Assembly (NCBI RefSeq): GCF_002770725.1
Contig: NZ_NQVN01000001.1
Location: 124,001 to 188,000, forward strand
Length of the DNA stretch: 64,000 nt
From: Pleomorphomonas carboxyditropha
GTDB taxonomy: Bacteria > Pseudomonadota > Alphaproteobacteria > Rhizobiales > Pleomorphomonadaceae
Reading direction: 5' to 3'
The notes beneath the pieces are model-generated. The model was not told the origin of the DNA, did not search any database, and saw only the letters and a program-made list of their open reading frames with translations. Below are positions 1-64,000 of this stretch, piece by piece. Every line of letters begins with the position of its first letter. Positions within the stretch are counted from its first letter, which is position 1. A program made the position numbers and the translations under genes.

Positions 1-464
1 GGCTTTGCATCCGGAAACCGAAGCCGGAACTGTCCGGCGAAGCGGTGACGCCTCGGGACCATCTCGACGCGGTGGATCTGGTGGAAATCGGCACTCCATT
101 GCCTGAGGCGGATCTCGTAGAGGCCGGGACCGTCATATTCGATGACCGGCGGTTCGGACGACGAGGCCCGGGAAAAGATCAGGAAGCCGAAAACGCCGCA
201 TGGATCTTTGCCGGGGACCGACGGAAACGGACAGAAGTCGAATTCGGGAAAACTGGCGGCGGCGAGGCGCTGCGCCTCGGCAAGAAGGCAATGAAGCCGC
301 TCGAAGCGAGAGGGGGCGGCCGAGGAGGCCACCGTTTCGGGGCCGAGAGGCGCATGAGGCAGCGCAAGTGCGGGCGTGACGGCGCCGGCCAGCTTGCCGA
401 TGAAGGCCCGACGGGAAAGCGGCGACAGGCCATGATCAAGTCTCCGTCGGATGACGTCGGGCAT
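1..464 (-). CDS. Tat-exported protein of unknown function, partial
   Basis: A continuous frame runs leftward from an ATG at 464 off the window edge, giving about 154 codons without a stop. Residues 14-35 look like a twin-arginine signal: SRRAFIGKLAG followed by an alanine/leucine-rich stretch, so export in a folded state is likely. The remainder has a segment GKDPCGVFGFLIF and an acidic GPGLYEIRL strand that I cannot place in a family. The rightward reading frame over the same bases is judged a shadow because it lacks a recognisable domain. The gene is divergent from the toxin-antitoxin pair to its right. The C-terminus is outside the window. Confidence 0.6.
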   Translation of the reverse strand, partial: MPDVIRRRLDHGLSPLSRRAFIGKLAGAVTPALALPHAPLGPETVASSAAPSRFERLHCLLAEAQRLAAASFPEFDFCPFPSVPGKDPCGVFGFLIFSRASSSEPPVIEYDGPGLYEIRLRQWSADFHQIHRVEMVPRRHRFAGQFRLRFPDAK

Positions 465-579
465 GGCTCCGCCTTTCACGCAAACGCATATTCATGGCGC
501 ACTCTGTGTGCTAGAAGTGGATCAGGCGATAGGAAACCTATCACTCAATGTCGATCGCGTCAATATCGGATCAGGTGAT

Positions 580-828
580 ATGAATACGATCACTGGCGCC
601 CAGCTAAGAGCTGGCAGGGCGCTTATTCGCTGGTCCGCAAACGACCTTGCAAAGGCGGCAAACGTTGGGGTTGCGACCATTCGACGAGCCGAAGCAACCG
701 ACGGCGCTGTTACAATGGTGCCTAACAATCTAGTGGCAATCCGCGCTGCGCTCGAAGCTGCCGGCGTCATCTTCGTCGATGCGAACGGCGAAGGGCCGGG
801 CGTTCGATTGAAGAAAGTCCATGGCTGA
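580..828 (+). CDS. XRE-family HTH protein, probable antitoxin
   Basis: This 82-residue protein is nearly all helix-turn-helix: the segment ALIRWSANDLAKAANVGVAT has the XRE pattern, with the recognition helix next. It overlaps the following toxin gene by one base (TGATG), so the two are translationally coupled. That arrangement is typical of type II toxin-antitoxin operons, where the antitoxin binds DNA and autoregulates. The ATG at 580 follows a GGTG ribosome site. A longer upstream frame from 451 would run through the presumed promoter. The antitoxin role is inferred from its neighbour. Confidence 0.75.
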   Translation: MNTITGAQLRAGRALIRWSANDLAKAANVGVATIRRAEATDGAVTMVPNNLVAIRAALEAAGVIFVDANGEGPGVRLKKVHG

Positions 829-1244
829 TGGCGATTCAATATCCCGTCAGTCCCGGAACCGTGCTTTTGTGCGACTATTCCAAAGGTGGCTTCCTTGAAC
901 CGGAAATGGTCAAGCGTCGTCCCGCCGTCGTAGTGTCGCCCCGGCTTCCCTACCGGGACAAGTTGTGCACCGTCGTGCCGCTGTCGGGTAGCGAACCGGA
1001 ACGACCCGTTTCCTATGTCGCCCGGATCGATCTGGCGAGCCCGCTGCCGGCGCCATTCGAGCACAATGTCTGGTGGGCGAAGTGCGACATGCTGGCGACG
1101 GTGAGCTTCGACCGCCTCGATCTGTTCAGGACGGCCAGAGACCAGACCGGCAAGCGCAAGTATCTCCAACCGAAGCTGCCGGAGCCTGCGTTCCGCGCCA
1201 TTCAGGAGGCGATTTTGGCGGCGCTCGGCATCCACAGGACTTGA
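828..1244 (+). CDS. PemK/MazF-like type II toxin
   Basis: The 138-residue product begins with the beta-barrel signature of MazF/PemK endoribonucleases: SPGTVLLCDYS, then KRRPAVVVSP, then CTVVPLSGSEP. This family cleaves mRNA when its partner is lost. The start ATG shares a base with the stop of the HTH gene upstream, so the two form one operon that ends at the terminator near 1,324. The central part (NVWWAKCDMLATVSFDRLD) is also typical of the family. The length is slightly above the usual 110-120 residues. Toxicity is inferred from family only. Confidence 0.8.
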   Translation: MAIQYPVSPGTVLLCDYSKGGFLEPEMVKRRPAVVVSPRLPYRDKLCTVVPLSGSEPERPVSYVARIDLASPLPAPFEHNVWWAKCDMLATVSFDRLDLFRTARDQTGKRKYLQPKLPEPAFRAIQEAILAALGIHRT

Positions 1245-1323
1245 CTTTTGAACGGAAGGACTCACTTTAGAAGCGATTGCTCGTGACCTCGGTCATTGAG
1301 CCTCAAGACCCTGCAAGGGGCAG

Positions 1324-1363
1324 CCCCGCCACGGCGATTCCAAGCCTGGCGGGGTTCTTGTTT
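1324..1363 (+). terminator. Rho-independent terminator after the toxin operon
   Basis: An 8-bp stem (CCCCGCCA / TGGCGGGG) is followed by TTCTTGTTT. It lies 80 bases after the toxin stop codon and before the sspB leader. The rest of the gap from 1,245 to 1,595 shows no other gene that I can support. Confidence 0.7.
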
Positions 1364-1595
1364 CGGGAGCGCACGGTCTCGCATATCGGCGCCCTCCGTC
1401 TTCGCCGCCGTGATCCGTGCCATGCCAGCGCCGCCATGCCGGCGATGCGCCGCCGCCGTCCATCCGCCGGGCTTGCGATTGCCGTCGGTTCGGGCCTGCC
1501 AAGCCGTTTACACCCTTGCGCCCGATGCTTTAGACTGTCGGGCGACGACGCGGCCGGATCGGTCGCCCCGCGGTTTTCCTCAAGGCGGAGCCTCA

Positions 1596-2198
1596 ATGCC
1601 CAAGGACATGATCCGTTACGACGTTCTGGCTCAGGAGGCTTTCCGCGGCCTGGTGAAGAAGGTGCTGGCGGAAGTGGCGCACGCCGGCCTGCCGGGCGAG
1701 CATCATTTCTACATTATCTTCGATACCCGGGCGCCGGGCGTGCGCATTTCCGCCCGCCTCAAGGAGCGCTACCCGGACGAGATGACCATCGTCATCCAGC
1801 ACCAGTATTGGGAGCTGGTGGTGGGCGAGACCAGCTTCGAGATCGGCCTTTCCTTCTCCGGCGTGCCGGAAAAGCTGGTGGTGCCGTTCGCGGCGATCCG
1901 CGGCTTCTTCGACCCGTCGGTGGAATTCGCGGTGCAGTTCCCGCTGGTCGACGAGAGCGGCAACGCCGCCGACATGCCCGGCGAGGGCCCACTCAAGGCG
2001 ATCGGTCCGGCGGGCGGCGAGCCCAAGGTGGCGCCGCGCCCGGCCAGGGCGCCGGCCGCCAAGGCGCCGGCCAAGCCGGCGAAGCCGGCCGCCGAGACGG
2101 CCAAGGCGCCGGAAGAAGCCAAGCCGGAAGAGAAGCCGGACGACGAGCCCAAGGGCCCGACGGTGGTCTCGCTCGACGCCTTCCGCAAGAAGCCCTGA
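1596..2198 (+). CDS. sspB: SspB, ClpXP protease specificity adaptor
   Basis: This 200-residue protein is the alphaproteobacterial type of SspB, the adaptor that delivers ssrA-tagged proteins to ClpXP in the cytoplasm. The N-terminal 120 residues form the peptide-binding fold (HHFYIIFDTRAPGVRISARL, LSFSGVPEKLVVPFAAIRGF). A long linker rich in Ala, Pro, Lys and Glu follows (about residues 140-185). The extreme C-terminus, VVSLDAFRKKP, is the short tail that docks on ClpX. ATG 1,596 follows AAGGCGGAG. The following DUF4169 gene starts 7 bases after the stop, and that pairing is common in Rhizobiales. Confidence 0.92.
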   Translation: MPKDMIRYDVLAQEAFRGLVKKVLAEVAHAGLPGEHHFYIIFDTRAPGVRISARLKERYPDEMTIVIQHQYWELVVGETSFEIGLSFSGVPEKLVVPFAAIRGFFDPSVEFAVQFPLVDESGNAADMPGEGPLKAIGPAGGEPKVAPRPARAPAAKAPAKPAKPAAETAKAPEEAKPEEKPDDEPKGPTVVSLDAFRKKP

Positions 2199-2205
2199 GG
2201 CGGCG

Positions 2206-2418
2206 ATGGGCGACCTCGTCAACCTCCGCCGGGCGCGCAAGGACCGCGATCGCCGCCGCCGCGAGGACGAGGCGGCGGAGAATCGCGTCAAGTTCGGCCG
2301 GACCAAAGTGGAGAAGCTGACGGCCAGGGCGCAGGACGAGCTGGAGGCGCGCCGGCTCGACGGTCATCGCCTCGCTTCCCCCGCCGATCCGGAGCCGTCG
2401 CCGGATTCCTCGACATGA
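2206..2418 (+). CDS. DUF4169 family protein
   Basis: A 70-residue, very basic and acidic helix protein (GDLVNLRRARKDRDRRRRED) matching the DUF4169 pattern. The family is found in alphaproteobacteria directly after sspB, as here. No function is known. The stop overlaps the start of the next gene by four bases (ATGA), so the three genes form one operon. Confidence 0.8.
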   Translation: MGDLVNLRRARKDRDRRRREDEAAENRVKFGRTKVEKLTARAQDELEARRLDGHRLASPADPEPSPDSST

Positions 2419-2642
2419 ACGTCAAGCGGTCGCTGTCGCTGGCCGGCCACCGGACCAGCCTGGCGCTGGAGCCGGAGTTCTGGACGGCGGCCGAAAGCCT
2501 CGCCGGGCAGCGCGGCCAGAGCCTTGCCGCCTTCGTGCTCGACATCGACCGGACGCGCGGCGCCCGCAACCTGGCGAGCGCCGTCCGCGTGGCCGTGCTC
2601 GCCGACCTCACGGCGCCGCAACGCGCCGTTTCCTCCTCCTGA
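2415..2642 (+). CDS. Ribbon-helix-helix domain protein
   Basis: A 75-residue protein with a ribbon-helix-helix layout: a short strand KRSLSLAGHRTSLALE, then two helices FWTAAESLAGQRGQ and SLAAFVLDIDRTR. These small proteins usually bind DNA as dimers. It is translationally coupled to the DUF4169 gene and is a regular neighbour of it in Rhizobiales. The regulatory target is unknown. Confidence 0.8.
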   Translation: MNVKRSLSLAGHRTSLALEPEFWTAAESLAGQRGQSLAAFVLDIDRTRGARNLASAVRVAVLADLTAPQRAVSSS

Positions 2643-2653
2643 ATGGGCGCATC

Positions 2654-3442
2654 TTGGTCGATCTCTCCCTGCATCTTCTGACGGCGCTGTTCTTCGCCGC
2701 CCTGCTCGCCGGCTTCATCGACTCGATCGCCGGCGGTGGCGGCCTGATCACCGTGCCGGCGCTGATGCTGGCCGGCTTCTCGCCGATCCAGTCGCTCGGC
2801 ACCAACAAGCTGCAATCGCTGTTCGGCTCGGCGTCGGCGACGCTGGCCTATACGCGGGCGGGGCAGGTCGACCTCAGATCGCAGTTGCCGATGGCGCTGA
2901 TGTCCGGCGGCGGCGCCGTGCTGGGGGCATTGCTCGCCACCGTGCTGCCGGGCGACTGGCTGCGCGTCGTGCTGCCGGTGATGCTGATCGCCATCGCCGT
3001 CTATTTCGCCTTGAGGCGCGGCCTCAACGACCAGGATCGCCACGCCCGGCTGACGCCCTTGCTGTTCACCCTGACCTTCGTGCCGGTGATCGGCTGCTAC
3101 GACGGCCTGTTCGGGCCGGGCACCGGCTCGTTCTTCATGCTGGGCTTCGTGTCGCTGGCCGGCTTCGGTCTCCTGAAGGCGACGGCGCATACCAAGCTGT
3201 TGAACTTCGCCAGCAACGTCGGCGGCTTCCTGGTGTTCCTGGCGTCCGGCGTGGTGTTCTGGAAGCCCGGCCTCGTCATGGGCGTCGGCCAGTTCCTCGG
3301 CGCCCAGATCGGCTCGCGGCTGGCCGTCCGGGGCGGCGCCAGGATCATCCGGCCGCTGCTGGTGATCACCTGCATCGGCCTCGCCATCCGCCTGCTCGCC
3401 GATCCCGCCAATCCTGTGCGGATGTGGGTGATGGGGCTTTAG
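2654..3442 (+). CDS. TSUP/TauE-SafE family membrane transporter
   Basis: The 262-residue product has about eight hydrophobic segments and the internal repeat typical of the TSUP (TauE/SafE) family. The first repeat holds GFIDSIAGGGGLITVPAL and LGTNKLQS. The second holds CYDGLFGPGTGSFFMLGF and TKLLNFASNVGGF. Members export sulfite, sulfonates or related anions across the inner membrane; the substrate here cannot be read from the sequence. The start is a TTG at 2,654, 11 bases after the previous stop, with a weak ribosome site, so the exact start is uncertain. Confidence 0.85.
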   Translation: MVDLSLHLLTALFFAALLAGFIDSIAGGGGLITVPALMLAGFSPIQSLGTNKLQSLFGSASATLAYTRAGQVDLRSQLPMALMSGGGAVLGALLATVLPGDWLRVVLPVMLIAIAVYFALRRGLNDQDRHARLTPLLFTLTFVPVIGCYDGLFGPGTGSFFMLGFVSLAGFGLLKATAHTKLLNFASNVGGFLVFLASGVVFWKPGLVMGVGQFLGAQIGSRLAVRGGARIIRPLLVITCIGLAIRLLADPANPVRMWVMGL

Positions 3443-3472
3443 GCGAGCCCTATATTCGCGTTGTGCCTCTTT

Positions 3473-3568
3473 CTGCCTGAGGTCCCCGCCTGCGCGGGGA
3501 TGACAATCTATATATTTGTTTTATTTATATAAATCTGTCATCCCCGCGCAGGCGGGGACCTCAGGCAG
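3473..3568. repeat. Long intergenic palindrome, copy 1
   Basis: Two perfect 33-base arms (3,473-3,505 and 3,536-3,568) flank a 30-base AT-rich loop. The same arms recur exactly at 9,033-9,128, and a diverged version lies at 16,170-16,267. It sits between convergent genes (transporter and serB), where the hairpin can end transcription in both directions. The bases just outside the arms are also similar to copy 2, so the mobile or amplified unit is larger than the arms. Confidence 0.9.
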
Positions 3569-3614
3569 GATAGAACGAGAGGCTGATATAGGTCGCTCTT
3601 GTGGCCGAAGAAGC

Positions 3615-4505
3615 CTACACCGTCGCGAAGTCCTCGCGGGCAAAGCCTTGCAGGTAGAGCACGGCGGTGAGGTCGGCGTGGCGGATCGACACCTGGGCCG
3701 CCTCGGCCACCTTCGGCTTGGCGTGGAAGGCGACGCCGAGGCCGCTTTCGTTGATCATGTCCAGGTCGTTGGCGCCGTCGCCGATCGCCACCGTCTCGTG
3801 ATGGGCGAGGCCGCGCGCCTCCCGGAGCTCGATCAGCGTGGCAAGCTTGGCCGCCTTGCCGAGGATCGGCTCGGCGACGAGGCCGGAGAGACGGTCGCCC
3901 TCGGTCATCAGGCAGTTGGAGCGGTCCTCGTCGAAGCCGATCTTGTCGCGGATACGGTCGGTGAACAGGGTGAAGCCGCCGGAGACCAGCGCCGTGTAGG
4001 CGCCGTGCGCCCGCATGGTGCCGATCAGCTCGCGGCCGCCCGGCGTCAGCGTGATGCGTTCGCGCAGCACCTCGTCGATGACGCCGGTGTCGAGCCCCTT
4101 CAGCAGGGCGACCCGCTCGCGCAGCGCCGGCTCGAAGGCGATCTCGCCGCGCATCGCCCGTTCGGTGATGGCGGCGACGTGCTCCTTGAGGCCGACGAAG
4201 GCGGCGAGCTCGTCGATGCATTCCTGGCCGATCATGGTGCTGTCCATATCGGCGACGAGCAGCTTCTTGCGCCGCCCCTCGGCGGGAAGCACGGCGAAAT
4301 CGACGGCCGCCTCGCCGATCACCTCGGCAATTCGATGCACCGCCTCGTTATGGGAGAGATAGTCGCCGACGGCGATATCGGCGGCGATTCCCTCGGCCAG
4401 CACCTTGTGGGCGTCGCCGCCCAGCCGCCGCGACAGGCTGGCGATCAGGCCATCGGTCACTTGCGGATCGGCCGGAGATGAGACAAGCGTTGCGACGAGC
4501 GACAT
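3615..4505 (-). CDS. serB: Phosphoserine phosphatase SerB
   Basis: The enzyme removes phosphate from phosphoserine in the last step of serine synthesis. The 296-residue protein has an N-terminal ACT-like region (about 1-75). A HAD-superfamily phosphatase domain follows: LLVADMDSTMIGQECIDELA (nucleophile Asp in DMDST), LVSGGFTLF (motif II Ser) and IGDGANDLDMI (motif III/IV). The length is normal for the two-domain form. It is divergent from miaA, with overlapping upstream regions. Confidence 0.95.
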   Translation of the reverse strand: MSLVATLVSSPADPQVTDGLIASLSRRLGGDAHKVLAEGIAADIAVGDYLSHNEAVHRIAEVIGEAAVDFAVLPAEGRRKKLLVADMDSTMIGQECIDELAAFVGLKEHVAAITERAMRGEIAFEPALRERVALLKGLDTGVIDEVLRERITLTPGGRELIGTMRAHGAYTALVSGGFTLFTDRIRDKIGFDEDRSNCLMTEGDRLSGLVAEPILGKAAKLATLIELREARGLAHHETVAIGDGANDLDMINESGLGVAFHAKPKVAEAAQVSIRHADLTAVLYLQGFAREDFATV

Positions 4506-4519
4506 GGGAGGCTCCAGGC

Positions 4520-5458
4520 GTGACGGCGGAGACAGCGGAAAGACGAGCGGTTCTGATAGCCGGCCCGACGGCGAGCGGCAAGTCGGCTCTGGCGCTTGCC
4601 GTCGCCGAACGTTGCGGCGGCGTGGTGATCAACGCCGATTCGATGCAGGTCTATCGCGAGCTGCGCATCCTGACGGCCAGACCGTCGCCAGAGGACGAGG
4701 CGCGGGCGCCGCACCGCCTCTACGGCCATGTCGGCAGCGGCGACGGCTATACCGTTGCCCGCTATCTCGACGATCTCGAAGGGGTGCTGAAAGAGACGGC
4801 CGGCCGGCCGGCGGTGATCGTCGGCGGCACCGGCCTCTATTTCAACGCCATGACGCAGGGCCTTTCCGACGTGCCGCCGATCGACGAGCGGGTACGCGCC
4901 TTCTGGCGCGAGCGGGCGCGGACGACGAGCCCGGCGGCGCTGCACCGGGAACTGGCGGTGGTCGACCCGGTGCTCTACGGCCGGCTGCATCCCAACGACA
5001 CGCAGCGCGTGCTCCGGGCGCTGGAGGTGGCCGACAGCACGGGCCGGCCGCTCTCCGAGTGGCAGGAGAAGCGGTCGCGACCGCCGATTTCCGGCGGGCG
5101 CATCGCCCGCGTCGTCATGGCGCCGGCCCGCGACTGGCTGCACGACCGCATCGACGAGCGCTTCCGCGCCATGGCGGCGGGCGGCGGGCTCGACGAGGCG
5201 CGGGCCTTTTCCGCCCTCGGTCTCGACCCGGCGCTGCCGGCCATGAAGGCGATCGGCGTGCCGGACATGATGGCGGCGGCGCGGGGAGAGGTCGCCGTCG
5301 AGGAGGCCATCGAGGCGGCGGTGACGGCGACGCGGCAATATGCCAAGCGGCAGGAAACCTGGTTCCGCAACCAGATGGCCGACTGGCCGCGCCTCGATCC
5401 GGCGGCGGCGCGACATTTTGTTGCGGTGGCCGACGATATCGCGCAACGAATGAAATAG
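4520..5458 (+). CDS. miaA: tRNA dimethylallyltransferase MiaA
   Basis: MiaA adds a dimethylallyl group to A37 of tRNAs that read codons starting with U. The N-terminal P-loop AGPTASGKSALA, INADSMQVY, and the substrate channel motif IVGGTGLYF are all present. The tail has RQYAKRQETWFRNQ. I choose the GTG at 4,520 (GGGAGG about ten bases upstream), giving 312 residues. An in-frame ATG at 4,478 lies inside serB and adds 14 unsupported residues. Confidence 0.93.
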   Translation: MTAETAERRAVLIAGPTASGKSALALAVAERCGGVVINADSMQVYRELRILTARPSPEDEARAPHRLYGHVGSGDGYTVARYLDDLEGVLKETAGRPAVIVGGTGLYFNAMTQGLSDVPPIDERVRAFWRERARTTSPAALHRELAVVDPVLYGRLHPNDTQRVLRALEVADSTGRPLSEWQEKRSRPPISGGRIARVVMAPARDWLHDRIDERFRAMAAGGGLDEARAFSALGLDPALPAMKAIGVPDMMAAARGEVAVEEAIEAAVTATRQYAKRQETWFRNQMADWPRLDPAAARHFVAVADDIAQRMK

Positions 5459-5536
5459 GCTCTTGACCGGCCTGCCGGCTGCCGCTAGGTTGCCGGCCAT
5501 TCCGGGGCGGTCCCGGCGTTCGAACCAGAGGGCGGC

Positions 5537-5593
5537 ATGCGTTTCTCGTCGGTAGTACTTAGATGGCGCACCGTGTCGGAGGTCTCTCACTGA
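5537..5593 (+). CDS. ilv leader peptide
   Basis: An 18-codon frame reads MRFSSVVLRWRTVSEVSH, with Val at 6, 7, 13 and 16 and Leu at 8. It sits 117 bases before ilvB and is followed by competing hairpins and a terminator. This is the layout of a ribosome-mediated attenuator that senses charged branched-chain tRNAs. A GGCGG ribosome site precedes the ATG. It is inferred, not tested, but the codon content is well above chance. Confidence 0.7.
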   Translation: MRFSSVVLRWRTVSEVSH

Positions 5594-5648
5594 GATCTGC
5601 CGGTCAGTCATGGTGCGCGGAAGTCGGGTCCCTAACGGGGCCTTTTTT
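5566..5648 (+). terminator. Transcription attenuator before ilvB
   Basis: GCGCACC inside the leader frame (5,566-5,572) can pair with GGTGCGC at 5,612-5,618. Downstream, GGTCCC (5,627-5,632) pairs with GGGGCC (5,637-5,642), followed by six Ts. Ribosome stalling at the Val/Leu codons would free or trap the upstream arm and so decide whether the terminator forms. Confidence 0.65.
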
Positions 5649-5709
5649 ATTACCCGAAAAACGCAGTAAAAGCCCGGGACGACGGGACGAGAGCTTGAGG
5701 TAACAGGCG

Positions 5710-7476
5710 ATGACACGGCAGATGACAGGCGCGGAAATGGTCATCCAGGCGCTGATCGATCAGGGCGTCGACACCATTTTCGGTTACCCGGGCGGCGCGG
5801 TGCTGCCGATCTTCGACGAGCTGTTCCAGCAGGAAGACGTCCGCCACATCCTCGTCCGCCACGAGCAGGGCGCCGGCCATGCCGCCGAAGGGTATGCCCG
5901 CTCCACCGGCAAGGTGGGCGTGGCGCTCGCCACCTCCGGCCCCGGCGCCACCAACATGGTGACGGCGCTGACCGACGCACTGCTCGATTCGATCCCGATG
6001 GTCTGCATCACCGGCCAGGTGCCGACGACGCTGATCGGCACCGACGCCTTCCAGGAGGCCGACACCGTCGGCATCACCCGGCCCTGCACCAAGCACAACT
6101 GGCTGGTCCGCCGCATCGAGGACCTGCCGGCCATCCTGCACGAGGCGTTCCGCATCGCCACCACCGGCCGCCCCGGCCCGGTGCTGGTCGACATCCCCAA
6201 GAACATCCAGTTCCAGACCGGCACCTACGAGAACTGCAAGGACAAGGCGCTGACGCAGTATCATCCGGCGGTGAAGGCGCCGGACGCCGCCATCCGCGAG
6301 GCCGTCGAGCTGATGGCCGCCGCCAAGAAGCCGATCCTCTACACCGGCGGCGGCGTCATCAACTCCGGCCCCAAGGCGGTGGCGCTCCTCCGCGATTTCG
6401 TCAAGCTGACCGGCTTTCCGATCACCTCGACGCTGATGGGCCTCGGCGCCTACCCGGCCTCGGGCAGGAACTGGCTCGGCATGCTCGGCATGCACGGCAC
6501 CTACGAGGCCAACCTCGCCATGCACGACTGCGACGTCATGGTGTGCGTCGGCGCCCGCTTCGACGACCGCATCACCGGCCGCATCGACGCCTTCTCGCCC
6601 AATTCCAAGAAGATCCACATCGACATCGACCCGTCGTCGATCAACAAGAACGTCGTCGTCGACCTGCCGATCGTCGGCGACGTCGGCCATGTGCTGGAAG
6701 ACCTGATCGCCGCCTGGAATGCCCGCAAGCCGGTGCAGGACAAGGCGGCGCACGCCGCCTGGTGGAAGCAGATCGACGGCTGGCGGGCGAAGAAGTGCCT
6801 GACCTACCGTCCCTCGGCCGAGGCGATCATGCCGCAATACGCCATCGAACGCCTGCATGCGCTGACGGCCGGCCGCGACACCTACATCACCACCGAGGTC
6901 GGCCAGCACCAGATGTGGGCGGCGCAATATTACCATTTCGACGAGCCGAACCGCTTCATGACGTCGGGCGGCCTCGGCACCATGGGCTACGGCCTGCCGG
7001 CGGCGATCGGCACCCAGCTCGCCCATCCCGGCGCGCTGGTGATCGACATCGCCGGCGACGCGTCGATCCAGATGAACATCCAGGAGATGTCGACGGCGGT
7101 GCAGCATAACGCGCCGGTCAAGGCGTTCATCCTCAACAACCAGTACATGGGCATGGTGCGCCAGTGGCAGCAACTGCTGCACGGCAACCGGCTCAGCCAT
7201 TCCTACGTCGATTCCCAGCCCGACTTCGTGCGCCTCGCCGAGGCCTATGGCGCCGTCGGCATCCGCTGCTCGAAGCCGGCCGACCTCGACGACGCCATCG
7301 AGGAGATGATCCGCATCGACCGCCCGGTGCTGTTCGACTGCCATGTCGTCAGCCTCGCCAACTGCTTCCCGATGATCCCCTCGGGCAAGGCGCACAACGA
7401 GATGCTGCTCGGCGCCGACGTGTCCGACGAGGAGATCGAGACGGCCATCGGCACCGCCGGCAAGGTTCTGGTGTGA
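5710..7476 (+). CDS. ilvB: Acetolactate synthase large (catalytic) subunit
   Basis: This thiamine-diphosphate enzyme makes acetolactate or acetohydroxybutyrate, the first common step to valine, leucine and isoleucine. The 588-residue product has the N-terminal PYR domain with the catalytic Glu (LVRHEQGAGHAAEGYAR). It also has a central FAD-binding domain and a C-terminal PP domain with the metal motif GDASIQMNIQEMSTA and NNQYMGMVRQWQ. It is preceded by an attenuator and followed 59 bases later by ilvN, its regulatory subunit. Confidence 0.97.
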   Translation: MTRQMTGAEMVIQALIDQGVDTIFGYPGGAVLPIFDELFQQEDVRHILVRHEQGAGHAAEGYARSTGKVGVALATSGPGATNMVTALTDALLDSIPMVCITGQVPTTLIGTDAFQEADTVGITRPCTKHNWLVRRIEDLPAILHEAFRIATTGRPGPVLVDIPKNIQFQTGTYENCKDKALTQYHPAVKAPDAAIREAVELMAAAKKPILYTGGGVINSGPKAVALLRDFVKLTGFPITSTLMGLGAYPASGRNWLGMLGMHGTYEANLAMHDCDVMVCVGARFDDRITGRIDAFSPNSKKIHIDIDPSSINKNVVVDLPIVGDVGHVLEDLIAAWNARKPVQDKAAHAAWWKQIDGWRAKKCLTYRPSAEAIMPQYAIERLHALTAGRDTYITTEVGQHQMWAAQYYHFDEPNRFMTSGGLGTMGYGLPAAIGTQLAHPGALVIDIAGDASIQMNIQEMSTAVQHNAPVKAFILNNQYMGMVRQWQQLLHGNRLSHSYVDSQPDFVRLAEAYGAVGIRCSKPADLDDAIEEMIRIDRPVLFDCHVVSLANCFPMIPSGKAHNEMLLGADVSDEEIETAIGTAGKVLV

Positions 7477-7535
7477 GGCGCGGCTGCTGACGCAACCCCT
7501 CGCATCCTTCGCAACGCTTTATCGGAATTGACATC

Positions 7536-8093
7536 ATGATGATCGTCGCAGGTCAGTCCCAGTCCGCCTACTTCCTCGAGGAAGAGCTTCCCTCCACCGA
7601 GCGCAGCCACACGCTGTCGGTGCTGGTCGACAACGAGCCCGGCGTTCTCGCCCGCGTCGTCGGCCTGTTCTCGGGCCGCGGCTACAACATCGAAAGCCTC
7701 ACCGTCTCGGAGATCGAGCACTCCAGCCACATGTCGCGCATCACCATCGTGACGACGGGCCGGCCGCCGGTCATCTCGCAGATCATGCATCAGCTCGGCC
7801 GTCTGGTGCCGGTGCACAAGGTGGTCAACCTTACCTGGGCCGGCGACGCGCTGGAGCGCGAGCTGGCCCTGGTCAAGGTGTCCGGCAAGGGCGAGATCCG
7901 CGACGAGGCGCTACGCCTCGCCCAGGCGTTCAGCGCCCGCATCGTCGACGCCACGCTGGACTCCTACGTGTTCGAGATCACCGGCGCGCCGGCCGACATC
8001 GACCGCTTCGTCGGCCTGATGAAGGACTGCGGCCTGGTGGAGCTCGCCCGCACCGGCCTGGCGGCGCTCGCCCGCGGCAGGACGGGCATCTGA
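7536..8093 (+). CDS. ilvN: Acetolactate synthase small (regulatory) subunit
   Basis: The 185-residue protein has an N-terminal ACT domain (HTLSVLVDNEPGVLARVVGL, GYNIESLTVS) that binds valine and gives feedback inhibition. The C-terminal regulatory domain contains FSARIVDATLDSYVFEITG. It lies directly downstream of the large subunit in one operon. Two adjacent ATGs (7,536 and 7,539) are possible. The length is typical of the 160-190 residue family. Confidence 0.95.
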   Translation: MMIVAGQSQSAYFLEEELPSTERSHTLSVLVDNEPGVLARVVGLFSGRGYNIESLTVSEIEHSSHMSRITIVTTGRPPVISQIMHQLGRLVPVHKVVNLTWAGDALERELALVKVSGKGEIRDEALRLAQAFSARIVDATLDSYVFEITGAPADIDRFVGLMKDCGLVELARTGLAALARGRTGI

Positions 8094-8244
8094 GGCATAT
8101 GGCCGGCACCATGGCGGAACTGCCTGTCGGCCTCTCGCCCGGCCGGCGGTTGCGTCTGCCGGCGTTCACGGTCGCCTGAAGGCTGCTTGTGCGGTGAGGG
8201 CGAGCGGACTATCGTCGCGCGTCCCAAATTTCAGGCCGCACGCG

Positions 8245-8994
8245 ATGACCCACACCAAGCTTTCCGTCAACGTCAACGCCATCGCCCATCTGCGCAACCG
8301 GCGCGACCTGCCGTGGCCGTCGGTCGCCGGCCTTTCCCGCATTGCCCTCGAAGCGGGCGCCGCCGGCATCACCGTGCATCCGCGCCCGGACGAGCGGCAC
8401 ATCCGCCGCACCGACGTGTTCGCCTTGCAGGAGATGCTGCGGACCGACTGGCCGGGCCGCGAATACAATATCGAGGGCTATCCGACCGAAGAGTTCCTGA
8501 AGCTCTGCGAGGCGGCCCGCCCCGATCAGGTGACGCTGGTGCCCGACATGCCCGGCCAGAACACCTCCGACCACGGCTGGGACTGCGTCACCAACCAGTC
8601 CTTCCTGTCGGACGTGGTGCGGCGCATCCAGGGCCAGGGCATGCGCGCCTCGGTCTTCATCGACGCCGATCCGACGCAGGCGGCGGCCGCCGCGCTGACC
8701 GGCACGCGGCGCATCGAGATCTACACCGGCCCCTATGGCCACAGCTTCGACCCCGCCGAGCAGCGGGCGCGGCTCGAGGAGGTGGCGGTGACCGCCGACG
8801 CGGCGGTCAAGCTCGGCATGGCGGTCAACGCCGGCCACGACCTGACGCTCGACAACCTGCCGCCGCTGGTCAAACGGACGCCGCATATCGCCGAGGCGTC
8901 GATCGGCCACGCGGTGATCGCCGACTGCCTGATCTACGGCATGGCTGAAACGGTGCGCCGCTACCGCTGCGCGCTGGGTGACGCCGACGCGTGA
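8245..8994 (+). CDS. pdxJ: Pyridoxine 5'-phosphate synthase PdxJ
   Basis: PdxJ condenses deoxyxylulose phosphate with amino-oxoacetone phosphate to give pyridoxine phosphate. The 249-residue product shows the TIM-barrel motifs: LSVNVNAIAHLRNRR, GITVHPRPDERHIRRTDV, IEGYPTEEF, VTLVPD, and the C-terminal AVNAGHDLTLDN and ASIGHAVIADCLIYGM. ATG 8,245 gives the usual N-terminus; an in-frame ATG at 8,194 would add 17 unrelated residues. The gap 8,094-8,244 after ilvN holds no gene that I can see. Confidence 0.95.
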   Translation: MTHTKLSVNVNAIAHLRNRRDLPWPSVAGLSRIALEAGAAGITVHPRPDERHIRRTDVFALQEMLRTDWPGREYNIEGYPTEEFLKLCEAARPDQVTLVPDMPGQNTSDHGWDCVTNQSFLSDVVRRIQGQGMRASVFIDADPTQAAAAALTGTRRIEIYTGPYGHSFDPAEQRARLEEVAVTADAAVKLGMAVNAGHDLTLDNLPPLVKRTPHIAEASIGHAVIADCLIYGMAETVRRYRCALGDADA

Positions 8995-9032
8995 GCGCGT
9001 GGGGGTGCCCGATATTTTCGGTGTGCCCCTGT

Positions 9033-9128
9033 CTGCCTGAGGTCCCCGCCTGCGCGGGGATGACAGCTTATATTGTTGATTTTATTATATAGTTCTGTCA
9101 TCCCCGCGCAGGCGGGGACCTCAGGCAG
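9033..9128. repeat. Long intergenic palindrome, copy 2
   Basis: Arms at 9,033-9,065 and 9,096-9,128 are identical to those of copy 1 over 33 bases, again with a 30-base AT-rich loop of different sequence. It also sits between convergent genes (pdxJ and the racemase). Identical arms with a diverged loop suggest selection on the stem or recent copying. Confidence 0.9.
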
Positions 9129-9158
9129 GATAGGGCAAGACGCCGATATAGGGTGCCC

Positions 9159-9872
9159 TTACTCCGCAGCCGCTTTCATCTGTCCCGCCAATGCGAAATC
9201 CACCGCGGCGGCGGCGTGGATCGCGGTGCTGTCGTACCCGGGCAGCGGCAGGGCATCGGGATCGAGCAGCAGGCAGATTTCCGTGCAGCCGAGGATGACC
9301 GCGTCGCAGCCGTCGTCCTTCGCCCTGGCGATCAGGTCGAGGAAGGCGGCGCGCGAATCGTCGCGGACGACGCCGGCGCACAGTTCGTTGAAGATCACGT
9401 CGTGAACCACGGCTCGTCCCGCCTCGCCGGGCGTGGTCATGGCAAGGCCGTGGGCGGCCATGCGGCGGGCATAGAAGCCCTGTTCCATGGTGTAGCGGGT
9501 GGCGAGCAGCAGCGGCCGGCGGACGCCGGCGGCGGTCAGCGCCTTGGCCGTCTCGTCGATGATGTTGAGGAGCGGGATCCGGACGGCGGCGGCCACCTCG
9601 TCGGCGACGAGATGCATGGTGTTGGTGCAGATCAGCGCGCAATCGGCGCCGGCCCGCTCAAGCCCTTGCGCCGCCTTGCCGAGGCGCGCGGCGGCATCGT
9701 CCCAGCGTCCGGCCGTCTGAAGGTCGACCACCGGCTGGAAGTCGACGGAATGCAGGACGATCTCGGCCGAATGCAGGCCGCCGAGACGCGCCCGCACCGC
9801 CTCGTTGATCATCTTGTAATAGACGACGGTGCTCTCGAAGCTCATGCCGCCGATGAGGCCGATGGTGCGCAT
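9159..9872 (-). CDS. Aspartate/glutamate racemase family protein
   Basis: The 237-residue product is a cofactor-independent amino-acid racemase of the YgeA/AspR type. It starts MRTIGLIGGMSFEST and carries the two catalytic cysteines in CTNTMH (about residue 90) and GCTEI (about residue 197). Such enzymes interconvert D- and L-aspartate, glutamate or other amino acids; the substrate is not readable. It is divergent from an Lrp/AsnC regulator, which may respond to an amino acid linked to this enzyme (inference from position). Confidence 0.88.
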   Translation of the reverse strand: MRTIGLIGGMSFESTVVYYKMINEAVRARLGGLHSAEIVLHSVDFQPVVDLQTAGRWDDAAARLGKAAQGLERAGADCALICTNTMHLVADEVAAAVRIPLLNIIDETAKALTAAGVRRPLLLATRYTMEQGFYARRMAAHGLAMTTPGEAGRAVVHDVIFNELCAGVVRDDSRAAFLDLIARAKDDGCDAVILGCTEICLLLDPDALPLPGYDSTAIHAAAAVDFALAGQMKAAAE

Positions 9873-10036
9873 GACGGTTCCCCTTTGTCGCGATGACCGA
9901 TCATAGCCCCGGTCCGGCGCCCGGCGTTTGCAAGGATCGGCGCCGCTGGATCATGTGGCGCAAACTTCTGGCGCTTTCGCATCAATTCATGCAAAATAGG
10001 CGCGCAATCCTCCCTGCATAAGGGAATCGAGGGCGC

Positions 10037-10501
10037 ATGCTGGACGAACGCGACCGCAAACTCCTGGAGCTCCTGCAACGCGATGCCGGCCTTTCGGTGG
10101 TCGACCTCGCCGACCGGGTGGCGCTGTCGGTGTCGGCCTGCTCGCGGCGCATCCAGCGGCTGGAGGCCGATGGCTATATCTCCCGCCGCACCGTGGTGCT
10201 CGACCGTATCAGGCTCGGCGTGCCGACCACCGTCTACGCGCTGATCCGCACCGCCCATCATTCGGCCGAGTGGATGGAGCGCTTCGCCGCCGTCATCGCC
10301 GACACGCCTGAGGTGGTGGAGGCGCATCGCCTCACCGGCAACGTCGACTACATCCTGAAGCTCGCCCTGCCGCGCGTCGAACACTATGACGTCATCTACA
10401 AGAAGATCATCCGCAAGGTCGAACTGTTCGATGTTTCGGCGTCCATTTCCATGGAGACGCTGAAGGACGGCGCACCGCTGCCCGTCGACTATGCGACCTG
10501 A
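10037..10501 (+). CDS. Lrp/AsnC family transcription regulator
   Basis: The 154-residue protein has the classic layout. An N-terminal winged HTH (DERDRKLLELLQRDAGLSVV, DLADRVALSVSACSRRI, RLEADGYI) precedes a C-terminal RAM/ACT-like domain (VVEAHRLTGNVDYILKLAL). These regulators bind amino acids and often control a divergent gene. The racemase lies divergently 164 bases away. Confidence 0.92.
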   Translation: MLDERDRKLLELLQRDAGLSVVDLADRVALSVSACSRRIQRLEADGYISRRTVVLDRIRLGVPTTVYALIRTAHHSAEWMERFAAVIADTPEVVEAHRLTGNVDYILKLALPRVEHYDVIYKKIIRKVELFDVSASISMETLKDGAPLPVDYAT

Positions 10502-10528
10502 CGTTTTGTCCTGGCGCGGAAAGCACCG

Positions 10529-10903
10529 TCAGCCGATCATCGGCCGTTCGATGCCGAACCACAGGCAGGAACGGGAAAGATCGACGAAGCGGCGCTCGTC
10601 GGCCGTTACCTCGGCGACGGCGGCGAGGCCCTCGGGCGTCGAGCGAACGGCGCGATAGTCGTCGAGGCTGTCCCACCAGAGCTCGCCGAGACCGTCGAAA
10701 TCGACGGCAAGGGTGCCGCGCGCCTGCCGGAGGGCGTCCTGAACCGGATCGCCGGCATCGACCGTCGTCTGGACGTAGCGGCGAATGCGCAAGGGGAGCG
10801 CGAGGCTCGTCACCAGCGGGCCGTGCGTTTCGCGCCAGTAGCGGTCGAATTCGTCGTGATCGAGCGAGGGCAGGCGGCGGACGAGCATGGTCATCTTCAG
10901 CAT
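10529..10903 (-). CDS. EthD-domain protein
   Basis: A 124-residue ferredoxin-fold protein with EthD features: MTMLVRRLPSLDHDEFDRYW, RETHGPLV, RIRRYVQTTV, and the DFDGLGELWWDSLDDYRA segment. EthD proteins are small dimeric alpha+beta barrels, some linked to oxidation of organic compounds. ATG 10,903 is chosen; a longer frame from 10,951 would overlap the regulator promoter. A MerR-type promoter faces it directly, so it is the likely target of the adjacent regulator. Confidence 0.85.
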   Translation of the reverse strand: MLKMTMLVRRLPSLDHDEFDRYWRETHGPLVTSLALPLRIRRYVQTTVDAGDPVQDALRQARGTLAVDFDGLGELWWDSLDDYRAVRSTPEGLAAVAEVTADERRFVDLSRSCLWFGIERPMIG

Positions 10904-10933
10904 GATGCTTCCTTTCGAGCGGAAAGGCGGCCA

Positions 10934-10964
10934 TGCTAGGGTCTGACACATATGTCAGGGTCAA
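10934..10964 (-). promoter_or_regulatory. MerR-type promoter with long spacer
   Basis: On the leftward strand a TTGACC -35 (10,964-10,959) is followed by a 19-20 base spacer and CTAGCAT. The spacer holds the near-palindrome CTGACATATGTGTCAG. A spacer longer than the usual 17 bases with a dyad inside it is the hallmark of promoters twisted open by MerR regulators. It reads toward the EthD gene. Confidence 0.7.
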
Positions 10965-10974
10965 GGGACTGGTC

Positions 10975-11310
10975 ATGCAGATCGGCGAATTGTCGCGGCG
11001 GACCGGCGTCAGCATCCGCATGCTGCGCCACTACGAGGCGGTCGGGCTGATCGCGCCGAAGCGGACGGCGGCCGGCTACCGGCGCTTTGCCGCCGCCGAT
11101 GTCGCCACCATCCGCCGCATCGCCGTGCTGAGCGAGGCCGGGCTGACGCTCGCCGCCATCCGCGGCATCCTGCCCTGCGCGCGCGGCGCCCTGGCCGGCG
11201 AGGCGCCATGCCCGGCCTTCCGGGCCGGCGTGCGGGCGAAGATCGCCGACATCGACGCCAAGATGAGCGCGCTTGCCGAAAGCCGGCGCATTCTCAGCGA
11301 ATGGGCCTGA
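10975..11310 (+). CDS. MerR-family transcription regulator
   Basis: The 111-residue protein begins MQIGELSRRTGVSIRMLRHY, the MerR HTH and wing. It continues with VGLIAPKRTAAGYRRFAAAD and a dimerisation helix. The effector region is short, with Cys at positions in ILPCARG and APCPAF, so a metal, redox or small organic signal are all possible. The start at 10,975 leaves the divergent promoter free; the in-frame ATG at 10,933 would cover it. Confidence 0.9.
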   Translation: MQIGELSRRTGVSIRMLRHYEAVGLIAPKRTAAGYRRFAAADVATIRRIAVLSEAGLTLAAIRGILPCARGALAGEAPCPAFRAGVRAKIADIDAKMSALAESRRILSEWA

Positions 11311-11368
11311 GGTCTGCTGCCGGTCCCTGACAACGGCATCGGTCAGTCTGTCGCCATAGGAGCGCAGA

Positions 11369-11878
11369 ATGATCAGCCTTCACGACATTTCCGTGCCGGT
11401 GTTCGGCCGCTATCTCGATCGGCTCGACGCGCTCGTCGAGAAATCGGCGGCCTATGTCGGCGACCTCGGCCTGCCGGAGGTGGCGCTGCTTGGCGCACGC
11501 CTTGCGCCGGATATGCTGCCCTTCGAAGCGCAGGTGCGGATCGCTGCCCGCTTTCCGTTGCGGGCGCTCCGACCGCTGGTGCCGCGTCTGCCGGATCTGG
11601 ACTTTCCGGAGGCCATTTCCTTCGCGGAGCTCAGAGCAGATATCGACGCGGTGCTCGACGCGCTGGTGACGCTGAGCCCCAGCGATCTCAACGGGCGCGA
11701 AGGAGAGATCGTCACCGATCGCGCCGGCTTGGCCGATGTTGCCCTGTCGGCGGCGCGCTTCGTCGCCGAATACGCGCTGCCGAACATGTTCTTCCATCAC
11801 ACCACCGCCTACGCCATCGCCCGCTGGGAAGGCGTGAAGCTCGGCAAGGCGGACTTCGACGGCTGGCACAGGTACTAA
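11369..11878 (+). CDS. DUF1993 family protein
   Basis: A 169-residue helical protein matching DUF1993: MISLHDISVPVFGRYLDRLD at the start, LAPDMLPFEAQVRIA, FPEAISFAELRADIDAVLDAL, and the C-terminal LPNMFFHHTTAYAIARWEGV. The family is related in shape to DinB-like four-helix proteins and has no proven function. It follows the MerR gene by 58 bases and may be part of the same regulon. Confidence 0.88.
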   Translation: MISLHDISVPVFGRYLDRLDALVEKSAAYVGDLGLPEVALLGARLAPDMLPFEAQVRIAARFPLRALRPLVPRLPDLDFPEAISFAELRADIDAVLDALVTLSPSDLNGREGEIVTDRAGLADVALSAARFVAEYALPNMFFHHTTAYAIARWEGVKLGKADFDGWHRY

Positions 11879-11990
11879 ATCTACAGCCTATTGTTTTTCA
11901 CCGGCAGATTTTCTACTGAGTTGTAAGCTTGGCCAATCAACCGTGCCAATGCGCCGATTCTCGAAAAGCAATCTGATGGGAAAGTATAAA

Positions 11991-12584
11991 ATGCGCTTTC
12001 GGTTGGAAATTGCTGTCGCGATACTTTCCGTTGTGGCTGTTTCCTCTGCCAGTCTCGCTGACGATATTCCCGGCCTTTTGGAGGCACCGCCTGGGTTTAA
12101 TAATCTGCCCTTTTCGCTACCCACCGGTGATGCACGCTGGTGCTACATGCTTCGCGATGAGCTCAAGCCAATTTTGAAGGAAGAGGCCTCCTTTTTCTTT
12201 GAGGGTCGAAAAGAGTACCTTGCGGAACTCTTAGCTAATACCAATGCAAGAATGTTTCACTTGCCGCATTCCGACCTAGCGGTAGTCGCAAGGCACGGTT
12301 GTAAAAAGACTTGCAAAGTCGATATCGCGATCAGGTCAACCTTCAACGTCGAGATATACGAAGATGTATCCCTCGGAAAATCGCCTCGCGTTGAAGCCAT
12401 AACCTCTGGCGATGACTGGAAGACGCGCTTCGGTTTCAGCGTTTGGATAAACGATCTTAGGCGTAAAGGCGTAGAGTCGGCCTTCGTCTACTACATGAGC
12501 CGAAGTGCTGACCGATCGAAGGTCAAAGACGGCGTGGAATACGGCTTTCAGTCGGCTGACGAAACGGTTTGTCAGGATCTGTAA
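11991..12584 (+). CDS. Secreted protein of unknown function
   Basis: The 197-residue product starts with a Sec signal peptide (MRFRLEIAVAILSVVAVSSASLADD, cleavage near ASLA). The mature part has paired cysteines in HGCKKTCKVDI and single ones near the ends (ARWCYML, TVCQDL), which fits a periplasmic disulfide-bonded protein. I do not recognise the family. Codon use is clearly more AT-rich than the flanking genes, which suggests acquisition. ATG 11,991 follows GGGAAAG; ATGs at 11,976 and 11,943 are alternatives. Confidence 0.75.
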   Translation: MRFRLEIAVAILSVVAVSSASLADDIPGLLEAPPGFNNLPFSLPTGDARWCYMLRDELKPILKEEASFFFEGRKEYLAELLANTNARMFHLPHSDLAVVARHGCKKTCKVDIAIRSTFNVEIYEDVSLGKSPRVEAITSGDDWKTRFGFSVWINDLRRKGVESAFVYYMSRSADRSKVKDGVEYGFQSADETVCQDL

Positions 12585-12605
12585 TGCAGGGGAATCTCCC
12601 CTGCA
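12585..12605. terminator. Hairpin between convergent genes
   Basis: A perfect 9-bp stem (TGCAGGGGA / TCCCCTGCA) with a 3-base loop follows the secreted-protein stop and precedes the end of fumC. There is no strong T run on either side, so it may act as a weak bidirectional terminator. Confidence 0.45.
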
Positions 12606-12632
12606 CCTTGTCTAGTGAACTGAATGATCCGC

Positions 12633-14021
12633 TCACTCCGGCCCGATCATCCGCTCCGGGCGGACGAGGGCGTCGAATTCGGCGTCGGTGACGTAGCCGC
12701 CGCCGACCGCCTCCTCGCGCAGCGTGGTGCCGTTGGCATGCGCCGTCTTGGCGATCTTGGCGGCGATGTCGTAGCCGACCTTGGGAGCCAGCGCGGTGAC
12801 CAGCATCAACGAGCGGTTCAACGCCGCCTTGATGTTGTCCTCGCGCGGCTCGATGCCGACGACGCAGTTGTCGGTGAAGGAGACGGCGGCGTCGGCGAGC
12901 AGCGTCACCGATTGCAGGAAGTTGTAGGCCATCACCGGATTGTAGACGTTGAGCTCGAAATGACCCTGACTGCCGGCAAACGTCAGCGCCGCGTGGTTGC
13001 CGAACACCTCTACGCAGACCATGGTCAGCGCCTCGCACTGGGTCGGGTTGACCTTGCCCGGCATGATCGACGAGCCCGGCTCGTTCTCCGGCAGCGACAG
13101 TTCGCCGAGGCCGGAGCGCGGGCCGGAGCCCAGGAGGCGGATGTCGTTGGCGATCTTGAACAGGCTCGCCGCCACCGTGTTGAGGGCGCCGTGGCTCATC
13201 ACCATGGCGTCGTGGGCGGCCAGCGCCTCGAACTTGTTGGGGGCGGAGGTGAAGGGATGGCCGGTCAATTCGGCGACGCGGGCGGCGATCTTCTCGGCAA
13301 AGCCCTTGGGCGCGTTGAGGCCGGTGCCGACGGCGGTGCCGCCCTGGGCGATCTCCATCAGCATCGGCAAGGTCTGCTCGATGCGCTTGACGCCGTTCTC
13401 CACCTGCCTGGCATAGCCGGAGAATTCCTGGCCGAGGGTCAGCGGCGTCGCGTCCTGGGTATGGGTGCGGCCGATCTTGATGATGTCGGCCCAGCGCTTC
13501 GCCTTGGCGTCGAGCGCCTGATGCAGGTGGCGGAGCGCCGGCAGCAGCTTCTCGATCACCTCGCTGGCGGCGGCGATGTGCATGGCCGACGGATAGGTGT
13601 CGTTGGACGACTGGCTCATGTTGACGTGGTCGTTGGGATGCACCGGCTTCTTGGAGCCGAGCGTGCCGCCCAGGAGCTCGATCGCCCGGTTGGAGATCAC
13701 CTCGTTGGCGTTCATGTTGGTCTGGGTGCCGGAGCCGGTCTGCCAGACGGCGAGCGGGAAATGGGCATCGAGCTTGCCGTCGATCACTTCCTGCGCCGCC
13801 GTGACGATCGCCTCGCCGAGCTTGGGATCGAGCTTGCCGAGATCGCGGTTGACCTCGGCGGCGGCGCGCTTCAACACGCCGAGCGCCTTGACGATGGCCT
13901 TGGGCTGCTTTTCCCAGCCGATCTTGAAGTTGCCGAGCGAGCGCTGCGTCTGGGCGCCCCAATAAACCGAAGCGTCGACGTCGATGGGGCCGAAGGTGTC
14001 GGATTCGATACGGGTGGACAA
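12633..14021 (-). CDS. fumC: Class II fumarate hydratase FumC
   Basis: FumC interconverts fumarate and malate in the citric acid cycle. The 462-residue length is normal for the iron-independent class. Diagnostic motifs are [56 protein letters not shown] and the fumarase/aspartase signature [13 protein letters not shown]. The start is best placed at the TTG at 14,021, seven bases after GGGAG; the first in-frame ATG at 14,090 adds a 23-residue basic extension with no support. Confidence 0.94.
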
Positions 14022-14128
14022 GCGCTCACTCCCTGTTGTTCTACCTGTCGCCGGGGCAACGCCGAATGAGGCGGCCGGACGCCGGCGCATATTCCCGCAG
14101 GCCGAGGAATACGCAGAAGCGATTGACT

Positions 14129-14182
14129 CTAGAGCATTTCCTTACCGGTCGGACGATTTCATCCGATCGGCAAATGCTCTAG
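14129..14182. repeat. Intergenic palindrome with AGAGCATTT ends
   Basis: Perfect 11-base ends (CTAGAGCATTT / AAATGCTCTAG) enclose a second inner dyad (GGTCGGA / TCCGATC). Similar AGAGCATTT-ended repeats are scattered in Rhizobiales genomes. It lies between fumC and tetR. The rest of the 14,022-14,352 gap holds the tetR operator. Confidence 0.75.
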
Positions 14183-14301
14183 GCGATTTTCATCAGGGAT
14201 TCCACCCATGCCTAAGGAGAAAAGCGGCGTTTCACCGAAATGTGGTCGAGGCGCCGGGGTGCTTGACAAGGCGGGGCGGGCGGACTAAAACCGCCGGAAC
14301 C

Positions 14302-14315
14302 GTACCGTACGGTAC
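14302..14315. promoter_or_regulatory. Probable TetR operator
   Basis: GTACCGTACGGTAC is a perfect 14-base palindrome placed 37 bases before the tetR start. Position and symmetry fit autoregulation by the TetR protein downstream. It could also influence divergent fumC. Confidence 0.6.
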
Positions 14316-14352
14316 ATAGATTTCATCCGCAGACAGAGAGCGACATCCCGCC

Positions 14353-14976
14353 ATGGAGCCCTTCACGCCCCGCCAGAATGCCGTGCTGGAATGCGCGCTG
14401 CAGCTTTTGGTCGCCGGCGGCGAGCGGGCGTTGACCACCGCCGGCCTCGCCCGGGCGGCCAACTGCTCCAAGGAAAGCCTCTACAAGTGGTTCGGCGACC
14501 GCGACGGCCTGCTCGCGGCGATGATCACCTACCAGGCGAGCAAGGTGAGGACGCCGGGGCCGCGCGAGAGCATGCCGACGCTCGACGATTTCACCCGCAG
14601 CCTCGCCGTGTTCGCCGAGGACCTGCTCGGCGTGCTGTCGGGCGAGGTGTCGCTGGCGCTCAACCGCCTCGCCATCGGCCAGGCCGACCGCGACGGCGCC
14701 GAGCTCGGCGCCCTGCTGCGCGAGCACGGCCGGCTGCCGATCGAGCTGCGCGCCAAGGCTCTCCTGGAGCTTGGCCGGCGGCACGGCTACCTCAAGTTTT
14801 CCGACACCCACGAGGCTTACGAGACGCTCTACGGCCTCATCGTGCATGACGGCCACGTGCGGATGCTGCTCGGCGAGGCGCCGGCCAAGGTGGCCGACGA
14901 TCGTCCGCGCCGGGCGCGACTGGCGATCTCGCAGTTTTTCCGTCTTTATGGGCAGGGCGCCCAGGACATCCGGTAA
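14353..14976 (+). CDS. TetR/AcrR family regulator
   Basis: The 207-residue protein has an N-terminal TetR HTH (RQNAVLECALQLLVAGGERA, TTAGLARAANCSKESLYKWFG, DRDGLLAAMITYQ). A helical ligand domain of the AefR-like type follows (LSLALNRLAIGQADR-like region, YGLIVHDGHVRMLLGE). The ligand is unknown. A palindrome just upstream suggests autoregulation. ilvC starts 76 bases downstream on the same strand but has its own ribosome site and is probably separate. Confidence 0.9.
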   Translation: MEPFTPRQNAVLECALQLLVAGGERALTTAGLARAANCSKESLYKWFGDRDGLLAAMITYQASKVRTPGPRESMPTLDDFTRSLAVFAEDLLGVLSGEVSLALNRLAIGQADRDGAELGALLREHGRLPIELRAKALLELGRRHGYLKFSDTHEAYETLYGLIVHDGHVRMLLGEAPAKVADDRPRRARLAISQFFRLYGQGAQDIR

Positions 14977-14986
14977 TCCGGCTTGA

Positions 14987-16072
<1,086 letters not shown>

Positions 16073-16102
16073 TCGCCTGAGGCGATCCACGCTTGAAGCT
16101 TT

Positions 16103-16135
16103 GCGCCGGGCGACTTGTCGCCCGGCGCCGGCATT
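16103..16135 (+). terminator. Terminator after ilvC
   Basis: A perfect 12-bp stem (GCGCCGGGCGAC / GTCGCCCGGCGC) with a two-base turn lies 30 bases after ilvC, followed by CGGCATTTTA. The long GC stem makes it a strong stop. Confidence 0.75.
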
Positions 16136-16169
16136 TTATAGCCGCCGGATATGGGTGGGGTGTTCTTTC

Positions 16170-16267
16170 CTGCCCGAGGTCCTCCGCCTTCGCGGAGGAA
16201 GACAGAATTATATAATGAAAACAAATACATAGATTGTCATCCTCCGCGAAGGCTGAGGACCTCGGGC
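16170..16267. repeat. Long intergenic palindrome, diverged copy 3
   Basis: Arms 16,170-16,204 and 16,235-16,267 pair with a few mismatches around an AT-rich loop. The plan is that of copies 1 and 2 (CCTGCC-GAGGTCC start, TGACA near the loop), but the stem has CTCCGCCTTCGCGGAGG in place of CCCCGCCTGCGCGGGG. The base changes are largely compensated in both arms, so the fold is conserved. Confidence 0.8.
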
Positions 16268-16458
16268 CGAAAAGGGTCCGGAGAGTTGTCTCGTCGCCTG
16301 GCTGTCGAAGACCTGTGTTCACGGTCATCGAACTCCGTGTCGTCCTGATGCGCGAGGCCCGCGACAGCTTCATAGTCGATCTTTGCAATCACCAGGCCGG
16401 AAAGCCTCAGGGCTGAACTGACCCCCGAAAGTTGGACACCAACGTTCGGGGGTTTTCT

Positions 16459-16992
16459 ATGTCCAAGTACAGCGTTTCTTTCAAAGAACGCGTCGTTGCG
16501 TTTTATGGGGGTGGCGAGCGTAGCTACACAGATGTCGGGCTACAGTTTGGCATCGACCATTCGACGGTGCGCAAATGGATCGGCCTTTATGCGGCGCACG
16601 GTTCGGCTGGGCTGACGAAGCAGCACAGCCACTACGACGCCGCATTCAAACTGTCGGTCTTGCAGCGGATGTGGACTGAGGGGTTGTCCTATCGGCACAC
16701 GGCTGCGATCTTCAACATTCGCAATGCCAGCTGTCTTCCGGATTGGGAGAGAGGCTATGAGCAGGCCGGGATCGAAGGCTTGGCTCCTCGCCGCAAAGGG
16801 AGGCCACCGCGCATGAAGAAGCCCGAACCGCCCTCCGAGACGCCTGATCCATCGGTGGATTCGGCCAAGAGCCGTGAGGAGCTGTTGGCGGAGCTGGCGT
16901 ATCTGCGCATGGAGAACGCTTACCTAAAAAAACTGGAGGCCTTAGCGCAGGCGCGTCAAACGCCGAACGGACGCAAGCCGTCCAGGCGTTAA
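16459..16992 (+). CDS. IS3-family transposase OrfA
   Basis: The 177-residue OrfA has an N-terminal HTH (VSFKERVVAFYGGGERSYTD, FGIDHSTVRKWI), a second HTH-like repeat (FKLSVLQRMWTEGLSYRHTA) and a C-terminal leucine-rich helix (ELLAELAYLRMENAYLKKLE). It binds the IS ends and dimerises. Near its end the frame crosses A AAA AAA C at 16,926-16,933, where a -1 shift gives the OrfAB fusion. Confidence 0.9.
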   Translation: MSKYSVSFKERVVAFYGGGERSYTDVGLQFGIDHSTVRKWIGLYAAHGSAGLTKQHSHYDAAFKLSVLQRMWTEGLSYRHTAAIFNIRNASCLPDWERGYEQAGIEGLAPRRKGRPPRMKKPEPPSETPDPSVDSAKSREELLAELAYLRMENAYLKKLEALAQARQTPNGRKPSRR

Positions 16993-17825
16993 GGCCACTC
17001 CACTCGTTCGACGGGCTGCTGAAGCTTTCCGGGCTTGCGCGCAGCACGTTCTATTATCAGCGGAAAGCGCTGTCGTCGGGCGACCGGCGCGCGGCGTTGA
17101 AGGTGACGATCAAATCGATCTTCGAGACGCACAAGGGGCGCTATGGCTATCGTCGGGTGGCGGCGGCGATCCGTGGCCGCGGAGAGGTGGTCAATCACAA
17201 GACCGTCCAGCGGCTGATGGTCGAGATGGGATTGAAGTCTCTGGTCCGGCCAAAGAAATACCGCTCCTACAAAGGCGAGAAAGGGCATGTGGCGCCAGAC
17301 CTTCTCCAGCGCCAGTTCACCGCCGAACGCATGAACCAGAAGTGGACGACGGATGTAACCGAGTTCAATGTCGCCGGCGAGAAGCTCTACCTGTCGCCGG
17401 TGATGGACCTCCACAACGGCGAGATCATCGCCTTCGAGACGGCAAGGCGGCCTATCTTCAAGCTGGTCAAGGACATGCTCGACAAGGCATTGAACACACT
17501 GGGCGAGGCAGACGGGCCGATCCTGCATTCCGATCAGGGATGGCAGTACCGAATGCCCGCCTGGAGCAGCCTGCTCGAAAGCCGTAACATCGCACAGTCC
17601 ATGTCCCGCAAGGGAAACTGCCTCGACAACGCCGCCATGGAGAGCTTCTTCGCCACTCTCAAGTCCGAGTTCTTCCATCCCAATCGTTTCGACAGCATCG
17701 AAAGCCTGCGAGACGGTGTCGAGGACTATATCCGCTACTACAACAATGACCGCATCAGGATGAAACTCAAAGGGCTGAGCCCCGTACAATACAGGACCCA
17801 GCCCTTAAATCGACCCAGCCTATGA
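16932..17825 (+). CDS. IS3-family transposase OrfB (as -1 frameshift extension)
   Basis: The -1 frame is open from the slippery A run to 17,825. It encodes a retroviral-type integrase core: TTDVTEF (first Asp), ILHSDQGWQY (second Asp) and GNCLDNAAMESFFATLKSE (catalytic Glu). The product is expected mainly as an OrfAB fusion. If read separately, the first ATG-class start is the TTG at 17,097. It ends 27 bases before the right IS end. Confidence 0.88.
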   Translation, partial: TGGLSAGASNAERTQAVQALRPLHSFDGLLKLSGLARSTFYYQRKALSSGDRRAALKVTIKSIFETHKGRYGYRRVAAAIRGRGEVVNHKTVQRLMVEMGLKSLVRPKKYRSYKGEKGHVAPDLLQRQFTAERMNQKWTTDVTEFNVAGEKLYLSPVMDLHNGEIIAFETARRPIFKLVKDMLDKALNTLGEADGPILHSDQGWQYRMPAWSSLLESRNIAQSMSRKGNCLDNAAMESFFATLKSEFFHPNRFDSIESLRDGVEDYIRYYNNDRIRMKLKGLSPVQYRTQPLNRPSL

Positions 17826-18130
17826 ACCGTCCAACTTAATGGGGTCAGTTCAGGGCTCTCCGGCCTTTTTTATTCGGGAAGAAAAATCGAGGATCCTCAA
17901 CCAAAGGTAGCCGTATGCCGGCGTCATTTCTTTTGTATTGCATGCGAATAACTAGATGAATCAATTCTCAGTGCGACTTTTGTTTATATCTTGCCGAAAA
18001 AACGCTTTCGATACGGATGCCGTTCAATGAAAATATTCCATCCGTTAATAAAGCAGCAATGGAAATATTTCTATCGTTCGGGGTAGGCAGCCAACATCGT
18101 CAAGGCTGGTCTTGTTGCGGAATCTCGAGA

Positions 18131-19804
18131 ATGAAAATCCAAGGAAAGCTCTATTCGATCGTTGCCCTGCTCGGCATCATCGCCATCGGCGTGGCATTGT
18201 TCGGCATTCGCCTGATGCAGGGGTACAACGAACAGGTCGATGCCTTCCAACTGGCCTCGCAGCGCGCCTATGACGGCGAGCATCTCAACCGGCTGATCAC
18301 CGCGGTGGTGATGGATTCGCGCGGCATCTATGCTGCGAAGGACAACGAGACGGCCAAGCCCTTCGCCGACGGCATCGGCAAGAGCCTGAAGGCGATCGAC
18401 ACGCTGCTCGACGAATGGTCGGCGCGTGTGCCCGCCGACCGCAAGGGCGCATTCGACGCCGTGGTCGCCAAGTCCAAGGAATTCCGGACCTTCCGGACCG
18501 AGACCGCCCGGCTCGGCACCGAGGTGTCGCCGGCCGCCGCCAACGAGCAGGGCAACAACGAAGCCAACCGCAGCAACCGCAAGCAGCTCCAGGCCGACGT
18601 CGACAAGCTGATCGACCTCGACCGGCAGGATCTCGAAGCGGTGCGCGCCTCGATCGACGACTATTACGTGGCCGGCCGCCGTACGCTGATCATCTTCGCC
18701 GTCGTCGGCATCCTCGCCGGCATCGGCATCGCCTCCTGGATCGGCACGGCCAAGATCGCCGGCCCGCTCAATCGCGTCAACGGCGCGCTGGCCGACCTGA
18801 CGCAGGGCAAGATGGACGTTGCCATTCCCGTGAGGATCGGACGCGACGAGATCGGCCTCCTCTGGAGCACGGTCGCCACCTTCCGCGACACGCTGGTCGA
18901 GACGGAACGGCTGAAGGCGGCGCAGGCCGACGCGGAGGCCGAGCGGCGCGCCGAGCAGAAGGCGCTGCTCGACCGGCTGGCCCGGGAGTTCGAGAGCGAA
19001 GTCGGCGAGGTGCTCGCCGCCGTGACGCAGACCGCGCAGTCGACGCTGAAGGCGGCGGAAATGATGGTCACCGACGCCGAGGAGACTTCCGGCCGCTCGG
19101 TTGCCGTGGCCAGCGCCTCCGAGCAGACGTCGGCCAACGTGCAGGCGGTGGCCGGCGCCTCGGAAGAGCTGTCGTCGTCGGTTGCCGAGATCGGCCGCCA
19201 GATCGGCGAGGCGTCGACGCTGATCGGCGCGGCCGTCGAGCAGGCCCGCCGGACCGACCACGACGTCCGGTCGCTGGCCGACAGCGCGTCGAAGGTCGGC
19301 ACCATCGTCGCCATGATCCAGGCGATCGCCGAGCAGACCAACCTCCTGGCTCTCAACGCCACCATCGAGGCGGCTCGGGCCGGCGAGGCGGGCCGCGGCT
19401 TCGCCGTGGTCGCCTCGGAAGTGAAGGCGCTGGCCAGCCAGACGGCCAAGGCGACGCAGGACATCGAGGCGCAGATGGGCACCATCCAGGGCGCCACCCA
19501 GCAGTCGGTGGAAAAGATCGCCGACATCTCCCGCCGCATCGCCGAGCTCGATCACATCACCTCGTCGATCGCCGGCGCCGCCGAGCAGCAGAACGCTGCC
19601 ACCGGCGAGATCGCCCGCAACATCTCCGAAGCGGCCGTCGGCGCCGCCGAGGTGGCCTCGACCATCGTCGGCGTGCGGACCACCGCCGAAAAGAGCGGCG
19701 CGGCCTCGCGCGATCTGCTCGACCGCATGTCGCATCTCGCCCGGCAGTCGGAGGCGCTGGAGCAGAAGGTGTCCGCCTTCGTCGGGACCATCCGCGCCGC
19801 CTGA
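18131..19804 (+). CDS. Methyl-accepting chemotaxis protein
   Basis: The 557-residue chemoreceptor starts with a transmembrane helix (YSIVALLGIIAIGVALFGI) and a periplasmic four-helix sensor (about 35-180). The second helix is TLIIFAVVGILAGIGIASW, then come a HAMP domain and a signalling domain. The signalling tip reads QAIAEQTNLLALNATIEAARAGEAGRGF, the conserved contact site for CheA/CheW. No CheR-docking pentapeptide is visible at the C-terminus. ATG 18,131 is chosen; the longer frame from 18,017 covers the upstream leader. Confidence 0.93.
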   Translation: MKIQGKLYSIVALLGIIAIGVALFGIRLMQGYNEQVDAFQLASQRAYDGEHLNRLITAVVMDSRGIYAAKDNETAKPFADGIGKSLKAIDTLLDEWSARVPADRKGAFDAVVAKSKEFRTFRTETARLGTEVSPAAANEQGNNEANRSNRKQLQADVDKLIDLDRQDLEAVRASIDDYYVAGRRTLIIFAVVGILAGIGIASWIGTAKIAGPLNRVNGALADLTQGKMDVAIPVRIGRDEIGLLWSTVATFRDTLVETERLKAAQADAEAERRAEQKALLDRLAREFESEVGEVLAAVTQTAQSTLKAAEMMVTDAEETSGRSVAVASASEQTSANVQAVAGASEELSSSVAEIGRQIGEASTLIGAAVEQARRTDHDVRSLADSASKVGTIVAMIQAIAEQTNLLALNATIEAARAGEAGRGFAVVASEVKALASQTAKATQDIEAQMGTIQGATQQSVEKIADISRRIAELDHITSSIAGAAEQQNAATGEIARNISEAAVGAAEVASTIVGVRTTAEKSGAASRDLLDRMSHLARQSEALEQKVSAFVGTIRAA

Positions 19805-19829
19805 CGCCGATTCTCCCGACTCTTCCGAT

Positions 19830-19857
19830 CCCCGCCGGCCTCCGGCGGGGATTTTTC
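19830..19857 (+). terminator. Terminator after the chemoreceptor gene
   Basis: An 8-bp GC stem (CCCCGCCG / CGGCGGGG) is followed by ATTTTT, 26 bases after the stop codon. Confidence 0.8.
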
Positions 19858-19946
19858 CTGCATGGAAGGTCGCGTCTTCCCGTGGTCGCATTGCACGGCT
19901 AGAGTTCATCGGTCGGTCAGACAGGCTGACCTTTCCGGAACGCGAC

Positions 19947-20657
19947 ATGCTCCACGACATTACCGACATCCGTCTTCGCCTGCGGCCCGGTGCGTGGCCC
20001 ATCGCCGACGACCTGCGGCCCAAAATCGAGGCGCACTGGGCGACGTGCCTTGCCGCCAACCCGCATCTCTGGAACGGCCGGGTGCTCGGCACCATCGCGC
20101 CGGGCGAGCCGGGCGGCATCGCGGTCGGCGGTGGCGTGCTGACGGGCGAGGCGGTCGAGGGCGATTTCGCCAGCTTCCTTGCCTGGCGCGACTGGGGCTT
20201 TCCGGAGATCGGCATCCGCAACCTGTTCGGCTCGGCGCTGGTGCTGTCGTCGGACGGCGCGCTGATCCTCGGCGTCATGGGCGCGACCACGGCCAACGCC
20301 GGCCGGATCTATCCGCCGGGCGGCAGCCTGGAGCCGGCCGACGTCGATGCCGACGGCAATGTCGACGTGATCGCCTCGATCGAGCGGGAGCTGCGCGAGG
20401 AGACCGGGCTGTTCGCCGCCGAAGCCGTGATGGAGGGAATGATCGCCGCCTTCGACGGGCCGCGCGTGTCGGTCGGCCGGGTGTTCCGCTTTGCCATGAA
20501 GGCCGACGATCTGGTCGCCGCCGTCATGGCCGAGCTCGACCGGCAGGCGGAGCGGGAACTGGAACGGGTGGTCGCCTTCCGCAGCATCGCCGAGCTCGAC
20601 CGGCCGGAGGTCACCGCCTACAGCCGCGCCTTCGCGGCCCGGCTGCTTGCCGGCTGA
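19947..20657 (+). CDS. NUDIX hydrolase
   Basis: The 236-residue protein has an N-terminal region of about 90 residues and then a Nudix domain. The Nudix box is spread as GGSLEPADVDADG then SIERELREETGL, with the metal-binding REL-REETGL core intact. These enzymes hydrolyse nucleoside diphosphates linked to another group. Similar two-part proteins in Rhizobiales are annotated only as NUDIX; the substrate is unknown. Confidence 0.85.
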   Translation: MLHDITDIRLRLRPGAWPIADDLRPKIEAHWATCLAANPHLWNGRVLGTIAPGEPGGIAVGGGVLTGEAVEGDFASFLAWRDWGFPEIGIRNLFGSALVLSSDGALILGVMGATTANAGRIYPPGGSLEPADVDADGNVDVIASIERELREETGLFAAEAVMEGMIAAFDGPRVSVGRVFRFAMKADDLVAAVMAELDRQAERELERVVAFRSIAELDRPEVTAYSRAFAARLLAG

Positions 20658-20663
20658 GGCGAC

Positions 20664-20698
20664 AAAAAAACCGCCCACCGGGAGGTCGCGGCGAGCGG
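20664..20698 (-). terminator. Terminator of the BA14K gene
   Basis: On the leftward strand CCGCTCGCC pairs with GGTGGGCGG (two G-U pairs) and is followed by seven Ts. It lies 42 bases after the stop of the BA14K gene. Confidence 0.75.
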
Positions 20699-20739
20699 CT
20701 GAAGGTACTGCGATCTGCCTGGGGTGGTGGCTTTTCCGG

Positions 20740-21147
20740 TCAGCCGCCGAAGTACGGCGACTGGCAGGGGCGCAGGTTTCCGCGGTTGTCGACCCACGTA
20801 TTGTCGTAAGCGTTATAGGAACGATAGCGGCCGGAGCACCAGGCCTGATGCGCTGCCGGCATCGATACGGCGTAAACCGGCGCGGGCTGCTGGTAGATGA
20901 CGGGCGGCGGCGGCGGCGCATAGACGACCGGCGGCGGATCGTAATAGACCGGCGGCGGAGGCGGCGAGGCCAGCGTCGCGCCCAAGAGCGCGCCACCGAG
21001 GAGGCCGATGGCGCCGGCAGCGGCGACATCGCCGCCATCATAGCGGTGATGATGCCTGTAGTAGCCATCCGCCATGGCCGGCAGCGCCAGCGAGGACAGG
21101 ACGGCGGCAATGGCAACGGGGGCGGCAATCTTTGACAGCCTGGACAT
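20740..21147 (-). CDS. BA14K-family surface protein
   Basis: The 135-residue protein has a Sec signal (SKIAAPVAIAAVLSSLALPA, cut after PAMA), a His/Tyr stretch (GYYRHHHRYD) and a glycine/alanine membrane-like segment. A proline repeat (PPPPPVYYDPPPVVYAPPPP) follows. The C-terminal BA14K domain reads AWCSGRYRSYNAYDNTWVDN and ends CQSPYFGG. The family, named from a Brucella antigen, is confined to Rhizobiales and has lectin-like reports. It supports the taxonomic call. Confidence 0.9.
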   Translation of the reverse strand: MSRLSKIAAPVAIAAVLSSLALPAMADGYYRHHHRYDGGDVAAAGAIGLLGGALLGATLASPPPPPVYYDPPPVVYAPPPPPVIYQQPAPVYAVSMPAAHQAWCSGRYRSYNAYDNTWVDNRGNLRPCQSPYFGG

Positions 21148-21330
21148 TTCTCGTCTCCACGTCCGGTCCCGGAAAGTTGGCGGACCGGTGCATCCTTTCC
21201 ATTAGCCATAGCTGGTAATTTTGGTCGCATTTTGGAAGGGCCGTGGTGAAATTCGGGTGATAACCGACGTGGACTAACGCCACCGCCGCCACTATGGTGA
21301 CCGGCACCCGTGCGCCTCAGGAGAGACCAA

Positions 21331-22242
21331 GTGGCTCGTCGATATGCGATTCTCGATGTTTTCACCGCGAAGGGACTGACGGGCAATCCGCTGGCGGTCG
21401 TGCTGGACAGCGATGGCCTCGACACGGCCACCATGCTGGCGATCACCAAGGAATTCAACCTGTCGGAGACCGTGTTCGTGGAGCCGCCGTCGCGGCCCGG
21501 CACGTCGGCGAGAATCCGCATCTTCACGCCCGGCCGCGAGCTGCCGTTCGCCGGCCATCCGACGGTCGGCACGGCGGTGCTGCTCGCCCACGAGCGCCTG
21601 CAGGGCATCGAGCGCGAGACCGACGCCATGGTGGTGCTGGAAGAGCAGGTGGGCGTCGTCCGCTGCGGCGTCACCATCTCGCCGGAGCGTTCCGGACGCG
21701 CCGTGTTCGACCTGCCGAAGCTGCCGGAGGAACGGCCGTTCCACGGCGACATCGGCCTCGCCGCCTCGGCGCTGGGGCTCAACCGCGGCGACATCGGCTT
21801 CGAAAACCACGTCCCTTGCGTCTTCGACGGCGGCGGCCCGGTGTTCGTCTTCCTGCCGCTGGCCGGCCTCGACGCCATGCGCCGCATCCGCGTCGACAAG
21901 TCACACTGGGCGGGCGCCTTCGGCTCGGCCGAGCTCGACCTGTTCGTCTACAGCCGCGAGGTGGTGACCAAGGGCCACGACTTCCACGCCCGCATGTTCG
22001 CGCCGCATCTCGGCATCGGCGAGGACCCGGCCACCGGCTCGGCGGCCGCCGCCTTCTCGGCGGTGGTGCGCCGCTTCGACCGGCCGGCCGACGGCGAGCA
22101 GAAGCTCGTCATCGAGCAGGGCTTCGAGATGGGGCGGCCGAGCCTGATCGAGCTCGAGATCATCATCGAAAAGGGCAAGCTCGCCGGCGGCCGCATCGGC
22201 GGCGAGGCGGTGATCGTCGCCCGCGGCGAGCTCTACGTCTGA
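21331..22242 (+). CDS. PhzF-family isomerase/epimerase-like protein
   Basis: The 303-residue product has the PhzF double hot-dog fold: YAILDVFTAKGLTGNPLAVV at the start, FNLSETVFV with the catalytic-type Glu, FTPGRELPFAGHPTVGTA, and GEDPATGSAAAAF. Relatives isomerise a phenazine precursor, but most chromosomal copies have unknown substrates. No phenazine genes are nearby. The GTG at 21,331 follows AGGAGAG and is chosen over an ATG at 21,310. Confidence 0.9.
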   Translation: MARRYAILDVFTAKGLTGNPLAVVLDSDGLDTATMLAITKEFNLSETVFVEPPSRPGTSARIRIFTPGRELPFAGHPTVGTAVLLAHERLQGIERETDAMVVLEEQVGVVRCGVTISPERSGRAVFDLPKLPEERPFHGDIGLAASALGLNRGDIGFENHVPCVFDGGGPVFVFLPLAGLDAMRRIRVDKSHWAGAFGSAELDLFVYSREVVTKGHDFHARMFAPHLGIGEDPATGSAAAAFSAVVRRFDRPADGEQKLVIEQGFEMGRPSLIELEIIIEKGKLAGGRIGGEAVIVARGELYV

Positions 22243-22473
22243 CGTTCGGCGATGCCGATCCCCCGGCAATGACGGCGGCCCCGGCAGGAGCCGCCGCTGT
22301 TTTTCGCGCCGGGAAGGGATCGCCTCTTCGGCGCATATTCTCGGCTAACTTATTGAAATGAAATCATATTCATTTTTTTCGCCCGGCGGGGCGAAAAGGG
22401 CTTGCGCCCAATCTCCGGCATGGTTATAAGCCGCCATCGCTTCCGGACGACACCAACGTCCGGCGAGAAAAGT

Positions 22474-22549
<76 letters not shown>

Positions 22550-22653
22550 CTTTTCCCTTCTAGATCAATAAGATAGCGGGCTTCCAAAAAGGAACGGCCC
22601 GCGAACGGTTTACCCGTTTACAGGCCGTTTACAGCGGTTTCCAGGGCTTTCGT

Positions 22654-23862
22654 TCACGCGGTGTTCTGCGATTTCTCGGCTTTCTTCGACGAGAACGCGA
22701 CAAGCTTGTCCATAGCGTTTTTAGCCCTGCGCTTGTCTGACCCGAGGTAGTGCCCTCTCAGGATTTTATCGATCGTTTTGAGCGACAAACCAGTCACCTC
22801 ATGGATCTCCAGAACGGTGCATCCGGCCGTCGCGAGGTTTGTGATTGCGGTCCCTCGGCTGTCATGAAAATGCAGTTCGTCGGAGCCCTCGATGCCAGCC
22901 GCCGCAAGCTGTCGACGCCAAGTAGCTCGGAACCCAGACGCCCCTTGGACGGCAGACACGACATACGGACGGCACGACCGCGTTGCGATGATCGTGCTAC
23001 ACCTTGGCACCTGGCGACGCCGCATGTTGCGAGCCGCAAAGTCCCGCTGCCACCGTCTATTCCGCTCGATCACGGCTTGGACCGGCGTGCCGTTCACGGG
23101 GATCGAAACGACGATGATGTCGTCATGGCGTTTGCCGATCCGGACATTGAGACACTCGCCGTCGTAGTCGTCCCATTCGAGCTTCAAAATGTCCGCCTGG
23201 CGCAGTCCCGTCCACAATCCAACCTGCAACACATCCTTGAGCTGCTGATCGATCTCCGTCGACGACATGAAGGATGACACGATGTCGTCGGTCCAAATGA
23301 ACTCGTTCCTTTCCGATTCATAAATCGGACGCTTCTTCTTTCCGCCCTTCCGCGCCGTCAGCAGAATGTTGACAGACAGGCATTTAAGCTCGTCAACGCC
23401 GTATGAGAGTATCGCCCGGAACACTTGCCACACATACAGCGCGGTCCGGCTGTGCTTCTCGCGGATCGCGTCACGCCAGGCCACGATGTCCCCGCGCGCA
23501 GCCGGGTCCTCCAGCGCGGCTTTCGGCATCGAGCCATACTCAGCCCGGATGCGCTCGATGTAGCGCATGTAGTCGACCTGGGACTTCGGCGAGAGACTCG
23601 TGAAATCGGACGACCGCATGTAGGCAGTGATGAGATCGCCCAACGTCATGTCGCCGAACACGCTCGACTGTCGCGCAGCCGCGTCAGCATCCCTACGATT
23701 GATCGCAGCTTGAAACTCGATGTCGAACGCGGACGTGCCGTATTCGGCTTTGAGCGACGGACCTCCACGCCACGCGTAGTAGTGCGTCGCCGAGGATCCG
23801 TCGGCTCGCATTCGGCTGACTTTGTGCAGTCCAGGGTAGCGGATGTTCGAGTTCACGTTCAT
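22654..23862 (-). CDS. Tyrosine-type phage integrase
   Basis: The 402-residue recombinase integrates and excises the phage genome. The catalytic domain shows Arg in WTGLRQADILKLEW, the His-x-x-Arg box as FHDSRGTAITNLA, and the nucleophile Tyr in RGHYLGSDKRR (about residue 372). An SAM-like core-binding domain covers about residues 70-170. It lies next to the tRNA target and overlaps the excisionase start by four bases, so the two are co-translated. Confidence 0.93.
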   Translation of the reverse strand: MNVNSNIRYPGLHKVSRMRADGSSATHYYAWRGGPSLKAEYGTSAFDIEFQAAINRRDADAAARQSSVFGDMTLGDLITAYMRSSDFTSLSPKSQVDYMRYIERIRAEYGSMPKAALEDPAARGDIVAWRDAIREKHSRTALYVWQVFRAILSYGVDELKCLSVNILLTARKGGKKKRPIYESERNEFIWTDDIVSSFMSSTEIDQQLKDVLQVGLWTGLRQADILKLEWDDYDGECLNVRIGKRHDDIIVVSIPVNGTPVQAVIERNRRWQRDFAARNMRRRQVPRCSTIIATRSCRPYVVSAVQGASGFRATWRRQLAAAGIEGSDELHFHDSRGTAITNLATAGCTVLEIHEVTGLSLKTIDKILRGHYLGSDKRRAKNAMDKLVAFSSKKAEKSQNTA

Positions 23863-24113
23863 CGCTTATCCTTGCTGTTCTTCCACGCGGCGAAAGCACT
23901 GGCACTGGCGGACATTTTGTTGTCGTTGAGCAGTCCGGATTTGAGATCTAGAAACCGCTGGATCGCCTCGCGGTCCCAGCGATTGGTGCCCTTGAGCGCA
24001 GCCGGAATCCGGCCCTCGGACACCCACTGACTGAAGCGACTTGGGGAAATAGCGCAGAAAGCAGCCGCTTCCGCACGGCTCATAAGTCTGCTGTTTGACA
24101 CGTTATCGTTCAC
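23859..24113 (-). CDS. Excisionase/AlpA-like HTH protein
   Basis: An 84-residue protein with a MerR-like winged helix (LMSRAEAAAFCAISPSRFSQ, WVSEGRIPAALKGTNRWDRE), the pattern of AlpA/Xis proteins. It probably bends DNA at the attachment site and sets the direction of recombination. ATGA overlap with integrase supports that role. It is read from the control region at 24,114-24,469. Confidence 0.8.
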   Translation of the reverse strand: MNDNVSNSRLMSRAEAAAFCAISPSRFSQWVSEGRIPAALKGTNRWDREAIQRFLDLKSGLLNDNKMSASASAFAAWKNSKDKR

Positions 24114-24243
24114 GCGCTCACTCCGTAACTCAAGCGCAGACGGTTCCCGGTCTGCTAATCCCCGCGCGGCTTTTCTTTTCGCTCGTTCGCGGTAGACTTA
24201 CATCATCGATCGGATTCGAAATTCGTCAACCCATTGATTGCAT

Positions 24244-24272
24244 TTTGTAATTTGCAACTTGCAAATTACAAA
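24244..24272. promoter_or_regulatory. 29-bp perfect palindrome, likely operator
   Basis: TTTGTAATTTGCAA is followed by one base and then its exact complement inverted. It lies in the 356-bp gap between the leftward xis-int operon and a rightward gene, where a lysogeny regulator would be expected to bind. No T run follows, so a terminator is less likely. Confidence 0.75.
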
Positions 24273-24403
24273 TAAGGTCAACGCCTCCGACACGTCGACA
24301 GTTACACATTCGATTTCAAAGACTTGCAAGGTCATCTCGGTTATTTATCTTTGTTAAGCGTCGGAACAATCGGCAGTCTATTCGGATTTGTGCTTAACAA
24401 ATC

Positions 24404-24426
24404 TTGCATCGTTCCCGCCGGCGATT
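24404..24426 (+). promoter_or_regulatory. TTGC-N9-GCCGG element, copy A1
   Basis: TTGC, nine bases, then GCCGGCGATT. It begins within AATCTTGCA and ends 43 bases before the next ATG. One of a family found before many prophage genes. Function unknown; promoter or operator suspected. Confidence 0.6.
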
Positions 24427-24469
24427 CACCATGGTTGTGCGGCCCGGGGAGACCGCAGGGGAGAACATC

Positions 24470-24799
24470 ATGACAAAACTCACGAAATCGTCCGACACGA
24501 GCCTCGTCACGTTTGTTGACGGCAACGGCTGTCTGGAAGGCTCTGCGTACGTCGACGAAAACACCGCCGAGCGGCTCGAATGCTATCGCGATCGCAGCCT
24601 GTCCGAGTTGCTTGAAATGCTTGTTCGCGCAGAAGAAAATCTCGCACGGCATCTTGTTCGCTCCGGCTACGATCCCGCGACGATCAAGCGCAACGACATC
24701 GAATGGATGTCTCGTGAGGTCGCGGACGACGGCATCATCGACTACGACGAAGCCGCATATGCGCTCTGGAGCGCGAACGCCCTCGACGCTTCGTGTTGA
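24470..24799 (+). CDS. Small acidic phage protein, unknown
   Basis: A 109-residue acidic protein with no family I recognise. A strand-rich start (TSLVTFVDGNGCLEGSAYVD) leads into helices (LSELLEMLVRAEENLARHL) and an acidic tail. The start follows GGGGAG. It is the only rightward gene of the left arm, preceded by a TTGC-N9-GCCGG element and closed by a strong terminator, so it is a single-gene unit facing away from int. That position fits an early or lysogenic regulator, but no DNA-binding motif is visible. Confidence 0.65.
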   Translation: MTKLTKSSDTSLVTFVDGNGCLEGSAYVDENTAERLECYRDRSLSELLEMLVRAEENLARHLVRSGYDPATIKRNDIEWMSREVADDGIIDYDEAAYALWSANALDASC

Positions 24800-24825
24800 A
24801 CCCTTCGGAAAATCCGAAGAGTTTC

Positions 24826-24861
24826 CTAGGCCGCCGAGATGATCGGCGGCCTAGTTTTTTT
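24826..24861 (+). terminator. Strong rho-independent terminator
   Basis: A perfect 12-bp stem (CTAGGCCGCCGA / TCGGCGGCCTAG) with a 5-base loop is followed by seven Ts. A smaller hairpin (CTTCGG / CCGAAG) precedes it. It separates the rightward gene from the convergent phosphoesterase. Confidence 0.85.
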
Positions 24862-25771
24862 ATAGTTCGACGACAACGGGCCGGAACCTATCGACACTCG
24901 GCTCGATCCCGACGTAGCCGCGCGGATTCGAGATCAGGCGCGTCGTTCCGAGATCGTCGTCGACGCCGTAGTGCGCGTGGCCCCAACACCAGAGATCCGG
25001 CCGCCATGACTCGATTTCGGCGCGCATATCCGAGGCATACGCCGCCGATATCCACTCACCGCTGCTCGACGGCCGGATCGCATCAGGCGTCGGAGCATGA
25101 TGCGTTGCGACCACGATTGCCGAATCCGGATCGTTTGCTCTCACTCGCGCGATCTCATATGCGAGCCACGCACGGCTTACGGAATGCAGCTGGCGAGTGA
25201 TCTCTGGATTCAGCGCTTCACCGCCGTACCGAATGCGTCGGTAGTCCGTCATCGTCGAATTCGCTTCATACATCGACCGCGTGATCGTGCCCTCGGTTTC
25301 ACCGAGCAGCTCGAAATCCGTCCAGAGCGTCGCTCCGAGTACCTGCACGAACCGACCGCGCACCTCGATCTCAGTCGACCGATTTTCGAGAAACCGAACT
25401 CGACCGGCGGACGCGTCGGACAGCTCCCGCATCTCGCGCTGAAAATCGAGGATGTCGGAGCGGTCGTAACACTCATGATTGCCCATCACGACGACCACCG
25501 GCGCGCCGACATACCGCGACACAGCATCAGCATATGCATGCACATGCCTCGTTCCGACATCCGTGTCGCCAGCAAGCACAACGACGTCGCACTCACCGCG
25601 CAGGTCTCCGAGCCACGGTCCGACCACTGGATGACCAGGCTCCCGCCGTCGACGGCGGAGCAGTTCGAGCCACGCACCCGATGGCTGATCCGGACCGCGG
25701 GTCCGTTCAAATTCGTTGTGCAGATCGCTCATCACCGCGATCCGGATTCCTGTGTTCGTCATTTTCGCCAC
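24860..25771 (-). CDS. Calcineurin-like metallophosphoesterase
   Basis: The 303-residue product has the full metallophosphoesterase set: RIAVMSDLHNEF, VVVLAGDTDVG, VVVMGNHECYDR, VVATHHAPTP and CWGHAHYGVD. These residues hold two metal ions. Relatives act on nucleotides, nucleic acids or proteins; the substrate is not visible. It lies 30 bases after a zinc-ribbon gene in a leftward operon. Confidence 0.85.
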   Translation of the reverse strand: MAKMTNTGIRIAVMSDLHNEFERTRGPDQPSGAWLELLRRRRREPGHPVVGPWLGDLRGECDVVVLAGDTDVGTRHVHAYADAVSRYVGAPVVVVMGNHECYDRSDILDFQREMRELSDASAGRVRFLENRSTEIEVRGRFVQVLGATLWTDFELLGETEGTITRSMYEANSTMTDYRRIRYGGEALNPEITRQLHSVSRAWLAYEIARVRANDPDSAIVVATHHAPTPDAIRPSSSGEWISAAYASDMRAEIESWRPDLWCWGHAHYGVDDDLGTTRLISNPRGYVGIEPSVDRFRPVVVEL

Positions 25772-25801
25772 CCGTTCATCAGAGCGGCGTTTTCCGCCGC
25801 G

Positions 25802-26191
25802 TTAATAGTAATTATCAGGCCACTTGAGGTAATGTTTCATGCAACAGCACTTGTACCAGTACGGTTCAGCTTTCGGCAGACGGACTTCACCCGGTTTGCC
25901 GCAGGCTTCGCAAGTAACCAGAGAGTCATTCTCGGCGGTCCTCACGATTTCACGAAGCCTTTCAACCTTCTCTCCGTCATACGAATAGTACGCCCTCAGT
26001 CCGCCAAACTTTTCCTTGATCTGAACGATCCGGTATTCGGCGACATTTGACGCCTTGATCTCCTCGGCGAGGTCCGCGCACATCCGCTCTAGGATCGACC
26101 TCCATCCGTCACCGACGCTCGGAAATCCGCCGTGCCGTAAAAACGGGTATCGGTCGCAAAGCTGTTGACGCCAGTCCTTTTGTTCGGCCAT
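25802..26191 (-). CDS. Zinc-ribbon-like phage protein
   Basis: A 129-residue protein with a middle segment VQIKEKFGGLRAYYSYDGE, a motif seen in many phage hypothetical proteins. A C-terminal cysteine set (CEACGKPGEVRL, then YWYKCCCMKHY) probably binds zinc. The function is unknown. The 26,192-26,438 gap upstream holds its promoter region and the terminator of the next operon. Confidence 0.7.
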   Translation of the reverse strand: MAEQKDWRQQLCDRYPFLRHGGFPSVGDGWRSILERMCADLAEEIKASNVAEYRIVQIKEKFGGLRAYYSYDGEKVERLREIVRTAENDSLVTCEACGKPGEVRLPKAEPYWYKCCCMKHYLKWPDNYY

Positions 26192-26402
26192 TTTCCTGAC
26201 CTTTCGATTTCATAGAGAAGCTAATGTGCGTTCCGTTCTCAACATTCGTATACGATAACCTTTAACTATGGGCTCACGACAACGCTCATATTGCTGGCGT
26301 TTGCCCTTATCCAGCGTTCGAATTCGTACGAGCATTAGGAACAGAATGCGACTTAGCTTCCGTAAGCTTGATGGTTGCCAGCGTTTGCTGGGGTTTTGAT
26401 GG

Positions 26403-26427
26403 TGGCCTCCGATTGCGAGCCGGAGGC
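26403..26427 (-). terminator. Terminator-like hairpin after the FtsH-like gene
   Basis: An 8-bp stem (GGCCTCCG / CGGAGGCC) lies 12 bases after the stop of the leftward AAA+ gene. A second small stem (CCAGC / GCTGG) follows at about 26,379. T runs are weak. Confidence 0.5.
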
Positions 26428-26438
26428 CGTTTAGTGGG

Positions 26439-28460
26439 TTAATGCGTGATCAACCGCAGCCGAAGTTGCCGATCGACGATCTCAGCGATCTCGCTGCCAC
26501 TGACACGGCCGTGCTCAACCAAGCGCTCGGCGATGTCGTCGATGGCGTCGCGATGCTCAGTGACGAGATTGCGAGCGCGAGCAAGGCAGCCTTGCAGGGT
26601 CTCTTCGACGGCCCTGCGTACGTCGGGATGCCGGAGCATCAGTTGAGCGTCGTCCGATAGGAGTCCCACGAGCGTCAATTGCCTGCCGAGGCCGTGCGTA
26701 CCGTGCAGACCGGCAGCAATCGACGTTGCACGGGCGAGGTCGCTTTGCGGATGTCCACCGGATCCGGTGTATCGACGTCCGAGCACGACTTCTTCGGCGG
26801 CGATACCCCCGAGCAGGACCGTGATCTCGTCAATCAGTTGCTCACGCGACAGATTGCCTGGCTGATAGTCCGCTCGCGACAGACCGCCTCCGGGTTGCGC
26901 TTCGACGTCGACGAGCAGCTCGCGAACGATCGAGACATCGACAATCTCCGCCCCGCCGAGGAGCTGAGCGACCACTGCGTGTCCAGCTTCATGAACCGCA
27001 TAAATGCGTGACGCAGCTGCGCTCACCGGCCGAACAGCTGGAAGTTCCGCGGCGATGTCATCGATAGTCACCGCGCGATTGCCGTCACGACGAGCACGAC
27101 GACGAGCTCCCCGACAGGCCTTTTCGAGATCAGCACCAGAGAGTCCGTTCGTCCGGTTTACGAGCGGCGACAGATCGAGATCGTCGGCGACGCCCCTGAG
27201 ATACCAGCGCATGATTGCTACTCGTGCCTCGGCATCCGGCAGGGGAATCCGGATGTGACGGTCGAGACGCCCTGAGCGACGAAGTGCGGGGTCGACGTCG
27301 TCGGGGTAATTCGTCGCTCCGACCACGACGACACCAACGCGCTGCTCGAATCCGTCAACGCACTCAAGCAGCGCGTTGCAGAAATCGTGCATCCAGCGCG
27401 AATTCTTGTCAGTCTCCCCGCGAGTTCCAATCGCGTCGATCTCGTCAATGAACAGCACGCACGGCGCAGACTTTGCGGCGTCGGAAAACGAGCGCTTCAT
27501 TTCGCGAACGCACGGTCCGAAGCTGCCATCGCCCTTTGCTGGGCTCATCCAGTTCGTCACGCTCGTTGCGATCAGCCGAACGCCGGCGCTCTTCGCAAGC
27601 GATCTCGCGAACGTCGTCTTTCCGGAACCCGGAGGGCCGGACAGAAGCGCACCGCGGTCGATCTCGGACCACGGCAACTCTCCGCGACCGTACGCCGCGA
27701 GGTCTTCGATGAGTTGCCGTGCCCACTCACCGGCTTCGCCGAGGCCGTGCATCTCGTCGAGCGTCGGCGTCTCCGACAGGTCCACGGTCGGCACAGCAGC
27801 CGTCGCCGTCTTGAGAATCTCCCTCGCGGCTTCATGCTCCCGGGCGTCGAGTACCGCGATCATGCGTGTGAGAGCGTCACGCAGATACGTGCGCTGCGCC
27901 ATGCACGCGCTCCAAAGCTCAACGTCGCCGCGGTACGCCTCGACGACGTCAGCCGACGTGACGACCGCGCCAAAAACGGAGATCATTGCACCACGCAAAT
28001 GCTCAATGTGCGGACGCTCAGACATCGTGACATCGCCGTCCATCATTGCGCGGACGTCAACGTGCAAGTTGCTGAAATCGTCGAGCTTTCCGACGAAAAT
28101 GATCCTCCGGAAACGTGTCTGCAGACGTTGTAGAGCGCGCAATGCACCGCTACCGCGACGTGAGTCAAACTCTGAGGTCCATCCGCCGTTGTCGACGCCG
28201 ATGACCTTGAAATCAGGAACTCGTCCGACGCGGCTGAGCATCAGCAGCAAATGCACCGCCGAATCCACGGCATACGCCTGCACGTCCATAGCGTCTGGAA
28301 CGACCACGGCGTAGACGCCGCGCCGACCGTAGATCAGAGGGGCAGCAGACGACCGCCGAACATCTCGGCGCAGCATACCGAGCATCGCGAGGGTGCCGAC
28401 GTCCATTGATTCAGCGTCGTCAGCCGTCAGACGGTGACGAGTTTCGACTAGAGTGACCAT
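26439..28460 (-). CDS. Soluble FtsH-like AAA+/M41 metalloprotease
   Basis: The 673-residue protein has an AAA+ domain: Walker A GPPGSGKT (275-282), Walker B LFIDEID (336-342) and the arginine-finger region RRSGRLDRHI (394-403). An M41 peptidase domain follows, with HEAGH (490-494) and a third zinc ligand in HPQSDLARAT. FtsH in bacteria is anchored by two N-terminal membrane helices. Here the first 250 residues are a different, soluble domain with no such helices. It could degrade host or phage regulators in the cytoplasm (inference). It is preceded by a small gene in the same operon. Confidence 0.85.
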   Translation of the reverse strand: MVTLVETRHRLTADDAESMDVGTLAMLGMLRRDVRRSSAAPLIYGRRGVYAVVVPDAMDVQAYAVDSAVHLLLMLSRVGRVPDFKVIGVDNGGWTSEFDSRRGSGALRALQRLQTRFRRIIFVGKLDDFSNLHVDVRAMMDGDVTMSERPHIEHLRGAMISVFGAVVTSADVVEAYRGDVELWSACMAQRTYLRDALTRMIAVLDAREHEAAREILKTATAAVPTVDLSETPTLDEMHGLGEAGEWARQLIEDLAAYGRGELPWSEIDRGALLSGPPGSGKTTFARSLAKSAGVRLIATSVTNWMSPAKGDGSFGPCVREMKRSFSDAAKSAPCVLFIDEIDAIGTRGETDKNSRWMHDFCNALLECVDGFEQRVGVVVVGATNYPDDVDPALRRSGRLDRHIRIPLPDAEARVAIMRWYLRGVADDLDLSPLVNRTNGLSGADLEKACRGARRRARRDGNRAVTIDDIAAELPAVRPVSAAASRIYAVHEAGHAVVAQLLGGAEIVDVSIVRELLVDVEAQPGGGLSRADYQPGNLSREQLIDEITVLLGGIAAEEVVLGRRYTGSGGHPQSDLARATSIAAGLHGTHGLGRQLTLVGLLSDDAQLMLRHPDVRRAVEETLQGCLARARNLVTEHRDAIDDIAERLVEHGRVSGSEIAEIVDRQLRLRLITH

Positions 28461-28508
28461 GACGGTCCTCCCTGTTTTCAGTTGGAAAAATGAGTGCGTG
28501 GGATCAGA

Positions 28509-28853
28509 TCAGCAGATCGCGCGGCCGATGTTTTTGCTGCCGAGCCTGTAGGCTCCCGCGAGTGTCCGGACGACGCCGAGTTTGAGATCTGCGGCGACAA
28601 GCGGCTGCGAGACAAATCGCGCGGCTGTCCCGTCTGGACGCATCAGCCTGCCCACAAGCGCTGGAAACAAGCGGAATTCGGCTGACCAGTCATCGATCAC
28701 TGGAGACATCGCAGCGCATTCGTCACTGACGATCGGCCCTCCGCGTACTACAGCACGTAGTGATGCGGCTGCGATCTCAAGAGCACTCGCGCGCTCAAGA
28801 ATTCGACGGGAGTCTGGAATAGACGGGATGACGCCGGAATTGACGAGATACAT
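28509..28853 (-). CDS. Small protein upstream of the FtsH-like gene, unknown
   Basis: A 114-residue protein with no recognised family; it is mostly helical (ILERASALEIAAASLRAVV) with a basic C-terminus. It is separated from the AAA+ protease gene by 48 bases and probably shares its transcript. It might be a partner or substrate adaptor. A hairpin (TGACC / GGTCA) lies in its leader, about 40-60 bases upstream of the start. Confidence 0.6.
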   Translation of the reverse strand: MYLVNSGVIPSIPDSRRILERASALEIAAASLRAVVRGGPIVSDECAAMSPVIDDWSAEFRLFPALVGRLMRPDGTAARFVSQPLVAADLKLGVVRTLAGAYRLGSKNIGRAIC

Positions 28854-28976
28854 GATAGCGATATCCGGTATTGATCGAATGCGAAAACCTGACCTTTAGG
28901 AGGTCATTTTTTGCTTATTTTCTCGATCAATCCGAACCGCGTAAACATAATTGCTCTCCGAACGTGTTGAGAGCGT

Positions 28977-28999
28977 TATAACCGGCTATAGTTGTGCAA
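28977..28999 (-). promoter_or_regulatory. TTGC-N9-GCCGG element, copy A2
   Basis: On the leftward strand TTGC, nine bases, then GCCGGTTATA. It is about 124 bases before the small gene of the protease operon. The 190-base gap here (28,854-29,043) otherwise shows a hairpin but no gene. Confidence 0.55.
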
Positions 29000-29043
29000 T
29001 CAAGTGACGCCCGGAACTGCAGTTAATGGAACCCTGGTATCAC

Positions 29044-29679
29044 TCAGTCCTCGCGCTTTCCGCGAGCCACTATCTTTAGCGTGCCGTCGGGGAGCGGTCG
29101 TTGTAGCGACTTGGCTTCCGACCATGGGGCACGCAGCCAAACGTTCATTTCGTCGAGGTTAGTCAGGATTACCGGCATCGCTTTCGGGTGTATAGGTGCG
29201 ACCTCGGCGTTCGCGTCGGTCGTCAAGAATCCGTAGAGCTTGTGTTCGCCCTCGATCGGTGCGGATTTCGGACCACGGGTGCCGTGCCATGTGGTCCAAA
29301 TTCCGGCGAACGCGAACAAAGGTCTGTCGTCATTGAGAGCGAACCAGGTCGGGATTTTCTTGGGCTTCGCGTCTTCGTACTCACAGAACGATGTCACCGG
29401 CACGAGACATCTGCTCTCTGGACCGAGCCACCGCCGCCAGTGCGGCGATTGAGTATTGCGGATGTTAGTGATCGGAGGGCCGGCATATTGAGGTGGGGAC
29501 GGCATTCCCCAGCGCATCATGAGAAGCTCCCTGCCATCGGCGCCTTCGCGGACCACTGGTGCGACGTAGTCAGGAAAAATGCCGGGAAATGGCGGCAGGT
29601 TGCCCGTTTGATCGATCATCGCACGCGTGAATTCGCGCACGGCTGTTTGCGATTTTGTCATCGAGTACAAATTGCACAT
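29044..29679 (-). CDS. SRAP-family abasic-site protein (YedK/HMCES type)
   Basis: The 211-residue product starts MCNLYSMT, so Cys2 becomes the N-terminal catalytic residue after Met removal. Further family motifs are [33 protein letters not shown] and [13 protein letters not shown] proteins form a covalent link with abasic sites in single-stranded DNA and protect replication forks. Here the gene follows the replication initiator by 9 bases, in one operon, which points to protection of phage replication (inference). Confidence 0.92.
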
Positions 29680-29688
29680 TCGGTGATC

Positions 29689-31212
29689 TCACAAAGCGTG
29701 ATCTGTCTCGCACTCTATCTCGTCGTCAGGATTGTAGACATAGCCGTCCGGGTTTCCGTCAGCATTGTCGTCGTCGTAGAGCTGCGACCAGTCGACGTCG
29801 TCCGACAGTACGGCGGCGTCGCCGATCTGCTGTGGCGTCGGCTTGTAACCGTCGACGATCTCATTCCGTTTGAGTTGCTCGATCGACGACTGCCGCTGAC
29901 TCTCGCCCCAGGTTCGTCTCGTTGCGTATGCCAGCATCAAGCGCGGCTGCTCAATTTCCGCCCTCGACCAGGCGGCGAATGCGACACGAGCGCCTCGTGT
30001 CTCGATCAAATTCTGGAGTGCAGAACCATAAATGTGTTCGACACTCGGATCCTTGGCGTTTGAAAGCGTTGCGCCGCAATAGGCCTCGTCCAAGGCAAAC
30101 TTCCAAAGCAACGACATCACCGCGAGATTGATGCGTTTCTTGCCGTAAATCTCAGCCTGCATGCGCGCGATGCGACCGAGATCCGGCGCAGTCGGGAACC
30201 GATAGTTCGGATGTATCGGATCGATGTCGTGCATTGCGTGGATGGCGATCGCGGCGAGTTCGCGCTTGCAGTTGTCTCGTTCCGGAATGCCGGGATTGAT
30301 CTCGGGCTCAAGCAGCGGATCGTAGTGAACAGCGAACCGAACGGCTGCGATCGGAGCCCCGCGGCCCTTGCCGCGGACTTCGGACCACTCCGTTATCGAC
30401 AGTCTTCGAGAGGCCTCGGCGATGCCTTCGATCGCGGGGATCAGCGTGCGGCGTTTCAATTGTCCGTAGCCGTCGCTAGACCCGAGAACGTCCGCCAGCT
30501 CGTCAACTGGGACGTCAATTGTAACGTCGCCTCCGGAAACGTTTATTGGCCGATACGACGCGAGGAGCGAATAGAGCCGTCCGGCAAACTTGCTCCTGAA
30601 TCTCGGCCAGGCGGCGAGCTCGACATAGCTGTAGTCAGCATACGAGCCGAGAATATCGCGGAGTTTCGCCGGAATCTGAAACCTGACATATTTTTGGCCA
30701 GTCCTGCGGTTGATCTCGACATAGCACAGCACAATGGGCATCACGCCGAGACGCTTGAAATAGTCCGTGTCGACGTCGAATGAGATCATCGTGCGCGCCA
30801 ACCGCTTCACGCTGTCAACGAGCCGCCTGTCGTCGCTGATGTTGAGATAGCGCATCGCGATGTCGAACGGCAGTTTGTGTGCATCGTCATCGAGTTCGCG
30901 GCCGTGAGCTTCATCGTCACGGTGCTGCGTGATCATGAGATGCCACAATGCTTGATCCTGCGCCGTCAGGTTATCCGGCGGCTCGACTCTCATGCGTTGA
31001 AGAATGAGCCGCTGCACCGGCGTCGTCGGAGACTGCGCGGCCATCTCTGCGTCGTCCGACAGCGCCTTAGGCAGCGATGCCGCATGTACCCGGAGCTTAT
31101 ATCGACGCTGACGCTGAGCGAGCGTGTCGAGGCTGCGACTACGAACGTAGACATTGCTCGATCTCGTATCGTTCGTAGCGCGTGTCGATGATGATTGTGT
31201 GCTGCGTGTCAT
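29689..31212 (-). CDS. Replication initiator, Rep_3/RepA-like
   Basis: The 507-residue protein has the double winged-helix plan of plasmid Rep_3 initiators. Visible parts are RYLNISDDRRLVDSVKRLAR, YVRFQIPAKLRDILGSYADY and SKFAGRLYSLLASYRP, then a second winged domain (VDELADVLGSSDGYGQLKRR). An acidic tail follows. Such proteins bind iterons and open the origin. The gene faces a 900-bp gap with direct repeats. No helicase gene is visible in the window, so host DnaB is presumably recruited. The family call is from pattern and moderate. Confidence 0.65.
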   Translation of the reverse strand: MTRSTQSSSTRATNDTRSSNVYVRSRSLDTLAQRQRRYKLRVHAASLPKALSDDAEMAAQSPTTPVQRLILQRMRVEPPDNLTAQDQALWHLMITQHRDDEAHGRELDDDAHKLPFDIAMRYLNISDDRRLVDSVKRLARTMISFDVDTDYFKRLGVMPIVLCYVEINRRTGQKYVRFQIPAKLRDILGSYADYSYVELAAWPRFRSKFAGRLYSLLASYRPINVSGGDVTIDVPVDELADVLGSSDGYGQLKRRTLIPAIEGIAEASRRLSITEWSEVRGKGRGAPIAAVRFAVHYDPLLEPEINPGIPERDNCKRELAAIAIHAMHDIDPIHPNYRFPTAPDLGRIARMQAEIYGKKRINLAVMSLLWKFALDEAYCGATLSNAKDPSVEHIYGSALQNLIETRGARVAFAAWSRAEIEQPRLMLAYATRRTWGESQRQSSIEQLKRNEIVDGYKPTPQQIGDAAVLSDDVDWSQLYDDDNADGNPDGYVYNPDDEIECETDHAL

Positions 31213-31240
31213 GTTCTCTCCCCGACCGAGAACAATGCTT

Positions 31241-31263
31241 GATCACCGGCGGGGATGAAGCAA
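31241..31263 (-). promoter_or_regulatory. TTGC-N9-GCCGG element, copy A3
   Basis: On the leftward strand TTGC, nine bases, then GCCGGTGATC, ending 28 bases before the ATG of the replication initiator. Spacing and sequence match the rightward copies. Confidence 0.6.
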
Positions 31264-31290
31264 CACGCCGACACGCGTTCTGATGTCAGA

Positions 31291-31580
31291 TTCGTCAAAG
31301 TGTCATGAAATCGTTTTTTGACGAGAGCAGACGCTGACTGGACATTAATCGGTTTAGGCAAGACCAACTTTGATTGCCCATTCTATAGAAATATCAGGAC
31401 CCAATGACCGTCACGACGAACGACCTCCGAACCGGTGCCAGTTTCGTCAACTTGTCACCGAAACATTTGTTGACGACGACAGACTACGTCTGGAAATTAA
31501 ACGATTTAGGTTAGGCCCGTCTCGATTGCCCATTCTATAGTAATCTAGACGACCTCTGTCCGTCGTCACGACGACACCCC
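31291..31580. repeat. 152-bp imperfect tandem repeat, candidate origin
   Basis: Two units start at 31,291 and 31,443. Shared blocks hold the same 152-base offset: TTCGTCAA, TTGACGA (31,318 and 31,470), CTGGA-ATTAA, TTTAGG, and the exact GATTGCCCATTCTATAG (31,372 and 31,524). The segment lies in the 900-bp gene-free gap upstream of the initiator gene. It may be a replication origin or a duplicated promoter. Confidence 0.7.
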
Positions 31581-31939
31581 AGAAACCTTCAACTTCCCGC
31601 CGAACCCGAAGCGCATCTGGACCGAGATTATATCCCGATGTCCGCTATCTGAATCTGGCATCAGTCGTCATGCGCCGCAGAGCCGGGGTCGTCGCTGCGC
31701 TCCTCGTGGAGAGTGAAACATAAGCCGTCGAGAAACCCCGACCGTCGAGCTAAACGAGATTCAGACCTCCCGCCTATCCGCATCCGCTCTCCCAAAGTCC
31801 CCAGATGTCGATGACCCCAAAAGGGAATGGCATCCGCGAACGCTATGCGCCGCAAGAACAGCTAGGGGGCGCTGTCCACATTTTTGGCCTGCGTGCTTTC
31901 AGATGAAAACCCCAGCATTTGCCATGCAGATTAGTTCGG

Positions 31940-31974
31940 ATTCCGAAATGATATGCTTCGAATTTCGAAATGAT
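31940..31974. repeat. 22-bp iteron-like pair
   Basis: ATTCCGAAATGAT (31,940) and ATTTCGAAATGAT (31,962) are 22 bases apart, two helical turns, the usual iteron spacing for Rep_3 initiators. A weaker third unit may precede them. The surrounding DNA is AT-rich. Small opposing frames in 31,661-32,088 are not supported as genes. Confidence 0.45.
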
Positions 31975-32027
31975 TTCAGCCTGTTGACGTGTTCGGCGTG
32001 ACGGATGGTCTGGTTTTATTTTTCGTA

Positions 32028-32043
32028 GTCGGACATGTCCGAC
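32028..32043. promoter_or_regulatory. 16-bp palindrome, copy 1
   Basis: GTCGGACATGTCCGAC is perfectly symmetric and lies 70 bases before the first gene of the rightward arm. The identical 16-mer recurs at 38,288-38,303. A repressor site is the simplest reading. Confidence 0.6.
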
Positions 32044-32062
32044 AATAGTTCTTGAAATGGTG

Positions 32063-32085
32063 TTGTGGGGAGTCCGCCGGCGATT
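32063..32085 (+). promoter_or_regulatory. TTGC-N9-GCCGG element, copy A4 (TTGT variant)
   Basis: TTGT, nine bases, then GCCGGCGATT, ending 27 bases before the ATG at 32,113. The right half matches copies A1 and A5 over ten bases. Confidence 0.5.
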
Positions 32086-32112
32086 CATGCTCGGAGTCGG
32101 GGAGGAGCCGAC

Positions 32113-32427
32113 ATGACGACTGTCAGAGAGATGACCGACGACGAACGCAGAGCTTACGACCGTGAGAAGCGGCGGGCGCTGAGGCTGAAAAGAAAGGCCG
32201 AGAAGGCGTCCGGACGGCTCAACGACGACGAGGCGACGATCAGGGAGGTATTGGCTGATGCGGCTCTCGTGGTCCTGCGTGCTGGCGGTACGGATCCGGC
32301 TGCGGTGGCGCTGGCCAATCTTGTTCGTGGGGCGTTTCTGGATCGGCCGGGGATGTTCATGTGCGGAGTTGGCGCGACGCTGGCACAGAGAAAGATGAAG
32401 CCGAAAGTCCTCAGCGCGAGGCGGTGA
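32113..32427 (+). CDS. Small phage protein, unknown
   Basis: A 104-residue protein with a charged N-terminal helix (MTDDERRAYDREKRRALRLK) and a hydrophobic middle (VLADAALVVLRAGGTDPAAV). No family is recognised. A GGGGAGGAG ribosome site precedes the ATG. It is the first rightward gene after the putative origin and is followed 61 bases later by another small basic protein. Confidence 0.7.
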   Translation: MTTVREMTDDERRAYDREKRRALRLKRKAEKASGRLNDDEATIREVLADAALVVLRAGGTDPAAVALANLVRGAFLDRPGMFMCGVGATLAQRKMKPKVLSARR

Positions 32428-32488
32428 GAGCCGTGGGGGCCGTACCGAATAAGTTCGGTACGACGGCAGGGAGCGGCGGGAGGACGGA

Positions 32489-32824
32489 ATGGCACGGAGA
32501 TCGACACGAACTAAAACGGCGGAGAGGACGGCGAGATACCGTCAGCGTCTCGCTGAGAGGCATGTGCCGGAAGCCGCGGCGGTTGATGCCGCCATTCTGT
32601 CGGCGCTTGCGGTCGAGGCTCGTGCTGCGGCGGAAAAAGCGGTCGCAGTCGACGTGTCTGAATCTGATCGAGCCGTCGGTGAACTTATCGTCCGGATCAT
32701 GACGACGGCCGCGACTAACTTGTCTACCTTGGGCTTCGATCACACGGCGTCGGCGCTACGCGTTAAGCGCAGATTGCGTAGACCACCAAAGCGTCGCGAA
32801 GCGTCACGAGTCTCCGCACAGTGA
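32489..32824 (+). CDS. Small basic phage protein, unknown
   Basis: A 111-residue protein starting with a strongly basic segment (ARRSTRTKTAERTARYRQRL), followed by an alanine-rich helix and a basic tail. The N-terminus resembles that of several short phage proteins thought to bind nucleic acid, but no domain can be named. It ends at a convergent hairpin. Confidence 0.65.
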   Translation: MARRSTRTKTAERTARYRQRLAERHVPEAAAVDAAILSALAVEARAAAEKAVAVDVSESDRAVGELIVRIMTTAATNLSTLGFDHTASALRVKRRLRRPPKRREASRVSAQ

Positions 32825-32850
32825 GTTGCTGATCTACCCCCGTTACTTCA

Positions 32851-32888
32851 GTGACGACGACATGCTCGACATCACGGCTCGTCGTCAC
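32851..32888. terminator. Hairpin between convergent genes
   Basis: GTGACGACGA (32,851-32,860) pairs with TCGTCGTCAC (32,879-32,888). It separates the rightward gene ending at 32,824 from the leftward gene ending at 32,904. No T run is present. Confidence 0.5.
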
Positions 32889-32903
32889 GTCGTGACAACG
32901 ACT

Positions 32904-33251
32904 TCATGCCACGTCCTCTGCGTCATCGTCGCTAGATCCCACAACGCGCAACTGTCCTGACTCGCCAGGCGGCGGCAATTGAACGATTGCGTTTCCCTCG
33001 TATAAGCTTTTGATCTTATTCGCAATTCCGAGACAGGTGAAACACGGAGTCGTGCATCGTTTCGGGTCTCTGCACACAGCCATGGCGACCTCATTGCGAT
33101 GCGGCTGAGTTGCATATGCCCGGAGCGCGGCGACGACGACGAACGCAGTTTCGGGAGTCAGTTTCGCGATCTGGTCCGCTCGGGCCTTCTTCCCCAGCAG
33201 TTCGATCAGATCTTGAATGCAGCGATGTAGCCTACGCGACGAGTCACTCAT
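32904..33251 (-). CDS. Cysteine-cluster phage protein, unknown
   Basis: A 115-residue protein with an N-terminal helical half and a cysteine group VCRDPKRCTTPCFTCLG that could bind one zinc. The acidic end (SSDDDAEDVA) suggests protein contacts. The family is unknown. ATG 33,251 is preferred; the longer frame from 33,458 overlaps the divergent gene and its leader element. Confidence 0.65.
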   Translation of the reverse strand: MSDSSRRLHRCIQDLIELLGKKARADQIAKLTPETAFVVVAALRAYATQPHRNEVAMAVCRDPKRCTTPCFTCLGIANKIKSLYEGNAIVQLPPPGESGQLRVVGSSDDDAEDVA

Positions 33252-33308
33252 GATGTTCGTGTTATGTTCTCGCAATGCGATACATGCAAGAGACAGAATC
33301 TGACAGTG

Positions 33309-33344
33309 GTAGCCTCTGCCGGCGGTTTGATCGATGCCGAAGGC
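33309..33344 (+). promoter_or_regulatory. GCCGGCG element, class B copy 1
   Basis: GTAGCCTCT then GCCGGCGGTT then TGATCGATGCCGAAGGC. It shares the GCCGG core with the A copies, and the following TTG-n-TCGATGC block with the copies at 37,750 and 62,781. It ends 44 bases before the chosen ATG at 33,388. Confidence 0.5.
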
Positions 33345-33387
33345 GATGACCAGAATATGGATTGGAGATTTAAGGCGGGGCGTGGAA

Positions 33388-34050
33388 ATGGCGACGACAA
33401 CACCAGCAGATAATGTAAGCCTGTCGGCCTGGGTGTCGTTTTTACGCGAGAAAGTCACGCAACTTGAGAGTTCGGGTGGCGGTTCCGGATCGACAATTTC
33501 CGCGAATGACTGGGCCGACCTGCTTGCGTTTGTGAAGTCTCTGTACGTGTCTCTCTATTCAGTCGAGGTCGGAAGCCCAGTTTTCTCGAACATGACACTC
33601 GCCAGCCTGAAAATTTTCGGCGGCGCGAACCGTGCAACCGATTTTCGGATAAACGTCGGGCATAGCGGAGACTCATACGCTGTCCCGGCCGCGTGGTATC
33701 TATTCGGTGACGTGGGGCCGATTGGGGCCAATTCCGGCAACAAAAACATCAGCTTGCTCGGCCATGCGTTCGGTGGTGAGTACTACTCGTCTGGAACGCT
33801 GACGTCGGTGCAGTCGTTCGTCGATTTCAACGGCGACACACTCAACAACTCAAGTCACTATTTCGCGTACGTCGTATCTATCGTCAGAAAAGATCAAGAT
33901 ACCACGAACAACAACGTAACGGCTCTCGGCACGCGAGTGACGACGGCCGAGTCGACGGTCGCGGGATATAACGCCCGCATTGCTGCGCTTGAATTAAAAG
34001 TCGCCGCGCTTGAGGCTTGGAAGGCGACCGTGATCACGCAGATCGATTAA
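33388..34050 (+). CDS. Virion-like protein with C-terminal coiled coil
   Basis: A 220-residue protein. The N-terminus is helical (NVSLSAWVSFLREKVTQLES), then a glycine/serine hinge and a beta-rich middle with SGTLTSVQSFVDFNGDTLNN. The end is a coiled coil (IAALELKVAALEAWKATV). This plan is typical of phage fibre or appendage proteins, yet the gene lies in the early region. No family is recognised. ATG 33,388 is chosen because the ATG at 33,334 falls inside a repeated leader element. Confidence 0.6.
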   Translation: MATTTPADNVSLSAWVSFLREKVTQLESSGGGSGSTISANDWADLLAFVKSLYVSLYSVEVGSPVFSNMTLASLKIFGGANRATDFRINVGHSGDSYAVPAAWYLFGDVGPIGANSGNKNISLLGHAFGGEYYSSGTLTSVQSFVDFNGDTLNNSSHYFAYVVSIVRKDQDTTNNNVTALGTRVTTAESTVAGYNARIAALELKVAALEAWKATVITQID

Positions 34051-34092
34051 TGTCTCAACTACGTCAACAATCACCCAGACTGATGTGACGTC

Positions 34093-34887
34093 ATGAAACT
34101 CTCCGCAAAAACCTCCGAACGCGGACTATCTGGACTCGCATCGAGCGTGCGATCGACGATCGTCAGCGTCGCGCGGCACGCGATCGACGAGATCGCGTTT
34201 GACGCACAGCGAGAGCTAAAATCTGAGGTCGATCGAGTTTTCGACCGTCCCGTCAAATTCACTCAAAGCGCATTTCGCGTCGACAAAGCGAAGGACAACG
34301 GCGACGGCACGGTGTCAGGCCGGGTTTACATCCAGCCGATTCAGAGTGCGTATCTGCGGCGCGAAATCGAAGGCGGCATCAACCGCGTCGGCGATCCCGG
34401 CTCTGGTCCGCACTCTCTCATCGTCTACTCGCTCAAGCGCTCGTCCGCCGGCGGCGTCCCTCGGCGGGAGACCCGACGCTTGTCCGATATGCTCCGCAAG
34501 GAGATGAGCGAACGCGAGGAACTCCGTCGCGCTCGGGAAGTGCTGAGGTCTCGGCGCCTGGCCGGAGAGCATGTCACACACGATGAGTATGTCGCGGCGA
34601 GCTGGCCGGGACGACACGGAAAAAAGCAGGGCTTGTTCTTTGGCGGGCTAGGCGGCGTGCTTGGCTACTGGCGTCGTCCGGATCGTCGTGTCGTCAAATC
34701 GAAGCGGCGCGGAAGCCGCATGTCGACTGCCGCTGGAGCGTCGAAAGCGCCCGAATTGCTGCTTCAGTTCAAGCGCGAGACCAAGCCGTACCGCCCGATT
34801 TTCCGCTACGACCGCGTCGTCATCAGAGCCGGCAACAGGCTTCCGCTCGAAGTCCAAAAGAAGCTCCGGAGAGCCCTACAGAAGTAA
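34093..34887 (+). CDS. Phage minor structural-like protein
   Basis: A 264-residue basic protein. The segments FDRPVKFTQSAFRVDKAKDN, VYIQPIQSAYLRREIEGG and FRYDRVVIRAGNRLPLEVQK resemble phage neck or minor tail (gpZ/gp10-like) proteins, where the same FT-x-x-A-hydrophobic and YL-x-x-x-IEGG patterns occur. It follows the previous gene by 42 bases. Both virion-like genes are far from the main late operon. The last 12 bases overlap the end of the convergent gene. Confidence 0.6.
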   Translation: MKLSAKTSERGLSGLASSVRSTIVSVARHAIDEIAFDAQRELKSEVDRVFDRPVKFTQSAFRVDKAKDNGDGTVSGRVYIQPIQSAYLRREIEGGINRVGDPGSGPHSLIVYSLKRSSAGGVPRRETRRLSDMLRKEMSEREELRRAREVLRSRRLAGEHVTHDEYVAASWPGRHGKKQGLFFGGLGGVLGYWRRPDRRVVKSKRRGSRMSTAAGASKAPELLLQFKRETKPYRPIFRYDRVVIRAGNRLPLEVQKKLRRALQK

Positions 34888-35604
34888 AACTCGTAGTACC
34901 ATTTCGACTGTGTTGATGGCGTCTTCGACATCAGCTCTTACGACAGGACCGGGATTATGCGCACCGGCACTCAACTTTTGATGTTGGACGTCGAGGAGTT
35001 CGCCGGCTTTCAAGGCTATGGATAGGTCGGTCTCCGACATTCCACGGCTCCGTTTCATAATCGCATACTTGTAGCGCTGCTTCCTTGTGATGAGAGTTGG
35101 CTTGTTTTTGTCAGCTACGAACCATGGCTGAGACCTCACCTCGTCGTCAGGACTCACAACGTGTAGCACCTGTGACACGAGTTCTCTCGCGGAATGCGCA
35201 GCCTGCCTCATCGCGTCTGGTGTTGCAGAGTTCAGCGCTATCAGCGCACCGCGGCGAGCCGAAACAAACTCATGCGACAACTTCCACAGTGCGGCATCGA
35301 GTTCGTCTAGTGCACCGCGCTTCAATGCGTCGCGCCCCTCTGCGGTGATCACTCTCCACTCTTCCGGGCTAACCAAATCCGAGTATGTCGGCACGACAAG
35401 TCCGCGAGCCATCAGCTCGGCAGCGCACCGCATCGCTTGAGCACGCTCCTCGACGCTGAATGACTCGCAGCCAAGCGAACGCTCCAAATCCGATTGTGAG
35501 TACCCTTTACCGACGATGTTGCCGAGCGCCAGCTGACGGTCCGAACGAGCGTAAATGTCTAGTATCGCCATCATGATTTGGTAGTCGGTAAAGTGCGTCG
35601 TCAT
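34876..35604 (-). CDS. Possible defence-related protein (pPIWI-associated nuclease-like C-terminus)
   Basis: A 242-residue protein. The middle (EFVSARRGALIALNSATPDA, then MRQAAHSARELVSQVLHVVSPDDEV) resembles a helical domain that I recall as the predicted pPIWI-associating nuclease or abortive-infection type. The N-terminal part looks like a winged helix (TAEGRDALKRGALDELDAAL region). The assignment is from pattern memory and is weak. It is leftward, isolated, and faces a broken gene across a promoter region. Confidence 0.5.
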   Translation of the reverse strand: MTTHFTDYQIMMAILDIYARSDRQLALGNIVGKGYSQSDLERSLGCESFSVEERAQAMRCAAELMARGLVVPTYSDLVSPEEWRVITAEGRDALKRGALDELDAALWKLSHEFVSARRGALIALNSATPDAMRQAAHSARELVSQVLHVVSPDDEVRSQPWFVADKNKPTLITRKQRYKYAIMKRSRGMSETDLSIALKAGELLDVQHQKLSAGAHNPGPVVRADVEDAINTVEMVLRVLLL

Positions 35605-35657
35605 GCTGGCCTCCACTGAGTCCGCCGACGCTAGCCGCAAACCTAGTCAACCGCAAT

Positions 35658-35680
35658 TTGCACCATGCTCGCCGGCGATT
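35658..35680 (+). promoter_or_regulatory. TTGC-N9-GCCGG element, copy A5
   Basis: TTGC, nine bases, then GCCGGCGATT, followed by CATCATCC. It ends 24 bases before ATG 35,705, the closest spacing of the family. Confidence 0.6.
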
Positions 35681-35704
35681 CATCATCCCGCTGGGAGGTG
35701 ACTC

Positions 35705-36178
35705 ATGACGACATCGACATCGACGCAACCGGCACACGCTACCGCGGCTCTGCCCCTCGCATTCGATTTCCGCGATGGCGCCCGCCTGCGCAACTACGTC
35801 AAGATGTTGCTCAAACTCTGCAGAGCCCGCCGTCTGCCGGCGGTTTTCGAAGACGTCGTCGACGACGCGCAACGGTGCCTGGACTGGCGCATCGGAGACG
35901 CCCCAGATGCCGTCGAAACAGCCGCGAGGCTTTAACATCTGGCAGACTGCGCCCTCGCACACTGGTGCCTGGGCAAATCCGCGAGCGGTCTCTCGGACAA
36001 TCAGCTCCGCGTTCTCTCCGACGGATTCCGCGCACTGTCTGTGGCTCTCGTGCTGCACAGCACCAGAGTTCCGACGTTCTATTATGTTGCGCCCGGAGAG
36101 GCCTGGTGGCTGCCGGATAATGTCGCGGATGTCGACTGGCCGGACGACGACGGCGAGTTTCAAGGCGACCTCGACTGA
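35705..36178 (+). pseudogene. Small phage gene with an in-frame TAA
   Basis: The frame from ATG 35,705 (GGGAGG ribosome site) stops at TAA 35,933-35,935 after 76 residues, ending ETAARL. In the same frame it continues without another stop for 80 codons (HLADCALAHWCLGKSASG, then FYYVAPGEAWWLPDN, then an acidic end) to TGA 36,176. The second part is coding-like and lacks a good start of its own, so one 157-codon gene seems to carry a nonsense codon. A sequencing error, true decay or readthrough are the options. Function unknown. Confidence 0.6.
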
Positions 36179-36192
36179 ACGTCGCAGAAATC

Positions 36193-36218
36193 AAAACGGC
36201 CCCCGATTGGAGGCCGTT
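36193..36218 (-). terminator. Terminator between convergent genes
   Basis: AACGGCC and GGCCGTT form a 7-bp stem. On the leftward strand it is followed by TTTTGATTTC, so it mainly stops the HTH gene that ends at 36,240. Confidence 0.65.
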
Positions 36219-36239
36219 GTGGCTGATATTACCGTGAAC

Positions 36240-36953
36240 TCAGTTCGTCTTGATGACATACAGCGCCGTGTATAGATCAATATTCCGTCGGCACATTGCG
36301 TAGATCGGGCTGGAGTAGTATTTAAACAGCTCGTGTTCCTGCTTAATACTGACTGAGTCCTCGCCCGATTTGACCATTTCGACCAACTTATCGGCATGAG
36401 TCGTAACGTAATCTATATAGCGAGACAGATATAAATCTCCGTCTTCCTTGCAACCGCGCAGCTTCTCGACGCACTCAGATATATTTCTCGACATCAGCTC
36501 GACCTTCTCGTTCGACGAGAACAGCATGTTGATGATCGTTCTCGCTAGTGCATGGAGATTGTCGACAACACGGTGCGACCGGCTGCACGAGACCGAGTGC
36601 AGATCTCTGATGTTCGTCGCGATGCGGCTCGAACTCGTCTCGAAATAATCTAGCCGGAACAGCTCTCTATACAGCGAGCCAAACTTGTCGACGCAGAGCT
36701 TGTAAACCGCGTCCTCGATCAATTTGATCGTAGCGTCGCTCTCATAACTCGCGCTCGGCTGAAGCACATGCTTGATCGTGCTCACGGAGTGCCCGCAGGC
36801 GTTCGCAACGTCGGCATATTTCAAGCCGGCGATCTGGATGCGATCACGAATGATCTCAATCTTCTCGCGGCGTTCGTCGTCTCGCGCAGACTTCACGTCG
36901 TGGACCATGAATCCGCCTACAACTCCTTGATTGATGATGGTCATACTCTCCAT
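36240..36953 (-). CDS. HTH protein, candidate phage regulator
   Basis: A 237-residue protein. After a short lead it has an HTH-like region (KIEIIRDRIQIAGLKYADVA, NACGHSVSTIKHVLQPSASY). A long helical C-terminal domain follows with no recognised family. Codon use is more AT-rich than the neighbouring genes. It is leftward in the middle of the rightward arm, as expected for a regulator expressed in the lysogen. ATG 36,953 follows GGAGGGG; internal ATGs at 36,944 and 36,908 are alternatives. Confidence 0.6.
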   Translation of the reverse strand: MESMTIINQGVVGGFMVHDVKSARDDERREKIEIIRDRIQIAGLKYADVANACGHSVSTIKHVLQPSASYESDATIKLIEDAVYKLCVDKFGSLYRELFRLDYFETSSSRIATNIRDLHSVSCSRSHRVVDNLHALARTIINMLFSSNEKVELMSRNISECVEKLRGCKEDGDLYLSRYIDYVTTHADKLVEMVKSGEDSVSIKQEHELFKYYSSPIYAMCRRNIDLYTALYVIKTN

Positions 36954-37044
36954 TCGTCCCCTCCATTTTATATTGTTCCGGATCGCTCTTGCTGGCTCTC
37001 CTAGATGCGGTCGGCGCGTGTCGGCCGCATGTGAGCAGAGTCAG

Positions 37045-37509
37045 TTACGCACTCAGTTTTGAGACCGGTTTGCAGCTAGCGACGAGTTCATTGATAAGAC
37101 GCTGTCTGTGTATCGGCATCATCGCATTACGCCCGGCAGACTGTAGTCTCGAAATAAGCGAGTGATCCAAACCATCAATAATTTGTAATGCTTTGTAAGT
37201 ATTGTGACCGCTCATATTGTAGGCGCTTGATATTACGCCTAAATCCTCGCGCGACAAATCAACCAGAAAATTATGATTATTTGATACAATCAATTCAACG
37301 GAATAACGAACGTCTTCATAAAAGCGGCAGAAATTTGTATTAATCTTCGACTTATATTTAAGTCCGTCAGACTCTATATATACTCTAATTTTCTCATCGG
37401 TCTCATCTCTAGTTCCTAGCCAAATATCCATGTCTCGGCTGTCAATCTCTTTTGCGCAAGCTTCAAATAGATTATTCGACCGTTCAATCGACTGTTCAAT
37501 GGTTGTCAT
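37045..37509 (-). CDS. Hypothetical phage protein
   Basis: A 154-residue protein, mostly helical, with a central segment YSVELIVSNNHNFLVDLSRE. No family is recognised. It is notably AT-rich for this genome and adjoins the HTH regulator in the same direction with a 91-base gap, so both may be lysogenic or acquired genes. A ribosome site GGGAGAGG precedes the ATG. Confidence 0.6.
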   Translation of the reverse strand: MTTIEQSIERSNNLFEACAKEIDSRDMDIWLGTRDETDEKIRVYIESDGLKYKSKINTNFCRFYEDVRYSVELIVSNNHNFLVDLSREDLGVISSAYNMSGHNTYKALQIIDGLDHSLISRLQSAGRNAMMPIHRQRLINELVASCKPVSKLSA

Positions 37510-37749
37510 TGATCCTCTCCCAATTCTTCAAGATATCTCGTTCTAACATCGGTCATTCCTGCCGACACTTATATTGAGCCCACCGATAACCGCTCGGTGC
37601 AATAGCGCCGACAAGATATTTATTATCAGACAGAATACGTATTCCACGCCGTCGGTCTACGCATAGTCGTATCCATTGCATGTCAACATAGTTTACCTGC
37701 CGAAACGGCATTAACTACGCCGAAAACACGTTAACACGCTGGCATCCGG
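37510..37749. promoter_or_regulatory. Divergent control region
   Basis: The gap between leftward 37,509 and rightward 37,816 is AT-rich and has a small dyad TGCCG-AAA-CGGCA at 37,698-37,710. On the leftward strand a TTGACA box lies at about 37,687. These could be an operator and promoter, but spacing to a good -10 is not convincing. Confidence 0.4.
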
Positions 37750-37785
37750 CTAATTTCTGCCGGCGACTTGCGTGATGCCGAATGC
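37750..37785 (+). promoter_or_regulatory. GCCGGCG element, class B copy 2
   Basis: CTAATTTCT then GCCGGCGACT then TGCGTGATGCCGAATGC. It is preceded by GGCATCCG, also seen before class B copy 3. It ends 30 bases before ATG 37,816. Confidence 0.5.
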
Positions 37786-37815
37786 GGGGGCAGCATGATC
37801 TGACGGGAGGGACGC

Positions 37816-38066
37816 ATGACGCTCAACAACGATCAATCAGACTGCATCGTCGTCGATCAACGCAAGCGTGGTTCCGGTGAGCCGCCGCTAGTTCTGGATG
37901 TCATGAAATGGGCGGCCGATGAGTTCGCTGAGGACATGGGCTGGACGGATGAAGCTGGGCAGCCGTGGACGTCGAATCCGATCAGCATTGATTTCAAGAG
38001 AGGGAGATCATGGCGCTCAACAACGATCATTCAGACGGCATCATCGTCGATCAACGCAGGCGCGGC
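37816..38066 (+). repeat. Direct repeat of about 57 bp
   Basis: Positions 37,816-37,872 and 38,010-38,066 are nearly identical (offset 194) and encode the same N-terminal peptide. Each copy has its own ribosome site, so the repeat covers a start region. Confidence 0.8.
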
Positions 38067-38073
38067 CGGCTGA
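37816..38073 (+). CDS. Small phage protein, first of a duplicated pair
   Basis: An 85-residue protein starting MTLNNDQSDCIVVDQRKRGS. Its first 19 residues match the start of the next gene (MALNNDHSDGIIVDQRRRG). Its last 21 residues are read in another frame through the 5' part of that second gene, so the true 3' end may have been lost when the repeat arose. Function unknown. Confidence 0.6.
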   Translation: MTLNNDQSDCIVVDQRKRGSGEPPLVLDVMKWAADEFAEDMGWTDEAGQPWTSNPISIDFKRGRSWRSTTIIQTASSSINAGAAG

Positions 38074-38195
38074 GAGCGAGCTGCACGCCGAAGTGGGTCG
38101 TTCCGGAGGTCGTGGAGCGGGCGGTCAGAGAGTACGCGCCGCTGTTCGATGCGGTCGCGGCGGACCTGGATGGAATCGAGACGCGAGGGAGGTGA
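38010..38195 (+). CDS. Small phage protein, second of a duplicated pair
   Basis: A 61-residue protein. The N-terminus duplicates the previous gene; the rest (WVVPEVVERAVREYAPLFDA) is helical and acidic. It has its own AGAGGGAG site and overlaps the previous frame by 64 bases. Function unknown. The following gene begins at once. Confidence 0.6.
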   Translation: MALNNDHSDGIIVDQRRRGRLRASCTPKWVVPEVVERAVREYAPLFDAVAADLDGIETRGR

Positions 38196-38198
38196 ATG

Positions 38199-38378
38199 AT
38201 GGACGAGATCAGAACTCAGAACACGACATACGCCGACTACATGCGCGCGATGCGACGGGAAGCCGAGGACGTTGTGAGAGATGCGTCGTCGGACATGTCC
38301 GACATAAACGCAAATCGGCATCAGAGGCGTGTCCGGGCGGCGGCCGATCGGAAGATGCGTAGGTATTCGGTGAGGTGA
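38199..38378 (+). CDS. Small phage protein, unknown
   Basis: A 59-residue charged helical protein (YADYMRAMRREAEDVVRDAS) ending in a basic tail. GGGAGG precedes two adjacent ATGs (38,196 and 38,199). The gene contains the second copy of the 16-bp palindrome, encoding SSDMSD. Confidence 0.6.
   Translation: MDEIRTQNTTYADYMRAMRREAEDVVRDASSDMSDINANRHQRRVRAAADRKMRRYSVR
38288..38303. promoter_or_regulatory. 16-bp palindrome, copy 2
   Basis: GTCGGACATGTCCGAC is identical to the copy at 32,028-32,043. It lies inside a short gene, 91 bases before the next start. A 15-of-16 match is at 61,202-61,217. Confidence 0.55.
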
Positions 38379-38393
38379 ATGGGGGAGGACGGG

Positions 38394-38864
38394 ATGAAGA
38401 CGATATCGGCAGACGCAGATCGCAGAATAAAAGAAGCTCACAAAGAAGTCACTGATATGATCACTGAGTTCATAGTCGAGAGAGCTAATCGTCAAGATGA
38501 TGACACTAAAGAGCGTCGTGAAGTTCGAGTAGGATATGGCGTCGAGACGTGTTTGCACTATCGCGACGAGTTGAAACGCGAGTGGGATATGAAGCTGATC
38601 GAAAAGCTTGGGGAGGTGTTTTGCAGCTGCAAGACTGATCACAGGCAATACGGTCGCGCGCCGGTATACTACACGTTCTGTCACAAGGACTTGATCGCGT
38701 TCGGTAGGCGGCTGGTTGCTGAGTACGCGAAGCTCGCAAGTGACGGCAACACGGACTACGACCAGAACAAATTATACTTCGGTATCCTCTCCGAGTTGAA
38801 GTCGTCCAAAGTGGATTCCGCCAGAAAGCACGAAGTTCTAGAGGAAATACAGAAGTCGATTTGA
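38394..38864 (+). CDS. Hypothetical phage protein
   Basis: A 156-residue mostly helical charged protein (KTISADADRRIKEAHKEVTD). A cysteine-bearing middle (KLGEVFCSCKTDHRQYGRAP, YYTFCHKDL) could bind a metal. No family is recognised. ATG 38,394 is preceded by GGGGGAGG; the ATG at 38,379 has no ribosome site. Confidence 0.65.
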   Translation: MKTISADADRRIKEAHKEVTDMITEFIVERANRQDDDTKERREVRVGYGVETCLHYRDELKREWDMKLIEKLGEVFCSCKTDHRQYGRAPVYYTFCHKDLIAFGRRLVAEYAKLASDGNTDYDQNKLYFGILSELKSSKVDSARKHEVLEEIQKSI

Positions 38865-38913
38865 GTACGTCCGACATACGCGGCAATTGGCACTAGAACT
38901 GAAGGAGGCGAGG

Positions 38914-39186
38914 ATGACAAATTTTGGTGACAACGCTACGGAACGTCAAAGAGAAATAGACGCTGTATTTGCGATAGCGGATCGCAGGGCAGAACAATTC
39001 ATAGACCATGTGCGTAATGATGTAATTCCTTATTGGCAAGCGCTGATCGCGCAAAGGGACAATGTCGGAGTCGGTCTAGAGACCACTGATAACAGCGCAG
39101 ACATTTCAAGTAATTGTTGCAATGAGAACGCTCAGTCGAAGAAAACTCTCGTTAAGGTAATTTATCCAGAGCGGAGTACGAAGTAA
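38914..39186 (+). CDS. Hypothetical phage protein
   Basis: A 90-residue protein with a long N-terminal helix (ATERQREIDAVFAIADRRAE) and a polar C-terminus containing a CC pair. GGAGG precedes the ATG. It is the last small gene before the terminase. The 39,187-39,353 gap has no gene and is where a cos or pac site might lie, but none can be proven. Confidence 0.6.
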   Translation: MTNFGDNATERQREIDAVFAIADRRAEQFIDHVRNDVIPYWQALIAQRDNVGVGLETTDNSADISSNCCNENAQSKKTLVKVIYPERSTK

Positions 39187-39353
39187 CTAGTCTAGTTCAG
39201 AGGGTCCCTGAGGCCTTGAATACTGTGGGTTACTCGCGGCTCGGCACTAGCTCACGCACTGCAAAAATTCGATTTTAGATTCATCATCATCACCCTTGAA
39301 TCTTGCAAGCCGATGCTGCGAGGCTATCGCATTGATTTTGCGTGGAGTTTCAA

Positions 39354-40007
39354 ATGTCGGACGACTTCGAAGACGCTGACGAGGTGCTGAGTTCTGGGGG
39401 TGATGAGTACTCACCAGGATCAGCATTCGGTATGTCTGCTGAGGTCGCTAGCGTTCGGGTTGTATCTCTCGAAAAAATTGCAACCTTGCTCGACCGAGAT
39501 CGGAACACTATCAGCGCTTGGATAAAGAAAGGCGCGCCGGTTCTCATGCGTGGTGATCGGTCGAAGGGTGTTCCTTGGAGAATTGACGTCGCCGACTTCG
39601 TGAAATGGATGGTCGACCAGGCGAAGCCATCTGGTGGCCGCGCGCCGGATGAGAACGATGACGATTTCGATTGGGATGCGCTGCTTACAAAGAACTCGCC
39701 GACTGCTCTCGCCTATCGCGACGATTATGCCGCCACACGAACGCGAGAATACAAGTTCGCTGAGCTAGAACGTTCGCTTGCCCGGATACAGCCGCTTCTG
39801 GATCTGATGGCAGCCGATCGCGCCATGATCGCTGCGAAGCTTCACGGCATTGGCCGGCAGGTCAGTCAGAAGGATCTGTCAGATCTACCGAGGGAAACGA
39901 TCCATAGGGTTCAGGAGACTATCGACAAGCGGATCCGTGAAGCTCTCGAAGGAATGCGTGACGACAACGAGATGATGGAGGAGGCGCTTGCTCTCGCCGA
40001 ATCCTGA
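39354..40007 (+). CDS. Terminase small subunit (Nu1-like)
   Basis: A 217-residue protein that should recognise the packaging site. After an acidic start it has an Nu1-type winged HTH (VSLEKIATLLDRDRNTISAW, IKKGAPVLMRGDRSKGVPWR, IDVADFVKWMV). A helical C-terminal part then contacts the large subunit. ATG 39,354 follows GGAG at good spacing. It overlaps the large subunit gene by 20 bases. Confidence 0.85.
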   Translation: MSDDFEDADEVLSSGGDEYSPGSAFGMSAEVASVRVVSLEKIATLLDRDRNTISAWIKKGAPVLMRGDRSKGVPWRIDVADFVKWMVDQAKPSGGRAPDENDDDFDWDALLTKNSPTALAYRDDYAATRTREYKFAELERSLARIQPLLDLMAADRAMIAAKLHGIGRQVSQKDLSDLPRETIHRVQETIDKRIREALEGMRDDNEMMEEALALAES

Positions 40008-42150
40008 TCTTGCGGGACCGCCGCCGCTTAATCGCCGCTTCCGCGATGCGCCTGCGCTTCGCGCGTTCGCGGATGGTCTTCGCAACATCCGGGCGACTAT
40101 CATGCAGCCGCCGGAGGATATCGACGGCCTGACTTGGATAGAGAAGAATTGCGTCTTCTCGGTAGAGACAACAGGGACCACGGACTCCGCGGAACTCTAC
40201 GGCTATCAGCGCGGCATCGTTTCGGCGATGTGCGACGACATCAACGACATCATCGTCGTCTCAAAAGCTACAAGAACCGGAATAACCCAGTGCGCCGCAT
40301 TTGCGACGGCATATTACCTCGCGCACAAGCGCACTCAGGTCGCGTTCATCCAGCCGACTGAGGCGAAGGCGAAAGATTTCGAGAAGTGTTACGTCGAGCC
40401 GATGCTTCGCGACGTGAAGCCGCTGTCGGCGGTCCGGCGCAAAGCAAAGAAGGGCGAATCTCAAGACACATGGTCGTTGAAGCTATTCCAGAATGGATCG
40501 GTGTTCCGCTGCTACTCGGCCGAAGCAGCCGATAATTTCCGATCGTACACTGGTCAGATCAACATCGGAGACGAGGTCGCAGCCGACGGGTGGATGTCGG
40601 ACACGACGAAGGCGCAGGGCTCGAAGGAGAAGTTGCTCGAAGAGCGTTCAAGAACTTTTCCGACCCGCAAAACCATTTTCATGTCGAGCCCCCGTCGACG
40701 CGGAACTTGTCGCATCACCGCGCTGCTCGAACAGTCCGATAAGCGCCGATATTTCGTTCCGTGTCCCCATTGCGGGGGCATGCAGTACCTACAGCTCGGG
40801 TCGGCCAAAACCGAGTACGGCATGAAGTGGAGGCTCGACGATGCTGGTCACGTGCTCGACGTCAAATATCAGTGCGAGCACTGTCATGAGCTGATCGACG
40901 AGTCGTGCAAGCACGACATGGACCGCAACGGCGAATGGATCGCGACCGCGGTACCGAAACGCCCGGGTGTCGCTGGGTTCGTCGTCACCGCGTTCATGTC
41001 GAGATTCATGGGCGCGAACTGGAAAAGTCTAATTCAGGAATGGCTCTCAGCGCAGGCGAATCCTGAAGAGCTAGAGACTGTAGTCAACAATATACTGGCC
41101 GAGCCGTGGGACGAGGTCGGCGGTGTCACTGTCGAGCCAGAGGGACTGGCAGCGCGTGCTGTTGATCTCCCGGCTGAGGTGCCGGACTGGGTAGGACTGC
41201 TCACATGCGGCATCGACAATCAAACCGGCAACACGGACCAAACGAAGGTTGAATCTCGTCCGCCACGATCAGAAGCGCAAGTTGTCGGCTGGGGTCCAGA
41301 AGGCCGTTTCATTCCGATCGCATATCGCGTGTTCGACAAGCATGTCCCGTTCACCCCAGAGGCAAATGTCGAACTCGACGAGTTCCGCCGGCGGCTCTGG
41401 ACGAAACGCGACGGGACGACGCTCCGGATCGAAGCGACGTGCATAGATATGGGCGGCACGAACTCAGACGGCGTCGGATATGCAGACGACGTCCGGGCCT
41501 ACTGCAACGACCGCTCGCGCCGCGGCGAAAACTGCTGGGCAATTAAGGGCAACAACACGCGGCTGAACAAAGCCAGGTCATCCGACAAGCCTATCTGGCC
41601 GCGTAAAGCTAGCCGCAAGACCGGCACCGGGCAATGGTTCCAGGTCGAGACGCAACGGGCGAAGTTCAAGATCGACTATTTGCAGAAGCTGACGATCGCC
41701 GGCGGGGGATTCCTATTCCAGATCCCACGTTCGCTCGTAAACACGGCCGGATATCTCGACAGCCTCACGGCCGAAAGCATTCACGGAAATAAAAGAGGCG
41801 ACCGCTGGTTTGCGCCGAAGGGCCGAAACACGGGCGAGGCATGGGACACGCTCGTCTATGCGTATATCGCCCGCTGCGGACTACAAGCCACCTACAAAAA
41901 ATGGGCCGACTTGAATCTTGCACTGCGCGATGCCGGAATAAAATCGACCGGAGAAGTCTATGTCGGCGACGACCGTTCGTTCAACTCGCCACGGCGGCAA
42001 GCTGAACTTGGATATTCTCCGCTTGTTGATGCGATCGACGCTGCGAATGGTGCTGGAGAACAGATGACGAACAATATTGAGCAGCCGAAGCCGAAAGTCG
42101 TCCGTCCGCGTCGTCCGGTAGTCAGGTCGTCGTTCATGAGCAGGTACTGA
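39988..42150 (+). CDS. Terminase large subunit (lambda GpA family)
   Basis: The 720-residue packaging motor and nuclease. The ATPase region shows VVSKATRTGITQCAAFA as the GpA-type Walker A and INIGDEVAAD as Walker B. A zinc-binding insert, CPHCGG and CEHCHE, follows. The C-terminal nuclease half contains CGIDNQTGNT and an MGGTNSDGVGY acidic site. The length is close to lambda GpA (641) with extra segments. The start is a TTG inside the small subunit gene, six bases after GGAGG. Confidence 0.93.
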   Translation: MLSPNPDLAGPPPLNRRFRDAPALRAFADGLRNIRATIMQPPEDIDGLTWIEKNCVFSVETTGTTDSAELYGYQRGIVSAMCDDINDIIVVSKATRTGITQCAAFATAYYLAHKRTQVAFIQPTEAKAKDFEKCYVEPMLRDVKPLSAVRRKAKKGESQDTWSLKLFQNGSVFRCYSAEAADNFRSYTGQINIGDEVAADGWMSDTTKAQGSKEKLLEERSRTFPTRKTIFMSSPRRRGTCRITALLEQSDKRRYFVPCPHCGGMQYLQLGSAKTEYGMKWRLDDAGHVLDVKYQCEHCHELIDESCKHDMDRNGEWIATAVPKRPGVAGFVVTAFMSRFMGANWKSLIQEWLSAQANPEELETVVNNILAEPWDEVGGVTVEPEGLAARAVDLPAEVPDWVGLLTCGIDNQTGNTDQTKVESRPPRSEAQVVGWGPEGRFIPIAYRVFDKHVPFTPEANVELDEFRRRLWTKRDGTTLRIEATCIDMGGTNSDGVGYADDVRAYCNDRSRRGENCWAIKGNNTRLNKARSSDKPIWPRKASRKTGTGQWFQVETQRAKFKIDYLQKLTIAGGGFLFQIPRSLVNTAGYLDSLTAESIHGNKRGDRWFAPKGRNTGEAWDTLVYAYIARCGLQATYKKWADLNLALRDAGIKSTGEVYVGDDRSFNSPRRQAELGYSPLVDAIDAANGAGEQMTNNIEQPKPKVVRPRRPVVRSSFMSRY

Positions 42151-42161
42151 GGAGCGGTCCG

Positions 42162-42419
42162 ATGGCGTCACGCTTATACAGATATTGGACCGACGACGAG
42201 CTGAAAGAGGCCATTCGGGCGCTTGAAGAAGCGAAGATGTCTGGTGCTCAGTCAGTGGCATGCTCGAATGGCCAGTCAGTTACCTACATCGCGCGGGCGA
42301 ACATGAACAATGTTCTTGCCGAACTCTATGATGTTCTCGACGACCGACTGGGAATTACGACAAGCAAGCCGATCCGACGCATTCAGCTAATCTACGGTCC
42401 GAAGGGATATCGCTCATGA
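42162..42419 (+). CDS. Head-tail joining protein, gpW-like
   Basis: An 85-residue protein with the gpW shape: two helices (TDDELKEAIRALEEAKMSG and IARANMNNVLAELYDVLDD) around a short hairpin (QSVACSNGQSVTY). In lambda gpW closes the filled head and is placed between terminase and portal, as here. It overlaps the portal start by four bases. Confidence 0.85.
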   Translation: MASRLYRYWTDDELKEAIRALEEAKMSGAQSVACSNGQSVTYIARANMNNVLAELYDVLDDRLGITTSKPIRRIQLIYGPKGYRS

Positions 42420-44074
42420 CAACTAAGGTAGTCCAGCGAGCATATGCCCAGCGTCCGCGCATGATGGCTCCGTTGCTTGAATCCAGGTTCATGTCGAACA
42501 ACATTTCGAAGCGGTCGCTTGATCCCTTTAGAATCGGAAACGACAACAATAAGCGCGAGATCGGATGGACTGGTTCCAGTGCAGGTCCGAATGCGGCCAT
42601 GCTTCGCGGCATCGAGCAAGTCCGGGCGCGGTCGCACGAGGCAATTGCATCCGACGTCTATGCTCGCCGTCTTCTTTACAATTTTGTCTACAACACAGTT
42701 GATACGGGGATTAGGCCGCGCTCAAAGTTCAGGGATCTTCAAAGACTTTTCGAGGAGTGGACCGACGAGGCTGACTCGCGCGGACAGCTCGACTTCTATG
42801 GTCTTCAGCAGCTCGCCGCTGCGAGCATGTTTGAAGGCGGTGAGTCATTCACGCGGCTTAGGAGTCGTCGCGAAGGCGATATGGACACAGTGCCGTTGCA
42901 GCTCCAGGTCTGCGAAGCCGAACTCGTTCCGAGCAACAAGTCCGAACTCCTGCCGAACGGCAATTTGGTGATCGGCGGAATCGAGCGTGACGGAACTGAT
43001 TGGCCGGTCGCTTTCCATATGTATCGCGTCCATCCGTCGGATGTCGGAATTCCGACCCGTGATCCTGCGGCATCGACGTTGTTGTCGAGGGTTCCGGCGA
43101 CCGATGTCGTTCAGCTATTCAATCCGAGGAGACCCGGACAAGTTCGCGGCGAACCATGGCTTCGCCCGATCTTGATGAGGCTCCGCGACATCGACCGCTA
43201 CGACGATGCCGAGCGCGTCCGAAAAGCGGCCGCTGCTCATATCGGAACATGGATCAAGCCGCCCGGAGATCCAAAGGACAACGACACGATTAAAGATGCA
43301 TTTGGCGACGGCACGACATTCGAGGACATCTCGATTCAAGCTATGGAGCCAGGAGCGTGTCCCGTGCTTCCTCCAGGTTGGGAAGTCGAGAACTCACAGC
43401 CAGCGGACCTCGGAGGTCAGTACGAGCTCTATATGAGGCAGCAGCTGTCTGCGATTGCGATCGGCGTCGACGCGACATACGAACAAATTTCGATGGACTG
43501 GCGCGGAACCAATGATCGTACCTATCGCGCGTCAATGCTCGAATTCTCACGCGCAGTTCGGTCGTGGCAATGGCACCTTCTGGTGTTTCAATGGTGCCGT
43601 CCGATCTGGCGCCGGTTCGTTCTCGAAGCGGTGACGAGCGGCCGTTGGTCTTTGCCGGACGGCGTGACGCTTCGCGAAGCGATGCAGTGCGCATGGGACT
43701 GCCCTGTCAGAGGCTATATCAACCCGCTCCAGGAAGTTTCGGCATACGTTGCCGCGATCTCCGCGGGCATCACGAGCCGTGATCGGGCAGCGAACGAGCT
43801 GGGCAACGACGCCGAAGAGATCGATCTTGAGAACGCTCGCGGGAAAGCGCGCTCTGAAGCGGCAGGGCTCACATACACCGTCTACAATCCAGAAGCCGGA
43901 GCCGCAATGCTGTCCGCAGCTGCCGCCGTGAACGCCGCTTCGGATACGACAGACGTCGTCGACGAGCTCGCGAACACCGAAGAGGAGTCACTGCAATCGG
44001 CACTCGACAAAGTCCCGCCGCCGGCCGACCCAACGAATCCGCAGCCGGAGATTCCCGTCGAGGTCGATGCTTAG
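42416..44074 (+). CDS. Portal protein (lambda GpB family)
   Basis: The 552-residue portal forms the ring through which DNA enters. Family motifs include AIASDVYARRLLYNFVYNTV, GGESFTRLRSRREGD, VVQLFNPRRPGQVRGEPWLRP-type sequence, MDWRGTNDRTYRASMLEFSR and the C-terminal NPLQEVSAYVAAISAGITSR. The last 60 residues are acidic. Its stop overlaps the stop of the leftward gene by four bases. Confidence 0.93.
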   Translation: MTTKVVQRAYAQRPRMMAPLLESRFMSNNISKRSLDPFRIGNDNNKREIGWTGSSAGPNAAMLRGIEQVRARSHEAIASDVYARRLLYNFVYNTVDTGIRPRSKFRDLQRLFEEWTDEADSRGQLDFYGLQQLAAASMFEGGESFTRLRSRREGDMDTVPLQLQVCEAELVPSNKSELLPNGNLVIGGIERDGTDWPVAFHMYRVHPSDVGIPTRDPAASTLLSRVPATDVVQLFNPRRPGQVRGEPWLRPILMRLRDIDRYDDAERVRKAAAAHIGTWIKPPGDPKDNDTIKDAFGDGTTFEDISIQAMEPGACPVLPPGWEVENSQPADLGGQYELYMRQQLSAIAIGVDATYEQISMDWRGTNDRTYRASMLEFSRAVRSWQWHLLVFQWCRPIWRRFVLEAVTSGRWSLPDGVTLREAMQCAWDCPVRGYINPLQEVSAYVAAISAGITSRDRAANELGNDAEEIDLENARGKARSEAAGLTYTVYNPEAGAAMLSAAAAVNAASDTTDVVDELANTEEESLQSALDKVPPPADPTNPQPEIPVEVDA

Positions 44075-44574
44075 ATCGCCACCGGCCTCCAATCATCATC
44101 TCCGGCGTCGATCTCATACGCCGCGCGGATCGACGAGATCGGCATGTCGCCGATGTGGGCGGCTTCTATGTGTGGCATGCAACGACGTCCGTGCCCGTAG
44201 TCTTCGCACTCGGTCCAGACTGTCTCGCCGTCCTTAATTTGTGCGGCCTGCGCATCGCGGTCGATCTCCAGCCAAACGGCGTGTCCCCATGCCTCCGCAT
44301 GGGGGATGAAGGCCTCGGGCGATGACCAACGGCACCGCTCTCGATATGCCAGGATATCGAAGCCCAATGGGAAGTCGAAGAGGCTAAAACCGCCTATCGA
44401 CCGAACAAAAGGATAGTAATAAGGCCCGCGCCGTGTGCTCCACCGTTCTTTGTCTGGGATCTTCGGTTTAGCGCGAATAAACCCGTCGCGACGAATGGAC
44501 TGGAAGCGCTCGCGACTGGTGACATGCCAAAGGCGGCCCAGTAGCCGATTGGTAATGAACTCGTCACACCTCAT
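44071..44574 (-). CDS. ART-like protein of an accessory cassette, unknown
   Basis: A 167-residue protein. The start LWHVTSRERFQSIRRDGFIR resembles the first motif of DarT/ADP-ribosyltransferase-like proteins. The centre YYYPFVRSIGGFSLFDFPLG is conserved in a bacterial hypothetical family I have seen but cannot name. It is leftward within the head genes and lies 9 bases downstream of a DUF2971 gene. Enzyme activity is not proven by visible residues. Confidence 0.55.
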   Translation of the reverse strand: MRCDEFITNRLLGRLWHVTSRERFQSIRRDGFIRAKPKIPDKERWSTRRGPYYYPFVRSIGGFSLFDFPLGFDILAYRERCRWSSPEAFIPHAEAWGHAVWLEIDRDAQAAQIKDGETVWTECEDYGHGRRCMPHIEAAHIGDMPISSIRAAYEIDAGDDDWRPVAI

Positions 44575-44583
44575 CGCCGCTGC

Positions 44584-45561
44584 CTAGGTTCGAAGTGGAA
44601 TGTTCGATGGCTTGATAATCGACATTGCGTCGTCGACGCCAGCTCGGCTTAGTACCATTGAGATCGCATCCCAAACGACAAACGGAAACTGCGTAGGCCC
44701 TATAATAACTCCTGACAGCAACTGCGGAATATCTATTCCGACGATACCCAGATTTGGCTGAGACTGTAGAGGCATCTTGTAGACAGGCTGAGGAATTCCA
44801 TTCACACACTCGACGTCTACTTCTAAAACACCCTGCTCGTCGATGCCCTCGGTATGCATAATGCGCCATTCCTTCTCTTCGACGAACCCTGGATGTTTAG
44901 TGCACATCGCAATGGACCGAAGCAAAATGCAAAGGAACCCGTGAACCATTTCCCTGCCTTGTCTCTCAACGTAGTCCCTGTTCTGTGTTATATTTTTCGA
45001 TATCTCTATAAAGACATCGCGAAGCTCAATATCTGTGAAGTAATAAACAGGACTGCTGAAAGCGCCATACGAGGTAGTCACGCTATATAAGGGCATGGGA
45101 TTGATCACCAAGCCCACGCCAACCTGGTTCGACGTATAGGACCTCCACATAGACAGGCGGCCATGCTCAAGCTCGTTTGGAGCATGCTCCGACAAGCACG
45201 TAATGTACGTCTTGTTTGATAGCCTAAAAACGTTGTCATCAAACCACTTGATTGCGGCACCAGAGGTATCCGGGAAGACGGAGTCTACCGCGCGAAATAC
45301 AGCACGAAGACCTGACTCGGCTTCAGATTCGACCGGGGGGCGCAAAGATCGCTGCATGAGACTGATGCCGTGGTCGACTTCCGAGAAGTCGTTCATGCAC
45401 CGCAAGTTCCTCATCCAGACTTTCTTCTTTCCTATGATTTCGACTGCAGCGGCAGCGGACGTGTAATGAATTAGATTTGTTCCAGACGCCAGCAAAGCGT
45501 TCCGCCTGCGGGCCTCGTGCGGCAGGAAGATGTCACGCATCTTGAAAATATCTTCGTTCAT
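44584..45561 (-). CDS. DUF2971 family protein
   Basis: A 325-residue protein with DUF2971 features: LIHYTSAAAAVEIIGKKKVW, MRNLRCMNDFSEVDHG, then YITCLSEHAPNELEHGRLSM, WRSYTSNQVGVGLVI and the late EEKEWRIMHTE. DUF2971 proteins occur in phages, plasmids and defence islands and have no proven activity. ATG 45,561 follows GAGG; the longer frame from 45,609 lacks a ribosome site. It leads a two-gene leftward operon. Confidence 0.8.
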   Translation of the reverse strand: MNEDIFKMRDIFLPHEARRRNALLASGTNLIHYTSAAAAVEIIGKKKVWMRNLRCMNDFSEVDHGISLMQRSLRPPVESEAESGLRAVFRAVDSVFPDTSGAAIKWFDDNVFRLSNKTYITCLSEHAPNELEHGRLSMWRSYTSNQVGVGLVINPMPLYSVTTSYGAFSSPVYYFTDIELRDVFIEISKNITQNRDYVERQGREMVHGFLCILLRSIAMCTKHPGFVEEKEWRIMHTEGIDEQGVLEVDVECVNGIPQPVYKMPLQSQPNLGIVGIDIPQLLSGVIIGPTQFPFVVWDAISMVLSRAGVDDAMSIIKPSNIPLRT

Positions 45562-45737
45562 CTGAACAGCCTCACAGGTCAGTTGCGGAAACTGTACCCC
45601 CGGCATCATCCGCCGATAATCCGCAATCCAGAGTTATCAACCAGATCGCGATGGGCATGACGGTCACCTGGACTGCATGATCTGTTTCTCAACTGCCCGC
45701 GACGGGAGTTGCAGTGATCTCAACGTAGATCCACCCC

Positions 45738-45900
45738 ATCTCAAATCACGCGCACCTTAACTCAAATTGAGTTGTAGCCTGTGCTACATTTCCGGTTATA
45801 CCGTCCTCGCTGAAAATAGTATAACGCGACCCGTTGCGACGTATCCGACACAGATCTCAAATCGTGCGGACATCATCTCAAATTGAGTTGTAGCCGAGGC
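45738..45900. promoter_or_regulatory. Repeated palindromic operator region
   Basis: Two similar units start at 45,738 and 45,854 (offset 116). Each has ATCTCAAAT and then, 23 bases on, CTCAAATTGAGTTGTAGCC. CTCAAATTGAG is an 11-base palindrome (45,761 and 45,877). The region is the 370-base gap between the DUF2971 gene and the capsid protease gene, so it may control either or both. Confidence 0.7.
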
Positions 45901-45983
45901 TAATATTTTTTCCGTCGGCGCTATCGAATCTTGCAGCCGGCAGCCGCCTACTGATCTCGACCATTATTTTACCGAGGTCGACA

Positions 45984-47099
45984 GTGGCGGCAAAGCGCAA
46001 ACCAGCATTTGAAAAAGACGAGAAGCGGTCGTCCGGCCAGGCGATGCGGACCCGTGCTTTCGCTATGCCGCCGGTGACCGTCGCTCTGGAATCGAACTCG
46101 TTCTCATTCATCGTTGCCACCGAGACGCCCGTCCGGACGTGGATCCCAGATCCGTCTGGGCGAACTGACGAATACAATTGCCCGGTACTTGTTCAAGTCG
46201 ACGAGGTCCTGCCTGCGGCTGCGGTCGATCTGTCTCGCGCTCGCGGAATGCCTCTGCTCGACAGTCACGATTCTTGGTCGCTCGAATCCGTGCTCGGTCG
46301 TATCGACAGCATAGCGACAGGCCCGGTCGACGGCGTCGTCGGTGATTGCGTGCTCGCGTCAGCTACGTTGTCACCGCGTCATGCTGATCTCATGCCGGAT
46401 ATCTCCGGCGGTTTCCTGCCGAACATTTCGGCTGGCTACATCGTCACTGAGTATGAGCCGCTCATTCCGCAGCCGTCCGGTGTCCCGCTCGCCAGGGCGG
46501 CTTCGTGGATTCTGCTCGAAGCATCGCTCGTTCCGATCGGCGCGGATCCGAATGCCGCTGTCCGCGGCGAACGCGGTGAGTACCCGCTGCCCCGGTTCCG
46601 GGCCGCCGACACTGAAGCCATTCCAACAAACATGGAGAACACAATGACTCTCGAAGAGGCCCTTACGGCTGCTACCGATGCCGTCGCTGCCGGCGAACTA
46701 GCGGTCGCTGAACTCGTAACGACCGCTGGCGATACCGACGCGGCCGAGCTGACCGACGACATCAAGAAGCAGATTTCGGCGCTGTGCGCCAAGACCGGCG
46801 CCGATGATCCGTATGCCGCCAAGTCCGACGCTGCGGATGCCGCGACCGACGCGGCTCAGGAGTCCACGAAGGCCTCCGAAGAAGCCGACGTTCGGTCGCT
46901 CTCGAAGTCCGCACGTTCTCTCGGTCTCGGGTCGCTCGTCGACGATCTCCGCGCCATCGGAAACGGCATTCCGGAAATCCGGAGCGCGATCAGGGAAGCT
47001 CTCGTCAAGAGATCGAGTGCTGTCGAGACGTCGCCCGCTCCGAAGGCGCAGCCGGAGAAGCGCTCGATCGACCCTTACGCGTCTTACAACAAGCGCTAA
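45984..47099 (+). CDS. Prohead protease with C-terminal scaffold
   Basis: The 371-residue protein has an HK97-type prohead protease half: the likely catalytic His in MPLLDSHDSWSLESVLGRI, and the Ser in FLPNISAGYIV. A Pro/Ala pair region (GVPLARAASWILLEASLVPI) ends it at about residue 195. The C-terminal 150 residues are Ala/Asp/Glu-rich helices typical of scaffolds. The start is GTG 45,984 after GAGGT. It corresponds to lambda C with Nu3. Confidence 0.85.
   Translation: MAAKRKPAFEKDEKRSSGQAMRTRAFAMPPVTVALESNSFSFIVATETPVRTWIPDPSGRTDEYNCPVLVQVDEVLPAAAVDLSRARGMPLLDSHDSWSLESVLGRIDSIATGPVDGVVGDCVLASATLSPRHADLMPDISGGFLPNISAGYIVTEYEPLIPQPSGVPLARAASWILLEASLVPIGADPNAAVRGERGEYPLPRFRAADTEAIPTNMENTMTLEEALTAATDAVAAGELAVAELVTTAGDTDAAELTDDIKKQISALCAKTGADDPYAAKSDAADAATDAAQESTKASEEADVRSLSKSARSLGLGSLVDDLRAIGNGIPEIRSAIREALVKRSSAVETSPAPKAQPEKRSIDPYASYNKR
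46644..47099 (+). CDS. Nested scaffold protein (internal start)
   Basis: Inside the protease gene, in the same frame, GGAG (46,634-46,637) precedes ATG 46,644 by six bases. The product would be the 151-residue scaffold half alone (MTLEEALTAATDAV...). Lambda makes its Nu3 scaffold the same way from gene C. Expression is inferred from the ribosome site and the domain boundary. Confidence 0.6.
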   Translation: MTLEEALTAATDAVAAGELAVAELVTTAGDTDAAELTDDIKKQISALCAKTGADDPYAAKSDAADAATDAAQESTKASEEADVRSLSKSARSLGLGSLVDDLRAIGNGIPEIRSAIREALVKRSSAVETSPAPKAQPEKRSIDPYASYNKR

Positions 47100-47127
47100 T
47101 CCGCGCCGAACTAACAGGAGGAAACTA

Positions 47128-47460
47128 ATGGCTGTTTTTGTTGAGGGTCCGCGCAACGCGGAGTGGCTCCGTTCCGAGGCGAATGGTTCTCGTAGTCGAG
47201 ATGTTCTCGCGCTCGATCAGTCTGCTGATCTCTACATCACCGGAACGCTCGTTGATGTCGAGACCGGGGCGAGAGCAACCGCTGACAGCGCCAAACTGGC
47301 GATCGTCTATCTGACGACTGACGCAACGGCTGGTGCCGTCGACGCGACGGTGATCTCTCGCGACGCCGAAGTGACCGGCGATCTGCTCGTCAGACCTGCA
47401 GGCGTAACGCTGGCTGCCGCGACGGCCAAGCTCGACGCTGTTGGCATCATCGTCCGCTAA
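47128..47460 (+). CDS. Head decoration protein, gpD-like
   Basis: A 110-residue protein matching lambda gpD, the trimer that stabilises the expanded capsid: AEWLRSEANGSRSRDVLALD, LYITGTLVD, and the late LVRPAGVTLAAATAKLDAVG with GIIVR end. ATG 47,128 follows AGGAGG. It lies between protease and capsid genes exactly as in lambda. Confidence 0.9.
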   Translation: MAVFVEGPRNAEWLRSEANGSRSRDVLALDQSADLYITGTLVDVETGARATADSAKLAIVYLTTDATAGAVDATVISRDAEVTGDLLVRPAGVTLAAATAKLDAVGIIVR

Positions 47461-47508
47461 CAAAACCGAACATCCGCGAAAGCGGAAATAGAACAGAGAG
47501 GGAACAAA

Positions 47509-48504
47509 ATGACCGCTTTCGCAGACATCGTCAAGGATCCTGCATTCAGCTTGATGGAGCGCACGAACTCCATCATTGACACGCAGTACGTTCCGCACGA
47601 GATCAGCGACTGGCTGAACTGGGATACCGACGGTATTCCGTTTCGGTCAGTGTCGATCGAAGAGCAGAACGGTAGCATCAGCCTGATCGAAACGCAGCCG
47701 CTCAAGGCCCCGGCTCCGAAGATCGAGGGAGACAGCAGGGTAATCAGAACGCTGAACATTCCCAGGTACCCGGTCGAGGTGTCGGTTGACGCCGCCGAAG
47801 TTGATGGCGTCCGGAAAGTCGGGTCTGACAACGAGGTTGAATACGTTGTCGACCGCCTGAAGGCCAAGGAGCTGAAGGCTCGCAAGTCGCATGATGCGAC
47901 GCTTGAGTTCGCTCGTGCCGGCGCTGTGAGCGGACTCATCCGCGATAAGAACGGGGCCACGATCTACGATCTCTACAGCGAGCTCGGAGTTGCGCGCATC
48001 GACCGCACGATCGATTTCAGCAATTCGGCGACTGATATCGTCGATGAGCTGTCCGACATCAGAGCGCAGGCCGAAGACGAACTCGGCGGCTATCTGATAA
48101 ACGGGTGGATTTGGCTGCAGAGCGGTACCGTCAATAAGAAGACGACAACCCACAATTCAGTCCGCGAATCCTTTAAGTATTTCCAGACTTCGTTCGCGGC
48201 ATCTGACAAGACAAAGGGTTTTACGATCTGTGACGACATCCAGGTTCGGAACTATCGTAAGGGCAAGTTGAACGGTCAGTCGTTCATTGACGAAGGAGAC
48301 TCTTTCTTGCTTCCTCTTGTCGATGACTTCTATCACACGAGGTTTGCTCCGAGTCTTTCGTTCCCGAACACTCCGGGCCTCCCGCTGTACGTGATCCCCG
48401 GTGGCGTCGACAAATACGGCCAGGTCTTCGACGAACTCGTCGAAAGCCATCACATCTCGTGGATCTCTCGCCCCCGCGCGATCATCCGCATCCGCGCCGC
48501 CTGA
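47509..48504 (+). CDS. Major capsid protein, gpE-like
   Basis: The 331-residue capsid subunit belongs to the lambda gpE family. It starts TERTNSII-like (MERTNSIIDTQYVPHEISDW), has SVSIEEQNGSISLIETQPLK, and later GFTICDDIQVRNYRKGK and FVDEGDSF-like FIDEGDSFLLPL. The end, ESHHISWISRPRAIIRIRAA, is typical for the last strand. The ribosome site is AGAGGG. Confidence 0.92.
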   Translation: MTAFADIVKDPAFSLMERTNSIIDTQYVPHEISDWLNWDTDGIPFRSVSIEEQNGSISLIETQPLKAPAPKIEGDSRVIRTLNIPRYPVEVSVDAAEVDGVRKVGSDNEVEYVVDRLKAKELKARKSHDATLEFARAGAVSGLIRDKNGATIYDLYSELGVARIDRTIDFSNSATDIVDELSDIRAQAEDELGGYLINGWIWLQSGTVNKKTTTHNSVRESFKYFQTSFAASDKTKGFTICDDIQVRNYRKGKLNGQSFIDEGDSFLLPLVDDFYHTRFAPSLSFPNTPGLPLYVIPGGVDKYGQVFDELVESHHISWISRPRAIIRIRAA

Positions 48505-48599
48505 TCTCTCCACCTCCAGTCCACGGCGTCGCACCCGATGCCGTGGACTTCCTGACCCAGCCATACTGAAACCATTTCCCGACCCGGAGCAAGCCGCTA

Positions 48600-48908
48600 A
48601 TGAGAAACGTCAGAACAGCAATCGCGGCAAACGGTTCGCTCCCCGCCGCCCCGCTTCCGGATCACGGCGACGTCGCAAACATCGCGGTCACCTCCGCCGC
48701 AGCGACGACGCACACGGTCGGATCGGACACGCAGCTGATCGTCCTACATCCGGATTGCGCGATCTACGTCGCAGTTGGCACGGAAGTCGACGCCGAAGAC
48801 ATGGACCTCGCCGCGAACTCATATGCCGCCTACGCCGTCAAACCCGGCTCGACGATCGCGTTGAGAGCGGTCACTGGCGCCGGCAATGTCAAAATCATGG
48901 AGGCCTGA
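48600..48908 (+). CDS. Small phage structural-like protein, unknown
   Basis: A 102-residue beta-rich protein (NIAVTSAAATTHTVGSDTQL, CAIYVAVGTEVDAED, VKPGSTIALRAVTGAGNVKI). The shape suggests a head-decoration or jelly-roll surface protein. It follows the capsid gene by 95 bases and is followed two bases later by another structural gene. No family is recognised. Confidence 0.65.
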   Translation: MRNVRTAIAANGSLPAAPLPDHGDVANIAVTSAAATTHTVGSDTQLIVLHPDCAIYVAVGTEVDAEDMDLAANSYAAYAVKPGSTIALRAVTGAGNVKIMEA

Positions 48909-48910
48909 GC

Positions 48911-50188
48911 ATGACGATAGGTCTCGTTCCTAGCCTGCCGTCGAGCGCGAGCGCGCCAGTCCCAACGGGTCATGAACTCGCGACGGCTGATGTCGTGATC
49001 AATGCTGCTGACTACCCAACACTCAAAGAAGCGTTCGCCGCCGCGGCCGAGTGGCGGGGCTATATGAACGGCTTCATGTGTCGTCTCAATCTCGAAGCGA
49101 CGACCTACACCGAGGCCGACCGCGTCGACTTTCAAGCCGGATTCTTTCCCGAACTTGCGATCAACGGCGTCGTTGAACGGGACCCGGCGCTTGCCGCAGT
49201 CGTCATAGCGAAAGTCGGTGTGACGATTTCGCGCGACACAGCGGCCGAGGTCGGACTTCCAGAGTACGGACGCAACCGAGTGTTCGACGTCAAAATCGCG
49301 TTCAAGGACGACGCCGAGAACACTCTCGATTTCTCGAACTACTACACTGTCGGATCGCGTGTGACGCTCCGCGCTCCGTCGCTATCAATCCTGAACACGA
49401 GCCTGCCGCTTCACGCGCTAGTCGTCGCTCCGGGTGTAGTTCACGCAGTCGATGCGACCGGGGTAACTATCCGACATCTCGTCGATCAGTATATCGGCGA
49501 ACAGATCATGACGTCTCCGGCGGTAGCTATTCCTTTTTCTGTCGAAGACGAGGTCATGGGTCCGCCTCCATCTTTGAACAAATGGTTCACGGTCTTCGAC
49601 AACACGAGTGCCGAGAATTTCTACTCTGCGGCTCCGTGCGTTCGAATACACTCGGGATCAATCTACGGTATAGGCGGAGTTTGGTTCGATTTGAATCTAG
49701 ACGAGACTACGACGAACGGAAGACCTGCTTTCGAATTCAATGACATAACATTCAAGGCATACGGAGATTTTCCACTCGTTGCGTATTCGTCTGGAGAATA
49801 CGGCGCGAGTATAATGCACCCGATGCGCCTTCATCGTGTATATGCCGATCAAATCGATGTTATGCTTGAGAATATCACCGGCGCATATGTTACCGGCGCG
49901 TCTGATCTCGCGATTAGCATCAGCGGACTCTACAAGTCTTACGCTGTAGAGACGGATTCGTTTATACGAAATCTTAGCGGCATCGCGTTCGGCAACGACG
50001 GTGTGCTCGGTAATGGACCTGCGGTCATTCTCGTGAACGGCCAGATCTCCGGCAACAACGGCAATGCTGGAACCGCGAATGACATGGCACGGATATTCGC
50101 GATACCGCGACATGACGGCGTCGCGATGTCGTCGTGGCCCGCCGTCGGCGTCCCGGCTGCCACTGGTGCCGCGTTCTACAGTTACTGA
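48911..50188 (+). CDS. Beta-helix-like structural protein, unknown
   Basis: A 425-residue protein. The opening NAADYPTLKEAFAAAAEWRG resembles the start of pectate-lyase-like tailspikes. Many short hydrophobic/Asn-Gly turns follow (IHSGSIYGIGGVWFDLNL, GNGPAVILVNGQISGNNGNA), fitting a right-handed beta helix. Its location between capsid and connector genes suggests a head-attached fibre rather than a tailspike. It starts at ATG 48,911 just after the previous stop. Confidence 0.6.
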   Translation: MTIGLVPSLPSSASAPVPTGHELATADVVINAADYPTLKEAFAAAAEWRGYMNGFMCRLNLEATTYTEADRVDFQAGFFPELAINGVVERDPALAAVVIAKVGVTISRDTAAEVGLPEYGRNRVFDVKIAFKDDAENTLDFSNYYTVGSRVTLRAPSLSILNTSLPLHALVVAPGVVHAVDATGVTIRHLVDQYIGEQIMTSPAVAIPFSVEDEVMGPPPSLNKWFTVFDNTSAENFYSAAPCVRIHSGSIYGIGGVWFDLNLDETTTNGRPAFEFNDITFKAYGDFPLVAYSSGEYGASIMHPMRLHRVYADQIDVMLENITGAYVTGASDLAISISGLYKSYAVETDSFIRNLSGIAFGNDGVLGNGPAVILVNGQISGNNGNAGTANDMARIFAIPRHDGVAMSSWPAVGVPAATGAAFYSY

Positions 50189-50200
50189 ATGGAGGGACGA

Positions 50201-50392
50201 ATGCGGATCGTCATTGTCAAAGACGGCACGATAAAAATCGCGCACTTCGCCTCGCAAGAAGCCGAAGTCTTGCAGCTCTATGCGGACTGCGAAATCGGCC
50301 GCTACTCTGGCGTCGCAAAGCCTGGCTCCGAAATCGATCCCTCGAAGTACACGAAGCTCCGCGATCCGCTTATGCCCGGAGCGGCATCGTGA
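50201..50392 (+). CDS. Small phage protein in connector operon
   Basis: A 63-residue protein (MRIVIVKDGTIKIAHFASQE) with an N-terminal strand pair and a lysine-rich end. GGAGG precedes ATG 50,201. Its stop overlaps the GTG of the next gene. No family is recognised; position suggests a head-completion role. Confidence 0.65.
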   Translation: MRIVIVKDGTIKIAHFASQEAEVLQLYADCEIGRYSGVAKPGSEIDPSKYTKLRDPLMPGAAS

Positions 50393-50736
50393 CCGCGCGC
50401 ATTTTCCGTAGCATCTCTCGAATTCAGGAACGTGCCTTCGGCGAGCCAGTCGTCTGGACTCGTCACGACCGCCCCACCGAACCCAACACGATTTCGGCGA
50501 TTTTCAATCGTGACAGCGAACAGATCGACGCATCGGGATTCCGAGTAGTCGAGTACAATCCGACAATCCGAGTTCGGGAATCCGTTGCTCGGCAGTATGC
50601 GGCGGACCGCGAGGCAGATCATTTGTTCGAACGCGGCGATAAAATACTCGCCGAGAACGCGCTCTACACAATCGAATCTTGCAGCCGTCGGGATTACGGT
50701 ATGTTCGAGGTGCAATTGATTGTGGAGCAGGCGTAA
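50389..50736 (+). CDS. Head-tail connector protein, gpFII-like
   Basis: A 115-residue beta-rich protein (VVWTRHDRPTEPNTISAIFN, ASGFRVVEYNPTIRVRESVA, LAENALYTIESCSRRDYGMF). Length, fold hints and position after the capsid genes match the lambda FII/head-tail joining group. The start is a GTG overlapping the previous stop (GTGA). A copy of the GAATCTTGCAGCCG motif lies inside it at 50,674. Confidence 0.7.
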   Translation: MTARIFRSISRIQERAFGEPVVWTRHDRPTEPNTISAIFNRDSEQIDASGFRVVEYNPTIRVRESVARQYAADREADHLFERGDKILAENALYTIESCSRRDYGMFEVQLIVEQA

Positions 50737-51191
50737 TGGCTCATGCGCGGACACAGGTTCAGGATGCAGTGATTGCTCGGCTCAAGGCTGAGGTTCAGGC
50801 GCTGAACGGTGTGTTCGGAATGGGCAGATCGGCCCGAGCATTCGACAAGAGGGACCTGCCGGTTGGCCTCGTCGCTGTCGGCGACACGATCACGAACATC
50901 AGCTCAAGCATTCCGCGGAAGCAACGGCGAGATCTGTCAGTGCAGGTTCATTTGCTCGGCTCTGGCGACGACACGAACATCGACAACGTGCTGAACGATA
51001 TTTCGGTTGACGTCGAACGCGCGCTCGCAAACGAGGCCGACGTTATCGGATTCCGCGTGCTGTCGTGGCAGCACCAAGGCGGCACGCCTGGAACGTATGA
51101 ATCCGCTGAGGCTGTCTACGCGAGGTTGACGCTGATTTGGACGATGAGCGTCCTGACGACCGAGGGCAAACCGGACGAACTCGCTGCGTGA
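50736..51191 (+). CDS. Tail terminator-like protein (gpU-like)
   Basis: A 151-residue protein with an N-terminal helix TQVQDAVIARLKAEVQALNG, a strand SVQVHLLGSGDDTNIDNVLN and a later AEAVYARLTLIWTMSVLTTE. This is the usual pattern of gpU/tail-terminator proteins, which cap the tail tube. It overlaps the previous stop (TAATG) and precedes the tube gene. Confidence 0.75.
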   Translation: MAHARTQVQDAVIARLKAEVQALNGVFGMGRSARAFDKRDLPVGLVAVGDTITNISSSIPRKQRRDLSVQVHLLGSGDDTNIDNVLNDISVDVERALANEADVIGFRVLSWQHQGGTPGTYESAEAVYARLTLIWTMSVLTTEGKPDELAA

Positions 51192-51217
51192 ACATAACGC
51201 GAACAAAGGAGATCTAG

Positions 51218-52024
51218 ATGACAGCTACTACCGCCGTATTCACCCCGCCGCCGATCGAGCAGTTTTTCTCTCAGCGTGGGCAGCTGTTGATTTCGTCCGC
51301 CGACGGATCGCGCCTGCACGTACTCGCCGAGGTCGAGAACCTTACGTCGACGCCGACGTACAACGAGGTCGACATCAATTCGAAATCGTTCCCGACCACG
51401 AAGCTCGTGAGCACGATCGTGATGTCGACCTCGCTGGCGCTCAAGGCCACCGTCACGTCGCTCAACAAGACGACGTTGGCATTGCTCGCGGGCGCGGCAT
51501 CGACCGAAAACACTATGCTTCAGACTGCGGTCGCATCGACGACCGTTGCGTTTTCCGACGTCGCGGTTGGTGATATTTTCGACCTCGGCCACGCAAAGGT
51601 AACGGTTACATCGATCACGGACGGCGAGGTCGCCCCGGTCGAGTACGTTTCTGGGACGCATTATCGGCTCGACGCCCCGACCGGAAAGCTGGAGATCATT
51701 GCTCTGCCCGCCGGCGCTGGCGACGACATATCGGTCACGTTCACCGCCGCCGCGATCACCGAAGCCGACGGCCTGCTAGAACTCGGACCGCTGTCCGGAA
51801 CCGGTATTCGTCGTAAGTTGGTCTACCGCGAACTCGGTGCCATCGGTCCGTTCAATCTCGAAGCCACGTTCTGGGATGTGCAGCTGAGAGCGGATGGCGA
51901 CTGGAGCATGATCGGCGAAGACAACGCGGTCGGGCAGATCTCGCTGTCCGGCAAGGTCTTCGCGACGTCTGGGCACCCGGCAGGCCAGGAATACGGTCGA
52001 ATCCGCACCATCGCGAAATCCTAA
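51218..52024 (+). CDS. Major tail tube protein
   Basis: The 268-residue protein precedes the chaperone pair and tape measure, the fixed place of the tube gene. It is beta-rich: VENLTSTPTYNEVDINSKSF, TSLALKATVTSLNKTTLALL, and a C-terminal FNLEATFWDVQLRADGDWSM and GQISLSGKVFATSG. An extra middle domain has GEVAPVEYVSGTHYRLDAPT. AAAGGAG precedes ATG 51,218. Confidence 0.85.
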   Translation: MTATTAVFTPPPIEQFFSQRGQLLISSADGSRLHVLAEVENLTSTPTYNEVDINSKSFPTTKLVSTIVMSTSLALKATVTSLNKTTLALLAGAASTENTMLQTAVASTTVAFSDVAVGDIFDLGHAKVTVTSITDGEVAPVEYVSGTHYRLDAPTGKLEIIALPAGAGDDISVTFTAAAITEADGLLELGPLSGTGIRRKLVYRELGAIGPFNLEATFWDVQLRADGDWSMIGEDNAVGQISLSGKVFATSGHPAGQEYGRIRTIAKS

Positions 52025-52035
52025 AGAAGACCAAT

Positions 52036-52067
52036 GTGATAGCGGCTCATCTGGCAGCCGCTATCAC
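52036..52067 (+). terminator. Hairpin between tail tube and chaperone genes
   Basis: A perfect 12-bp stem (GTGATAGCGGCT / AGCCGCTATCAC) with an 8-base loop lies 11 bases after the tube stop. There is no T run, so it may be a partial terminator or an RNA-stabilising end that lowers expression of the genes downstream. Confidence 0.6.
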
Positions 52068-52144
52068 TTATCGGACATTAGAACGCATTTCGCGATGCAG
52101 GGTGACCGAGATGACGCCGAGAAACAGAAACGACGGGGGAGCTA

Positions 52145-52648
52145 ATGGCGAAAAACGATATCCGAAATGACGCGCTGGCGTTCGTCCGGTCCTTCTCGAA
52201 GGAACCGCTCGTCGTCGAAATCGACGGCCGGACGATAGAGCTTTTGCAGCCGTCACTCTCTCGTGCGCTCAGACTGATCGGCAAGTTCCCGGCCTCGGCA
52301 GAGTTCGTCGCGAGCGCATCGATCGGCATGCCGTCGGATGGAATGACGGACGCGCAGTGGCGCGAGATGACGGGGCAGTTGTGGCTCAAAGCGATCGTCG
52401 AGGAGGGTCCTCGTGTCGCATTCGCTTGGCTCGCTGAGTGCCTCGGCCACGGCGGCGATGAAGAGTTTGAATCCGAACTCGAAGCCATGCGCGAAGACGT
52501 CCAGGCTGCTCTGTTCGCGAAGTCGATCGAAGCTTCTCCGGAGGCGACCAGAGCTTTTTTCGGCGCCTGCGTCGGGAGTCTCGGACTGCCGGCGCGAAAG
52601 GAAACGGTGCCAGCATCGGCCGACGGAACGGACGGCCTAGCCGCGTAA
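52145..52648 (+). CDS. Tail assembly chaperone, gpG-like
   Basis: A 167-residue helical protein in the place of lambda gpG. It starts with a short strand region (EPLVVEIDGRTIELLQPSLS) and continues with helices. Codons 138-139 cross T TTT TTC at 52,555-52,561, where a -1 shift gives the longer GT protein. Both forms coat the tape measure during tail assembly and are absent from the mature tail. GGGGGAG precedes the ATG. Confidence 0.85.
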   Translation: MAKNDIRNDALAFVRSFSKEPLVVEIDGRTIELLQPSLSRALRLIGKFPASAEFVASASIGMPSDGMTDAQWREMTGQLWLKAIVEEGPRVAFAWLAECLGHGGDEEFESELEAMREDVQAALFAKSIEASPEATRAFFGACVGSLGLPARKETVPASADGTDGLAA

Positions 52649-52863
52649 GCGAGGCTAACGCGGCTTTCTGGGCATTGGCCAGGATCGCCGATACGGCACT
52701 CAGTTTGGAACCCAGATATCCCGATGTTTTTGACTGGCCCATTTATCGAGTGATCGCAGCGGCAGAGACGGTTCAGGAGGACAGGCGGAACGAGATACGG
52801 GGTCAGGCCGTCGCCGTGAGCGTCGGATTCAGCGGAGATAAGAAGGCGTTCGAGGGGATCTAG
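52561..52863 (+). CDS. T extension of the tail chaperone (by -1 frameshift)
   Basis: The -1 frame is open across the slippery site and runs to the stop at 52,861-52,863, adding 100 residues after codon 139 of gpG for a fusion of about 239. The end reads ARIADTALSLEPRYPDVFDW, then the GDKKAFEGI tail. Read separately, it would start at ATG 52,675 (62 residues), but no good ribosome site is present there. Confidence 0.75.
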   Translation, partial: RRLRRESRTAGAKGNGASIGRRNGRPSRVSEANAAFWALARIADTALSLEPRYPDVFDWPIYRVIAAAETVQEDRRNEIRGQAVAVSVGFSGDKKAFEGI

Positions 52864-52865
52864 TG

Positions 52866-55286
52866 ATGGCGACGAAGGCGACAGTTCCGGAGATCGAAAC
52901 GAGGTTCGTACTCTCGGGGCTCGATGACTCGCTGCGCCAGATGTCCGCGTTTTCGAGCAAAGTGAAGGGCGAGTTCGGCAGCATCGAGAAAGCTGCTGCG
53001 GTGAACGTCAAGCCATTGTCTGGCCTCGGAAACGCTCTCGCTGGAATACAGAGTCTGGGTTCGAAGGCATCGTCGTCATGGCGGAAATTTGGATCCGACG
53101 TCTCGGCGTCGATCAAGCCCATTCACGATGGGATGGGGAAACTCGGGAACTCTATTGTCACCGTCGGGAATCGATTGTCTGTTGTAAAGTCTGGATTTTC
53201 GACGATGGCCGTCGGGGCGACGAGAGCTATCGGCGGTATCGGATTAGCGGTCACCGGTCTCGTTGGAACGCTCGCCGGCGCGGGCGTCGCGGCTGCGAAG
53301 ATATCGCTCGGTTTCGCAGATAAAGTGGATGACCTCGGCGACAAAGCGAGCGCGATCGGTTTCGAGCCGGTCGAGCTTCAGGGTTTAGATCTGCTTGCGA
53401 GCCAAGGCGGTCTAGAAACTGATGCACTTGTTCAAGGCATCGCACTAGTTTCAACTTCGGCGAAGCAACTCTATGACGGATTCAATCAGCAAGATAAAAA
53501 GCTTGCTGAAACGCTGGAAGAGAAGGCATACGAGTTTAACAAAGCGAAAGCTGAATTACTGCAGGCTCAGTCGAACCCGTCGAGCACATCTAGCGATCAG
53601 ATGAAAGATGCATTCGATCGCATGAAGAATGCTGAAGCGGAGTTTGATGAGGTCCGCAAGAGCTCCTACAACGCGTCCAAAGATGCGCTGGCGCAGTTGT
53701 ACGCAGTCGACAAGAGCAAACTCAATGCGGACGAGCTGCATCAGCTAACTGTCCGCACGCACGAGTATCAAGACGCGCTGTCTGCTCTTGAGACATCTGC
53801 CGGTCCCGCCGGCTCAGCGCTGCTCAAACTGCATGATCAGTATGGTTTGAATCTAGAGCAAGTGTCGAAAGGCGCTCCAGAAGCGCTGAAAGAAATACTT
53901 CGAGTATTTCCGCAGATCACAGACGCAACTGAGCGCCTACAGCTCGCAATGGACCTGTTCGGCACGAAGCCTGGCCGGAAGTTTGTTGGTGTACTGCAAG
54001 GAGGCATCGGCGGATTCGACGCCGCGCTTGCGAAAGTCAAAGCGCTCGGAGCCGACATTCAGGACGTCGATGCCGAAATAGCTGACACCTGGGATGCGAC
54101 CAACCACGAGCTGACGCTCGCAATGGACGGCATTCGCCGAACTATATCTCGCTCGATCACACCGGAAATAACAAATGCCGTCAATTCGTTGAACCAGTTC
54201 ATGGTGCGGAACAATCAGTCGATCTCGGCATACTTTGTCGCCGCGTTCGAGCGCTTGAAGACATTCGCAGAGGATGTCGTCGGTCTATTTCAAGGTCAGC
54301 GCACAGGTTTCCAGACGCAGTTTCTCGACGCAATCGTCAACAAGCTGGCCGCCGCGTGGGCGTTCGCAAAGAATCTGGCCGTGGAGATCGGAAAAGCATG
54401 GGACGGGAAGTCCGATCTGGCGTGGCTGAATCTGTTAGTCAGTAGGCTCCAGGAAGCTGGGCGTTTTGCGGAAGAGTTCGCTCGCGTGATGACCGGACAA
54501 GGCGCAGCCGTGGAGTTTCCCTGGCTCAACGACATGCCGGAAAAAGCGCAGAGGTTCATCGACTCGCTCGGCAAGATCGTCGAAGCAATCGGCGGCATCA
54601 TCACAGTCGCCGGCGACTTGTTGCGCGCTGTCGGCGACGTGTTCGGTGTCGACCCGATGACTCTCGGAATCGGAATCGGACTGCTGAAATTGTCCGGATT
54701 GCTCGGCACTTTGACCGCCGGATTCAGCTTGCTCGGGTCGGTCGCAAAAGTTGGCCTCGGCGTCGCCGGAGCGGAACTCGCTGTTGCCGGATCGGCAGCC
54801 GGCACCGCCGCCACTGGCGCCGCGTCGCTTGGTGCTGGTGCTACGGCGGCAGGAGTGCTCGGCAAGCTCGGCGGCGCTGGTGCTCTACTCAGTCGTCTCG
54901 CGATCGCTCCAGCTCTTGTCTACGGCGGCTGGAAACTTGGCGAGTACGGCGGCGACGCACTCGGCCACTGGCTATATGACCCCATGGTCGACAAAGCCAT
55001 CGACGACACTAGAGCTGTCGGCGACGAAAGCCTCGCGCAGTACCGCCCGAAAATGAACTCCCGTCCAGATCTGGACGCTTGGTATCAGTCGCAAGCCGAC
55101 GCGGCACGCATGTTCCAAGGTTATCAAGCGAACGCCAACGCGCTCGTTCCGACCGAGACCGTGAACATCAACCTGACCGCGCCAGACGGCAAGACCGCAA
55201 CGCTGAAAGCGTCGAAAGCCGATGCGAATTCAACGATCGGTATACTCACCGGAGCGCTAAGCGGCCGTACTGCAGGAGCATTCTGA
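52866..55286 (+). CDS. Tail tape measure protein
   Basis: The 806-residue protein sets tail length. It has an N-terminal helical region, a hydrophobic stretch at about 115-145 (GGIGLAVTGLVGTLAGAGVA) and a coiled, charged middle at 195-290. Further hydrophobic Gly/Ala segments lie at about 590-690 (LGIGIGLLKLSGLLGTLTAG). ATG 52,866 follows GAGGGG by eight bases; a GTG at 52,863 is possible. It is the longest gene of the late operon. Confidence 0.92.
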   Translation: MATKATVPEIETRFVLSGLDDSLRQMSAFSSKVKGEFGSIEKAAAVNVKPLSGLGNALAGIQSLGSKASSSWRKFGSDVSASIKPIHDGMGKLGNSIVTVGNRLSVVKSGFSTMAVGATRAIGGIGLAVTGLVGTLAGAGVAAAKISLGFADKVDDLGDKASAIGFEPVELQGLDLLASQGGLETDALVQGIALVSTSAKQLYDGFNQQDKKLAETLEEKAYEFNKAKAELLQAQSNPSSTSSDQMKDAFDRMKNAEAEFDEVRKSSYNASKDALAQLYAVDKSKLNADELHQLTVRTHEYQDALSALETSAGPAGSALLKLHDQYGLNLEQVSKGAPEALKEILRVFPQITDATERLQLAMDLFGTKPGRKFVGVLQGGIGGFDAALAKVKALGADIQDVDAEIADTWDATNHELTLAMDGIRRTISRSITPEITNAVNSLNQFMVRNNQSISAYFVAAFERLKTFAEDVVGLFQGQRTGFQTQFLDAIVNKLAAAWAFAKNLAVEIGKAWDGKSDLAWLNLLVSRLQEAGRFAEEFARVMTGQGAAVEFPWLNDMPEKAQRFIDSLGKIVEAIGGIITVAGDLLRAVGDVFGVDPMTLGIGIGLLKLSGLLGTLTAGFSLLGSVAKVGLGVAGAELAVAGSAAGTAATGAASLGAGATAAGVLGKLGGAGALLSRLAIAPALVYGGWKLGEYGGDALGHWLYDPMVDKAIDDTRAVGDESLAQYRPKMNSRPDLDAWYQSQADAARMFQGYQANANALVPTETVNINLTAPDGKTATLKASKADANSTIGILTGALSGRTAGAF

Positions 55287-55834
55287 TGGCTCAGATCGGC
55301 GACATCAAATTCCAGGCGGGCGCTTACGGCGGACTGTCAGAAACGCTCTCGCAAATCGAAGCCGGCGAACTCGCTCCAACCGTGAACGGCAGGCAGGTGT
55401 TCTTAGGCGACGACACAGGATCATTCCATAAATACCGCTACAGCGTGTCAGGCGATGTCGTCAGATTCCCGGCCGGGTTGACCAGGCTTTGGGTCGGCGA
55501 TCTCGTGGCCCCGGTCGTTCCAGACGACATCGTTCTGATCGAACTCGTAGCCGCCGGCGAGACGAGCATTCGGCTTGAGCGCGTTCCGGATTCAGGCTCG
55601 CTCATCATCTACGCAGCAGCCGACGCCGCAATGACGCCGATCGTAACCGGATGGACTCGTGTCGGCCGCGACATCACGCTCGCCGCTCCGGCAACCGAGG
55701 ATCTCGTCGTGGAGTACGTCCCAGTTTTCCAAAAAATGAGGGTCGAAACCGCGCCGTCACTATCGGCCAGCCGGACGAGGACGACGAGGTCGTGGTCGTT
55801 GACGTTGATCGAAACGACCGAGGACGACACATGA
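55286..55834 (+). CDS. Tail-tip protein, unknown
   Basis: A 182-residue beta-rich protein (AQIGDIKFQAGAYGGLSETL, GRQVFLGDDTGSFHKYRYSV, VPDSGSLIIYAAADAAMTPI). Its place after the tape measure suits a distal tail or baseplate hub component. TGATG overlap with the tape measure and ATGA overlap with the next gene show tight coupling. Confidence 0.7.
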   Translation: MAQIGDIKFQAGAYGGLSETLSQIEAGELAPTVNGRQVFLGDDTGSFHKYRYSVSGDVVRFPAGLTRLWVGDLVAPVVPDDIVLIELVAAGETSIRLERVPDSGSLIIYAAADAAMTPIVTGWTRVGRDITLAAPATEDLVVEYVPVFQKMRVETAPSLSASRTRTTRSWSLTLIETTEDDT

Positions 55835-57606
55835 TCTACATCGCGCCGCTCTCATCCTGGAACACCGCATTCGACGCTACGGCACATGCTGTCGAGGCAT
55901 TCCTGGCGTTCGGCTACAGCATCGTCGAGACCGTGGGAGAATACCCGCGCGTCGAGGTGACTGTCCGCTCGGTCACGGCGGCGTCGATCGCGTCTCGGCT
56001 CAATAGCTATTACGTGATCTCGGAGAAATCCTCCGACGATCCTGCTCCGATCGAACTCGCTCGCGGTGTCGTCAGGTTGCTGCCGACAGAGCTTGGCGAA
56101 GACAAGATGGTGGTTGCTTTGGACTGCGTGCCTCCGAGCGTCGACGAAGTCAAAGACGCTTACGCGAACACGCATCTCCGCACGGACGACGAATGGTATG
56201 ATCCGCTGACGCTGCCTGAAGGCGCTGAAGACGATGCCGACCAGGCATTGCTAGGGAAATCGGCGGACTGGTATTGGGATCGCCGTACGCTCACGCTCTC
56301 AACGACGCCGCTCGTGCCGTCGAATCCGATCGATATGAGCGATCATGTTCTAGCGAGCACGCTGTCGGTCCGTGTCGGCGAGCTGCCGTACGATCGGTAT
56401 GTGATGCAAGCGACGGTCGGCTGGACGCAGATTGCGAAAGGAAGCCAAGAGCTGCCTGTCGGGTCGCAAGTGCTCGGAATTCCAACATATACCTGGCAAG
56501 ATTTCCAACAGAGCTTCCCGAAAGCTGGCGCGCAGATCGGCGACAACACAGGATGGTCGGTAGCCGAAGCCTACTGCACGGACGGCGGCGTCTATCAGAC
56601 GCACGAGTTCAGCGTTTCTACGCCCGACGTCCCGCCCGGGTCGACGGTCGTTGCCCAGGCCAGGCTTCTGAACTGCTTGATCCGGCTGGCATATGATTAC
56701 GAGCAGCCGCGTGAAGAGACCGCATTTCTCTATCTCGATCCCGACGGCCAGAAGATCGTCGCGGACGGCAAGCACGTCGTAAGCGAGATCATCAGGCTGC
56801 GCACGCCCACCATCGACACGTCGACTCCAGAATGGACCGCGATCGACGACGAGACGTTCGAGCCGAGGCACTACGCAGTCGGAAGCGAGGTGCAGTACAA
56901 CGGGAGAACATACCGTTGCATCACGGCTCACGACGCCGACTATGATCTCGGATTTCAGCGCGAATTCTGGGTTGCGATCTCGACGAAAGCTCCGCTTCGC
57001 AAAGGCGCATACAGCTATTTCGATTCCGCTCGCGGTCGCCGCACGCTCGCGCATTTGTACCTGCGCGGCGTCGAGACGATTCTCCGGGCGTACCGTTGTT
57101 ATGAAGTCAGTTTCGAATGCTCGTGGAAAGTTGCGCGCGATCTCACTGTCGATAAATCTGTCAGCCTCGGCAGCATGCGCGGACTACCTGCCGGCGGCGT
57201 CGTCGGCAAGGTGACGGGCGTCGAATTGACAGCGGACGGTCCTTCTCGGAAAGCAAAAATCACGCTCGGAGTGTTCGCAGGACGCGGAGTGGCCGGGAAG
57301 CCGAATTCAGGCACGGACGTCGATGCTGATGGCGCGACGTTCGATATGTCCGGCCGTGTGTATTCAGCGCCGGTGATTGTTGAAAACCTGCCGTTCGTCG
57401 CAATGGAACTCACGTCGCTCAATGAAGCCGGGGAGCAGTACGCGATCATGTGGGCCGCCGACGATCCGAAATCAGCGCTCGAAATGAATCCGACGCAAGC
57501 GACGATCACGGTGCCGGTGCTTCAAGAGCAAGATCTGCTGCGGCGCGGATTGACCGCAAATCTGGTTGTCCCTGTTCCCAAGGGGGGAGTATTCGCAAAT
57601 GAGTGA
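55831..57606 (+). CDS. Tail-tip/baseplate protein with carbohydrate-binding-like domain
   Basis: A 591-residue protein. Residues about 340-390 hold YAVGSEVQYNGRTYRCITAH and REFWVAISTKAP, the pattern of CBM5/12-type carbohydrate-binding domains often found in phage adhesins. The rest is beta-rich, with repeated VSTPDVPPGSTVVAQA-type strands. It probably forms part of the tail tip that contacts the cell surface (inference). It overlaps both neighbours. Confidence 0.7.
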   Translation: MIYIAPLSSWNTAFDATAHAVEAFLAFGYSIVETVGEYPRVEVTVRSVTAASIASRLNSYYVISEKSSDDPAPIELARGVVRLLPTELGEDKMVVALDCVPPSVDEVKDAYANTHLRTDDEWYDPLTLPEGAEDDADQALLGKSADWYWDRRTLTLSTTPLVPSNPIDMSDHVLASTLSVRVGELPYDRYVMQATVGWTQIAKGSQELPVGSQVLGIPTYTWQDFQQSFPKAGAQIGDNTGWSVAEAYCTDGGVYQTHEFSVSTPDVPPGSTVVAQARLLNCLIRLAYDYEQPREETAFLYLDPDGQKIVADGKHVVSEIIRLRTPTIDTSTPEWTAIDDETFEPRHYAVGSEVQYNGRTYRCITAHDADYDLGFQREFWVAISTKAPLRKGAYSYFDSARGRRTLAHLYLRGVETILRAYRCYEVSFECSWKVARDLTVDKSVSLGSMRGLPAGGVVGKVTGVELTADGPSRKAKITLGVFAGRGVAGKPNSGTDVDADGATFDMSGRVYSAPVIVENLPFVAMELTSLNEAGEQYAIMWAADDPKSALEMNPTQATITVPVLQEQDLLRRGLTANLVVPVPKGGVFANE

Positions 57607-57799
57607 CTCAGGCCAGAAACTGCGGAACGCAATCCGGACCGTTGCGAAAACCGACACGAAAACCGTGGTCTCATACACGCTCGTTGCTCGCGGCAGGCGT
57701 GGCGATGTGACGACGAACTCGATTACGGCAGGCAGCGCTGGCAAAGTCGACGCAAGCTATGCGTTCATAAGCTCGACGGCGACGGCGCCGACGAGCTGA
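57599..57799 (+). CDS. Small phage protein after tail-tip gene
   Basis: A 66-residue basic protein (SGQKLRNAIRTVAKTDTKTV) without recognised family. GGGGGGAG precedes the ATG, and the start overlaps the previous gene by eight bases. It is the last gene of the tail operon; the leftward cassette abuts its stop with no gap. Confidence 0.6.
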   Translation: MSDSGQKLRNAIRTVAKTDTKTVVSYTLVARGRRGDVTTNSITAGSAGKVDASYAFISSTATAPTS

Positions 57800-58981
57800 C
57801 TACTCACCGAGTTCGGCAGGGGTTAACTCGACAAGTTTCTTGTCGAATGGCAAACCTGCTAATGGTCCGTCTGCTCTACAAAATGACTTGTCTCCTCCAT
57901 CAAGACTATCGACGCCACCTCGCTCAATTTTGCTTCCCAGTTCGAAATCGTCAAAAAACAGCCCGACGCATTTCGGGACGACTTTCGTCGATTTCGGCTT
58001 CTGGCCATCAGGAACCGGGATACTCACGACGCATGACTGGTACATGCCTTCGCCCGCATACTCGACCGGCACGACCGCAGCGAGAGTCATCGGCAGTATT
58101 CGAGTGCCATCCGAGGTCGGCGTGAAATGAAAAGTTGACCGCAACTTATTGTCTTTTAGCCACGTGGAAAACTTCGAGAACTCTTCTATTTGTCCGTAAC
58201 TTCTTAGCAGCTCGTTATTAACGCAGATGTTGATCGCAGTTTTGCCGTCCACTATATATGCTGTGTCAGCCGAGGAAAAGAATGTAAATCTACTTTGGAC
58301 TGTCGCGTTAAGCAAAAATGCCCTTCCGACCGTATCGATCATGTAAAGCGCGTCGTTCGTCGGCTGCATCAAGAGCTGCGACACTTCCAAAGGAAGACCA
58401 AGCTTTTTCGATCTTTCGAAGAAGCCATGTTCAATGAAGAACGCTTGGTGGAAATAGTCCATTACCTCTTTATCAGAATAGTTCCTATCATCTAGGATCG
58501 GAAACGGCGCGTGGAAACCGAGCTTTGCCTTGGGATCTATGGAGCGCCGAAGAAAGGTTTGGTCTTCAACGCCCGGTACGGAACCGCCAAGGAAAATAAT
58601 CGCACAAGCCGAATAGCATACAGAGTTCCTGTCAACGTAGGTGGAAATCGTTCGGCTATCTTCCTTCATCCAGTCAAGAATATCGATGGCCTCCATGTAA
58701 TCGCCACCGTTGCTGTTCAAACTTATGTATTTCAGAGACTTTTCGCCGCTTTCATTGACATTGCAGGACGATTTCTTAGCGCTCGTAACAGAGTCCGCTT
58801 CTGCAAATGCATCTTTAATCTTCTGGAAGTCGCCTTTTACGATGTCTCCATCAAGCGAAACATGAGACACGATGCAGTTTTTGCCGTATTCAGGCGCTGC
58901 TTTTGTCTCAAATGTGACGTTTGCAGCGTGTGCTTGACAGGCAGCCGAAAGCATCATCAGCGCAGACAGTATGAGCCGCAT
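57800..58981 (-). CDS. Exported ClpP-like (COG3904-type) protein
   Basis: The 393-residue product has a Sec signal (MRLILSALMMLSAACQAHA, cut before ANVT). A ClpP/crotonase-like domain follows: YISLNSNGGDYMEAIDI, SVCYSACAIIFLGGS with Ser124, and LGFHAPF with His157 as the likely catalytic pair. It would act in the periplasm. It is leftward, last of a three-gene cassette between tail and lysis genes, and not needed for virion assembly by position. The target is unknown; superinfection exclusion or host fitness is possible. Confidence 0.75.
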   Translation of the reverse strand: MRLILSALMMLSAACQAHAANVTFETKAAPEYGKNCIVSHVSLDGDIVKGDFQKIKDAFAEADSVTSAKKSSCNVNESGEKSLKYISLNSNGGDYMEAIDILDWMKEDSRTISTYVDRNSVCYSACAIIFLGGSVPGVEDQTFLRRSIDPKAKLGFHAPFPILDDRNYSDKEVMDYFHQAFFIEHGFFERSKKLGLPLEVSQLLMQPTNDALYMIDTVGRAFLLNATVQSRFTFFSSADTAYIVDGKTAINICVNNELLRSYGQIEEFSKFSTWLKDNKLRSTFHFTPTSDGTRILPMTLAAVVPVEYAGEGMYQSCVVSIPVPDGQKPKSTKVVPKCVGLFFDDFELGSKIERGGVDSLDGGDKSFCRADGPLAGLPFDKKLVELTPAELGE

Positions 58982-58982
58982 T

Positions 58983-59822
58983 TCAAACCTCGACGGAATT
59001 GTTTCGTTTCATCGCATCGACGCCTTCTGCCGCGGCGTTCGCGCCCATGACGGCCTGATGCCCCTCGATCGGCATCGAAAACGGCAGATCGTGATACGCT
59101 GCCGGCTGGAGCGTCGCGTCGACGCCGAGATGATATGCGATGCCGGCGGACAAGCCCGTCGACGCCGCGGCGACCAGCGCATTCCCGCGCGACACCAGAA
59201 CGTCCCAGATCGGATCGCGATCTTCCGGCAATTTATCGGCGATCGTGCAGACCAGATCTATAAACCCGAGACACAGTGTCTCAACGACGAGGCCACTCAG
59301 TATGGAATGCGTGAGTAGCGAGCGGTGATGTCCGATTCCGAGTTGAAAATCGAGGTCGGGGATTCCGCCATTTCCGTCCAGTCCGCCGGATCCGGTCAAG
59401 AATCCGAAGGTCAACATCATGAGTTGAGGCGCGGTCTCTGCCGGATTGCGGTAGAGCGCAGTCGCTATCGTCGCCGTCGATCTCCCGATGCGAGATGCGA
59501 CCGACATCGACCTGTGCATAGCGAGAGCGGACCGATCTCGGACGTGACTTCGAACGTCTTTCGCCCGGATCGCAGTTACAGCTAGACGAGCTTCTTCGAC
59601 CGAGAACGTGCCGACGGCCGCAATCAATGACGAGAGATTTCGCACCCGGCGGACGCCGCAAAATACACACCGTCGCCCAAGCCGGACGCCCCATCTCGCG
59701 TAGACCCGCCTGTCGGTCTTCCGCAGCGCCTCAACGAGTTCGCTCTGTAGTCGCAATGCACGTAATCGCCCAGGCGACATCGTCGATATCGCCACTGGAT
59801 TCAACTCTGCTTCGATGTCCAT
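58983..59822 (-). CDS. YdjM-like membrane protein, putative metal hydrolase
   Basis: A 279-residue protein. The segment GGIPDLDFQLGIGHHRSLLT followed by HSIL has the PD-D and HR-x-x-TH motifs of the YdjM (PF04307) inner-membrane hydrolase family. Hydrophobic stretches follow (ILSGLVVETLCLGFIDLV). An N-terminal CVFCGVRRVRNL could bind zinc. The exact role is unknown. It lies one base upstream of the ClpP-like gene. Confidence 0.6.
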   Translation of the reverse strand: MDIEAELNPVAISTMSPGRLRALRLQSELVEALRKTDRRVYARWGVRLGRRCVFCGVRRVRNLSSLIAAVGTFSVEEARLAVTAIRAKDVRSHVRDRSALAMHRSMSVASRIGRSTATIATALYRNPAETAPQLMMLTFGFLTGSGGLDGNGGIPDLDFQLGIGHHRSLLTHSILSGLVVETLCLGFIDLVCTIADKLPEDRDPIWDVLVSRGNALVAAASTGLSAGIAYHLGVDATLQPAAYHDLPFSMPIEGHQAVMGANAAAEGVDAMKRNNSVEV

Positions 59823-59934
59823 TTCCCGCCCCGAAGTACCTCAGCACAAACTATGCGTGCGCGGTGACGGCGGCAACACGAATCCAGCGAGTCCGCGTTT
59901 GTCGCAATACGACGGGCAGTTTGAAGAGCCAGCC

Positions 59935-60237
59935 TTAATCTAAACCGTACATTTTCCTGACGGCCTCGTTAACAGCCCCCGAAATGCGCATAAGCATTTG
60001 GTCGTCGAGAGCCCTAATGGCTTCAGTCTCCACAAAATTTAGACCTAGCCTCTCAGGAAGAGTGTCGACCTCCTCTGCTATTATATGCATCATTTCATCG
60101 AGCGCCTCTTCCACATACTCAGGCCTAACGAATTCCTCGGTGAATTCCGTCATATCTGGCTTTTTCCCAGCCAGTGCGGCCCCGAATTTCTCGAAAAGCA
60201 TTGCTTTCGTCTTTTCTCTCGACATCACACTAGTCAT
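59935..60237 (-). CDS. Small acidic helical protein of the cassette
   Basis: A 100-residue acidic protein (EKTKAMLFEKFGAALAGKKP, FVRPEYVEEALDEMMHIIAE) with no recognised family. The ATG at 60,237 follows GGGG at nine bases; ATG 60,246 and a GTG at 60,279 are in frame upstream. It is first in the leftward cassette, 112 bases before the YdjM-like gene. Confidence 0.6.
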   Translation of the reverse strand: MTSVMSREKTKAMLFEKFGAALAGKKPDMTEFTEEFVRPEYVEEALDEMMHIIAEEVDTLPERLGLNFVETEAIRALDDQMLMRISGAVNEAVRKMYGLD

Positions 60238-60321
60238 TGCGATCATCCCCAATCTTGAATCTTGCGCCGCCGACAACACACCATTGCTCTGACAACAGAT
60301 TTTGCCTGCCGGAGCCGAGGA

Positions 60322-60588
60322 ATGCCGAACGATGTATCATTAACTGAGCTTGCGGTCAGCATAGCCGAAATCAAATCGAACGTCGCATACATGAAGGAAA
60401 AGCTCGACAAAGCTGAGTATAAAGCCGATGCGGTTGAACCGCGGTTGCGAGACATTGAGACAAAGATACTCGTAAGTGAAAGCCGCTCATCACTGCTGAA
60501 AGCGCTATCAAATCCATTCGTTAATATCGGTACAAGCGTCTTCGCTGCAGTATCCGCAGTTTATTTTAAAGCAAGACTCGGATTCTAA
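60322..60588 (+). CDS. XhlA-like membrane protein
   Basis: An 88-residue protein with an N-terminal coiled coil (SLTELAVSIAEIKSNVAYMK, then EPRLRDIETKIL) and one C-terminal transmembrane helix (IGTSVFAAVSAVYF). That is the layout of XhlA-type proteins, which anchor lysis functions at the membrane. It is divergent from the leftward cassette. The ribosome site GCCGAGG overlaps a partial GCCGG core. Confidence 0.6.
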   Translation: MPNDVSLTELAVSIAEIKSNVAYMKEKLDKAEYKADAVEPRLRDIETKILVSESRSSLLKALSNPFVNIGTSVFAAVSAVYFKARLGF

Positions 60589-60668
60589 ATGCCGCCGTTT
60601 ACGCGCTCCCGTAAACAGATTTTGCGAAAATTCTCGAACGATATCAATATTTTATCGCCGCTGAAATC

Positions 60669-60691
60669 TTGCATAATTTCCGCCGGTGAAA
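60669..60691 (+). promoter_or_regulatory. TTGC-N9-GCCGG element, copy A6
   Basis: AAATCTTGC, then nine bases, then GCCGGTGAAA. It ends 34 bases before ATG 60,726. With copy A1 it shares AAATCTTGCAT at the left. Confidence 0.6.
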
Positions 60692-60725
60692 AGAGAATTC
60701 GTCATGTGTTGCACGGGAGGGCTAC

Positions 60726-62657
60726 ATGACGAGGGGAATAGAGATCACAGCGGAACAGCGTATAGACGTCATCATACTCTACATGTATCGCTGCGCGATC
60801 CAGCCGAGGATCGCCGAATACGTTGGGCTCGGACTTTCGACTGTCGAACGGCTGGTTTCCGACATCAAACGCGGCGGCACGCAGTATCTGAAAGATGTCG
60901 GCTACCTCGATGCCGACGGCAGGCCGTCGAAACTCGCTCGTGAGCGGTCCGAAGTGATGGACCAGCGTGCCGCGGCGGAGAAAGAGAAACTGGCGGCGCT
61001 TGAAGCTCGTGGTCGCGCGTTCGATGAACGGAAGCGGCGGGAAGCAGCAGCGGCGAAGGCGAGCGTTCCAGAGACGATAAGCGAGGAGCCGAAGCGTGTC
61101 GTTGTGACGCCGGCCACGGTCGAGAAGACCGCTGAAGAGAAGGCTAAGAAGCCGATTCTGGTGCGGGTTTTCGGCGGCGAGAAGGTCGATGTAGAGAGCG
61201 TGTCGGACATGTCCGCCGTCCGCATCTTGAACAAGACTAGTCGAGCCGGGAAGCGCGGGATCACACGATTTGCGATCACGTCGGCGCAAGACGACACCGA
61301 GATTTTCAAGCCGCTCTGGAACAACATGCAGGCGTTCTGCGACCAGTTCGACATCAACATCCGCGTCTGCGGGACGACATATCAGAAGGGGCTCTACGAA
61401 GATCACAACGTCCGCACCGCGACATACGATCCCGAAATTCAGCCGTTCATGCAGTACGATCGTGAGTCTCTCGTTGACGACGTGTTGTTGATCTCAGACG
61501 CAAACGTTCTGCCGACGACGGCCAACCCACTCAGCGGCTGGCAGACTGCAAACCGCGGTCGCAACGTCATTATTCCGTCGGCTCGCGTTCACATCCAGTC
61601 GATACCGCGGATGTTCGGAGCCGAGCCGAACTTTGCGATGACGACTGGGACGATCACTCAGCCGAACTACACGGCACGCGCCGCCGGGCAGAAATCCGTC
61701 TTTCATCACACGCCCGGGTTCCTGCTCGTCGAAGTCGACCACGACGGTGCTGTGTTCATGAGGCCCGTCGTTGCTGCAGATGATGGCAGTTTCCAGGACC
61801 TCGACATCATCGTCCGCGACGGCCGCATCCTCGATTTTCAACGCATGCTGTCGATTGTCTGGGGTGACATACACCGCGAAAAGCTCGATCCGTTGATGGC
61901 GCTGTGGTGCTGGGGATTTGACGTCTTCCGTGATGTCGTAACGAGACGCACCAGAACCGTCATCGACTGTCTGCGCCCGAGTCACCAGTTCTTTCACGAT
62001 CTCAACGATTTCGAAGTCCGCAACCATCACACCCGCAACAACCCGCATGAACGTGCTCGGTTCGTCGCGGACGGTAATGATGACGTCGAGTACTGGCTCA
62101 AGCGCGCTGCAAAATTCGTTGACGCCGCGGGCCGTGATTATTGTCAGTCGCACATGGTCATTTCGAACCACGACGACGCACTTACGCGCTGGCTACTAGA
62201 TCCGTCTGGAGCGGCTGATGCACAGAATGCTTGGCTCTGGCACGAACTCAATGCGCGCGCTCACAAAGCCATCCGCGAACAGCGTCCGCACTCAGTCGTC
62301 GAGGACACGATGCGACGCTACGGCATGCGCGATGTCCAGTTCCACGACTACGGGGACTCGTTCGAACTCGCCGGAATCGAGCATGCAGCTCACGGCGACT
62401 GCGGGACGAACGGTGCAAGAGGTTCTATGGCCGGATTCAGACGTGTTGCGCCGAAAATCACGTTTGGTCACGGTCACACCGGCGGCGCGCTTGACGGAGC
62501 ATGGGAAGCCGGCGTCTCTGGATCGTATGATATGCGCTACAACGCTAAGGGGCTGACGACCTGGACGCATTCGGAAGTCGCTCTCGCTGAAAACGGAAAG
62601 CGCACCTTGATAAACCACGTCGCCGACGGCCGCTGGAGAGCCGTCGGACGCGCCTAA
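60726..62657 (+). CDS. HTH plus metallophosphoesterase-like protein (T5 A1-like?)
   Basis: A 643-residue protein. The N-terminus holds an HTH-like stretch (PRIAEYVGLGLSTVERLVSD) and a long charged helix (about 75-115). The C-terminal part carries metallophosphoesterase-like motifs: IVWGDIHREKLDP, HMVISNHDDALTRWL and ITFGHGHTGG. That set and the length recall the phage T5 A1 protein family, which acts in DNA transfer and host DNA breakdown. The link is from memory and should be treated as a hint. Confidence 0.65.
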   Translation: MTRGIEITAEQRIDVIILYMYRCAIQPRIAEYVGLGLSTVERLVSDIKRGGTQYLKDVGYLDADGRPSKLARERSEVMDQRAAAEKEKLAALEARGRAFDERKRREAAAAKASVPETISEEPKRVVVTPATVEKTAEEKAKKPILVRVFGGEKVDVESVSDMSAVRILNKTSRAGKRGITRFAITSAQDDTEIFKPLWNNMQAFCDQFDINIRVCGTTYQKGLYEDHNVRTATYDPEIQPFMQYDRESLVDDVLLISDANVLPTTANPLSGWQTANRGRNVIIPSARVHIQSIPRMFGAEPNFAMTTGTITQPNYTARAAGQKSVFHHTPGFLLVEVDHDGAVFMRPVVAADDGSFQDLDIIVRDGRILDFQRMLSIVWGDIHREKLDPLMALWCWGFDVFRDVVTRRTRTVIDCLRPSHQFFHDLNDFEVRNHHTRNNPHERARFVADGNDDVEYWLKRAAKFVDAAGRDYCQSHMVISNHDDALTRWLLDPSGAADAQNAWLWHELNARAHKAIREQRPHSVVEDTMRRYGMRDVQFHDYGDSFELAGIEHAAHGDCGTNGARGSMAGFRRVAPKITFGHGHTGGALDGAWEAGVSGSYDMRYNAKGLTTWTHSEVALAENGKRTLINHVADGRWRAVGRA

Positions 62658-62780
62658 GTCGCTGAAATCACATCATTTATACATCAAACACTCAATACCC
62701 ACGCTTTCATACACAATCCCTTTGAAATCAGAGACTTACTAATAATACCCCTGTAACAACCTCTTTCCGGCATCCGTAAT

Positions 62781-62816
62781 CTAAATTCTGCCGGCGGTTT
62801 GCTCGATGCTGCTGCA
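62781..62816 (+). promoter_or_regulatory. GCCGGCG element, class B copy 3
   Basis: CTAAATTCT then GCCGGCGGTT then TGCTCGATGCTGCTGCA, ending 38 bases before the endolysin ATG. AGATTCATCATC follows directly, as in the leader of the small terminase gene. The rest of the 62,658-62,854 gap is AT-rich and without a gene. Confidence 0.5.
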
Positions 62817-62854
62817 AGATTCATCATCAATTCCATGCAGTATGGAGTTGATGG

Positions 62855-63451
62855 ATGGCGTTCGACGACAGTAAATTTTGGGCGGAAATCAGAGAAAAGC
62901 GTCTTTTCGGCACCTCGATTTCACAATCTAAAGTCGACGGAACATCGCTAATCATCCGTCAGGCCGCCAAGCGGTCGATTTGTCTTCGTTATCTCGCATA
63001 TGCATTAGCGACGGCGTTTCACGAGACCGCAACGTCGATGCAGCCGATCACCGAATACGGCGGCCGAAGGTATTTCGACAAGTACGATTCCGGAAAGCTC
63101 GCTAAAGCCCTCGGGAACACGCAGAACCTCGACGGCGACGGCTTCGTCTACCGCGGCAGAGGCTACGTCCAACTCACCGGACAGCGAAACTACAGTCTCG
63201 CCGGATCGCAGCTCGGCATCGATCTCGTCAAGCATCCAGACCTCGCGCTCGATCCGGAACACGCCGCCGACATCATGTTCGTCGGCATGAGCGAAGGTTG
63301 GTTCACCGGGCAGAAGCTGTCGGACTACCTCGACAGGACGCCGCCGGACTACGTGTCCGCGCGCCGCATCATCAACGGCACCGACTGCGCGAACAAGATC
63401 GCCGGGTACGCCAGAATCTTTGAAAAAGCGCTGATCGCAGGGGGGTACTGA
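62855..63451 (+). CDS. GH19-family endolysin
   Basis: The 198-residue lysin has the chitinase class I/GH19 fold: catalytic Glu in ATAFHETATSMQPITEYGG, then FVYRGRGYVQLTGQRNY and PDLALDPEHAADIMF. Such enzymes cut peptidoglycan glycan strands at the end of infection. No signal peptide is visible, so a holin is needed for release. Two small membrane proteins follow. GGAG lies eight bases before the ATG. Confidence 0.93.
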   Translation: MAFDDSKFWAEIREKRLFGTSISQSKVDGTSLIIRQAAKRSICLRYLAYALATAFHETATSMQPITEYGGRRYFDKYDSGKLAKALGNTQNLDGDGFVYRGRGYVQLTGQRNYSLAGSQLGIDLVKHPDLALDPEHAADIMFVGMSEGWFTGQKLSDYLDRTPPDYVSARRIINGTDCANKIAGYARIFEKALIAGGY

Positions 63452-63452
63452 A

Positions 63453-63713
63453 ATGGGAAAATCGTTTGGCTCAATTCCGAATCCGTACACTCCAGCGACG
63501 GCTCGGCGGCTGAAAGAACAGCTGGGGGAAGCGATCACGAAGCATATAGCGGCATCTGGCACGACCGCTGCGGAGATATCTCGTCGCTACAAGAGCATCC
63601 GGAGCGGCGATCTACAGAGAATCCGAGCCGGAGAGGCGGAACTCTACGGACTGCCGAGACTGATCGCGATCGCTGAGGCAATGGGGCTCGAACTCAAGGT
63701 CACAGTGTCATGA
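63453..63713 (+). CDS. Small HTH-like protein in lysis cluster
   Basis: An 86-residue protein with an XRE-like helical plan (LKEQLGEAITKHIAASGTTA, AEISRRYKSIRSGDLQRIRA, LPRLIAIAEAMGLELK). It starts two bases after the endolysin stop and overlaps the next gene by four bases. A regulatory role in late expression is possible. Confidence 0.7.
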   Translation: MGKSFGSIPNPYTPATARRLKEQLGEAITKHIAASGTTAAEISRRYKSIRSGDLQRIRAGEAELYGLPRLIAIAEAMGLELKVTVS

Positions 63714-63928
63714 GCCAGAACCGAAGAACATCAAAGCTCATGACATGGACATCAATAATTGGGTTGTTCGTCGTGACGCTCGCCGCAGTCGTGCGCGGAC
63801 TAGAGTCTGTTGCACAGACCGCGCTCGTGACGCTCCCGGTCGTCATCGGCTCATATATGGGAATCGGCCACGCGGACTATCGCGTCGCGATAAAAACAGA
63901 CAATCAGCAGTCCGGAGAGCAATCATGA
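63710..63928 (+). CDS. Holin-like membrane protein
   Basis: A 72-residue protein with a basic start and two membrane helices (MTWTSIIGLFVVTLAAVVRG and TALVTLPVVIGSYMGIG), then a polar tail. Size and location next to the endolysin fit a holin. It overlaps the next gene by four bases (ATGA). Confidence 0.7.
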   Translation: MSQNRRTSKLMTWTSIIGLFVVTLAAVVRGLESVAQTALVTLPVVIGSYMGIGHADYRVAIKTDNQQSGEQS

Positions 63929-64000
63929 ACGCTCTCCTGCTCAAACTGCTGCCATATGGCATCGCGGCGGCTCTCGCGGTCGCCGCTGTGCTCTATGTCA
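63925..64000 (+). CDS. Probable Rz-like spanin, partial
   Basis: Only 25 codons lie in the window: MNALLLKLLPYGIAAALAVA and on, an N-terminal membrane helix. After endolysin and holin this is the usual place of the inner-membrane spanin. The assignment rests on position and the helix only. Confidence 0.5.
   Translation, partial: MNALLLKLLPYGIAAALAVAAVLYV

Follow-up and report, generated by a model that had tools for sequence, protein, structure and literature searches.

To our knowledge, the dispersed promoter and operator sets of temperate phages have been worked out in detail mostly in mycobacteriophages and enterobacterial phages. Plasmids of the Rep3/iteron type offer a further comparison, their rep promoters being autorepressed via an inverted repeat. 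The ESAS (extended start-associated sequence) of Adephagia, from the cluster K mycobacteriophages, is described, in the portions of the two accounts that concern it, as seven intergenic copies that each carry a putative SigA-type promoter with 17–18 bp spacing, and its regulator is given there as unknown (PMC11373665; PMC3203893); the ESAS-linked SAS is placed mostly outside the structural module in the relevant part of a further account (PMC12699233). Cluster A stoperators (L5, TipsytheTRex) are presented, in the sections of PMC9283540 that treat them, as many asymmetric, transcription-oriented sites across a temperate phage genome. Here we examine an element of Pleomorphomonas carboxyditropha that rather probably, as judged from sequence, serves one temperate phage as a family of six or seven related promoters scattered over its genome.

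Copies of the element and their setting

The window (the whole stretch of DNA analysed, 64,000 nucleotides) contains the left part of a 48,633-bp prophage whose ends are a 56-bp repeat of tRNA-Lys (the sole match in an RNA-family search) and which makes up 0.8% of the genome. Its relevant features are as follows (−35 and −10 denote putative hexamers; distances run from the first T of the element).

22500..22555, no strand: left attachment repeat (tRNA-Lys 3′ half); exact second copy at 71077-71132, past the window end
24404..24432, +: copy 1; −35 TTGCAT, spacer CGTTCCCGCCGGCGATT, −10 CACCAT; 66 bp to ATG 24470 of a 109-aa uncharacterized protein
28971..28999, −: copy 2 (weak); −35 TTGCAC, spacer AACTATAGCCGGTTATA; pattern match 28,982-28,999; 51 bp to a 14-codon ORF that precedes the gene run 28509-28853 / FtsH-like / phosphoesterase
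29689..31212, −: Rep3-type replication initiator gene, behind copy 3 (Rep3_N, E 1.3e-6)
31235..31263, −: copy 3; −35 TTGCTT, spacer CATCCCCGCCGGTGATC, −10 AAGCAT; pattern match 31,246-31,263; 51 bp to ATG 31212 of the Rep3-like initiator
31303..31555, +: two diverged direct repeats of ~110 bp, between divergent copies 3 and 4
32063..32091, +: copy 4; −35 TTGTGG, spacer GGAGTCCGCCGGCGATT, −10 CATGCT; 50 bp to ATG 32113 of a 104-aa basic protein
35658..35686, +: copy 5; −35 TTGCAC, spacer CATGCTCGCCGGCGATT, −10 CATCAT; 47 bp to ATG 35705 of a 76-aa ORF, overlapped in another frame by a GTG-started 140-aa ORF
60669..60697, +: copy 6; −35 TTGCAT, spacer AATTTCCGCCGGTGAAA, −10 AGAGAA (GAGAAT with an 18-bp spacer); 57 bp to ATG 60726
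60726..62657, +: DNA-transfer-protein homologue, behind copy 6 (phrog_1745, E 5.4e-139)

All six copies reported by an earlier, sequence-only reading are present (24,404+, 28,999−, 31,263−, 32,063+ with TTGT, 35,658+ and 60,669+), each with exactly nine bases from TTGY to GCCGG, and every copy points at the next gene on whichever strand. Their upstream position likewise holds; the proposed range of 24–125 bases does not, the actual distances being 47, 50, 51, 51, 57 and 66 bp (47–66 bp in the window, 47–72 bp with a seventh copy, some genes having alternative starts up- or downstream). YGATT, which was said to follow mostly, does so in three of the six, and a fourth copy reads TGATC. The seventh copy (L049:5692+, window coordinate 69,692, TTTC..CGCCGGCGATC), in which TTT replaces TTG, lies 72 bp before an ATG and was missing from that reading because its position is past the window end. 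Three copies have GCCGGCGATTCA in common, CCGG occurs in all seven (in six by definition of the pattern), and the prophage copies sit in stop-free frames of 31–232 codons. Two degenerate stretches share one intergenic gap in the right arm, past the window end. The one at L049 ~3790 (−) scores 12.5 bits and has a block longer by one base, the other, at L049 3744 (+), was noticed by eye; both were left out of the set. A pattern match at 16,383+, situated in host DNA, was excluded.

Copies 3 and 4 are divergent and 800 bp apart. The direct repeats between them have an exact 17-mer in common (at 31372 and 31524), align with a score of 114 against a shuffle maximum of 45.5 (n=300 shuffles) and are, we infer, a candidate replication origin. 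Rep and several uncharacterized genes lie behind copies. At 34093-34887, 2 kb downstream of copy 4, there is a homologue of a minor tail protein, and the gene of copy 6 is followed by an endolysin gene at 62855. The genes for terminase, portal and capsid, and most of those for the tail, are located between 36,000 and 60,600; this main virion block has no copy directly in front, and none of the best 16 matches of a matrix scan of the prophage exceeded 12.3 bits within it. The prophage also encodes a C5 cytosine methyltransferase (L049:1213-2565, past the window end), HTH-type proteins at 23859-24113 and 36240-36953, and proteins at L049:5764-6144 and L049:6442-6873, the latter of ROS/MUCR type. 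Regulator-like genes were noted at 36.2-37.8 kb of the window; the 36240-36953 protein has a predicted structure with a mean pLDDT of 61.9. Phage and plasmid collections held no near DNA match to 24,000-48,000, and the Rep protein had no match in the phage collection and one remote match in the plasmid collection.

A −35/−10 register with a 17-bp spacer

Ten sites were compared with the first T set at 0, namely the seven prophage copies and three diverged copies from relatives. A at +24 occurs together with T at +28 in eight of the ten (a count in which three copies are closely alike), so that exactly 17 bp separate a TTGCAT-like −35 from an A2/T6 hexamer; the same pair at other registers (spacers 12–16 and 18–22) was found in 0–2 of ten sites, and fixed-register letter shuffles never reached eight in 20,000. 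Within the three closest copies, positions +25 to +27 vary (CCA, TGC, TCA) around a constant T at +28. Columns +26 to +28 were used in the selection of no site, and only T28 is fully independent in the seventh and the relatives' copies, because A24 lay inside the selecting matrix. Among 15 control matches outside the set (L001-L004, L010-L019 and L021, with L010 and L011 identical in sequence) a single one has A24 with T28. Copies 2 and 6 lack the pair at 17 bp; copy 2 has one A2/T6 hexamer at 16 bp and copy 6 has its own at 18 bp, so that the sites combine a TTG-containing −35 (TTT in one copy) with an A2/T6 −10 at 16–18 bp, an arrangement of the sigma-70 type.

As −10 elements the hexamers are poor. 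None of the five sites within 24,000-39,400 was listed by a standard sigma-70 scan (≥9/12 of TTGACA/TATAAT), so that, if promoters, they are weak by that consensus. The sequence-only reading had doubted a plain sigma-70 promoter, since the transcript of the 35,658 copy would start inside the ribosome site. We have dropped this doubt, because of the 17-bp register and because the predicted start lies only at the edge of that site; the resulting 12-nt leader is short, yet possibly workable.

We read GCCGGYGATT as a conserved block inside the promoter spacer, on its −10 side. Host RNA polymerase with the main sigma factor would use TTGCAY as −35 and a CANSMT-like hexamer 17 bp on as a weak −10, and transcripts would start, going by the computed register, 12–37 nt before each prophage gene. 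The block would most likely be the contact site of one regulator at all these promoters, which might be a phage repressor silencing the genes in the lysogen or a factor compensating for the poor −10. Scattered genes on both strands, the replication gene included, would thereby come under common control apart from the main virion block; we do not call them early, because tail and endolysin genes lie near copies 4 and 6. The earlier proposal that all copies are recognized in one way is supported, as are its strand rule and the confinement of the copies to the prophage; taken as a whole, its observation is confirmed and its interpretation partly supported.

Enrichment within the prophage

TTGY-N9-GCCGG matches the window seven times against a shuffle mean of 1.74 (one of 100 shuffles reached 7), and TTGY-N9-GCCGGYGA at ≤1 mismatch 11 times against 2.45 (0/100 reached 11). 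The exact longer pattern occurs 16 times in the 5.88-Mb genome, five of them in the 0.8% occupied by the prophage, which agrees with the anticipated low density in host DNA. Four of the 11 matches outside were checked (L001-L004); they lie in open frames of 369–856 codons without A24/T28. A 26-column matrix gave the six sites on which it was trained 24.7–33.6 bits, with the next-best window match at 17.5, and copy 2, when left out, fell to 6.0 bits, the background level.

Diverged copies in relatives

The three diverged copies belong to two relatives, Chenggangzhangella and Faunimonas, whose rep homologues are 28–34% (by stretch) and 26% identical. One precedes rep in each, by 75 bp in Chenggangzhangella (13.3 bits) and 50 bp in Faunimonas (12.5 bits); both were found with a matrix from the six window sites only, which returned 28 rows >12 bits in 564,388 bases, some of them duplicated or from motif-selected loci. 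Chenggangzhangella has another copy, divergently oriented at a distance of 770 bp, and the pair is arranged like copies 3 and 4 here. It also shares two further genes of the module with the prophage, and downstream of its rep promoter lies a 14-bp inverted repeat whose arms resemble the iterons. When left out of the matrix, the relatives' copies score 14.1–16.7 bits, a level that the top rows of the host control also reach (16.6 and 16.0 bits in 200 kb), and are outscored by a row of 19.3 bits in L066; this row and one of 14.8 bits in L064 occupy homologous positions, in antisense orientation past the rep match. Across the remote Rep homologues (L063-L068), none of the best three matches each is placed before rep.

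No regulator emerged for the block, Rep and a phosphoesterase being the only proteins common to all three elements. The relatives are confined to few lineages: Rep was found in two of 396 further genomes from the order, and a profile of it matched three of 384 others in a class sample. Relatives of the DNA transfer protein occur in 3/396 other genomes (G015, G139, G142); within their loci (L035-L043) the six-site matrix found a single row >12 bits, in L035 (13.0), and the ten-site matrix none >13.0 bits in G015.

Searches by motif reached further. In IMG/VR, TTGY-N9-CGCCGGYGATTCA returned 10 stretches (two identical), none with A24 and T28 and all in stop-free frames of 126–3502 codons, a weak argument in that the prophage copies too lie in such frames. 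A search with TTGCAYCRTTCYCGCCGG returned this prophage and nine stretches in open frames of 81–588 codons, of which five reach 19–21 bits when scored by the six-site matrix, unsurprisingly for pattern-chosen sites. L129 and L133 lie 42 bp before an ATG, with A24 present and T28 absent, and are single in loci of 12.7 and 12.5 kb; we rejected the IMG/VR stretches as relatives of the set, these two included. The family (20 genomes) holds one other match (G018), single and in a 734-codon open frame, with A24/T28 present. In the order (377 genomes), TTGC-N7-YCGCCGGYGAT occurs in 91 genomes, far exceeding a reversed-pattern control, an excess that we suspect to be due to codon usage; three matches within 12 kb are found in the own genome only. 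The motif was not found in the literature searched, which does not prove it unpublished.

Alternative explanations

The block might instead be primarily a site of the immunity repressor (operator or stoperator), acting in the spacer or on elongation, with the −35/−10 likeness secondary; we hold this possible but unlikely. Asymmetric, transcription-oriented sites are known in L5-like phages from what PMC9283540 sets out on them, and a near-dyad, YCGCC·GGYGA, is present in six of the seven prophage copies. The dyad is, however, in none of the three relatives' copies, most copies keep the promoter register, and none of the matches listed is close to the genes at 36.2-37.8 kb that look regulatory. 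The 13-bp consensus of L5-type stoperators is GGTGGMTGTCAAG, which at ≤2 mismatches matches the window three times and never at a site. Moreover, stoperators are described, in the material consulted, from short intergenic spaces, whereas here all copies lie 47–72 bp before a start codon. The stoperator option kept by the sequence-only reading is accordingly the less likely, because of these narrow distances, the register and the missing L5-consensus match.

Recognition by a phage-encoded or alternative sigma factor, or by an activator, in place of the main sigma would suit the poor −10 hexamers and the GC-rich block, but 17 bp with A2/T6 is the main-sigma rule, and the prophage proteins scanned (part of the ORFs, some mostly against PHROGs only) gave no sigma-family match above cut-off, the one weak Sigma70_r4_2 match, in 36240-36953 (E 0.035), being below it; we regard this as improbable.

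Still less probable is an RNA leader element, in which folding or protein binding of the transcript would control the ribosome site. A 9-bp stem around that site at 60669 (0/1000 shuffles as good) and a 7-bp stem at 31263 that beats shuffles (0.003) speak for it; yet five of seven prophage copies fail against shuffles at 0.05, and of 12 folds computed for the six window leaders 10 are unremarkable, so that this option does not stand as a feature of all copies. The predicted start also falls inside or after the 5′ arms of the stems, so that operators at the DNA level may be the better reading of these repeats, as for the one at Chenggangzhangella rep.

PMC7987155 describes GcrA as an activator whose binding sites in promoters are methylated GANTC. 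A GcrA/CcrM cell-cycle promoter with such a site in its spacer is suggested by GATTC at +19 to +23 in the 24404, 32063 and 35658 copies, but GANTC is missing there in four of seven prophage and all three relatives' copies, YGAKTCK occurs at none of the ten sites (plain GANTC near the −10 in three), and the GANTC density of the prophage is as expected (181 vs 183), making this very improbable. Functionless mobile or duplicated sequence, for which GCCGGCGATTCA in three copies might be cited, is hardly credible, since the likeness extends over no more than the length of a promoter ahead of gene starts and relatives have diverged forms in the same place.

Comparison with known systems

The promoter set that we favour would be an independent case from an alphaproteobacterial prophage, with its conserved part in the spacer and a weak −10; it offers seven natural variants for finding the reader of a promoter spacer, and would mark which uncharacterized prophage genes are likely expressed together. 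One might further imagine a regulon in which one factor reads GCCGGYGATT and the prophage C5 methyltransferase methylates the CCGG of every copy, an idea to which we give very little credence; if true, lysogeny or re-infection would be an epigenetic state.

Compared with Rep3/iteron rep promoters, the rep promoter of Chenggangzhangella likewise has an iteron-like 14-bp inverted repeat, whereas the shared element is not itself an iteron and precedes other genes too. It is like cluster A stoperators in consisting of asymmetric, oriented, dispersed sites, and differs in sequence, in its narrow start-codon distances and in the fixed −35/−10 register of most copies. With the cluster K ESAS it shares its apparent working as a dispersed promoter set, but it is not an ESAS: those are 17-bp imperfect inverted repeats, often accompanied by a 13-bp SAS where translation starts, and the element has neither. 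The 17-bp repeat gave best matches of 8–11/17, with none of the ten sites beating shuffles (fractions 0.11–0.99), and the SAS, GGGATAGGAGCCC, at ≤2 mismatches matched the window twice (9,468 and 30,347), neither time at a site. What sets the element apart from the ESAS is that its extra conservation sits in the promoter spacer.

A recurring promoter-like element in the prophage

The recurring element is real and specific to the prophage; its copies are promoter-like and probably form a class of co-regulated promoters. The tyrosine integrase of the prophage adjoins tRNA-Lys, and the prophage ends are fixed because 56 bp of tRNA-Lys are repeated at 71,077-71,132 in window coordinates; IMG/VR contig 2834985777_000001 (47,494 bp) corresponds to most of the prophage. 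The sequence-only reading had reported six copies of TTGY-N9-GCCGG in the window, and all six lie at the places and on the strands it gave, TTGY and GCCGG being nine bases apart in each. A seventh, TTTCATGAGAACCGCCGGCGATC, lies beyond the window end at 69,692 on the + strand, with a 127-aa ORF starting 72 bp on.

Copies of the element in the prophage and the genes behind them
24,404, + strand: copy 1, 109-aa protein
28,999, - strand: copy 2 (weak), gene run with an FtsH-like AAA/M41 protein and a phosphoesterase
31,263, - strand: copy 3, Rep3-type initiator, then an SRAP protein
32,063, + strand: copy 4, basic 104-aa protein
35,658, + strand: copy 5, 76-aa ORF
60,669, + strand: copy 6, DNA-transfer-protein homologue
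69,692, + strand: seventh copy, 127-aa protein

In the six window copies, the start codon follows the first T by 47, 50, 51, 51, 57 or 66 bp (the 28,999 distance being measured to the start codon of a 14-codon ORF). The bare pattern is only moderately rare, with seven matches in the window (one of them in host DNA, at 16,383) against a shuffle mean of 1.74, and one shuffle in 100 holding as many. The extended pattern with at most one mismatch is clearly above chance (11 matches against 2.45 in shuffles, none of 100 reaching 11). Across the whole genome, 5 of the 16 exact matches to TTGY-N9-GCCGGYGA fall in the prophage, which at 48,633 bp makes up 0.8% of 5,884,991 bp.

A matrix scan of prophage against host was run with 29 columns trained on the seven prophage copies and three from relatives (ten copies in all). 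The prophage copies score 19.2-36.2 bits, and the best rows in 200 kb of host sequence 16.6 and 16.0. When each prophage copy is left out in turn, the scores become 33.3, 31.9, 27.1, 16.8, 15.8, 14.6 and 6.0 bits; the lowest belongs to the 28,999 copy, which cannot be told from background by its own sequence and may be a chance match.

A -10-like signature 17 bp on in most copies

Counting columns from the first T as 0, information in the ten copies is held at 0-5 (TTGCAY), 7-8, 11-20 (CCGCCGGYGA), 24 (A, 8/10) and 28 (T, 8/10). In 8 of 10 copies the last two occur together, as A2 and T6 do in a -10 hexamer, here separated by 17 bp from the first hexamer; at other spacers (12-16 and 18-22) the signature appears in 0-2 of 10, and flank shuffles in the same register never reached 8 in 20,000. 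The pair is present in five of the prophage's own seven copies and in 4/6 window copies, which were chosen without use of columns 24 and 28, against 1 of 15 control matches to the pattern that do not belong to the set (4 from the same genome, 10 from IMG/VR and 1 from another genome of the family). The two exceptions carry A2/T6 at 16 bp (28,999) and 18 bp (60,669). The readings of the copies as repressor stoperators, as promoters of a special sigma factor or of GcrA/CcrM, or as an RNA leader element were each put to such tests as the data allowed and are less likely than the promoter reading.

The -10 hexamers themselves are poor (CACCAT, CATCAT, CATGCT, AAGCAT, TACGCT), and a standard promoter scan listed none of the five sites within its scanned range. 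A weak -10 adjoining a conserved block would be expected if another factor aided or impeded polymerase there, and such a factor may act at the spacer block. The earlier suggestion that the 35,658 transcript would start inside the ribosome site was nearly right as to position: the predicted start at +35 leaves a 12-nt leader opening at GGGAGG, and the leaders predicted for the other prophage copies span 15-37 nt.

Inverted repeats follow some copies (9 bp at 60,669, 7 bp at 31,263 and 14 bp at the Chenggangzhangella rep), overlying or adjoining the predicted transcript start. The arms of the last are similar to the iterons there, which suggests gene-specific operators added onto the shared promoter and, in Chenggangzhangella, Rep autorepression.

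Genes and other features of the prophage

The copies are set apart from the virion genes, although not completely. Terminase, portal, capsid, major tail and tape-measure genes occupy 39-58 kb, where nothing exceeds 12.3 bits among the best 16 rows of the matrix scan. Two virion or lysis genes fall elsewhere: 2 kb behind copy 4 there is a minor-tail-protein homologue (34093-34887), and the gene of copy 6 is followed by one for an endolysin (62855-63451). In T5, the DNA-transfer protein belongs among the early proteins.

Just before copy 1, 24240-24404 holds, by eye, a large palindrome (TTTGTAATTTGCAA-C-TTGCAAATTACAAA) and a second 10-bp inverted repeat, possible operators between an excisionase-like gene and the copy. 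The FtsH-like AAA and M41 protease gene (26439-28460, - strand) lies behind the rep region. The stretch behind the weak 28,999 copy (28890-28948, - strand) contains a 14-codon ORF that has a ribosome site and ends at a short hairpin that precedes the next gene, the scan giving hairpin and T run on the + strand; this region could be a leader peptide or small RNA. Between rep and the divergent gene, two diverged direct repeats of ~110 bp sharing an identical 17-mer (31303-31555) are perhaps a phage replication origin. A protein with a predicted pPIWI-associating nuclease domain (34876-35604, - strand; pP_pnuc_1, E 9e-26) is perhaps a defence gene borne by the prophage. The right arm (L049) encodes a C5 cytosine methyltransferase (L049:1213-2565) and a ROS/MUCR regulator (L049:6442-6873). 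GANTC occurs at the expected density in the prophage (22500-71132; 3.7 per kb) and at about one-third of expectation in the 200 kb of host control stretches (L050-L059; 1.2 per kb).

Candidate copies in two relatives

Among 396 other genomes of the order, two hold a Rep homologue with E <1e-8, those of Faunimonas pinastri and Chenggangzhangella methanolivorans; candidate copies beside these homologues were located with a matrix built from the six window sites only.

Candidate copies of the element in relatives
TTGATCCGTTCCCGCCGGCC: Chenggangzhangella, 75 bp before the rep start, 13.3 bits
TTGCACCGTTCTCGCC: Chenggangzhangella, 75 bp before a divergent ORF, 15.3 bits
TTGCATGATGTCGTCGGCC: Faunimonas, 50 bp before rep, 12.5 bits

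The two divergent Chenggangzhangella copies lie 770 bp apart, and copies 3 and 4 of the Pleomorphomonas prophage are likewise divergent, with 800 bp between them. Two further prophage genes, 25802-26191 and the phosphoesterase gene, have homologues in Chenggangzhangella; Faunimonas has a phosphoesterase homologue and a weak methyltransferase homologue. Left out of the matrix, the relatives' copies score 16.6, 16.7 and 14.1 bits, where the best host rows reach 16.6 and 16.0; an antisense row at the locus of a remote Rep homologue (L066) stands above them at 19.3 bits. By score alone they are near the background limit; in our judgement they are convincing from position, orientation and layout. 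The Chenggangzhangella locus (L048:2495-2800) carries iteron-like repeats in both orientations, and its 14-bp inverted repeat spans the predicted rep transcript start; the record shows an interrupted reading frame for rep.

Comparison with known systems

Of the described systems we found, the ESAS of cluster K mycobacteriophages come nearest. In Adephagia they are described as seven intergenic copies whose SigA-type hexamers are spaced by 17-18 bp, their regulator being unknown in those phages (PMC11373665, PMC3203893, PMC12699233). The prophage element works like ESAS but is not a member of it, because the defining inverted repeats and the SAS are absent. The principle is already known; within reach of the searches made, the element is new in its sequence and in where its conserved block sits.
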